Below the pieces are notes generated by a model. It was given only the letters and a program-made list of their open reading frames with translations, was not told the DNA's origin and ran no database searches. Below are positions 1 through 33,091 of a DNA stretch of 33,091 bases, in pieces. The position numbers and the translations under genes were made by a program. This stretch comes from Oscillospiraceae bacterium (GTDB taxonomy: Bacteria; Bacillota; Clostridia; Oscillospirales; Oscillospiraceae). Position 1 is the first letter of the stretch, and each line of letters starts with the position of its first letter. Location: the NCBI GenBank assembly GCA_017455685.1, contig JAFSZH010000055.1, forward strand, positions 1-33,091, read 5' to 3'.

Positions 1-1503
1 CGCTGCGAGGATCGCTGCACCCGGGGCACGGTGGACGAGGCCGTCTCCATCGACGAGATCAAGAAATTCCTCTGCCAGTACGAGCGGAAGAATCTGGACC
101 GCTTTGTCCTCAAATGCGAGAACATGGAGGGCAAGCAGTGGGACGACTGCAAGATCGCCGTGATCGGCGCCGGTCCCGCGGGTCTCTCCGCCGCCTACTA
201 CCTGCGGCTGGACGGCTATCCCGTCACCGTGTTCGACCGGGAGAAGCGTCCCGGCGGCATGATGATGAACGGCATCCCCAACTTCCGTCTGGAAAAGAAG
301 GTCATCGAAGGCGAGATCGAGATCATCCGCAAAATGGGCGTTGAGCTCCGCTGCGGCGTAGACGTGGGCAGGGACGTCACTCTTGACGAGCTCCGCGCCC
401 AGGGCTACAAGGCTTTCTTCCTGGCTACCGGCCTTCCCAGCGGCGGCAGGCTGGGCGTGCCCGGCGAGGACGCCCGGGGCGTGATCGCCGGCATCGACTT
501 TGCCCGGAAGGTCAACCAGGATCCCTCCTTCCGTCTGGAAGGCAACGTGGTCGTCATCGGCGGCGGCAACATCGGCGCCGATATCGCCCGTACGGCGGTG
601 CGGGCCGGTGCGGCCAAGGTGGATCTCTACTGCCTGGAGAGCTACGACGAGATGCCCATGGGTCCCGATGACCGCAGAGAAGTGGAAGAGGACGGCATCA
701 CCATCCACGCCGGCTGGGGTCAGACCGAGATCCTTTCCGAAAACGGAGCGTGCACGGGCATCCGCTTCCGCAAGTGCGTCAGCGTCCGCAACGCCGAGGG
801 CCGCTTCGATCCTAAATTCGACGACGCCGTCACCGAGGAGGCCACCTGCACCACCGTTCTTTACTGCATCGGCCAGCGGCCCGACTTCGGCAAGATGCTC
901 GAGGGAACCAAAGTGGAGTTCAACCGCAACGGCACCGTGAAGGCCGATCCCGTGACCCTGCAGACCGGCGAGCCCGACATCTTCGTGGGCGGCGACGTGT
1001 ACACCGGCCAGAAGTTCGTCATCGACGCCATCGCGGTCGGACGGGAGGGCGCCGTGTCCATCAACCGGTTCGTGCACCCCGGTCAGTCTCTCACCATCGG
1101 CCGGGACCTCCGGACCTTCATCGAGCTGGATCGGGACGACATCCGGGTGGAGAGCTACGACAACGCCCAGCGGCAGATGCCCGGCATGAAGCCCGGAGAG
1201 GCAACCGCCACCTTCGAGGATCTTCGGCTGGCGCTTACCGAGGAACAGGTGAAGATCGAGGCCAACCGCTGCCTGAAATGCGGCGCTACCACTGTCGATC
1301 TGAACCAATGCATCGGCTGCGGCCTGTGCACCACCCGCTGCCAGTTCGACGCCATCCATCTGACCCGGGACATTCCCGCCGCCAGCGACATGCACACCGC
1401 CGAGGAAATGATGAAGATCGTCGGCCCATACGCCCTCAAGCGCGGCATGAAGATCCTGAAAAAGAAGATCACCGGCAAATCCGAGTACCCCACCATGCAG
1501 TAA
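1..1503 (+). CDS. GltD-like FAD/NAD(P) iron-sulfur oxidoreductase, 5' end missing
   Basis: The frame is open from base 1, so the gene begins outside the window; the GTG at 31 is only an internal valine, because the preceding codons (CEDRCTRGTVDEA) match the Cys-rich region of the downstream paralogue. The 500 visible residues show the end of a GltD-type N-terminal [4Fe-4S] domain, an FAD Rossmann motif (IGAGPAG, residues 55-61), an NAD(P)H Rossmann motif (IGGGNIGAD, about 185-193), and a C-terminal ferredoxin-like part with CLKC and CIGCGLCTTRC. Proteins of this family (glutamate synthase small subunit, dihydropyrimidine dehydrogenase N-part, NfnB) pass electrons from NAD(P)H through FAD and Fe-S clusters to a partner. 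The partner here is unknown. It lies 75 bases upstream of a paralogue with long identical nucleotide blocks, probably in the same operon. The family call is firm; the substrate is not. Confidence 0.85.
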   Translation, partial: RCEDRCTRGTVDEAVSIDEIKKFLCQYERKNLDRFVLKCENMEGKQWDDCKIAVIGAGPAGLSAAYYLRLDGYPVTVFDREKRPGGMMMNGIPNFRLEKKVIEGEIEIIRKMGVELRCGVDVGRDVTLDELRAQGYKAFFLATGLPSGGRLGVPGEDARGVIAGIDFARKVNQDPSFRLEGNVVVIGGGNIGADIARTAVRAGAAKVDLYCLESYDEMPMGPDDRREVEEDGITIHAGWGQTEILSENGACTGIRFRKCVSVRNAEGRFDPKFDDAVTEEATCTTVLYCIGQRPDFGKMLEGTKVEFNRNGTVKADPVTLQTGEPDIFVGGDVYTGQKFVIDAIAVGREGAVSINRFVHPGQSLTIGRDLRTFIELDRDDIRVESYDNAQRQMPGMKPGEATATFEDLRLALTEEQVKIEANRCLKCGATTVDLNQCIGCGLCTTRCQFDAIHLTRDIPAASDMHTAEEMMKIVGPYALKRGMKILKKKITGKSEYPTMQ

Positions 1504-1578
1504 AGAAAAAGCGCAATCCCGGACCGGCCGGGCGAACCCCGGCCGGCTTACCGAATGATTAAAGGAGGAAAACAGCTT

Positions 1579-4347
1579 ATGGCCCAATTGACCCGTGACC
1601 AGAAGATCGCCAAGCTGGGCAAGATCATCACCGACCGAAAGGAGGCTTTGCTCGGCCTGGAAAAGATCACCGCCGACTCCCCGGAGTACTGGGGGATCAA
1701 CTGCGGATTGCAGTACGCCGAGAGGCGGTACGGCAAGGAGGTCGCCGATCACTGTCTGGATCTGGCCCTGAAGATGGGCAAGCGCAAGCCCAAGACCTTC
1801 GAGCAGCTCAAAGCTCTCAGCGGCTATGACGACGAACATCTGACCACCGTTCTGGAAGCTCTGTGCCAGGCCAGCCTGGTGGAGTGGCACTTTGAGAACC
1901 TGGACGGCAAGAACCCCAACCACGAGAAGCGCTGGGTGCTGGACATGTTCGTGCCCGGCAGCGCCGAGATCATGGTGATGCGGCCGGAGATCATGCCGGC
2001 GACACCCCAGGTTGCCGACTTCTTCGAGCGGATGACTTACCTGCCTCTGGCGGGCATCACCCATCTGGTGCCTCCCGGCGGCGGCGGCATCGGCATGCAC
2101 GTGATCCCCGTGGAGAAGGCCATCCCCGCCGAGTGCGAGTCCCTGGACATTGAGCATCTCAGCCACTGGCTCAAGAAATACGAGGGTCAGATCGGCGTGG
2201 GCATCTGCTCCTGCCGGAAGCAGCAGCGGGTCCGGGGCGAGGGCTCCGGCGATATCGAGCAGTACTGGTGCATCGGCGTGGGCGACTTTGCCGACTACTG
2301 CCGGGAGACCGGCATGGGCCACGACATCACCTATGAAGAGGCCATGGAGATCCTGCAAAAGGCCGAGGAAAAGGGCTACGTTCACCAGATCACCAACATC
2401 GACGGTGAAAACAAGATCTTCGGTCTGTGCAACTGCGCCGTGGGTGTGTGCAACGCCTTGCGCACCAGCCAGCTCTTCAACACCCCCAATATGTCCCGCT
2501 CCGCCTATACCTCCGAGGTCGACCCCGAGAAGTGCGTGGCCTGCGGCAAGTGTGTAGAGGTCTGCCCCGCCGGCGCCGTCCGTCTGGGCCAGAAGCTCTG
2601 CACCAAGCACGGTGAGATCGAGTACCCCAAGGCGGAGCTGCCCGAGGGAAAGATGTCCTGGGGCGAGGACAAGTGGAACTTCAACTACAAGAACGAGAAC
2701 GGCGTCATTCAGACCTGGCCCACCGGCACGGCCCCCTGCAAGGCTGCCTGCCCGCTGCACATCGCCATCCAGGGTTACATCAAGATGGCCAGCGAGGGCA
2801 AGTACCGGGAGGCCCTGGAGCTGATCAAGCGCGACAACCCCTTCCCCGCCGTCTGCGGCGCCATCTGCCGCAAGTACTGCGAGGACGAATGCACCCGCGG
2901 CACCGTGGACGAGGCCCTGGCCATCGACGATATCAAGCAGTTCATCGCCGCACAGGATCTCAAAGCCGAGCACAGATATGTGCCGCCCATGGTCTCTACC
3001 ACCCGGGAGCACTTTGACCAGAAGATCGGCATCATCGGCTCCGGCCCCGCCGGTCTGGCCTGCGCTTACTTCCTGGCTATCGAGGGCTACTACCCCGTGG
3101 TATTCGAAAAAGACGCCGTCCCCGGCGGCATGATGGTCACCGGCATTCCCGGCTTCCGGCTGGAGAAGGACGTTGTCAACGCCGAGATCGACATTCTCCG
3201 GGAAATGGGCGTGCAGTTCCGCTGCGGCGTGGAGGTCGGCAAGGACGTCACCATCCAGCAGCTCCGTGACGAGGGCTTCAAGGGCTTCTTCGTGGCCGTC
3301 GGCCTGCAGAACGGCGGCAAGCTGAACGTGCCCGGCGATGACGCTGTCGGCGTCATGCCCGGCGTGGATTACCTCAAGAAAGTCAACGCCGGCGCCGCGG
3401 AGCCTCTCCACGGCCACGTGGTGGTCATCGGCGGCGGCAACATCGGCGCGGACGTGGCCCGCACCGCCATCCGCCAGGGTGCCGAGAGCGTAAAGCTCTA
3501 CTGCCTGGAAAGCTATGCCGAGATGCCCATGGGCGAGGAGGATCAGGAGCTGTGCAAGTCCGACGGCGTGGAGATCCACGACGGCTGGGGCCAGACCGAG
3601 ATCCTCACTGAGGACGGCAAGTGCGCCGGCATCAAGTTCCGCAAGTGCGTCAGCGTCCGCAACGCCGAGGGCCGCTTCGATCCCAAGTTCGACGACGAGA
3701 TCACCGACGAGGCCCCCTGCTCCACGGTCCTTTACTGCATCGGTCAGCGGCCCGACTGGAAAGAGCTGCTCGCCGGCACCAAGGTGGAATTCAACCGCAA
3801 CGGCACCGTGAAGGCCGATCCCGTGACCCTGCAGACCGCCGTGCCCGACATCTTCGTGGGCGGCGACGTTTACCTGGGCCAGAAGTTCGTGGTGGATGCC
3901 CTGGCCACCGGCCGCGAGGGCGCCGTGAGCCTGCACCGGTTCGTCAACGAGGGCCAGTCCCTGACCATCCACCGGAACACCCGTCACTTCACACCGCTGG
4001 ACAAGGACGACATCGTTCTGCCCGTGGACGCCTACAAGAAGCCCGGTCGGGCCGTCAAGGGCGTGGATCCCGCCAAGGTCCGCACTATGAGCGACGAGCG
4101 GCTGATCTTCACCGAGGAGCAGATCAAGTCCGAGGCCTCCCGGTGCCTGAGCTGCGGACGCAGCGTGGTGGACACCAACAAGTGCCTGGGCTGCGGTATG
4201 TGCACCGTGCAGTGCAAGTTCGACGCCATCCATCTGGTCCGGAACATGGGCGACGCCTACTCCCGGATGATCCCGGCGGAGGACAAGTTCAAGGCCATGG
4301 GCGCTCACATCGCCAAGACCAAGATCATCCGCAGAGGCGCGAAGTGA
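1579..4347 (+). CDS. Multidomain ferredoxin / GltD-like FAD-dependent oxidoreductase
   Basis: A 922-residue cytoplasmic protein. I chose the ATG at 1579 because AAAGGAGG (1561-1568) sits 10 bases before it; the ATG at 1555 would place the ribosome binding site inside the gene. Order of parts: an N-terminal helical, winged-helix-like region (about 1-130); a region with Cys pairs (GICSCRK, CNCAVGVCN) around 210-300; a ferredoxin motif CVACGKCVEVCP; a GltD-type [4Fe-4S] domain (CKAACPLH, then CGAICRKYCEDEC); the FAD motif IGSGPAG; the NAD(P) motif IGGGNIGAD; and a C-terminal ferredoxin part (CLSC, CLGCGMCTVQC). It is therefore likely an electron-transfer hub using NAD(P)H, FAD and several Fe-S clusters. 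The second half is strongly similar to the gene upstream. The stop at 4347 is 4 bases from hypA, so the two are co-transcribed. The physiological acceptor cannot be told from the sequence. Confidence 0.88.
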   Translation: MAQLTRDQKIAKLGKIITDRKEALLGLEKITADSPEYWGINCGLQYAERRYGKEVADHCLDLALKMGKRKPKTFEQLKALSGYDDEHLTTVLEALCQASLVEWHFENLDGKNPNHEKRWVLDMFVPGSAEIMVMRPEIMPATPQVADFFERMTYLPLAGITHLVPPGGGGIGMHVIPVEKAIPAECESLDIEHLSHWLKKYEGQIGVGICSCRKQQRVRGEGSGDIEQYWCIGVGDFADYCRETGMGHDITYEEAMEILQKAEEKGYVHQITNIDGENKIFGLCNCAVGVCNALRTSQLFNTPNMSRSAYTSEVDPEKCVACGKCVEVCPAGAVRLGQKLCTKHGEIEYPKAELPEGKMSWGEDKWNFNYKNENGVIQTWPTGTAPCKAACPLHIAIQGYIKMASEGKYREALELIKRDNPFPAVCGAICRKYCEDECTRGTVDEALAIDDIKQFIAAQDLKAEHRYVPPMVSTTREHFDQKIGIIGSGPAGLACAYFLAIEGYYPVVFEKDAVPGGMMVTGIPGFRLEKDVVNAEIDILREMGVQFRCGVEVGKDVTIQQLRDEGFKGFFVAVGLQNGGKLNVPGDDAVGVMPGVDYLKKVNAGAAEPLHGHVVVIGGGNIGADVARTAIRQGAESVKLYCLESYAEMPMGEEDQELCKSDGVEIHDGWGQTEILTEDGKCAGIKFRKCVSVRNAEGRFDPKFDDEITDEAPCSTVLYCIGQRPDWKELLAGTKVEFNRNGTVKADPVTLQTAVPDIFVGGDVYLGQKFVVDALATGREGAVSLHRFVNEGQSLTIHRNTRHFTPLDKDDIVLPVDAYKKPGRAVKGVDPAKVRTMSDERLIFTEEQIKSEASRCLSCGRSVVDTNKCLGCGMCTVQCKFDAIHLVRNMGDAYSRMIPAEDKFKAMGAHIAKTKIIRRGAK

Positions 4348-4351
4348 TCCC

Positions 4352-4696
4352 ATGCATGAACTGGGTCTGGTAAATTACGTGGTCAAGCAGGTCAGCAAGA
4401 TCGCGGAGGAAAACCAGGTGGAGAAGATCCACTCGGTGACGCTGGAGTTCGGGGAAGTCTCGGGGATCGTAACTTCTTACCTGTACGACTACTGGAACTG
4501 GTACACCAAGAAATTTCCCCTGTTCACCGGCGCCGAGCTCATTTGCGAGACCATCCCCGCTGTCACGTGGTGCGACGACTGCAAGCAGACCTACCCCACC
4601 GTGCAGTACGGCAAGACCTGCCCCCACTGCGGCAGCGGCAACACCTGGCTGCAGCAGGGCAACGAAATGAACATCAAGCAGATCGAAGTGGAGTGA
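4352..4696 (+). CDS. hypA: Hydrogenase/urease nickel metallochaperone HypA
   Basis: A 114-residue HypA/HybF family protein, normal length for the family. It begins with the nickel-binding Met-His-Glu tripeptide (MHELGL) and carries the zinc site as two CxxC pairs, Cys74/Cys77 (CDDC) and Cys90/Cys93 (CPHC). HypA delivers nickel to HypB and the large subunit of [NiFe] hydrogenase, and in some bacteria to urease. It begins 4 bases after the stop of the flavoprotein gene, which points to one transcript. No hypB-F or hydrogenase subunit is visible here, so its client enzyme is unknown; the flavoproteins upstream could belong to the same redox system, but that is inference from position only. Confidence 0.92.
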   Translation: MHELGLVNYVVKQVSKIAEENQVEKIHSVTLEFGEVSGIVTSYLYDYWNWYTKKFPLFTGAELICETIPAVTWCDDCKQTYPTVQYGKTCPHCGSGNTWLQQGNEMNIKQIEVE

Positions 4697-4733
4697 CCCC
4701 GCTGCGGACCACAACGCTCATAAGGAGGACAAA

Positions 4734-4919
4734 ATGGACAATCAGGAACTGCGCGCTCTCAAGGAAAAGCTGGGCGTGATCAACTATAAGATCAACTACA
4801 AGACCGGCGTCCATCTGGGCGTGATCGAGGATTTCTTCTCCGGCAAGACCGAAGAACTCGCCCCCAAGGACCGGGAACGCATTGAGAAAATGCTGATGGC
4901 CGAGTCCAAAAAGCGCTGA
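4734..4919 (+). CDS. Small conserved-looking hypothetical protein (61 aa)
   Basis: A 61-residue, highly charged soluble protein with no signal peptide, membrane segment or cysteines. A strong ribosome binding site (AAGGAGG, about 4721-4727) precedes the ATG at a normal distance, and the gene ends 11 bases before a strong terminator, so it is the last gene of the flavoprotein-hypA transcript. The sequence is mostly predicted helix (LRALKEKLGV, RERIEKMLMA) with a short central TGVHLGVIEDFF stretch. I do not recognise the family. Its reality rests on the ribosome binding site, codon use like its neighbours, and placement between hypA and the terminator. Confidence 0.7.
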   Translation: MDNQELRALKEKLGVINYKINYKTGVHLGVIEDFFSGKTEELAPKDRERIEKMLMAESKKR

Positions 4920-4930
4920 AAACACGACAA

Positions 4931-4970
4931 AAAGGGCCCTGTGCGGTTTTCCCGCACAGGGCCCTTTTTT
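4931..4970. terminator. Bidirectional intrinsic terminator
   Basis: A perfect 16-bp stem (4931-4946 with 4952-4967) and a 5-base loop. It has an A run before and a T run after (4965-4970), so it can stop the plus-strand hypA-61 aa transcript and the converging minus-strand hslO operon. Confidence 0.92.
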
Positions 4971-4982
4971 GATTTTCTCCGC

Positions 4983-5858
4983 TCAATCCTCATGGCGCCA
5001 GGAGGCCACTTCCTCCGGCGGGAAGGTGTAAACCTTGTCACAGAACTGGCACTTGACCTCCACCTCTCTGCCGTCGGCCTGCAGCTCCCGCAGGTCCTCC
5101 GGCGACAGGCTGGTCACCGCCTGGAGCACCCGCTCCCGGGAGCACTTGCACTCATAGGCCATGGGGTGCCGTTCCGTAACGTGGTGGTCCATGCCCCGGA
5201 ACACCTGTTCGATGACCTCCTCCGGGCCGTCCTCGTCCAGAATGGTGGTCAGCTGATCCATCATAAAGACGTTCTCCTCCAGTCGGGAGATCACCTCGTC
5301 GGGGGCAAACGGCATCAGCTGCACGATGAAGCCGCCCGCGGCCTTTACGCTTTCGTCGGTGTCCACCAGGACCCCCAGGCCGCAGGCGCTGCCCAGCTGG
5401 TCGCTCTCGGTAAGATAGGCCGCCAGATCCTCCGCCACCTCGCCGCTCACCAGCGCCGTGGACCCCACGTAAGGCTCCCGCAGCCCGATGTCCCGGCTGA
5501 CGGTGAGCAGACCTTCCGTGCCGATGGCGCCGCTCACGTCCAGCTTTCCGTCCCGTTCCCGGACGGGCAGATCCACACCCGGATTGATGACCATACCGCG
5601 GACGTTTCCGTTGGAATCAGACACCGCCGTGACGCCGCCCAGAGGGCCGCTGCCCCGGATGCGGATGGTCAGGGAGGCGTCGTCCTCCTTCATCATCTCC
5701 CCCAGCATGGCCGCGCCGCAGAGGGTGCGCCCCAGGGCCGCCGTCCCCACGGGATGCAGTCCATGGATCTGCCGGGCACGCTCCACCGCGTCCCGGGCCG
5801 TGATCACGGAGATCTTGACAGTATCGTCGTTCGTAACGGCGCGAATGATCTCACCCAT
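4983..5858 (-). CDS. hslO: Redox-regulated holdase chaperone Hsp33
   Basis: A 291-residue cytoplasmic chaperone that is activated by oxidation. The C-terminal zinc switch is intact: Cys237-x-Cys239 and Cys270-x2-Cys273, with the same CxC-30-CxxC spacing as E. coli Hsp33. Under oxidative stress zinc is lost, disulfides form, and the protein binds unfolding clients. Other family features include SGPLGG and GSACGLGVLV. The ATG at 5858 overlaps the end of rsmA by 8 bases, so translation is probably coupled. It is the last gene of the ylxM-led operon and ends just before the bidirectional terminator. No anomaly seen. Confidence 0.96.
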   Translation of the reverse strand: MGEIIRAVTNDDTVKISVITARDAVERARQIHGLHPVGTAALGRTLCGAAMLGEMMKEDDASLTIRIRGSGPLGGVTAVSDSNGNVRGMVINPGVDLPVRERDGKLDVSGAIGTEGLLTVSRDIGLREPYVGSTALVSGEVAEDLAAYLTESDQLGSACGLGVLVDTDESVKAAGGFIVQLMPFAPDEVISRLEENVFMMDQLTTILDEDGPEEVIEQVFRGMDHHVTERHPMAYECKCSRERVLQAVTSLSPEDLRELQADGREVEVKCQFCDKVYTFPPEEVASWRHED

Positions 5859-6729
5859 TGGTAAACTCCTCTTTTCTCATATCATACAGCGCGTCGGAGA
5901 GCGCCGCGAACTGCGCCAGGGAAAGCGCCTCGCCCCGGACGGTCACCGACAAGCCCAGCTCCTCCAGGGCCGCGTTCAGCGCCTCCCGGTCCAGGCCCGG
6001 AAATGCCGAGCGCAGGGCGTTGGACAGGGTCTTGCGCCGCTGATTGAAGGCGGCACGCACCGTCCGGAAGAAAAGCTCCTCGTCCTTCACCGGAACGGGC
6101 CGCTCTGCCAGCCGTTCCAGCCGAACCACCGCGCTGGTGACCTTTGGCTGGGGCACGAAGCAGATCGGCGGCACTTCGAACAGCAGCTCCGGCCGGGCGT
6201 ACCACTGCACCAGCAGGGTGAACGCCCCGTATTCCCCGGTGCCCGGTCGGGCGCAGAGCCGCTCCGCCACCTCCTTCTGCACCATGACCGTGACGCTCTC
6301 AAAGCAGCCCGCCTTCAGGAACGCAGTCAGCAGCGGCGTGGTCACGTTGTAGGGCAGGTTGGCGCAGACCTTCCATGGCCGGTCAGGGCCTTTTAGTTTA
6401 CATAATTTTTTCAGATCCGTTTTGCCCGCGTCCGCGAAGATCACTTCCACGTTGTCCCGGCCGGCGAGAGTCTCCTTCAAAACGCTCTCCAGCCGCCGGT
6501 CCAGCTCCAGAGAGACCACCTTGCCCGCCCGATCGGACAGCGCGGCTGTCAGACAGCCCACCCCGGGGCCCACCTCCAGCACGCAATCGTCCCGGGTCAG
6601 CCCGGCCTCCTCCGCGATGCGCTCCGGCACCCATGCAGCGGTGAGGAAGTTCTGGCCCAATGATTTGGAAAACCGGAAGCCGTGTCGTTCCAACAGCGCC
6701 GTCACTTCCGCGTAGTTCGTAAGGTCCAT
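5851..6729 (-). CDS. rsmA: 16S rRNA dimethyladenosine transferase RsmA (KsgA)
   Basis: A 292-residue SAM-dependent methyltransferase that dimethylates the two adjacent adenines in the loop of helix 45 of 16S rRNA during small-subunit assembly. Visible motifs: LGQNFL (25-29), the SAM-binding EVGPGVG (52-58), and the catalytic NLPY (124-127). The ATG at 6729 follows the trmD stop directly with no gap, implying translational coupling; hslO overlaps its end. Odd feature: codons 107-112 (KKLCKL) use AT-rich codons unlike the rest of the gene and encode, on this strand, a perfect copy of the 15-mer repeat described separately. Confidence 0.96.
   Translation of the reverse strand: MDLTNYAEVTALLERHGFRFSKSLGQNFLTAAWVPERIAEEAGLTRDDCVLEVGPGVGCLTAALSDRAGKVVSLELDRRLESVLKETLAGRDNVEVIFADAGKTDLKKLCKLKGPDRPWKVCANLPYNVTTPLLTAFLKAGCFESVTVMVQKEVAERLCARPGTGEYGAFTLLVQWYARPELLFEVPPICFVPQPKVTSAVVRLERLAERPVPVKDEELFFRTVRAAFNQRRKTLSNALRSAFPGLDREALNAALEELGLSVTVRGEALSLAQFAALSDALYDMRKEEFTNG
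6393..6407 (-). repeat. 15-mer repeat containing a dif-type XerD arm, copy A (inside rsmA)
   Basis: On the minus strand this reads AATTATGTAAACTAA. It is identical to 26806-26820 and 30735-30749. The inner TTATGTAAACT equals the XerD-binding arm of the Bacillus subtilis dif site. No recognisable XerC arm lies in the 17 bases before it. It is coded by rare AT-rich codons in a GC-rich gene. Confidence 0.6.
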
Positions 6730-8007
6730 TTACAGCACCTTCTCGAATGCCTGTCTGCGTGGATCGCTGCCCGGGCCAACCTCCACCAGCACGTTGCCCC
6801 GGTACTGGAAGCCCCGGCGCTTCAGCAGGGCCTTCATGGCCTCGTTGTGCCGGTGGGTGTCCACCCGCAGGTCGCTGATCCCCATGGCGAGGGTAAGGTC
6901 CTCGGCGGAGCGGAACATCCGGTCCGCCATGCCGGTGCCCCGGTACTCCGCGCCCACACAGCTCCGGTGGATCACACAATAGGGTCCCTCCCGCCGCCAT
7001 TTTCCGTCGGTGATGGCCGTGTAGCCCTCCTCCGGGCGGGACGACAGGCAGAAATATCCGGCCACCCGGCCTTCGTAGGTCATCACGTAGCCCTCACCGC
7101 GCTCCATGTCCTCCAGCACCTCCTGCCGGGCGGGGTAATCTCCCTGCCACTGGTCCACCCGGTGCCTGCGAAGGTAATTCCGCGCCTGCCGGAACAGCAG
7201 CTCCACGGCCTCCGCGTCCTCCTCCCGGACAGGGCGGCACTCCACCGCGCCGGTGAGCTGCAGACGGCTCCGGTCCTTGCGGATCTCGGCCTCCAGCTCC
7301 CGGTCCTCCGGGGAGAGCTCCGCCTTTTCCCACAGGTCGGGACGCTTGTCCATGGTGCGCTCCAGCATCTTCTTCCGCCGCCAGCGGCGGATCTGGGCGT
7401 CGTTGCCGCCGCGAAGTACCTCCGGCACCTCCCGGCCCTCCCAGGTCTCCGGCCGGGTGTACTGGGGGTATTCCAGCAGACCGTCCCAATGGCTCTCCCC
7501 GGTGAAGCATTCTTCATCGGAGAGCACCCCGGGGATCAGACGGCAGACCGCGTCGGTGACCGCCATGGCGGCGATCTCCCCGCCGGTGAGGACGAAGTCC
7601 CCCAGGGACAGCTCCTCGTCCACGCACTGCTCGATAAAGCGCTCGTCCACGCCCTCGTAATGGCCGCAGACCAGCACCAGATGGTCGTACTCCCCCGCCA
7701 GCCGCCGGGCGGCGGCCTGGTCAAAGGGCTTGCCCTGGGGCGAGAGATAGATCACCCGGCGACGGCGCTCCCCGGCGTCGGCACACACCGCGTCCAGGCA
7801 GCTTTTCAGCGGCTGGGCCATCATCACGCAGCCCCAGCCGCCGCCGTAGGGGTAATCGTCCACCTGCTGCTGTTTGTTGTCCGTATAGTCCCGGATCTGG
7901 ACGCAGCGGATATCCAGGATGCCCTTTTTTTCCGCCCGTCCCAGGATGCTGATCTTCAGCGAAGCGGCCACCGCCTCCGGGAACAAGGTCATTATGTCAA
8001 CTCGCAT
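6730..8007 (-). CDS. trmD: tRNA (guanine37-N1)-methyltransferase TrmD fused to a GNAT acetyltransferase
   Basis: A 425-residue two-domain protein. Residues 1 to about 248 are TrmD, which methylates G37 of tRNAs with SAM to prevent +1 frameshifting. The deep trefoil-knot SAM site is clear (SLGDFVLTGGE, 134-144; RLIPGVL, 156-162), as is GHYEGVDER (115-123). Residues about 255-425 are a GNAT-type N-acetyltransferase with the acetyl-CoA loop YRGTGMADRM (355-364) and a C-terminal RGFQYRG. Ordinary TrmD is about 240 residues, so this is a fusion. I start at ATG 8007 (MRVDIMTLF); an upstream TTG at 8022 lies inside rimM. The start is 1 base after the rimM stop. The substrate of the acetyltransferase part is unknown. 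Confidence 0.93.
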   Translation of the reverse strand: MRVDIMTLFPEAVAASLKISILGRAEKKGILDIRCVQIRDYTDNKQQQVDDYPYGGGWGCVMMAQPLKSCLDAVCADAGERRRRVIYLSPQGKPFDQAAARRLAGEYDHLVLVCGHYEGVDERFIEQCVDEELSLGDFVLTGGEIAAMAVTDAVCRLIPGVLSDEECFTGESHWDGLLEYPQYTRPETWEGREVPEVLRGGNDAQIRRWRRKKMLERTMDKRPDLWEKAELSPEDRELEAEIRKDRSRLQLTGAVECRPVREEDAEAVELLFRQARNYLRRHRVDQWQGDYPARQEVLEDMERGEGYVMTYEGRVAGYFCLSSRPEEGYTAITDGKWRREGPYCVIHRSCVGAEYRGTGMADRMFRSAEDLTLAMGISDLRVDTHRHNEAMKALLKRRGFQYRGNVLVEVGPGSDPRRQAFEKVL

Positions 8008-8008
8008 G

Positions 8009-8494
8009 TCACATTCCCTCAATGAGGTGCACCCGGATCACGTTTTCCCCCGGGTCGATGCCGAGGACGAACTCCGGCACGGCGGGGATGGTGTGCTCCG
8101 TCTCCCCCTGCACCACGTACACCTGCCCGGCGGGCAGATCCAGCACCTCGGTGAGCTTGCCCACCACGGCCCCGTTCTCATCCACCACGTCGCTGCCGAT
8201 GAGATCCGCGATAAAGTAGCGGCCCTCCGGCAGTCTGGCGTCCTCCCGGGCGAAGTATGCCACCTTGTTTTTCAGCAGCATGGCGCCGTTCACGTCCTCC
8301 ACGCCCTCAAAGCGGACGATTAGCATATCCTTGTGGACCCGGGCTGAGGCCACGGTCCGGGGTTTGGAATCGATATAAAGTGTTTTGAAGTCCTTGAGAA
8401 ACTCCGCGCTGTCGCACCAGGGCTGGAGCTTGACTTCCCCCCGGATGCCGAAGGTGTTCACGATCTTGCCGGCTTCCAGAAACGGCTGCTTCAT
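8009..8494 (-). CDS. rimM: Ribosome maturation factor RimM
   Basis: A 161-residue protein that binds S19 and assists maturation of the 30S head. The N-terminal RimM beta-barrel begins with the typical EAGKIVNTFGIRGEVK stretch (7-22); the PRC-barrel C-terminal half includes LIGSDVVDENG and VLDLPAGQVYVV. Length is normal. It sits between khpA and trmD, the usual Firmicutes order, and its stop is separated from the trmD ATG by a single base. AGGTTACC-type spacing before the ATG gives a moderate ribosome binding site (GGAGG about 10 bases upstream). Confidence 0.96.
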   Translation of the reverse strand: MKQPFLEAGKIVNTFGIRGEVKLQPWCDSAEFLKDFKTLYIDSKPRTVASARVHKDMLIVRFEGVEDVNGAMLLKNKVAYFAREDARLPEGRYFIADLIGSDVVDENGAVVGKLTEVLDLPAGQVYVVQGETEHTIPAVPEFVLGIDPGENVIRVHLIEGM

Positions 8495-8516
8495 ACGGTA
8501 ACCTCCAAATAGCTCG

Positions 8517-8545
8517 CAGGGGCGGGGACCCGGTCCCCGCCCCTG
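8517..8545 (-). other. GC-rich inverted repeat between khpA and rimM
   Basis: Arms of 14 bases (8517-8530 and 8532-8545) are perfectly complementary around one central base. No T run follows on the minus strand, so it is not a standard terminator. It could set the rimM-trmD-rsmA-hslO message level by RNA processing or partial attenuation. Confidence 0.55.
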
Positions 8546-8551
8546 TTTAGG

Positions 8552-8782
8552 TCAGTCGAGGATCTCGACGGACACCTTTTTGCCCTCTTTCTGGGCGACG
8601 GCCTTCATCAGCGTACGGATCTCCTTGACGACCCGACCCTGACGGCCGATGACCTTGCCCATATCTCCCGCGGCGACCCGTACTTCAAAGACGGTTTCGC
8701 CTCCGGCTTCGCGCTCGGTCACAGAGACCTCGTCGGCTTTGTCCACGAGACTCTGCACAATGTAGGTCAACAGTTCCTTCAT
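8552..8782 (-). CDS. khpA: KH-domain RNA-binding protein KhpA
   Basis: A 76-residue single KH domain protein (YlqC family), normal length. The nucleic-acid-binding GxxG loop is present as GKVIGRQGRVVKEIR. KhpA pairs with KhpB (Jag/EloR) in Gram-positive bacteria and affects cell elongation and post-transcriptional control. It lies between rpsP and rimM, its usual place in Firmicutes. Confidence 0.95.
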   Translation of the reverse strand: MKELLTYIVQSLVDKADEVSVTEREAGGETVFEVRVAAGDMGKVIGRQGRVVKEIRTLMKAVAQKEGKKVSVEILD

Positions 8783-8802
8783 TATAATCGTGCCTCAGGC
8801 GA

Positions 8803-9039
8803 TCAGGCTTCGGCCTTCTTCAGCAGGGCGCGGACGGTCTCGGTGGGCTGGGCGCCGTTGGCGATCCAGTACTTGGCACGCTCCATGTCGATCTTCACGA
8901 AAGCAGGCTGAGCCAGGGGATCGTAGGTGCCGATCTCTTCGATGAAACGGCCGTCACGGGGAGAATGGCTGTCGGCAACGACGACGCGGTAGTAAGGAGC
9001 TTTCTTGGCACCCATGCGGCGCAGACGGATTTTGACCAT
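8803..9039 (-). CDS. rpsP: 30S ribosomal protein S16
   Basis: A 78-residue S16 with the standard start [18 protein letters not shown] and the [16 protein letters not shown] motif. The reading frame is open further upstream to 9087, but the ATG at 9039 has a proper ribosome binding site (GGAGG at 9052-9048) and matches the family's N-terminus. The 60 bases between ffh and rpsP are AT-rich and hold a weak imperfect hairpin (9069-9087), possibly affecting expression of the downstream genes; I do not call it a terminator. Confidence 0.97.
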
Positions 9040-9099
9040 GATTTTTTCCTCCAAATAGTAAAATATTTTTATTGCTTTTCGCAACAATAAACGATTTTT

Positions 9100-10437
9100 T
9101 CAGAAGCCGAAAGGCATGCCGCCCCGGCGCATACGCTTCATTTTCTTGCCGGAAAACTGCTTGGCCATGTTCTGCATCATCTCATACTGCTTGAGAAGCC
9201 GGTTCACGTCCACCACCGACACGCCCGCCCCGGCGGCGATCCGCTTTTTCCGGCTGGCGTTCAGCACCGCGGGGTTGTCCCGCTCCTGAGGGGTCATGGA
9301 CAGGATGATGGCCTCGGTGTGGGCCATGGCCTTTTCGTCGATCTGGGCGCCCCGGAGCGCTTTGGCATCCAGCCCGGGGATCATGCCCGCGATGTCCTCC
9401 AGCGAGCCCATGTCCTTCATGGACCGCATCTGGTCCAGATAGTCGGCCAGGGTAAAGCGGTTCTTTTTCAGCTTTTCCGCCATCTCCCGGGCCTTCTGCT
9501 CGTCAAAGCTGGCCTCGGCCTTCTCGATGAGCGTGAGCATGTCTCCCATGCCCAGGATCCGCCCGGCCATCCGGTCGGGATGGAAGACCTCGATGGCGTC
9601 CAGCTTTTCCCCGGTGCCGGCGAACTTGATGGGCTTGCCGGTGACCGCCCGGATGGACAGCGCCGCGCCGCCACGGGCGTCGCCGTCCAGCTTGGTGAGC
9701 ATCACGCCGGTGACGCCCAGCTCCGCGTCGAAGGCGGAGGCGGCGTTCACCGCGTCCTGGCCGATCATGGCGTCGATCACCAGTAGGATCTCCGCCGGGT
9801 CCACGGCGGCCTTGATGCGCCGGAGCTCGTCCATGAGCTGCTCGTCGATGTGCAGCCGTCCGGCGGTGTCCAGAAAGACAAGATCGTTGCCGTGGCGTCT
9901 GGCGTGCTCGACGGCGTGGACCGCGATCTCCACCGGGTCCCCCTGCCCCTCCTGGAACACGGGGATGTCCAGCTTTCTGCCCACGGTCTCTAGCTGCTCG
10001 ATGGCGGCGGGCCGGTACACGTCGCAGGCCGCCAGCAGAGGACGCTTGTTCTGGGTCTTGCGCATCAGCGCCGCCAGCTTGGCACCGTTGGTGGTCTTGC
10101 CCGCGCCCTGCAGGCCCACCAGCATCACCACGCTGGGGGACTTGGAGGAGATGTTCAGCTTCTGGTTTTCCCCGCCCATGAGGGCGCACAGCTCTTCATT
10201 GACGATCTTGATGACCATCTGGGCCGGGGACAGGGCCTCCAGCACCTCCGCGCCGGCGGCGCGCTCGCTGACGGTCTTGACAAAGTCCTTGACGACCTTG
10301 TAGCTGACGTCCGCTTCCAGCAGAGCCAGCCGCACCTCCCGCATGGCTTCCTTCACGTCCTGCTCGGAGAGGCGGCCCTTGCCGCGCAGGGTCTTAAAAA
10401 CGTTATTCAGTTTATCAGACAGGTTTTCAAATGCCAT
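9100..10437 (-). CDS. ffh: Signal recognition particle protein Ffh (SRP54)
   Basis: A 445-residue GTPase that with 4.5S/6S scRNA delivers nascent membrane and secreted proteins to FtsY. N-domain with ALLEADVSYKVVK (38-50); P-loop GLQGAGKTT (108-116); DTAGRLHIDEQLM around 190; TKLDGDARGGAALS around 250; then a methionine-rich M domain (about 300-445) with MIPGLDAK and a basic FSGKKMKRMRRGGMPFGF tail. Length is normal. Its start overlaps the end of ylxM by 11 bases, indicating coupling. rpsP follows 60 bases later. Confidence 0.97.
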   Translation of the reverse strand: MAFENLSDKLNNVFKTLRGKGRLSEQDVKEAMREVRLALLEADVSYKVVKDFVKTVSERAAGAEVLEALSPAQMVIKIVNEELCALMGGENQKLNISSKSPSVVMLVGLQGAGKTTNGAKLAALMRKTQNKRPLLAACDVYRPAAIEQLETVGRKLDIPVFQEGQGDPVEIAVHAVEHARRHGNDLVFLDTAGRLHIDEQLMDELRRIKAAVDPAEILLVIDAMIGQDAVNAASAFDAELGVTGVMLTKLDGDARGGAALSIRAVTGKPIKFAGTGEKLDAIEVFHPDRMAGRILGMGDMLTLIEKAEASFDEQKAREMAEKLKKNRFTLADYLDQMRSMKDMGSLEDIAGMIPGLDAKALRGAQIDEKAMAHTEAIILSMTPQERDNPAVLNASRKKRIAAGAGVSVVDVNRLLKQYEMMQNMAKQFSGKKMKRMRRGGMPFGF

Positions 10438-10813
10438 GTCGCAGCTCCTGTAGGTCCTCCCGGAGTTCCCGGGCCAGCGCCGCCGTCTCCCCGGAGGTCT
10501 CCGCCTGCAGCCGGGCGAGTTTTTCCTCCGCCCGGGCGATCACCGTCCGGGACCGGGCGAACCGGGCCACCAGGCCGGTCTTGTCCTCATAGCGGCGCAT
10601 GCTCTCCTCCGCACGGCGGATGATGTCCCACACGCCCTGCCGGGAGATCCCCTCCCCCATGGCGATTTCGGCCAGAGAGAGGTCCTCGTTATAGTGCAGG
10701 TCGAAGTATTCCTTCTGCTTGTCGGTCAGGAGCTCGCCGTAAAAGTCGAACAGCATGGTGCGAAACAACGCCGCGTCCATCTCCGGTGTACGGCTCTGCT
10801 CCGCTTCTGTCAT
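10427..10813 (-). CDS. ylxM: SRP-associated helix-turn-helix protein YlxM
   Basis: A 128-residue YlxM/p13 family protein, encoded next to ffh in most Firmicutes and in streptococci shown to modulate SRP. It has a sigma-factor-like HTH: TDKQKEYFDLHYNEDLSLAE followed by GISRQGVWDIIRRAE. The ATG at 10813 is preceded by AGGAGG and excludes a longer open frame to 10885 that would run through the promoter. It is the first gene of the eight-gene operon, 44 bases from the -10 box. Confidence 0.93.
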   Translation of the reverse strand: MTEAEQSRTPEMDAALFRTMLFDFYGELLTDKQKEYFDLHYNEDLSLAEIAMGEGISRQGVWDIIRRAEESMRRYEDKTGLVARFARSRTVIARAEEKLARLQAETSGETAALARELREDLQELRHGI

Positions 10814-10856
10814 TATCCGGCGCCTCCTGTCAAGTATATTCCCTTGCCACCGTGGC

Positions 10857-10885
10857 ATTATACCCGGTCCCGGCCGTTCTGTCAA
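10857..10885 (-). promoter_or_regulatory. Consensus sigma-A promoter of the ylxM-ffh-...-hslO operon
   Basis: On the minus strand TTGACA (10885-10880), exactly 17 bases, then TATAAT (10862-10857): a perfect match to the vegetative consensus. It fits a constitutive housekeeping operon. On the opposite strand a TTGACA (10896-10901) with a poor -10 may drive the divergent glucan synthase gene. Confidence 0.92.
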
Positions 10886-10976
10886 GGGTTTTTCTTTGAC
10901 AGTCTTGCCGTTACGGAAGAATATTCCCGCCGTGCCGGGAAAAACTGTGATTTGACAACGAACACAGGAGAAGATT

Positions 10977-13900
10977 ATGGGATCGACGTATATTCCTCTT
11001 GATAAACTCCCCGATCATGCCCGCCGCTATGCCCGCTCGCTGAGCGTGAACGGCACGGTGCCTGCCCGCTCCCTTCGCCGGGAGGGCCGGCGCGCCGCCG
11101 CCGTACTGCGGCGGCGGGAACAGGCGTATCAGCGAACCGCGGACGTCGCTCTGCCGGAGGCGGGGCGCTGGATGCTGGACAACGCCTGGTTGATCCGCCG
11201 GGAGTGCGACGCCGCTCTGGCCGCTCTGGGCTCCGGCGGCTCCCTCCGGGCCGCGGCGGGACAGGCTGTGGTCTTGCTTCTGTGCCGGGAGCTGCTGCGC
11301 TCCGGGGACGGAGAGCTGACGGAGGAGCGTCTGGGGGCGTTCCTCTCCGGTTTTCAGGCGCGCATTCCCCTTCTGCGGCGGGAGCTGGGGCTGCTGCCTG
11401 CGGCGCTGCGGCTGGCGATGATCGGGACCATGGCCTCGGAATATAGCCGAAAAGAGCCGGACGGGGACCGCTGCGGCGTGCTGTTCACCGCGCTTCGGCG
11501 GCTCTCCGCCATGGATCTGGGCGCGGCGCTGGAGGAAGCGGACAGTCTTGACCGGCTGCTCCGCTTCGACCCCGCCGGCGTCTATTCCCGGATGGACCGG
11601 GCCTCCCGGGCGTATTATCTGCGCCGGGTGGAGGCCCTTGCCCGGAAAAACCGCCTCTCGGAGACCTCCGTCGCGGAAAAGGCGCTGGATCTGGCTGCCA
11701 AAGGGGAAGACGAGTATACCCGGCACGTGGGGACCTACCTTCTGGACCGGCCGCTGGGCGAGCGGAGTCGGGAACGCCGTGGGACGGGCTACGCTGCGCT
11801 GAACGCCGTCCTGCCGCTTCTGCTTGCCGGGGCGCTGGGACTGCTCCTCCGATCCTCGGCGGCGTTTTTCCTGGCGCTGCTGCCCCTCTCCCAGCTGGTG
11901 AAGGAGACGGCGGACCGGGTGGCACTGGGGCTCACGCCTCCCTGTCAGCTGCCCCGGCTGGCGCTGAAAACCGGCGTGCCCCCGGAGGGGAAGACTCTGT
12001 GCGTGATCTCCGTGCTGCTATCCGGGGAGGCCGCCGCCGACAGGGCCCTCCGGCGCCTGGAGGAATTCCGAATGGCCTCCCGGGATTGCGGCGAGGGGCT
12101 GGCCCTGGGGCTGCTGTGCGACTTACCGGAGAGCCGGGAGATCCTGTCCACCGCAGATCAGGCCCTGCTGCTCCGGGTCAAGGCCGGGGCGGATGAGCTG
12201 AACCGGCGATATGACGGGGGCTTTTTCGTCTTCTCCCGGGAGCGGAGCTGGTCGGAGGATTCCCGCCGGTTCTCTCCCCGGGAGCGGAAACGGGGCGCCA
12301 TCCATGAGCTCTGCCGTCTGCTGGACGGGCAGAGCTCCGAACTGGAGCTGCTCTCCGGGGAGGCGGAAGCCCTTCAGGGCGCTGTCTACGTGCTGACGCT
12401 GGACGAGGACACCCGGCTGGAGCCGGGAGCGGCCCGGGCCATGATCGGCACGGCCCTCCACCCGCTGAACCGGCCTGTGGTCGAACCCGAACAGGGCCGG
12501 GTGGTGCAGAGCCATGGCGTGCTCCAGCCCCGGCTGGCCGTGGGGCTTTCCGACGCCAACAAAACGGGCTTCGCCCGGCTGTTCGCCCCACAAGGCGGCG
12601 GCGACCCTTACGGCTCCAACGCGGGAGAACTTTATATGGACCTCTTCCGCAGCGGCGGCTTTGCCGGGAAAGGGCTGATCCATATCCGTTCCTATCTGGA
12701 TTGCGCCGCGGACCGTCTGCCGGACAATCTGGTGCTGAGCCACGACGCTCTGGAGGGAGCTTATCTCCGTGGCGGGCTGATCAACGACGTGGAGCTCACC
12801 GACGGCTTCCCCGCCGGGGCGCGGAGCTGGCTCACCCGGCTGCACCGCTGGACCCGTGGGGACTGGCAGAACCTGCCCTGGGTCTTTTCCCCCGGGGCCC
12901 AGCTGCCGCTGATCGAGCGCTGGCGGCTGTGGGATTCCCTGCGCCGCTCGCTGCTGCCTCCCGCCCTGCTCTCGGCGCTGGCCGCCTGGTTCCTCCGGCC
13001 GGATGCCGGAACGATGGCCGCCGCGGTCACGGCGGCGCTGTGCCTGCTCTCCCCTCTATTCAACGCGCTGGCGGATGCCGCTGCCCGGGGAAGACTCCTC
13101 CCGCTGCGGTTCCACTGTGCGGTCCTGTCCGGTCCCCGGGGCGAGGTGATGCGCTGTATCGCCCGCTTCATCCTGCTGCCCCAGGAGGCCTGGACCTGCT
13201 TCTCCGCCGCGGTCAGCGCCCTGTGGAGGATGACCGTCACCCACAAAAACCTGCTCCAATGGACCACCGCACAGCAGGACGAAGCCCGGGGAAAGGAGGG
13301 GCCCGGGGTGCTCTATCGGTCCATGTGGTTCTCCCCGGCGGCAGGCTGCGTGCTGCTTTCCGCCTCTCCCCTGCCCGCGGGTCTGGCCGCGGGGCTGCTG
13401 TGGCTGGCAGCCCCGCTCCTTTTCCATGCCCTGAGCCGGAAGAAAACGGGGAAGCCCGCCCTGCCTCCGGAGGACCGGGACTGGCTGCTGCGCCGGTGTG
13501 CGGAGATCTGGCGGTATTTCCGGGACAACTGCGTGCCGGAGGACCACTTCCTCCCGCCGGACAACGTGCAGTTCTCCCCGCCGGCGGAAAAGGCCGGGCG
13601 GATCAGCCCCACCAATCTGGGGCTCTCCCTGCTCAGCGCCCTGTGCGCGCTGAAGCTGGGCGTGGCCAAACGGCAGGAGGCCCTGGGGCTGTGCGAAAAC
13701 CTGCTCTCCGCGGCCGAAAGGATGCCCAAATGGAAGGGTCACCTCTATAACTGGACGGACACCGCCACCCTGCAGCCGCTGCAGCCGGGGTATATCTCCA
13801 CGGTGGACAGCGGGAATCTGGCCGGATGCCTGCTGGCCGGGGCTGCGGCCCTCCGGGAACAGGGGGCCCACGCTCTGGCCGCGCGCTGCGACGCCCTGCG

Positions 13901-16900
13901 GCTGGCCATGGACTTCCGGCCGCTGTACGACGAGCGCCGGGATTTCTTCCGCATCGGACTCATTCCCGGCGGGCAGGCTTCCGAGAGCTGGTACGATCTG
14001 ATGGAGAGCGAGGAGCGGCTCACCGGCTATATCGCCGTGGCCTCGGGCCAGGCGCCCCGGAAGCACTGGAAACGGCTGAGCCGGGCCCAGGTGGGTCTCC
14101 GGAGTTACCGGGGCATGGTCAGCTGGAGCGGCACCATGTTCGAGTATCTGATGCCGGAGCTGCTGCTGCCGCTGTACGGCGGCTCCCATCTGGCCGAGAG
14201 CTCCCGTTTCGCCGTGTACGCCCAGAGGAAAACGCCCGCGGGACCCGACGGCCTCTGGGGCGTTTCGGAGAGCGCCGTGGCCACGCTGGACGCGGGGATG
14301 CACTACCGCTACAGGGCCAATGGCTGCGCCGCCCTGTCCCTGAGCCGGGACGGGCAGAGCCGTGTGATCGCCCCGTACGGTAGCTTCCTCACGCTGATGG
14401 TCAGCCCCCGGGCGGCCATGCAGAACCTGCGGAAGCTGGAACGGCCGGAGTATATGGGCCCCTACGGTTTCTGGGAAGCCGTGGACTTCACCCCCGGCCG
14501 GGGCGGAGAAAACGGCGCTCCCGTGCAGTGCGCCATGGTCCACCACCTGGGCATGAGTCTGGTCGCCATGACCAACGTTCTGTGCGACCAGGCGCCCCGG
14601 CGCTGGTTTATGTCCGATCCTGCCATGGCCGCCTACGCCGGTTTGCTGCAGGAAAAGATCCCCCTGGACGGCCGGGTGATCCGGACGGTCCGGCGGGAAC
14701 GGTCCGTCCCCGCCGGGCATCTCTCCCGGACGGAAGAGCCCCGGCGCCGGGGACAGGGCACGAACTATCTCTTTCCCCGGGCGCAGGCCCTGTCCAACGG
14801 GATCTATCATCTGCTCGTCACCGAGTCCGGCGTCAGCCGGGCCCGGTGGGGAGATTTGGAGGTCTACCGGTCCGACGCCGATCTGCCCGGCCGTTCCCAC
14901 GGCGCAGAGCTTTTCCTCCGGCAGGGAGAAAAGCTCGTTTCCCTGCTGCCCCGGCCCGGGGAGCCGGGAGATTTCTCCTGGGAGTTTTCCGGCGATCAGG
15001 CGGTGCTGACCGGGACGCTCCACGGCCTCCGGTGGACGGTCTCGGCGGCAGTATCCGTCTCCCACGCGGGAGAGGTGCGCCGCGTCGTTCTCCACCGGGA
15101 GGATAGCGCCCCGGAAGCGGAGCTTTTCTTCGCTCTGGAGCCAGCGCTTCTGCCCGAGCGGGACCGGCGGGCCCATCCCTCCTTTGCCCGGCTGGGTATC
15201 TCCACGCGGGAAAAGGACGGGGTCCTTCTCCTGCGCCGTCTGGCAAGAGGCGGGCAGAGAGAGCGCTTTCTCGCTCTGGCTGTCAGCCGGAAGGCGGCGT
15301 ATTCCTCCGACTTCCAAACCTTTCCGGGCCGGGGCGGCGGAAAAACTTTCGCGTCCAACACCGGCTGGCAGAGCGAATGCCTGCTTTGCGCCCGGGTGGA
15401 CCTTCCCCGGGGCGAGGCGGACAATCTCGTCACCTTCGCCCTCTGTGCGGATCAGTCGGAGGACCGGGCCGTTGCCGGGGCCGGAGCCATGCTCCGGGAG
15501 GAGACGTTTTATTCCATGACCTCCGCCTTTGCCGCCCGGTGGGAACTCACCCGGGAGGACGCGGACGCCGCCATGGAGCTGCTGCGCTGTCTGCTCCGGC
15601 CGGAGGTGCCCCGGGAGGCCCGGGCGCTCCCCGCCTGCCGCCGGGAAGCCCTGTGGGCGCTGGGGATCTCCGGGGACCTGCCCATCCACGCCGTGGAATG
15701 TACCCGGGAGCTGGCGGTGACCGCGTCGCTTGGGCACCTGCGGCGCTATGCCCTGCTGCGCCAGTGCGGCGTGCGTTTCGATCTGGTGTTTCTCACCCCG
15801 GATGAGGGAGAGTATTTCGATGCCTGCCGGAAAGCCATCCGGGAGGCCATGGAGATGATGGAGCTGGGAGCGCTGTCGGGCAGCCCCGGCGGGGTGTATT
15901 TTGCCTCTCTGGAACGGGATCGGGAGACGCTACTCTCTTCGGCCGCTGTGTGGAACAGCGGAGAGACCGTCCCACCCCTCCCCGAGCGGACAGAAACCGG
16001 ATATATCGCCCCTCCCGCCCCCGTCTCCCGGGGCGGGAAGCCCGCGTGGCGCTTTGAGGAGAACCTTTCCTTTACCTTCTCCCCCGGAACGGCCCTGCCG
16101 GGTCGGTGCTGGAGCAACATGCTCTTCGGCGGAGAACTGGGCTGGGCCGCCGCCGAGTGCGGCACCGGGGCGCTGTGGTATCGCAATGCCCGGGAGTGCC
16201 CCCTGCTCCCCTGGCGGGGCGACCCGCTCTCCACGACGGGGCCGGAACTGCTCTGGGCGGAGATCGACGGGCAGGCCGTGTCCTTCTTTGCCGATGGCCT
16301 GTGCGAGGATGAAACCGTCACCTATGGCTTCGGCAAGGCGGTGTGGCGCAAGACGTTTCACGGCGCGTCGCTGCGGCTGACCGCTTTTCTCCCCGTGGAC
16401 AAAAGCGTACGCTGCTTCCTGCTGGAGAGCAGCCGCCCGGTGCGGGTGCGCTGGCTGGCGCCGCTGCAGCTTTCCGCTGAGCCTGAGGACGCCCGAAGCT
16501 GCTTCATCACCCGGCAGGGCAACGCCCTCACAGCGGAAAACCCCCGCTGCGCATTTACCGGCGTGCGCCTTACGGCCCGATGCTCCCGGCTCTGGGAAAA
16601 CTGGGCCACGGACACGGCGGCGTCCCTCTTCGGAACGGCCGAACAGACTCCCCGGAGCGGAGATCCCGGCTTTTGCGGGGAGTTCACACTGTCCGGAAAG
16701 GCCGTGCTGCTCTGCGGCACGGAGGACGCGCCGGAGCTCCTCTCCCCGGAGCGGGCCGAGGCCGCCCTCGCCAGTACCGAAAATGTCTGGCGCGCCAGAG
16801 TCTCCCGGCTCCGGGGCCGGGGTATGGAACCGGAGCTGCTCCCCCTGCTCAACGGCTGGGCCGCTTATCAGGCCCTGAGCTGCCGCATTCTTGGTCGCTC

Positions 16901-17639
16901 CGGCGCGTATCAGAGCGGCGGGGCCGTGGGCTTCCGGGATCAGTTGCAAGATTATGTAAACTTAATGCCGCTGGACCCGGCCGCTTGCCGCCGGCATATC
17001 CTCACCTGCTGCGCCCATCAGTTCACCGAGGGGGACGTGCAGCACTGGTGGCATCCTGGGGAGGGGCTGACTGACAAGGGCGTGCGCACCCGGTGCAGCG
17101 ACGATCTGCTGTGGCTGCCCTGGGCGGCCTGCGAATACGCCGACGCCACGGGAGACTCTTCGATTTGGGAGGAAACCGTTCCGTTTCTGTCCTCTCCGCC
17201 TCTGGCCGAGGGGGAGCGGAGCCGCTACGAGCTGCCGCAGCTCGCCGGGGAGCGCGGCACGGTGCTGGAGCACTGCCGCCGGGCGGTGGGGCTGGTCCTC
17301 GCCCGGGGCGTGGGTCCCCACGGCCTGCTGAAGATCGGCGGAGGGGACTGGAACGACAGCTTCGACGCCATGGGGGACCGAGCTGAGAGCGTATGGCTCA
17401 CCTGGTTCGCCTCGACGGTATGCCTGTGGCTCTCGGAGCGACTGGGTCCGCCGGACGGTCTGGAACGGACGAAATACGCGGAAATGTCCCGGGTCCTGGG
17501 GCTCTCGGCCAACGAGGCCTGGGCGGAGGATCGTTATCTGCGGGGCTGGTACGGCGACGGGACGCCTCTGGGCGCTCCCTCCGGCCGGGCCTGCCGGGTG
17601 GACGGCGTGGCCCAGAGCTTTGCTGCCTTCTGTCCCTAG
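10977..17639 (+). CDS. Cyclic beta-1,2-glucan synthase-like protein (GT84 + glycoamylase-like + GH94), ended early by TAG
   Basis: A 2220-residue open frame from an ATG with AGGAG at 10966-10970. Order: a hydrophobic pair (about 272-310); a GT84 domain with TLDEDTRL (about 474), LSHDALEGAYLRGG (about 587) and RLHRWTRGDWQ (about 621); membrane segments (about 655-700 and 790-820); a glycoamylase-like domain (about 855-1215) with GLIPGG, SWSGTMFEYLMP and VHHLGMSLVA; beta-supersandwich modules; and a GH94 phosphorylase-type domain whose FRDQLQD places the catalytic Asp near 1988. Family members initiate, elongate, cyclise and trim beta-1,2-glucan at the inner membrane. The open frame stops at TAG 17637-17639 inside the conserved GH94 AQS(F/W)A region; the same frame then encodes the missing C-terminus to 18143 (2388 codons plus stop in total). 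It is either a recent nonsense mutant or a readthrough product. Cyclic product is inferred from family only. Confidence 0.85.
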   Translation: MGSTYIPLDKLPDHARRYARSLSVNGTVPARSLRREGRRAAAVLRRREQAYQRTADVALPEAGRWMLDNAWLIRRECDAALAALGSGGSLRAAAGQAVVLLLCRELLRSGDGELTEERLGAFLSGFQARIPLLRRELGLLPAALRLAMIGTMASEYSRKEPDGDRCGVLFTALRRLSAMDLGAALEEADSLDRLLRFDPAGVYSRMDRASRAYYLRRVEALARKNRLSETSVAEKALDLAAKGEDEYTRHVGTYLLDRPLGERSRERRGTGYAALNAVLPLLLAGALGLLLRSSAAFFLALLPLSQLVKETADRVALGLTPPCQLPRLALKTGVPPEGKTLCVISVLLSGEAAADRALRRLEEFRMASRDCGEGLALGLLCDLPESREILSTADQALLLRVKAGADELNRRYDGGFFVFSRERSWSEDSRRFSPRERKRGAIHELCRLLDGQSSELELLSGEAEALQGAVYVLTLDEDTRLEPGAARAMIGTALHPLNRPVVEPEQGRVVQSHGVLQPRLAVGLSDANKTGFARLFAPQGGGDPYGSNAGELYMDLFRSGGFAGKGLIHIRSYLDCAADRLPDNLVLSHDALEGAYLRGGLINDVELTDGFPAGARSWLTRLHRWTRGDWQNLPWVFSPGAQLPLIERWRLWDSLRRSLLPPALLSALAAWFLRPDAGTMAAAVTAALCLLSPLFNALADAAARGRLLPLRFHCAVLSGPRGEVMRCIARFILLPQEAWTCFSAAVSALWRMTVTHKNLLQWTTAQQDEARGKEGPGVLYRSMWFSPAAGCVLLSASPLPAGLAAGLLWLAAPLLFHALSRKKTGKPALPPEDRDWLLRRCAEIWRYFRDNCVPEDHFLPPDNVQFSPPAEKAGRISPTNLGLSLLSALCALKLGVAKRQEALGLCENLLSAAERMPKWKGHLYNWTDTATLQPLQPGYISTVDSGNLAGCLLAGAAALREQGAHALAARCDALRLAMDFRPLYDERRDFFRIGLIPGGQASESWYDLMESEERLTGYIAVASGQAPRKHWKRLSRAQVGLRSYRGMVSWSGTMFEYLMPELLLPLYGGSHLAESSRFAVYAQRKTPAGPDGLWGVSESAVATLDAGMHYRYRANGCAALSLSRDGQSRVIAPYGSFLTLMVSPRAAMQNLRKLERPEYMGPYGFWEAVDFTPGRGGENGAPVQCAMVHHLGMSLVAMTNVLCDQAPRRWFMSDPAMAAYAGLLQEKIPLDGRVIRTVRRERSVPAGHLSRTEEPRRRGQGTNYLFPRAQALSNGIYHLLVTESGVSRARWGDLEVYRSDADLPGRSHGAELFLRQGEKLVSLLPRPGEPGDFSWEFSGDQAVLTGTLHGLRWTVSAAVSVSHAGEVRRVVLHREDSAPEAELFFALEPALLPERDRRAHPSFARLGISTREKDGVLLLRRLARGGQRERFLALAVSRKAAYSSDFQTFPGRGGGKTFASNTGWQSECLLCARVDLPRGEADNLVTFALCADQSEDRAVAGAGAMLREETFYSMTSAFAARWELTREDADAAMELLRCLLRPEVPREARALPACRREALWALGISGDLPIHAVECTRELAVTASLGHLRRYALLRQCGVRFDLVFLTPDEGEYFDACRKAIREAMEMMELGALSGSPGGVYFASLERDRETLLSSAAVWNSGETVPPLPERTETGYIAPPAPVSRGGKPAWRFEENLSFTFSPGTALPGRCWSNMLFGGELGWAAAECGTGALWYRNARECPLLPWRGDPLSTTGPELLWAEIDGQAVSFFADGLCEDETVTYGFGKAVWRKTFHGASLRLTAFLPVDKSVRCFLLESSRPVRVRWLAPLQLSAEPEDARSCFITRQGNALTAENPRCAFTGVRLTARCSRLWENWATDTAASLFGTAEQTPRSGDPGFCGEFTLSGKAVLLCGTEDAPELLSPERAEAALASTENVWRARVSRLRGRGMEPELLPLLNGWAAYQALSCRILGRSGAYQSGGAVGFRDQLQDYVNLMPLDPAACRRHILTCCAHQFTEGDVQHWWHPGEGLTDKGVRTRCSDDLLWLPWAACEYADATGDSSIWEETVPFLSSPPLAEGERSRYELPQLAGERGTVLEHCRRAVGLVLARGVGPHGLLKIGGGDWNDSFDAMGDRAESVWLTWFASTVCLWLSERLGPPDGLERTKYAEMSRVLGLSANEAWAEDRYLRGWYGDGTPLGAPSGRACRVDGVAQSFAAFCP
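16951..16962 (+). repeat. 12-base core of the XerD-arm repeat, copy D (inside the GH94 domain)
   Basis: ATTATGTAAACT, identical to bases 2-13 of the 15-mer copies A, B and C; the following bases are TAA instead of AA. It is coded as D-Y-V-N-L with AT-rich codons in a strongly GC-biased gene, right after the catalytic FRDQLQD motif. Confidence 0.5.
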
Positions 17640-18143
17640 GCGGACAGAGGCCGTGTCCGGACCGCTCTGGACACGGCGCTGCGGGAGCTGTGGGACCGGA
17701 AAAACCATCTGATCCAGCTCTTTGCCCCGCCCTTCGCCCCGGAAGGCCCCTCCCCCGGCTACGTAACCACCTACGGCCCCGGCTTCCGGGAAAACGGCGG
17801 GCAGTATACCCATGCCGCCGTGTGGCTGGCAAGAGCCCTGTTTCGCACGGGCCGTTGGCGGGAAGGGCATGAGCTGCTGCTGGATCTGGCCGGCAGCATC
17901 CGGCGGGAGGGCTTTCTGGCGGAGCCGTTCGTCCTCAGCGCGGACGTGTACGCCTCCCCTGCTCCCACCGGCCGGGCCGGGTGGAGCTGGTACACCGGGG
18001 CGGCGGGCTGGTGGTTCCGAGTGGCCTGGGAGGACATGCTGGGCTTCTCCCTCCGGGACGGAAAGGCGTCCGTGGATCTGCCGGAGGAGGCAAAGGCTCT
18101 GGGCTGGGAGGCGGAATCCCTGCCGCCGCCGGAGGAAAAGTGA
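17640..18143 (+). pseudogene. C-terminal remainder of the GH94 domain, in frame after the TAG
   Basis: The frame of the glucan synthase gene continues for 167 codons to TGA at 18141-18143 without another stop. The encoded sequence is the expected end of GH94 glucan synthases: a HLIQLFAPPF stretch, GYVTTYGPGFRENGGQYTHA, and AGWSWYTGAAGWWFRVAWED near the end. It has no ribosome binding site of its own that I can see; a GTG at 17820 is an internal valine. It therefore belongs to the gene before it and would be made only by readthrough or in a strain lacking the TAG. Confidence 0.85.
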
Positions 18144-18225
18144 AGAATTATTAAAGAAACATCTATATTTTACCGGGAAATAGTGTTAAAATAATACGGA
18201 TATCAAGAAGGAGCGTGGTCCCGCC

Positions 18226-19509
18226 ATGGAATACTATCGTGAAGAGCTCTTTCCCTTTGTCTCCCTCACGGCGCTTCAAACCGATAAATTCAAGTCCGGC
18301 TGTCTCAGCGCTACGCTGCTGACCCAGCTTGATCGGGAGACCGCCGCCGAATACGCTGTGCTCCCTTACGTGCTCCGGCGGGGCACCACCTCCCTGCCCG
18401 ACATGCGCGCCTTCAGCGCCCGGCTGGACGGGCTCTACGGCGCCGTGATCGAGCCCCGGGTTCGCAAGCTGGGCGAGATCCAGGGTCTGGGCTTCATCAG
18501 CCGGTTCAGCGAGGATCGCTATCTTCCCGGTAACCCCGGCGTACTGGAAGAGGTGATCCGGCTCACAGCGGACCTGTGGCTCTCCCCCAACACCCGGGGC
18601 GGGCTGTTCCAGAGCGCCTACGTGGACTCCGAGCGGCAGAAGCTGCTGGAGCGGCTGGCGGCCATGCGCAACGACCGGCAGGGCTGGGCCCTGCGCCGGC
18701 TGGTGGAAAACATGTGCGCCTTTGAGCCCTACGCCGTCAGCGCTTACGGCAGCGAGGAGGAGGCCGAGGCCATCCACTACGTGAAGCTGACCAAGGATTA
18801 CCGAACCCTGCTGGCCTCTTCCCCCATGGAATTCTTCTACTGCGGCAGCCAGCCCGGTCCCCGTGTGGCAGATATGCTCCGCGAAGCGCTGATGCTGCTT
18901 CCCCGGGGAGAGATCGATCTGGAACTGGGCACCGACGTGCGCCTCAATGCCGTGGAGGCCCAGCCTCGGTTTTTCTCCGAGGAGATGAACCTGACCCAGG
19001 GCAATCTGGCCGTGGGCTTTCGGCTGGGCGAGTGCATGGAGGACCCCGACGAGGCCGCCATTCGGGTGTTCAACGGTCTTTACGGCGAAGATCTGAACTC
19101 CAAGCTGTTCCTCAATGTGCGGGAAAAGCAGTCTCTTTGCTATGACGTCATATCCAGCGTGGATATCCTCAAGGGGATCATGACCGTCTACGCCGGCATC
19201 GATCTGGACAAATACCAGCCCGCTCTGGACGAGATCCTTCACCAGCTGGACCTCATCCGGGAAGGCGAGATCACGGAGGAAGAGCTGACCGCCGTCAGGA
19301 ACTTCACGGCGGCAAAGCTTCGCTCTGTCCCCGATGACTGCCTGGCGCTGGAGAGATTCTACCTCCGGCAGACCGTGCAGGGGCTGGACGCCTCTCCCCT
19401 GGAAATGGCCGCTTTGGCCGAAAGTGTCACCCGGGACCGGCTGGTGGAGATCGCCCGGGGCGTAGAGACGGACGCCGTATTCTTTCTCAAAGGGGAGGAC
19501 GAGGAATGA
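18226..19509 (+). CDS. yfmF: M16-family EF-P modification-associated protein YfmF (non-catalytic type)
   Basis: A 427-residue M16 (insulinase/pitrilysin) family protein. The position where the active partner has HxxEH lacks that motif (AVLPYVLRRGT), as is normal for this half of the pair; MDDCLA-type and NVREKQSLCYDV segments in the C-half fit M16. In Bacillus the yfmF/yfmH (ymfF/ymfH) pair is needed for 5-aminopentanol modification of elongation factor P. The ATG follows AAGGAG (18208-18213). A possible extended -10 box (TGTTAAAAT, 18184-18192) lies upstream. It overlaps yfmH by 4 bases (ATGA), so the two are made together. Confidence 0.88.
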   Translation: MEYYREELFPFVSLTALQTDKFKSGCLSATLLTQLDRETAAEYAVLPYVLRRGTTSLPDMRAFSARLDGLYGAVIEPRVRKLGEIQGLGFISRFSEDRYLPGNPGVLEEVIRLTADLWLSPNTRGGLFQSAYVDSERQKLLERLAAMRNDRQGWALRRLVENMCAFEPYAVSAYGSEEEAEAIHYVKLTKDYRTLLASSPMEFFYCGSQPGPRVADMLREALMLLPRGEIDLELGTDVRLNAVEAQPRFFSEEMNLTQGNLAVGFRLGECMEDPDEAAIRVFNGLYGEDLNSKLFLNVREKQSLCYDVISSVDILKGIMTVYAGIDLDKYQPALDEILHQLDLIREGEITEEELTAVRNFTAAKLRSVPDDCLALERFYLRQTVQGLDASPLEMAALAESVTRDRLVEIARGVETDAVFFLKGEDEE

Positions 19510-20780
19510 CCAGACTGGACTATCCCGCGCTGGGCGAGGTGATTTTTGACAGCGTCCTGCCCAACGGTCTGCGGATCATCACCGTCCGCAAAAAGGGCTT
19601 CCGCAAGGCCTTCGCCATGTACGCCACCCGCTACGGCGGCGCGGACCGGCGTTTCCAGCTGGACGGAGAGTGGATCGACACCCCCTGGGGCGTGGCCCAC
19701 TATCTGGAACACAAATTATTCGATATGCCCGAGGACAACAATGCGCTGGCGGACCTTTCCGCCCGGGGCGCCGATCCCAATGCCTTCACCTCCAACGGCA
19801 TGACCGCCTATCACGTCACCTGTACCGACGATTTCTATGAGAATCTGCGCTCACTGCTCACTTTCGTTTCCACCCCCTATTTCACTCCCGAGAGCGTGGC
19901 CAAGGAGCAGGGCATCATCGGCCAGGAGATCCTGATGGGTGAAAACGCCCCGGGGTACGTGGCCTATTTTGAGCTGATGAAGGCGCTGTACGCCCATCAT
20001 CCCGTCCGGGACAACGAGGCGGGCACACTGGAAAGCATCGCTCAGATCACCCCGGAGATCCTGTATCACTGCCACAAGGTTTTCTATCATCCCTCTAACA
20101 TGGTGCTGGTGTGCGTATGCGACGCCGATCCCGAACAGATCGCCGCCATCGCAGGCGAGGTCCTTCCCTCTGAGCCCGGAGCTGTCCCCGTGCGGGATTA
20201 CGGCGAGCCGGAAACGCCCTTCCCCCTGGAGCGTCGGGTGGAGAAGGCCATGGCCGTGTCCGCGCCGCTGGCGTATATGGGCATCAAGCTCACTCCCGCA
20301 AAGGACGGCAAAGCCCTGCTGCGTCAGCAGCTGACCGCCGAGCTGGCGCTGGACTATCTGATCGGTCCCTCCAGCGCCCTGTACGCCGAGCTGTACGACA
20401 AGGGGCTGCTGGGCAGGGATTTCGGCACGGACGTGGATTCCTCCGCCGGAACGCTGACGGTGCTCCTGGGCGGTGAATCCAAAGACCCGGACGCGGTGAT
20501 GGCCGCCCTGACGGACCGGGTGGGGCTCATTGCCCGGCGCGGGATCGACCCGGCCTCCTTTGAGCGCTGCCGCCGCGCCGGCTACGGGCGGGCGCTGGAC
20601 CGGCTGGACCGCTTTTACTCCTACGCCTGTATGCTCTCGCAGGGTGCTTTCGACGGCTGGGGCGTCGGCGACCTGTTCGAGCTGTTGAAAGAAATCACCC
20701 CGGAAGAAGCCGCCGACTTCCTCTGCGAGGCCGTCACGCCGGACCGGCTGGCCCTGTCCGTCGTCCGGCCCGAGCGCTGA
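19506..20780 (+). CDS. yfmH: M16-family zinc peptidase YfmH (EF-P modification-associated)
   Basis: A 424-residue M16 protein with the inverted zinc motif His65-Tyr-Leu-Glu68-His69 (HYLEHKLFD) and a downstream glutamate candidate in IIGQEILMGE (E142). It forms the catalytic partner of the protein before it, as in the alpha/beta pairs of this family. FTSNGMTAYHVT and YGRALDRLDRFYSYA are further family-like stretches. The start codon overlaps the yfmF stop. The peptide substrate is unknown; the link to EF-P modification comes from the Bacillus homologues. Confidence 0.9.
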   Translation: MTRLDYPALGEVIFDSVLPNGLRIITVRKKGFRKAFAMYATRYGGADRRFQLDGEWIDTPWGVAHYLEHKLFDMPEDNNALADLSARGADPNAFTSNGMTAYHVTCTDDFYENLRSLLTFVSTPYFTPESVAKEQGIIGQEILMGENAPGYVAYFELMKALYAHHPVRDNEAGTLESIAQITPEILYHCHKVFYHPSNMVLVCVCDADPEQIAAIAGEVLPSEPGAVPVRDYGEPETPFPLERRVEKAMAVSAPLAYMGIKLTPAKDGKALLRQQLTAELALDYLIGPSSALYAELYDKGLLGRDFGTDVDSSAGTLTVLLGGESKDPDAVMAALTDRVGLIARRGIDPASFERCRRAGYGRALDRLDRFYSYACMLSQGAFDGWGVGDLFELLKEITPEEAADFLCEAVTPDRLALSVVRPER

Positions 20781-20852
20781 AGGCTCCCTCCCCTGACGGG
20801 GAGGCCGTACATAAACAATTTGAAAATAAAAAACAAACAGGAGGTAATCAAT

Positions 20853-21431
20853 ATGGCATTCAATCTGGAAAACGTGAAGAATCTCTTCAACACCCTGAAG
20901 GAAAAGGGCACCGAGGTCGCTTCCGTCGCCGCCGACAAGACCAAGGACGCCGCCCGCATCGCACGGCTCACCGTGGATATGGGCACGGAGAAGGAAAATC
21001 TGAAGAAAGCCTATCTTGAGCTGGGAAAGGCGTTTTATGAGGAGAAAAAGGACTTCGCCGAGGGTCTTTTCGCCCAGCTGTGCGAGGAAGTCACTGCCGT
21101 CACCGAGCGCATCGGCGCCATGCAGCGCGAGATAGACGGACTGAAGGACGGCTTCAAGCCCGCTCCGGAGCCCGACTTCGAGGAGGTCGTGGCCTCCGCC
21201 GAGGATGAGGCCGACATCACCGTGGAGATCACCGAGGATCCCTGCGAGTGCTGCGAGCAGCCCTCCTGCGACGGATGTGAGATCGCCGAAAAGAAGGGCG
21301 AGGAGCCCTGCTGCTGCGAAGAAACGCCCGCCGAGGAGCCCTGCTGCTGCGAGGACAAGAAAGAGGAACCCTGCTGCGCTGAGGAAAAGCCCGAGGAGCC
21401 CTGCTGCTGCGAGGACAAGAAAGAGGAGTGA
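20853..21431 (+). CDS. Coiled-coil protein with a Cys-rich decapeptide-repeat tail
   Basis: A 192-residue soluble protein; ATG 20853 follows AGGAGG (20839-20844). Residues 1-100 are charged and helical (FNLENVKNLFNTLKEKG; AYLELGKAFYEEKKDFAEGL) and resemble, as I recall it, a family of small clostridial proteins that usually end in a zinc ribbon. Residues 131-186 contain 16 cysteines: a CECC-x4-C-x2-C cluster, then four EEPCC units spaced 10-11 residues apart, with alternating Glu/Lys. There is no signal peptide, so it should stay in the reducing cytoplasm, where such Cys density suggests soft-metal (Zn, Cu, Cd) or cluster binding. That function is inference. It lies 72 bases after yfmH and ends at a strong terminator. 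Confidence 0.8.
   Translation: MAFNLENVKNLFNTLKEKGTEVASVAADKTKDAARIARLTVDMGTEKENLKKAYLELGKAFYEEKKDFAEGLFAQLCEEVTAVTERIGAMQREIDGLKDGFKPAPEPDFEEVVASAEDEADITVEITEDPCECCEQPSCDGCEIAEKKGEEPCCCEETPAEEPCCCEDKKEEPCCAEEKPEEPCCCEDKKEE
21300..21428 (+). repeat. Tandem repeat coding for EEPCC units
   Basis: Four imperfect direct repeats of about 30-33 bases, each beginning with a GAGGAGCCCTGCTGC-like core, encode EEPCC(C/A)E-type decapeptides at the C-terminus of the Cys-rich protein. The second and fourth units are nearly identical at the nucleotide level (ending CGAGGACAAGAAAGAGGA), suggesting recent slippage or unequal exchange. Confidence 0.85.
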
Positions 21432-21448
21432 TCCTCCCGAAAAACGAC

Positions 21449-21487
21449 ACCGTCCGGGACGCAAACGTCCCGGACGGTTTTCTTTCT
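21449..21487 (+). terminator. Intrinsic terminator of the Cys-rich gene, nested in an outer inverted repeat
   Basis: A perfect 13-bp stem (21449-21461 with 21466-21478), 4-base loop and T-rich tail (TTTTCTTTCT). An outer pair of perfect 11-base arms (21430-21440 and 21490-21500, GATCCTCCCGA and its complement) brackets it. Confidence 0.88.
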
Positions 21488-21527
21488 GCTCGGGAGGATC
21501 GCGGGCCATACGCTTCCACCCTCCCCG

Positions 21528-21574
21528 TAAACGGACAAAGCCGCCGGTCTTTCACCGGCGGCTTTGTCCGTTTA
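21528..21574. terminator. Long convergent hairpin ending the surface-protein gene
   Basis: A perfect 21-bp stem (21528-21548 with 21554-21574) and a 5-base loop (21549-21553), lying 6 bases past the stop of the minus-strand surface-protein gene. T runs are modest on both sides, but stem length and position between convergent genes support a bidirectional terminator. Confidence 0.8.
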
Positions 21575-21579
21575 CGTCA

Positions 21580-24500
21580 TTATCCGCGGTCTCCGCGGAG
21601 CTTTTTCTTTCTGTAGCCCGCGAGACCCGTCAGCAGCAGGGCCGTGCCGCTCACGCCCATTGTCAGAGCGTGGAGCAGGATCCGGGTATCATCGCCGGTC
21701 TGGGGCGGCCTGGGGGGATTCCCGGTCTCCCACTGTGCCGTGAAGGTATGATCCCCTTTCACCGTGTAGCTGTCGCCCGGATTGTACTCCGAGCCCTTCC
21801 AGTAGAGGAATCTGTAACCCTCCCGCGTCGGCGCGGCGATGATCGTGATCTGGTCACCGTAATAGTGCTGCTCGGTCACATTGTCGGTCTGGCCGTTGAT
21901 CTTGCCGCCGTTGGGGTCGTAGGTGATGGTATACTGCCGCCGGAAGAAGACCTTCAGCGTGAGCGATCCGTCGCCGGCGATCCTGCCGGTAAAATAGCTG
22001 GTCTGTGTGCTGTCGAGAGCGTATTTTTCCCGGGTCGGGGTTTTGTCGGCTTCGGTCACGCTCACTTCGGTGTCCGTGGTGCCGCTGCGGCTTTCGTCCT
22101 TCTCATCCGGCGAAGAAGGATAGGCGCCGTCGACTTCGTAGTAGTATTCCACCGTGTAGGGCGTATCCGTGTTCGCCTCCCACTGGGCGTAAAGCGTGAC
22201 GTCATGATTGGGCATGGAGAAACTGCCGCCCGCCGCATAAGGCGTACCCCCGCCGCCGGCTTCCGTATTCCAGCCGGTAAAGGTGTATCCAGACTTATCA
22301 AAGCCATTCGAGCCCGCGACCGTCACGTTCTGGCCTTCCTCGTGTTCCTCGGTAGCGGGGGCCGTTCCGCTGTCCGCCCCGTTCAGGTCGTAGATCACCT
22401 TGTAGGCGATGCCGTAAGCCGCCTTCAGTCGGAGTTCATCGGTCACGCTGCCTGACGCGGGGGTATACCGAACCACGTGCTGGGGAGATGCCGTATCGCC
22501 GTCCCAGCGGGTGGTGCCGTCGTCAAACCAGCCGGTGATCTCCCGGCTGCCCAGCATCAGTCCGCTGACCGGCTCGGTAAAGGTGATCGTCGCGCCGTCC
22601 GCGTTGAACAGGTCGTCGGAGGTGCTATCAGCCGAGTTGTTGTAAAGGATCACAGAAGAAGCGATCGTCATTGTGCTCCCGTTTGCGACGCCGCCGCCGT
22701 CAACTGTCGCGGAGTTCTCCGTGATCATTCCGCCGTTGATCGCAATGGATCCGTTATTGGTGCAGTAAAAACCGCCGCCGCTGATCTGCGCGAAATTGTC
22801 CATGAACGTTCCGCCGTTGATCGTCGCCGTCCCGACCCCACAGTAGACGGCGCCGCCGTTCCCGACCGCCGTATTGCCGGTGATCTTGCCGTTGTTCATG
22901 ACAAAGGTCCCGGCGCCGTAGACCTCTACGCCGCCGCCGCCTTCACCGGCAAGGGCTGCATGGTTATTGGTGATTTCGCCGTTATTCATCGTAAAATACG
23001 AATTGGCGAACACGGCGACGCCGCCGCCGCCGTCATGGGCGGTGTTGCCCGTAATGACACCGTTCTCCATCGTAAACCTGCCGCCGCTGATCATGCGCAC
23101 ACCGCCGCCGCTGCCGGACCGAAGGCCTTCATTCCCCTTGATCTCGCCGCCGTACATCACGAAGGTGCCGCCTCTGACGAGCACGCCGCCGGGACCGTTT
23201 CCGGCCTTGTTGTTGTTGATCTGGCTGCCGGAGTACATGGTGAGCGTCGCTCCGGAGTTAACCGCGATGCCGCCGCCGGTGGGGTCGTTGGAGCTTCCGC
23301 GTTTTACCGTCTCATTGTCATTGACTTTGGCGCCGCTCAGTACGACGGCGGAACCGCTGAGGATCAGGATGCCTCCTCCGTCCTGGCTTTCTCCTGCGCT
23401 GCCGCCGGTGACCGTGGCGGAGGTCAGCGTCAAGGTGCCGTCGTCTACCCGGATGACACGCGCTTTCCTGTTGCCGTTCACGGTGACGCCGTTCAGCGTC
23501 GAGTTTCCGTGGCTCAAGATCACGTTTCCGTGGATATTGGTCGCGCTGGTACTGACGTCCTGGAAATCGCTGGAAGCGACGATCGTGCCGCCGCCAGAAA
23601 CGGTGACCCCGTTGAGAACAATGGTCTTGCGGACGGTCAGCGTGACGCCGCTTTCAACGACCAGATCGGTCGTGAGCGAAGCCGTGTCATCCCAGATGGT
23701 GTCCTCGCTGACCACGTTCGTCCTGCACTCCGAACAAACGCCGTTTACCCAGGTATGCGTGTGGGCCCGATTCCCTTCGGGAGCGTTCTGCTCACCGGGC
23801 GCAGCGCCGAGCATAAAGGTCTGGTCCGTTTCCGATCCGCCCTGGGATCCCGTCTGCTCCGTCCAGTGGGCATAGATTACCGCGTCTTCAGCGGGAGCGG
23901 CGGAAAAATCGAACAGTTCCTCCCCGTCCGCGCTGGTGTACCAGTTGTCAAACTCGTAATCGTCACGGGTCGGATCCTCCGCGGGGCGTTCGGCCGTATT
24001 CCCGGACAGGACGTACTGGGAGGGGACCGTGCTGCCGCCCTGGGTGTCGAATCGGATCACCCACCCATCCTGCAGGATCGGCGTGAGCGTCAGATCCTCC
24101 GTGACGCTGATCGTTTCGTTCAGACCCGTCTTGTGTTCAACGTCGTTCTGATCCTTCCAGCCCGTGTTGATCTTGCCCGAATCCACCGTGAACGCGGGAT
24201 CGTTCGCCCGAAAGGCGTACTCCGCGCCCTCGGCCGCTTCATCCGTACGGATGACTTCGTTCCCGGCGTCAAGATAGCGGATGCTGAAGACCCTTTCAAA
24301 CACCGCGTACACGTCGGTGGTGCCGTCGTCCATCTCCGCAGTCTCGCCGAAGAGCGTGAAGGGGATGGTGCCCTCCTCATCTCCGAACCAGCCGACAAAA
24401 CGATGGCCGCTCTTCTCCGGGTCGTCCGGCTGCGTCAGGGTCTCCCCTTCACGCAGGACCACCTCGTCGACTTTGCCGCCATCGGCGTAAAAGAGGAAGG

Positions 24501-24633
24501 TATGCGTATGTTCTCCAGCTTCCGTCTCCTCGGGGGTGCCGTCTCCTGCTGCGAAAGCAGATACGGACATCAGCGAGAAGATCATCAGCACTGAAAGGAG
24601 CAGGGAAAGCATCCTTTTACAGACACGATTCAT
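21580..24633 (-). CDS. Sortase-anchored surface protein: InlB-type repeats, beta-helix, InlB-type repeats
   Basis: A 1017-residue secreted, wall-anchored protein. ATG 24633 follows GAGGAG and begins a clear signal peptide (MNRVCKRMLSLLLS..., likely cut after SAFA). Then come Listeria-Bacteroides-type repeats (HRFVGWF, YEFDNWYTSADG), a long right-handed beta-helix-like region of Gly/Asn-rich turns (GGGV, MNNGEITNN, INGGTF; about residues 330-690), and further InlB-type repeats (YTFTGWNTEAGGG, GYRFLYWKG). The C-terminus has a PPQTG sorting motif, a hydrophobic helix and RKKK. It is probably an adhesin or carbohydrate-binding surface protein. No catalytic residues were recognised. The sorting motif matches those of the pilus proteins 2-8 kb away, so the same sortase might act on it. 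It has its own promoter. Confidence 0.87.
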   Translation of the reverse strand: MNRVCKRMLSLLLSVLMIFSLMSVSAFAAGDGTPEETEAGEHTHTFLFYADGGKVDEVVLREGETLTQPDDPEKSGHRFVGWFGDEEGTIPFTLFGETAEMDDGTTDVYAVFERVFSIRYLDAGNEVIRTDEAAEGAEYAFRANDPAFTVDSGKINTGWKDQNDVEHKTGLNETISVTEDLTLTPILQDGWVIRFDTQGGSTVPSQYVLSGNTAERPAEDPTRDDYEFDNWYTSADGEELFDFSAAPAEDAVIYAHWTEQTGSQGGSETDQTFMLGAAPGEQNAPEGNRAHTHTWVNGVCSECRTNVVSEDTIWDDTASLTTDLVVESGVTLTVRKTIVLNGVTVSGGGTIVASSDFQDVSTSATNIHGNVILSHGNSTLNGVTVNGNRKARVIRVDDGTLTLTSATVTGGSAGESQDGGGILILSGSAVVLSGAKVNDNETVKRGSSNDPTGGGIAVNSGATLTMYSGSQINNNKAGNGPGGVLVRGGTFVMYGGEIKGNEGLRSGSGGGVRMISGGRFTMENGVITGNTAHDGGGGVAVFANSYFTMNNGEITNNHAALAGEGGGGVEVYGAGTFVMNNGKITGNTAVGNGGAVYCGVGTATINGGTFMDNFAQISGGGFYCTNNGSIAINGGMITENSATVDGGGVANGSTMTIASSVILYNNSADSTSDDLFNADGATITFTEPVSGLMLGSREITGWFDDGTTRWDGDTASPQHVVRYTPASGSVTDELRLKAAYGIAYKVIYDLNGADSGTAPATEEHEEGQNVTVAGSNGFDKSGYTFTGWNTEAGGGGTPYAAGGSFSMPNHDVTLYAQWEANTDTPYTVEYYYEVDGAYPSSPDEKDESRSGTTDTEVSVTEADKTPTREKYALDSTQTSYFTGRIAGDGSLTLKVFFRRQYTITYDPNGGKINGQTDNVTEQHYYGDQITIIAAPTREGYRFLYWKGSEYNPGDSYTVKGDHTFTAQWETGNPPRPPQTGDDTRILLHALTMGVSGTALLLTGLAGYRKKKLRGDRG

Positions 24634-24755
24634 GGCATGAACTCCTCTATGAAATAATAGTGAAATACACAATACACAGAAACACGGCCCCAGCGCCCGT
24701 TTCTGTCCGATCGTCATGCAAACAGGACGTGCGCTACTGCCAGTTTCTATCCAAT

Positions 24756-24784
24756 ATAATATTCTGTATCAGCGTGCTTGTCAA
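24756..24784 (-). promoter_or_regulatory. Promoter of the surface-protein gene
   Basis: Minus strand TTGACA (24784-24779), 17-base spacer, TATTAT (24761-24756). It leaves a leader of about 115 bases before the ATG at 24633. The promoter lies just past the 3' end of gpsA, so the gene can be transcribed independently of it. Confidence 0.82.
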
Positions 24785-24800
24785 TTTGATTCGGCGTTCT

Positions 24801-25820
24801 TCATTGCCCCGAGCCAAGGTGCTCCACCTCGGACCGTTTGTCCCGGGTCATCAGCGAGAGCACCTCGCTCCGGGCGTCCGCGCCGTCGAAAACGATCCGG
24901 TACACGCCCCGGGTGATAGGCATTTCCACGTTTTCCCGCTCCGCCAGCTGTCGGGCGGCCTGCAGGGCGTTCACGCCCTCCACCACCATGCCCACCCGGC
25001 GGATGGCCTGTTCCGTGGAGAGCCCGGCGCCGATCAGCTGTCCGCAGCGGTTGTTCCGGCTGTGCTGACTGGTGGCGGTCACCACCAGGTCACCGATGCC
25101 CGCCAGGCCGGAAAAGGTCTGTTCCCGGCAGCCCAAAGCCATGCCCAGACGCTTTATCTCCGCCATGCCCCGGGTCACCAGGGCGGCTTTGGCGTTGTCG
25201 CCGTAGCCCAGGCCGGTGGAAATGCCCGCCGCCAGAGCCACGATGTTCTTCATGGCGCCGCAGAGCTCCACGCCCCGCACGTCGTCGTTGGTGTAAACCC
25301 GCATGCAGGTGTTCATGAACACCGCCTGCACCCGCTCCGCCGCTTCGGCGTCCTCGCTGGCGGACACGATGGTGGTGGGCAGGTCCCGGGCCACCTCCTC
25401 GGCATGGGTGGGACCGGACAGGGCCACCAGCGGATTGCCGGTCTTCCCCGCCTTCGCCAGTTCGTCGGCGATGACCCCGGTCATGCTCAGAAGCGTGTCC
25501 TCCTCGATGCCTTTGGCTGCGTCCACGATGATCTGGCCGGACCGGATATAGGGCGCGGCCAGCGCGGCAGTCTTCCGGACGTACACGGAGGGCACCGCCA
25601 TGAGCAGGATCTCTTTCCCGGTACAAGCCTCCTCCATGGAGGAGGTGAACCGGGTCCCGGCGGGGATCTCCATGCCCGGCAGATTCCTGTGCCGCCGCTC
25701 CCGGGCCAACTCCGGTGCGCTGTGGGCCGACCAGACAGTCACGTCGTGGCCGCTGTTGGTGAGCATACGTGCCAGCGCCGTGCCCCAGGTGCCCGCGCCG
25801 ATGATCCCGATGATCGCCAT
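24801..25820 (-). CDS. gpsA: NAD(P)-dependent glycerol-3-phosphate dehydrogenase GpsA
   Basis: A 339-residue enzyme that reduces dihydroxyacetone phosphate to sn-glycerol-3-phosphate for phospholipid synthesis. Motifs: IIGAGTWGTALA (5-16) for the dinucleotide, AVPS around 75, the K-containing AAKGIEE and LCGAMKNIVALAAGI, and GMAEIKRLGMALG. ATG 25820 gives the normal N-terminus directly before the Rossmann motif; an open frame to 25883 would run through the promoter. It stands alone here, with its own consensus promoter, rather than beside der/plsY as in many Firmicutes. Confidence 0.96.
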   Translation of the reverse strand: MAIIGIIGAGTWGTALARMLTNSGHDVTVWSAHSAPELARERRHRNLPGMEIPAGTRFTSSMEEACTGKEILLMAVPSVYVRKTAALAAPYIRSGQIIVDAAKGIEEDTLLSMTGVIADELAKAGKTGNPLVALSGPTHAEEVARDLPTTIVSASEDAEAAERVQAVFMNTCMRVYTNDDVRGVELCGAMKNIVALAAGISTGLGYGDNAKAALVTRGMAEIKRLGMALGCREQTFSGLAGIGDLVVTATSQHSRNNRCGQLIGAGLSTEQAIRRVGMVVEGVNALQAARQLAERENVEMPITRGVYRIVFDGADARSEVLSLMTRDKRSEVEHLGSGQ

Positions 25821-25854
25821 ACCGCATCCCGTCCTTTGCACTTCTTTTTCATGG

Positions 25855-25883
25855 ATTATAATGCGCCGCGCCGCGTTTGTCAA
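25855..25883 (-). promoter_or_regulatory. Consensus promoter of gpsA
   Basis: Minus strand TTGACA (25883-25878), 17 bases, TATAAT (25860-25855), a perfect vegetative consensus. The leader is short, about 28 bases, to the ATG at 25820. Confidence 0.9.
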
Positions 25884-25913
25884 AAACAGTTGAAGAATAT
25901 CTCCCCCGGGGGG

Positions 25914-25957
25914 TTACGCCCGACAGTTATTTGTGGTATATTGTTCTCAGCAACAAT
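25914..25957 (+). promoter_or_regulatory. Putative extended -10 promoter with operator-like dyad for the His-rich gene
   Basis: TGGTATATT (25934-25942) forms an extended -10 box; the -35 region is poor (TTACGC, 25914-25919). Across the expected start site lies a dyad, ATTGTT (25940-25945), six bases, AACAAT (25952-25957). This placement suits a repressor, possibly metal-responsive, but the binding protein is not identifiable. Confidence 0.45.
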
Positions 25958-25982
25958 TATTAATACAGGAGGATCATATCCT

Positions 25983-26489
25983 ATGAGCGACCATCTGGAA
26001 GAACACGAGCACGAGCATGAGCACAGCTTCACCCATTCCCATCCCCACGATCACGGGAACGGAGCTGAGGGCCATGAGCACGAGCACACCCATACCTACA
26101 CCCATACCCATCCCCATGAGCACGCCGAGGACAGCTGCTGCCACGAGCACACCCACGACCATGAGCACGAATTTGATCATGAACACGCCGATCACGAGCA
26201 CGGGCATTGCCCCCACCGCCATGAGCATCCTCACGATCATGAGCATCATCACGACCACGAGCACCACCATGATCACGGGGAGCACAAGCCTGTGGAGCAG
26301 CTCTACGCGCTGATGAAGTACATGGCCGGGCACAACGCCGACCATACCCGGGAGCTGGAGGAGCTGGCCGGTGAGGTCAGTGCTGCCGGCAATCTGGATG
26401 CCTACGATCTGATCATGGAGGCCGTAGCTCTGTTCGATCAAGGCAACGCCGTGCTGAAGCTGGCGCTGGAGCGGTTCAGCGAAAACTGA
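25983..26489 (+). CDS. Histidine-rich metal-binding-type protein
   Basis: A 168-residue protein from an ATG with AGGAGG (25968-25973). Residues 1-101 hold 41 histidines in HEHEH, HTHTH and HDHEHHH runs, plus Cys52, Cys53 and Cys76. Residues 104-168 form a conventional helical domain (LYALMKYMAGHNADHTRELEELAG) similar in type to C-terminal domains of clostridial His-rich proteins often labelled cobalt or zinc transporters. There is no signal peptide or membrane segment, so transport itself is unlikely; storage, buffering or delivery of Ni, Zn or Co is more plausible. The dyad in its promoter would fit metal control. DUF4298 protein gene follows 38 bases later. Family identity of the C-terminal domain is a recollection, not a search result. 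Confidence 0.85.
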   Translation: MSDHLEEHEHEHEHSFTHSHPHDHGNGAEGHEHEHTHTYTHTHPHEHAEDSCCHEHTHDHEHEFDHEHADHEHGHCPHRHEHPHDHEHHHDHEHHHDHGEHKPVEQLYALMKYMAGHNADHTRELEELAGEVSAAGNLDAYDLIMEAVALFDQGNAVLKLALERFSEN

Positions 26490-26527
26490 TCCGCCCATCC
26501 CCAAAGCAGGAAGGGAGGTCGAAGCCA

Positions 26528-26815
26528 TTGGAACAGCTGCAGCGCATTGAGGAAATGGAAAGCGCCATGCGCCGTGTCTCCGCCGCGCTGGAGAAAATCG
26601 GCCCCGCGCTGGACGCCTATCTGGAGGTCCAGAGCGAGCTCCGAGCTCTGACGGAATACTACGAAAGCCCGCTCTGGCGGGAGGATTTCGAGGCGGATGA
26701 GAACGGACTCCTGCCCCGGGACCTGCGGCGGGGCGTTCTGTCCGAGGACGGGCTGTATGATCTGCTGCGAGAAAACGACGAGCTCCGCGAAAAGCTGCAA
26801 AAAGTAATTATGTAA
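26528..26815 (+). CDS. DUF4298 family protein
   Basis: A 95-residue soluble helical protein of the DUF4298 type, recognisable from ALTEYYESPLWREDFEADE, GLLPRDLRRGVLSEDGLYDLL. The function of the family is unknown. The start is TTG at 26528, chosen because GGGAGG (26512-26517) lies at the correct distance and no ATG fits before the conserved N-terminal helix. It follows the His-rich gene by 38 bases, so the two probably share a transcript. Its last codons and TAA stop (26813-26815) lie inside a perfect copy of the XerD-arm 15-mer, which explains the AT-rich ending V-I-M. Confidence 0.85.
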   Translation: MEQLQRIEEMESAMRRVSAALEKIGPALDAYLEVQSELRALTEYYESPLWREDFEADENGLLPRDLRRGVLSEDGLYDLLRENDELREKLQKVIM

Positions 26816-26820
26816 ACTAA
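26806..26820 (+). repeat. 15-mer repeat containing a dif-type XerD arm, copy B
   Basis: AATTATGTAAACTAA, identical to 30735-30749 and to the minus strand of 6393-6407. It overlaps the stop codon of the DUF4298 gene. No recognisable XerC arm lies in the 17 bases before it. Confidence 0.65.
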
Positions 26821-26827
26821 ATTGACA

Positions 26828-26862
26828 AATCGGGAGCGCCGGATCGTCCAGCGCTCCCGATT
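26828..26862. terminator. Bidirectional terminator between the DUF4298 gene and the pilus operon
   Basis: A perfect 12-bp stem (26828-26839 with 26851-26862) around an 11-base loop, between convergent genes. T-rich sequence follows on both sides but is not a pure run. Confidence 0.7.
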
Positions 26863-26937
26863 GTTAAATGAAGCATTCGCAGCACAAGAAGCAATACCGG
26901 CAAGCCTCTTCAAGATGTTGCCAGGTTTACTCTTTTT

Positions 26938-27622
26938 TCACTCACTTTTCCCTTTTTTACGGAGAGCCTGACCGGAAAACAGCAGGATCAGCACAGCGCT
27001 CCCCAGCATCAACAACTCGTACAGTCCGATCGGGGTCGCATCCCCGGTCTCCGGCGGCGTGGAGGTCGGGCCTTTGTAAACAGGGTCCAGCTCCACGAAG
27101 TTTTCCTTGATGCCGCTGTCGTCCTGGGCAGTCAGTATCCGCATCGTCAGCTTGGGTCCGTTATCCGTATCGTTTGCGATATAAAAGTATACTGTGTACT
27201 GACGGTGCTCAAAGGTATACCGGTCCGCATGGGCTTTCTGGCCGTCAGTGACCAGGTCACCCCGGATCAGATACTCATACGCCCCGGGTTTCGTGAACGT
27301 GAAGTGCAGTTCGCCCTGCAGGTCGTATACCGTGTTCGCGCCCGACGTAACGCCTGCGCCGTCGTTGCCCTGGAAGGAAAAGACACCGTTGGCGTCCGCC
27401 TCCGCAGGCAGAGCGCCGTCTTCCGTCTTCGACTCGATGATGTAATGAAACAAAGCGTCAACGGCCTTGTCGTTGGTCGTATAGATGTGTTTGTAGGGCA
27501 GCACCACCTCCAGCGGCTCATACTCCGCCCGCTGCAAATGCGCCGGCACTCAAAGCCAGCGCCGCCAGAAAAATAGCCAGCGCCGCTGCTCCGGTCCGAA
27601 CCCTCCGCATCATTTCGTTCAT
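26938..27622 (-). CDS. FctB-like minor pilin / pilus anchor, apparent +1 frameshift after the signal peptide
   Basis: Two frames make one protein. ATG 27622 begins a typical signal peptide (MNEMMRRVRTGAAALAIF..., ending SAGAFA) but that frame stops at 27518. The mature part (AEYEPLEVVLPYKHIYTT...) is in the next frame, open from an unlikely GTG at 27549 without a ribosome binding site. Removing one G from the GGG at 27530-27528 joins them as AFAA-AEYEP, and the whole span (685 bases) is one base over a multiple of three. The mature protein has a Spy0128-like pilin domain (FTFTKPGAYEYLIRG, YTVYFYIAN) and a sorting signal: TPPETG, hydrophobic helix, RKKGK. It is the last gene of the pilus operon, in the position of fctB. 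The frameshift may be real, phase-variable or a sequencing error. Confidence 0.8.
27518..27622 (-). other. Out-of-frame signal-peptide segment of the FctB-like gene
   Basis: Thirty-four codons with a Met-Arg-Arg start, a hydrophobic core and an AFA cleavage-type end, then TGA (27520-27518). It is 50 bases from the sortase stop, at the expected place for the start of the last pilus gene. Confidence 0.75.
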
Positions 27623-27672
27623 GCCTTTCTTCCTTTCCCCCTCAGAGGAGTATTGGTTTCCAATCGTATTCT

Positions 27673-28566
27673 TTACAGGATCGTCAAAAGGATCACCAGC
27701 GCCGCAAGTGCGAAGATCCAGACGATCACGGGTACGGCGTTCAATCCGTCGGTCGTCAGCCGGTCCGTTCCGCTGCCCCTTCGAACGATCTCCACGGGCT
27801 CCTCTGGTTCCTGTAGGTGAAGCTCTTCCGTCTCCCGGCCGATCAGAAGATACCGGCCGTTGGTGATCTCCGTGGTGCAGGTGGACAGGAGGTAATACCG
27901 GTCGCCGGCGCTCAGGTCCGTGTCTCTCCAGGTGACCGCCAGCTCCCGCGCGTCGTCCAGAAATTGCAGGATCTCCTCTTCCGTGCTGATGCCTATGGCA
28001 TACAGATCCTGGTCGTACGCATCTGTGAGCACCAGTGCGAAAAACTCCAGTCCGTGGTTCTGTCCGTCGTAAAACAGGTTCCCGTATGCGTGCTCTTCCA
28101 GAAACCGCTGGTCGGTGTAATCCCCCAGGCTGCCGAACATGAGCTTTTTTTCCATGTAATGGCCGTACAGGATGTTGAGCTGATCTGTAAAATCGGCGCT
28201 GTTCCGGTAATCCAGAAAAATGGCGCCCGACAGGGTGTACTCTCCCAGCGCGTTGGTGTTGACGTATTTATCGTTGTTGTCCGCCCGGGCGACCGGGTAG
28301 TCGATAGGAGTGTCGTTCACCGTCAGCCAGGCCACGACCTCAGGGTTAATAGCCCGCAGCTCGTCAAAGCTGATGGAATCATTCTCCGCAGGGCGGTAAA
28401 CGGTATAGTTGTCGGCCTCCGCCGCCCGGTACACAAGTCCGGATTCCCAGATGGAATACGCGCCGAACAAAAGCGCAAAAGACAGGATAACGTACAAAAC
28501 GAGGTCCGTTATCCTGTCGAGCGCTTTAAGGATGAATCTGCAGGTTTTTATCAACGCTATTTCCAT
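27673..28566 (-). CDS. Class B-type pilus sortase
   Basis: A 297-residue membrane transpeptidase. Catalytic residues fit sortase: His136 (ILYGHYM), Cys230 (YLLSTCTTE) and Arg238 (NGRYLLIG). The pattern DTPIDYPV, GAIFLDYRNSADF and the LSTC motif with its long preceding region point to class B, as in streptococcal FCT pilus sortases. There is one membrane segment at about 21-43 and a second at about 277-297; a C-terminal anchor is more usual in class C pilus sortases. It lies between the two pilin genes and should polymerise the FctA-like protein and attach the FctB-like protein. ATG 28566 is preceded by a GGAG site. Confidence 0.92.
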   Translation of the reverse strand: MEIALIKTCRFILKALDRITDLVLYVILSFALLFGAYSIWESGLVYRAAEADNYTVYRPAENDSISFDELRAINPEVVAWLTVNDTPIDYPVARADNNDKYVNTNALGEYTLSGAIFLDYRNSADFTDQLNILYGHYMEKKLMFGSLGDYTDQRFLEEHAYGNLFYDGQNHGLEFFALVLTDAYDQDLYAIGISTEEEILQFLDDARELAVTWRDTDLSAGDRYYLLSTCTTEITNGRYLLIGRETEELHLQEPEEPVEIVRRGSGTDRLTTDGLNAVPVIVWIFALAALVILLTIL

Positions 28567-28630
28567 CCCGTTGCTCCGCCGCTATCGTGGTTTGACACGG
28601 CAGCATCCTTTCAATGAAAAAGGACAGGTT

Positions 28631-29866
28631 TCAGTCCTTAGCCTGGTTTCTTCTCTTCAGGATCAGGAAGAAAAAGCCGAGAATGGCTACGCCGGCCAGA
28701 ACGATATAGGGCAGGTTGTCAATGATAATGCCGGTGGGAGGCGTATGCTCCAGCATGTTGTCGATGGTCACCAGCTGACCGGCGGCGGTGATCACAGTGT
28801 CAGGTCCGTCAACCGTTCTGTCACCTTCCACGTACCCTGTGTCTTCCGTAGCGACAAAGCCCGTGACCTTGCTCTTATAGGGGCTGATCTGCTCCTCTTC
28901 CACGCTGATGAGCAGCGTGCCGGCAGGCAGCTTGGTGAACACGATGGTGTCCTCGTGCGCCAGATCGGCTTCGACGTAATACTGTCTGTCCGCGGTCCCC
29001 GCCGTGACCGTCCCTTCGGCCACAGCGATATCGGATGCAGACGCCGTAGTGGGGATCTCGATGGTCGCCTTGACGGCAAACTCCGCGGTCTTGTCAGAAT
29101 AGTCGCCGCTGATGGTCTTCTGGATCGTCAGCACGCCGTCCGTGGTGTTGTTGATGACCTCGGTGTATGTGTTGTTGAAGCGGAAGCCGTTGCTGATCTG
29201 GAATTCGCCGCCGTTCTCCACCGTATTGGTCTGAATGGTGGGGTCGACCTTTACGCCGTCCGCATACACGTTCTCCGTGCCCGTTTCAACAGCCGTCCAG
29301 GTGGTGATGCCGGAGTAAGCCAGGCCGTCGATGCCGGAGTTGGTCACCAGGACGTGAACGTTGTACATCTGCGTGCTCACGGTCAGCGTCTTCTGCACGG
29401 TGTCGGGGGCCGTGCCCACGGTGGTGTCAAAGCCCGTCGTGGTCTCCTTCACGGTATATACCCATTCACCCGCGTGGGGGAAATAGGGGTTGGTGTCGGA
29501 GGAGGACGTGCCGGGCGCAGAGCCGAAGATTTCGCTGAAGGTCAGGGTGCCCACGGCGATATCGCTCTTGCGCGTGGCGGAATTGTCCGTAGTTCCCACG
29601 GTAATGGTCTTGCTGGCGATGGCCGGAGCATCGTCCTTGTCCGCGGTGCCGGTATCCTGCGCCGTGAACGAGAAGGTAAAGGTGCTCACGGAAGAAATGT
29701 CCACGCCCTCGGCCACGTGTAGGATCTTGCTGAGGCCGGCGTTGCTGAAGTCGGCGGACGGAGTAAGGTTATTTACGGTCGGAACCGTAGCCAGAGCAGG
29801 CACCGCCCCCAGGGCGATCATCAGGATCAGTACCAGCGCCAGGGAAAGGATTCTTTTCGTTTTCAT
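28631..29866 (-). CDS. FctA-like (Spy0128-type) backbone pilin
   Basis: A 411-residue secreted protein. Signal peptide 1-26 (ends VPALA); C-terminal sorting signal TPPTG (375-379), hydrophobic helix and KRRNQAKD. Between them are two beta-rich domains; YTVKETTTGFDT and YNVHVLV in the first and VLTIQKTISGDY, IVFTKLPAGTLLISVEEE in the second match Spy0128/SpaA-type pilin domains, which usually contain Lys-Asn isopeptide bonds with a conserved Glu. Order signal peptidase-like, this gene, sortase, FctB-like is that of the streptococcal FCT region. GGAGG precedes ATG 29866. Very low cysteine content and Thr/Ser-rich composition fit a secreted fibre. I infer it is the polymerised shaft. Confidence 0.88.
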   Translation of the reverse strand: MKTKRILSLALVLILMIALGAVPALATVPTVNNLTPSADFSNAGLSKILHVAEGVDISSVSTFTFSFTAQDTGTADKDDAPAIASKTITVGTTDNSATRKSDIAVGTLTFSEIFGSAPGTSSSDTNPYFPHAGEWVYTVKETTTGFDTTVGTAPDTVQKTLTVSTQMYNVHVLVTNSGIDGLAYSGITTWTAVETGTENVYADGVKVDPTIQTNTVENGGEFQISNGFRFNNTYTEVINNTTDGVLTIQKTISGDYSDKTAEFAVKATIEIPTTASASDIAVAEGTVTAGTADRQYYVEADLAHEDTIVFTKLPAGTLLISVEEEQISPYKSKVTGFVATEDTGYVEGDRTVDGPDTVITAAGQLVTIDNMLEHTPPTGIIIDNLPYIVLAGVAILGFFFLILKRRNQAKD

Positions 29867-29958
29867 GGGTTAATCCTCCAGTGGATGCTTTATGGTTTTA
29901 TTTCTTTTCTTTATTGATCTGCCGGTCGGGTGCGAAAAAGCGCAGCCCGATACGATTC

Positions 29959-30507
29959 TCAAAGATTGCGCCGGCGGAACAGGCCGATCACCCGTCCGTA
30001 GATATCTTCCTTGTCCACGCAACCGAAGATCCGGCTGTCCGTAACGTGCTCCCGGTTGTCCCCCAGGACGAACACCTGTCCCTCCGGCACCGTCAGCGGG
30101 AAGGTGACGCCCTCCTCGAATCGGGTGGTCTCCCCTCTCGCGTAGGATTCCTGGACCAGAGCGCCGTTGATCACAAGGCCGTTCTTTGTGATGTCCACTT
30201 CATCCCCGGCGACGGCGACCACACGCTCCAGCAGTTCTTTTCCCTGGTAGCGGACGACCACGACTTCTTCCGCAGAAAAGGAATCCGTGATCCTGTAATA
30301 CAGTACCAGATCCCCGTCCCGGAACGCAGGCTGCATCCCGATGCTCGCCGTCCTCGTAAGGCCGAAAACGTAGCCGAACAGGATGATCATAACGACGGCG
30401 AAAATGGCGACCTTAAGCAGGAAAGACACCAGATCCATCAGCAAAGACCGGAATTGTTTTTTCTTTTCAGGCTTCGCCCCGGCTGTCGCGCTCATGTCTT
30501 TGGCCAT
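29959..30507 (-). CDS. SipA-type signal peptidase I homologue lacking both catalytic residues
   Basis: A 182-residue S26 family protein with one membrane helix (about 24-48). Family motifs are present: MQPAFRDGDLVLYYR, RVVAVAGDEVDI, GQVFVLGDNREHVTDSR. But the residue before MxP, the nucleophile Ser in active enzymes, is Gly57 (SIGMQP), and the general-base Lys before RVV is Glu94 (LLERVV). The Ser/Lys dyad is thus gone, as in SipA of Streptococcus pyogenes FCT loci, where the protein assists pilus assembly without peptidase activity. Most annotation pipelines would name it signal peptidase I (lepB). It is the first gene of the pilus operon behind a consensus promoter. The assignment as an assembly factor is inference from the missing dyad and gene order. 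Confidence 0.88.
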   Translation of the reverse strand: MAKDMSATAGAKPEKKKQFRSLLMDLVSFLLKVAIFAVVMIILFGYVFGLTRTASIGMQPAFRDGDLVLYYRITDSFSAEEVVVVRYQGKELLERVVAVAGDEVDITKNGLVINGALVQESYARGETTRFEEGVTFPLTVPEGQVFVLGDNREHVTDSRIFGCVDKEDIYGRVIGLFRRRNL

Positions 30508-30608
30508 CCTGTAATTTCCTTTCCTTCCCGGTCCGGGATCACGATCCCGACCCTGTAAGGCCGCTGTCCGTGGAAGAGTGTAAAAAACAAACCATTATTA
30601 ATTAATAT

Positions 30609-30637
30609 ATTATAGAAAAAAATACAAACGAAGTCAA
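30609..30637 (-). promoter_or_regulatory. Promoter of the pilus operon
   Basis: Minus strand TTGACT (30637-30632), a T-rich 17-base spacer, TATAAT (30614-30609). The leader is about 95 bases and contains an inverted repeat, CGGGATC (30534-30540) and GATCCCG (30543-30549). AT-rich flanks stand out from the GC-rich surroundings. Confidence 0.88.
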
Positions 30638-30678
30638 TGATGATTTACATATTATTCTTGATACATTTCCTTCCAGAC

Positions 30679-30706
30679 AAAAAAAGGACCGCTTTTCAAG
30701 CGGTCC
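30679..30706 (-). terminator. Terminator of the YczE-MBL transcript
   Basis: A 9-bp stem (30686-30694 with 30698-30706), 3-base loop and seven Ts on the minus strand (30685-30679), about 70 bases after the hydrolase stop and just before the pilus promoter. Confidence 0.88.
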
Positions 30707-30734
30707 AGCGTTTTTTCAGAAAATGCGATCAATA

Positions 30735-30749
30735 AATTATGTAAACTAA
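30735..30749 (+). repeat. 15-mer repeat containing a dif-type XerD arm, copy C (intergenic)
   Basis: AATTATGTAAACTAA, perfect copy. It sits between the hydrolase stop (30775) and its terminator. The flanks are AT-rich. No recognisable XerC arm lies in the 17 bases before it. Confidence 0.65.
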
Positions 30750-30774
30750 TTACTTTTAATCGCGAGGGTTTCGA

Positions 30775-31464
30775 TCAGGTCGCTTCGCAGAGGAATACGT
30801 TGTCCCCCACGCCCCGGGCCATGATCTTCTCTCCCCGGTGGATACGCTCCTCCCCCGGGACTGTCCCGGCGAGCACCCGCTCCGCCCCGTCGATGAGCCC
30901 GGGGATCACGTCCCGGGGCACGGGACAGTCGGCATGGGAGGGATAGACCCAATCGAAATCATCCCGCTCCTCCAGCCGCCGCAGGCTGTGGACATAGCTG
31001 TGGAAGTCCCTGTGGGCCCCGAACATGAAGATCGTGCCGTGGCGCTGGATGGGGTCGCCGCCGAACAGGGAGCGGCTGTTCCGGTCCAGGAGCGTGATGC
31101 TGCCGGGGGTGTGCCCGGGCAGGTGGATGATCTCCAGCGGCCGGCCGCCCAGGTCGATGACGTCACCGTCATAGACCGGGATCAGCTCACCGGTTCCCTG
31201 ACGGGTCTTGTAATAGAGGGCGGCCTCGGAGGGGTGCATGTAGAAGGAGGAAAACTGGCCGTTCCCGGCAATATGGTCCACGTCGGCGTGGGTGTTCAGC
31301 AGTTCCGTCGGAAGAGGCGTGACCGACGCGGCGGCGCTCTTCACGTCGAACCCCGAAACGCCGGAGTCGATGATCAGCGCCCGCTCCGTCCCGGCCAGGA
31401 TAAAGATGCGGACCAGTCCGTCCTCCACCTTCCAAGTATTTTCAAAAAGCAGTTCCGGCGTCAT
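30775..31464 (-). CDS. Metallo-beta-lactamase-fold hydrolase
   Basis: A 229-residue MBL-fold protein, probably binding two metals: His59-x-Asp61-x-Asp63-His64 (THADVDHIAGN), His118 (LPGHTPGS), Asp137 (LFGGDPIQ) and His177 (PSHAD). The first motif is HxDxDH; the Asp at the second position replaces the common His, which can alter metal binding and occurs in some family members. Substrate unknown; the fold covers thioesterases such as glyoxalase II, lactonases and others. ATG 31464 with AAAGGG 11 bases upstream is preferred to TTG 31473. It begins 5 bases after the stop of the YczE-type gene, so the two form an operon. Confidence 0.9.
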   Translation of the reverse strand: MTPELLFENTWKVEDGLVRIFILAGTERALIIDSGVSGFDVKSAAASVTPLPTELLNTHADVDHIAGNGQFSSFYMHPSEAALYYKTRQGTGELIPVYDGDVIDLGGRPLEIIHLPGHTPGSITLLDRNSRSLFGGDPIQRHGTIFMFGAHRDFHSYVHSLRRLEERDDFDWVYPSHADCPVPRDVIPGLIDGAERVLAGTVPGEERIHRGEKIMARGVGDNVFLCEAT

Positions 31465-31469
31465 TACTA

Positions 31470-32165
31470 TCAACCCTTTTCGTTCGTTTTTGTCCCAAAC
31501 AATACTTTTGCGGACTCCCGCAGCCGCTGGTGACGGATGCCGGTGGCGTCAAAGCGCACCGTGTGAAAGGCGAACTGCATGACCGGTCCCGCGCCGAAGG
31601 CGCACAGCAGCGTCCCCAGCCCCACCGGGCCGCCCAGCAGAGCGCCGATCAGCGTGGCTGTGGACAGGATCGCGATGCTGACCGCGCCGATGGGAACGCG
31701 CTTCACCCGTTTCGCCAGTCCCACCATCAAGGTGTCCCGGGGGCCGCAGCCCAGGGACGCTATCATATAGGTGTACTGCGTATACGCCAGCACGAACAGC
31801 CCCGTGATTAGGACGGGGATCGCCGTCGCCAGCGAGCGGCAGGGCGGGACGAGGTCGATCCAGTTGAAGAAATCCACCGCCTTCCCCACCACGACGGCGT
31901 CGATGAACATGGCGATGCCGATGGGCTCCTTCAGCAGGATATCGATGAGGAGGATGGTCAGGGACACGGTGATGGACGCGGTGCCGTAGAGGATGCCGAA
32001 GGTCCGGGAGAGCCCGATGCTGAGCACGTCCCAGGGGGCCGCACCGATATTGGCCTGGATCGTCAGATAGATCCCGAAGCCGTTTATAAACAGGCTGACT
32101 GCTGCCAGCAGTATATTCAGTAGGATCGCCGCAGCCGTGCGGTTCTCCCGCAGTTTTGTTCCCAT
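31470..32165 (-). CDS. YczE/YyaS/YitT-family integral membrane protein
   Basis: A 231-residue membrane protein with about five hydrophobic segments. Diagnostic repeats of the family are NIGAAPWDVLSIGLS (39-53) and LGCGPRDTLMVGLAKR in the second half. The family's function is poorly known; YczE of Bacillus influences surfactin production and YitT relatives are of unknown role. The ATG at 32165 has a weak ribosome binding site (GGGGA). It is first in a two-gene operon with the MBL hydrolase, behind an extended -10 promoter. Confidence 0.9.
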   Translation of the reverse strand: MGTKLRENRTAAAILLNILLAAVSLFINGFGIYLTIQANIGAAPWDVLSIGLSRTFGILYGTASITVSLTILLIDILLKEPIGIAMFIDAVVVGKAVDFFNWIDLVPPCRSLATAIPVLITGLFVLAYTQYTYMIASLGCGPRDTLMVGLAKRVKRVPIGAVSIAILSTATLIGALLGGPVGLGTLLCAFGAGPVMQFAFHTVRFDATGIRHQRLRESAKVLFGTKTNEKG

Positions 32166-32221
32166 ATCCGTATCCCCAATCGAAAGGCCGCTTCAGCGGA
32201 GAAAGAGTATTTCGATGCTGC

Positions 32222-32250
32222 ATTATAGCACAGGGCGCAGCGGACCACAA
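32222..32250 (-). promoter_or_regulatory. Extended -10 promoter of the YczE-MBL operon
   Basis: Minus strand TGCTATAAT (-10 hexamer 32227-32222 with upstream TG) and a weak -35 TTGTGG (32250-32245) at 17 bases. Confidence 0.72.
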
Positions 32251-32275
32251 GAGGAACTCGTCTGCAGCAGATTGC

Positions 32276-32310
32276 AAAAACAGGCCCGGCGCCCATAGAC
32301 GCCGGGCCTG
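32276..32310 (-). terminator. Terminator of the tctA gene
   Basis: A perfect 11-bp GC-rich stem (32281-32291 with 32300-32310), 8-base loop and five Ts on the minus strand (32280-32276), 24 bases after the tctA stop. Confidence 0.9.
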
Positions 32311-32333
32311 CTGAATACTATCTGATCCGGAGA

Positions 32334-33091
32334 TCACACGGAGTCTTCCGCCGTGAGTTCCTCCAGGATCTCACTGGTTCCGGCGACCGCTTCTTTCTCC
32401 GCCTTCTTCTCCATTCTGGACATGAAGATCGGGGACAGGATGCCGAGGATGCACAGAGCGATCAGCACCCAGCAGACCACGGAGGAAAACAGCACGCCGA
32501 TGCTGCCGTTGGAGGTCCTGAGCGCGTTGCGCAGGCCCTTCTCGCCAATGGGTCCCAGGATCAGCGCCAGGACAACCGCCGCCGTATTCAGGTCGAATTT
32601 GCGCATGGCGTAGCCCAGCACGCCGAAGGAAAGCATGACCACCATGTCCATGATGTTCTTGTGGATCGCATAGGAACCCACGAAGCAGAGCACCGTGACG
32701 CAGGGGATCAGGATCGCATCGGACAGACGGGAGATCTGCGCGAAGCCCCGGCAGCCCAGCAGGCCGATGCCGAGCATGAAGAACTGCACCAGCACGAAGC
32801 CCGCAAAGAAGGTGTAGGTCATGGGGGCGTATTTTCCGAAGAGCTCCGGTCCGGGGGTCAGACCCTGGATCACCAGGCCGCCCATCAGCACCGCCGTGAC
32901 GCTCTCGCCCGGGATGCCCAGGGTCAGCGTGGGGATCAGCGAGCCGCCGGTGACCGCGTTGTTGGCCGCCTCGGAACCGGCCACGCCCTCGATGGAGCCC
33001 TTGCCGAACATCTCCTTATGCTTGGAGAACTGCCGGGAGGTGTTGTAGCCCAGGAAGCAGGCGATGGACGCGCCGGCGCCGGGCAGGATAC
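32334..33091 (-). CDS. tctA: Tripartite tricarboxylate transporter large membrane subunit TctA, 5' end missing
   Basis: The frame is open to the window edge, so the start lies beyond 33091; ATG 33011 is internal. The 252 visible residues are the second half of a roughly 500-residue TctA protein: ILPGAGASIACFLGYN, EGVAGSEAANNAVTGG and IPTLTLGIPGE are family signatures, followed by several membrane helices and a charged cytoplasmic tail (MEKKAEKEAVAGTSE). TctA with TctB and the periplasmic-type binding protein TctC imports tri- or dicarboxylates using the ion gradient. TctB and TctC would be expected upstream, outside the window. Substrate cannot be told from this subunit. Confidence 0.93.
   Translation of the reverse strand, partial: ILPGAGASIACFLGYNTSRQFSKHKEMFGKGSIEGVAGSEAANNAVTGGSLIPTLTLGIPGESVTAVLMGGLVIQGLTPGPELFGKYAPMTYTFFAGFVLVQFFMLGIGLLGCRGFAQISRLSDAILIPCVTVLCFVGSYAIHKNIMDMVVMLSFGVLGYAMRKFDLNTAAVVLALILGPIGEKGLRNALRTSNGSIGVLFSSVVCWVLIALCILGILSPIFMSRMEKKAEKEAVAGTSEILEELTAEDSV

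Follow-up and report, generated by a model that had tools for sequence, protein, structure and literature searches.

XerD-only unloading sites have been described in Bacillus subtilis, with a parallel in S. aureus. Those of B. subtilis, the XDS, were reportedly presented by Karaboja et al. in 2021 as sites that XerD occupies alone and at which SMC is unloaded near the terminus. The scattered matS sites of E. coli are palindromic and bound by MatP. Passages of three papers (PMC8357415, PMC12322038, PMC10945525) give the same account of the XDS, and the passage from PMC10945525 also treats matS/MatP as a system in which short sites exclude an SMC-type complex from part of the chromosome. The XerD arm of the B. 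subtilis dif site, as given in part of PMC3025954, is identical to the motif studied here, and known dif arms show its A/C alternation at position 7 as well, an example being that of F. alni, TTATGTCAAGT. For the XerS/difSL system, a portion of PMC5357621 places the recombinase gene beside its site. We compared with these systems a short motif that recurs in a window of 33,091 nucleotides, the entire contig C24 of an Oscillospiraceae genome (G000; 72% complete, 85 contigs).

The motif in the window, its genome and its relatives

All four copies on which the earlier note had built were located, and a fifth half-site that it had overlooked, ATTATGTCAACT, was added. The sites and the two host genes are listed below.

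5851..6729, minus strand: rsmA, host of one site (TIGR00755, 260 bits against a cut-off of 171)
6393..6407, minus strand: XerD-arm half-site in rsmA, perfect 15-mer, read TTA TGT AAA CTA (L C K L)
7991..8002, plus strand: half-site ATTATGTCAACT, close to the 5' end of an opposite-strand tRNA m1G methyltransferase (trmD-type) ORF
10977..17639, plus strand: gene for a GH94/glucoamylase-type large protein, host of one site (PF17167, PF06165, PF10091)
16951..16962, plus strand: half-site in the GH94 gene, 12-mer, read GAT TAT GTA AAC TTA (D Y V N L)
26806..26820, plus strand: half-site, perfect 15-mer, across the stop codon of a DUF4298 ORF (26528-26815)
30735..30749, plus strand: intergenic half-site, perfect 15-mer

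The gene contexts were as claimed, and the best named matches of the RsmA protein came from Butyricicoccus, at 57% identity. The rarity of the motif also held: the four matches compare with 0.05 expected, and none of 100 dinucleotide shuffles reached four. The codons that the sites impose are indeed unusual, since in the predicted genes TTA and CTA supply only 0.9% and 1.0% of leucine and GTA 7.9% of valine. The description of the window as unusually dense needs limiting. For a genome with 40 sites, five in 33 kb are not exceptional in themselves: in 13% of uniform placements some stretch of 33 kb held as many. Two other contigs of the same genome, C72 and C59, are denser.

Genome-wide, the 15-mer occurs three times in G000, all within the window, and the 12-mer occurs in 13 exact copies, or in 33 at one mismatch or fewer, against 5 for the reversed pattern. 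ATTATGTCAACT is the most frequent one-mismatch form in this genome (7 of 20). An alignment of 37 sites showed that the information is confined to A-TTATGT[AC]AAC[TC], which gives the 11-mer TTATGT[AC]AAC[TC] as consensus and matches the XerD arm of B. subtilis dif at 11 of 11 positions, the identity that the earlier note had pointed out. Nothing stands out at the position expected for a XerC arm in the same alignment, again as it had reported. The shorter form TTATGTMAAC has 40 copies in G000 (2 for the reversed pattern) and 55 in the relative G004 (6 reversed).

As to an Oscillospiraceae set, the word is not confined to the genome of the window. In all nine genomes of the genus that were searched the 12-mer is enriched, with 2 to 21 copies each and at most one for the reversed control, and the enrichment extends to many other genera of the same family. 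It was present in 44 of 60 relatives overall and in 39 of 60 in a partly overlapping draw with completeness of at least 99%, and a 14-mer was found in 103 of 287 family genomes. Conservation beyond the family was tried and rejected: a single 12-mer, outside rsmA, appeared in 1.34 Mb around rsmA across 80 named loci, many of them from Lachnospiraceae.

The earlier note had suggested that selection acts on the DNA itself, and the coding copies agree with this. By a simple gene caller, 18 of 38 placed G000 sites are intergenic and 20 genic. In 435 predicted genes we counted 19 genic copies, compared to a mean of 0.635 and a maximum of 4 in 200 synonymous-codon shuffles, a ratio that is inflated because many contigs were chosen for containing sites; if the shuffle mean is scaled by length to the whole genome, about 2.4 genic copies are expected. 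The reversed pattern had no genic copy in the same 435 genes. Conservation in G004 gave a divided answer. Seven of the 38 G000 sites could be aligned and three of these are kept. Three of the seven come from the window: the GH94 site, which lies inside a stretch of 76% identity, is kept, and the rsmA and 7991 sites are not. The absence from close relatives that the earlier note had named as counter-evidence is thus half borne out.

Clusters and chromosome position

The sites are clustered along the G000 chromosome. Five contigs, amounting to 12% of bases, carry 29 of the 40 sites, and eight lie within 10.85 kb of C72, an arrangement reached in none of 20,000 uniform placements. These five contigs hold 28 exact copies and only 5 with one mismatch, the opposite of the chance expectation. 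Unevenness between contigs was not reproduced in any of 20,000 simulations for G000 and was also found in G004 (P 0.0003) and G182 (P 0.027). The even distribution that the earlier note had set against its own reading is therefore not seen in G000 and G004, whereas the spread over contigs in G290 is compatible with it (P 0.38).

A comparison of G000 with parts of 12 G004 contigs showed that the dense contigs C1, C12, C59 and C72 share genes with the site-rich G004 contigs C23 and C26, to which C66 and C67, with one site each, also match. The counterpart of the window contig, G004 C22, is not rich in sites. The contigs that carry xerD, C83 in G000 and C4 in G004, are not the densest in sites.

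The parS sequence was found at one mismatch or fewer in 15 of 16 genomes searched, with two-mismatch hits only in G001, and an exact copy lies on C50 of G000. Sites of the motif occur within 1.4 kb of parS in G004, G124 and G028.

Three genomes allowed the Xer genes to be set against GC skew. The single contig of G044 begins at a DnaA-like ORF, recognised by eye; up to 1.505 Mb its skew is predominantly positive and from 1.545 Mb onward predominantly negative, apart from stretches near 0-0.15 and 2.6 Mb. Two Xer genes adjoin each other there, one of them xerD at 1.546 Mb. On C1 of G182 the skew flips near 137-150 kb, a second Xer-like gene is found at 136-137 kb, xerD at 182 kb and the array upstream of it at 183.5 kb. 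The cumulative skew of G097 reaches its maximum near 3.02-3.06 Mb, being noisy from 2.64 Mb on; the xerD array lies at 2.977 Mb, and there is a further Xer-like gene at 3.044 Mb. Since the Xer genes are close to the skew flip in all three, they lie near the terminus in these genomes.

A terminus position of the scattered sites themselves is moderately supported in G182 and G097. In G182 the terminus contig has 13 of 34 sites (P 0.03) and a contig of 458 kb is free of them (P 0.0007). In G097, 10 of 12 sites fall no further than 0.9 Mb from the flip (P 0.048 for the mean distance). All three tests were chosen after seeing the data. These counts leave out the G182 xerD-promoter site, the G097 xerD-promoter pair and three G097 sites on C2 and C3. 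When site density in G000 and G004 was set against the origin distance of G097 orthologs, no correlation was found across 55 loci with scrambled gene order (rho -0.005).

A conserved array upstream of xerD

The xerD gene of G000 scores above the XerD equivalog cut-off (TIGR02225, 347 against 330 bits). We examined the 30 best xerD loci from 59 genomes with a match, 9 from the genus and 21 from other genera; 29 have upstream DNA and were testable, one of them, G007, with 125 bp. At one mismatch or fewer the motif lies upstream of xerD in 28 of the 29, exact in 20, and G005 is the one exception. In total, 81 matches were counted at the xerD loci, 79 of them upstream, compared to 5 for the reversed pattern in the same 112 kb.

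Alignment of 21 loci revealed a common plan. Site A is followed at a distance of about 113 bp by a pair B, whose members are 13-14 bp apart, and a further gap of about 113 bp leads to an inverted site C, placed directly after a promoter, TTGAT[AT]-17-TATATT, that is conserved in the alignment. Palindromes of the form CAATATATTG lie between A and B. The full plan is not universal among the testable loci: a same-strand pair 108-118 bp apart is present in 15 of 29, the close pair in 13 and the inverted site 112-115 bp further on in 10. No dif core of 28 to 31 bp was seen in the 21 aligned loci. Between promoter and xerD lies an ORF that is weakly SpoIIM-like in G097, below cut-off, and that gave no NCBIfam match in G000.

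Interpretation and comparison with known systems

Given the identity to the dif arm, the selection, the clusters and the copies before xerD, the scattered words are probably docking sites for XerD. By analogy with B. subtilis, they are probably XerD-only chromosomal sites of the SMC-unloading kind. In the mechanism that we propose, XerD would bind the 11-mer consensus as a half-site. On the array it would control the operon that ends in xerD, by occluding or looping the promoter, and thus its own supply. On single clustered sites it would act without recombination, since the partner arm is absent, and would most likely release SMC (condensin) complexes loaded at ParB-parS, as at the XDS of B. 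subtilis. Taken together, the reading in which the motif is the XerD half-site of the family, the array controls the xerD operon and the scattered sites release SMC has, in our judgement, about as much for it as against it.

A bolder version, which we advance only tentatively, would see a family-wide zoning code: dozens of exact half-sites, kept by selection even in coding DNA, would mark large non-origin regions in which XerD removes SMC or brings it to a halt. These sites would also determine how much XerD is supplied, by way of a looped array, spaced at about 113 bp, at its own promoter near the terminus. If the proposal is true, a recombinase serves as a distributed chromosome organiser. 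Sequence alone suggests a larger, selected XerD-only system in a group that is represented mainly by draft genomes, and the conserved upstream array points to the likely binding protein. A full-text search, judged by titles and abstract openings and with most subscription papers outside its reach, returned no literature on how XerD sites might control xerD, nor on sites of this kind in the group.

The motif might also be a XerD site whose scattered copies do something else, such as titrating XerD, folding the non-origin chromosome locally or controlling transcription. The sites are not clearly restricted to the terminus, as the rho and the G290 spread given above indicate, and the strongest conserved use of the motif is the promoter-like array at xerD; but 20 of the 38 placed sites are genic, away from promoters, and titration would require less than the exactness and DNA-level selection observed. 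We consider such a non-SMC role rather unlikely.

It is less probable again that the motif serves a different DNA-binding protein, be it a regulator or a nucleoid protein, with xerD also under its control; the match to the arm would then be coincidental or due to shared ancestry of the targets. The link between motif and xerD runs only through the upstream array, which also holds the CAATATATTG palindromes, and G020 has three 12-mers despite having no XerD match. Two further genomes, G029 and G035, have weak XerD matches only and carry three and two 12-mers, respectively. Such a coincidence would have to extend to all 11 positions of the B. subtilis arm and to the A/C alternation at position 7, which known dif arms share, F. 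alni being the example in the part of the source cited above. In addition, a comparison of 10 with 13 genomes from outside the family showed more 12-mers where a XerD ortholog is present (P 0.019, with no correction for relatedness).

It is highly improbable that the copies are the ends or footprints left by a mobile or repeat element. G101 does have a 170-bp repeat array made up of dif-like sites with two arms, and a site cluster on C1 of G004 adjoins a serine-recombinase-like ORF, recognised by eye, but the flanks of the 37 aligned sites have nothing in common beyond the motif, so the transposon end that the earlier note had listed as possible counter-evidence was rejected. Chance, base composition or codon bias can practically be dismissed: in G097 the reversed control reaches 8 against 17 sites, so that about half of the sites in that genome may be chance, but in G000 shuffles and reversed patterns stay near zero, which refutes chance and AT bias there.

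We return to the preferred reading, XerD half-sites that act singly, in order to compare it with the described systems. A dif site lies at the terminus and consists of a 6-bp centre flanked by two 11-bp arms in inverted orientation, unlike the scattered sites, which have no second arm and no recombination core. Canonical dif was tried separately and rejected, the B. subtilis-type pattern being found in 0 of 60 relatives at three mismatches or fewer. As in the portion of the XerS/difSL account cited above, a Xer gene stands beside DNA sites that are probably bound by its product. The arrangement differs from difSL in that the xerD array consists of direct half-sites 13-14 bp apart, an inverted site about 113 bp off and a promoter, with no dif core. 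The sites resemble matS in being short and scattered and differ from it in symmetry, because TTATGTAAACT is, from the sequence itself, not palindromic. The likeness to the XDS extends to a half dif without a XerC arm, present in several copies, in a genome that encodes XerD and has parS. Unlike what is described for the XDS, G000 carries dozens of exact copies of the half-site and, in addition, an array of them upstream of xerD.

Elements beside xerD and a second Xer-type gene

Alignment of 21 loci from the set L292-L321, upstream of xerD, revealed the following elements:
Palindromic CAATATATTG elements, in the interval from motif copy A to motif pair B
Conserved promoter, TTGAT[AT]-17-TATATT

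In three genomes a second Xer-type gene, at the coordinates given, was located at or close to the GC-skew sign change, which we take as the terminus:
G044, contig C1, 1545573-1547252
G182, contig C1, 136046-136984
G097, contig C1, 3043960-3044874
Several other genomes carry this gene separated from xerD by about 10 kb.

Motif clusters, two-armed repeats and parS-like sites

Motif copies or dif-like sites were also clustered at these loci:
L181 (window's genome, contig C73), 3453-3490, a tandem run of three motif-like units at 13-bp spacing, intergenic and away from xerD
L190 (relative G004, contig C1), 42.3-44.6 kb, five sites inside 2.3 kb
L154 (G101, contig C4), 1149-1865, five dif-like sites spaced about 170 bp apart, both arms present

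The L190 cluster lies in an AT-richer stretch and adjoins an ORF identified by eye as serine-recombinase-like. The L154 sites, of the type AGTTTACAGTA-ATATAA-TTATGTAAACT, sit within a tandem repeat (unit 170 bp, 3.3 copies), and one site resembling them is present in L155 from G090, a genome of the same genus.

Motif copies were observed 0.65-1.4 kb (raw distances) from parS-like sites in three genomes:
G004, contig C11, 16911
G124, contig C28, 6814
G028, contig C9, 18731

Strand of terminus sites in G097

Between 2.15 and 3.43 Mb of G097 contig C1, nine of the ten scattered sites share one strand, whichever side of the skew sign change they are on. About half of the scattered sites around this terminus may be there by chance. 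Such a one-strand bias across the sign change is unlike a replication-polar signal.
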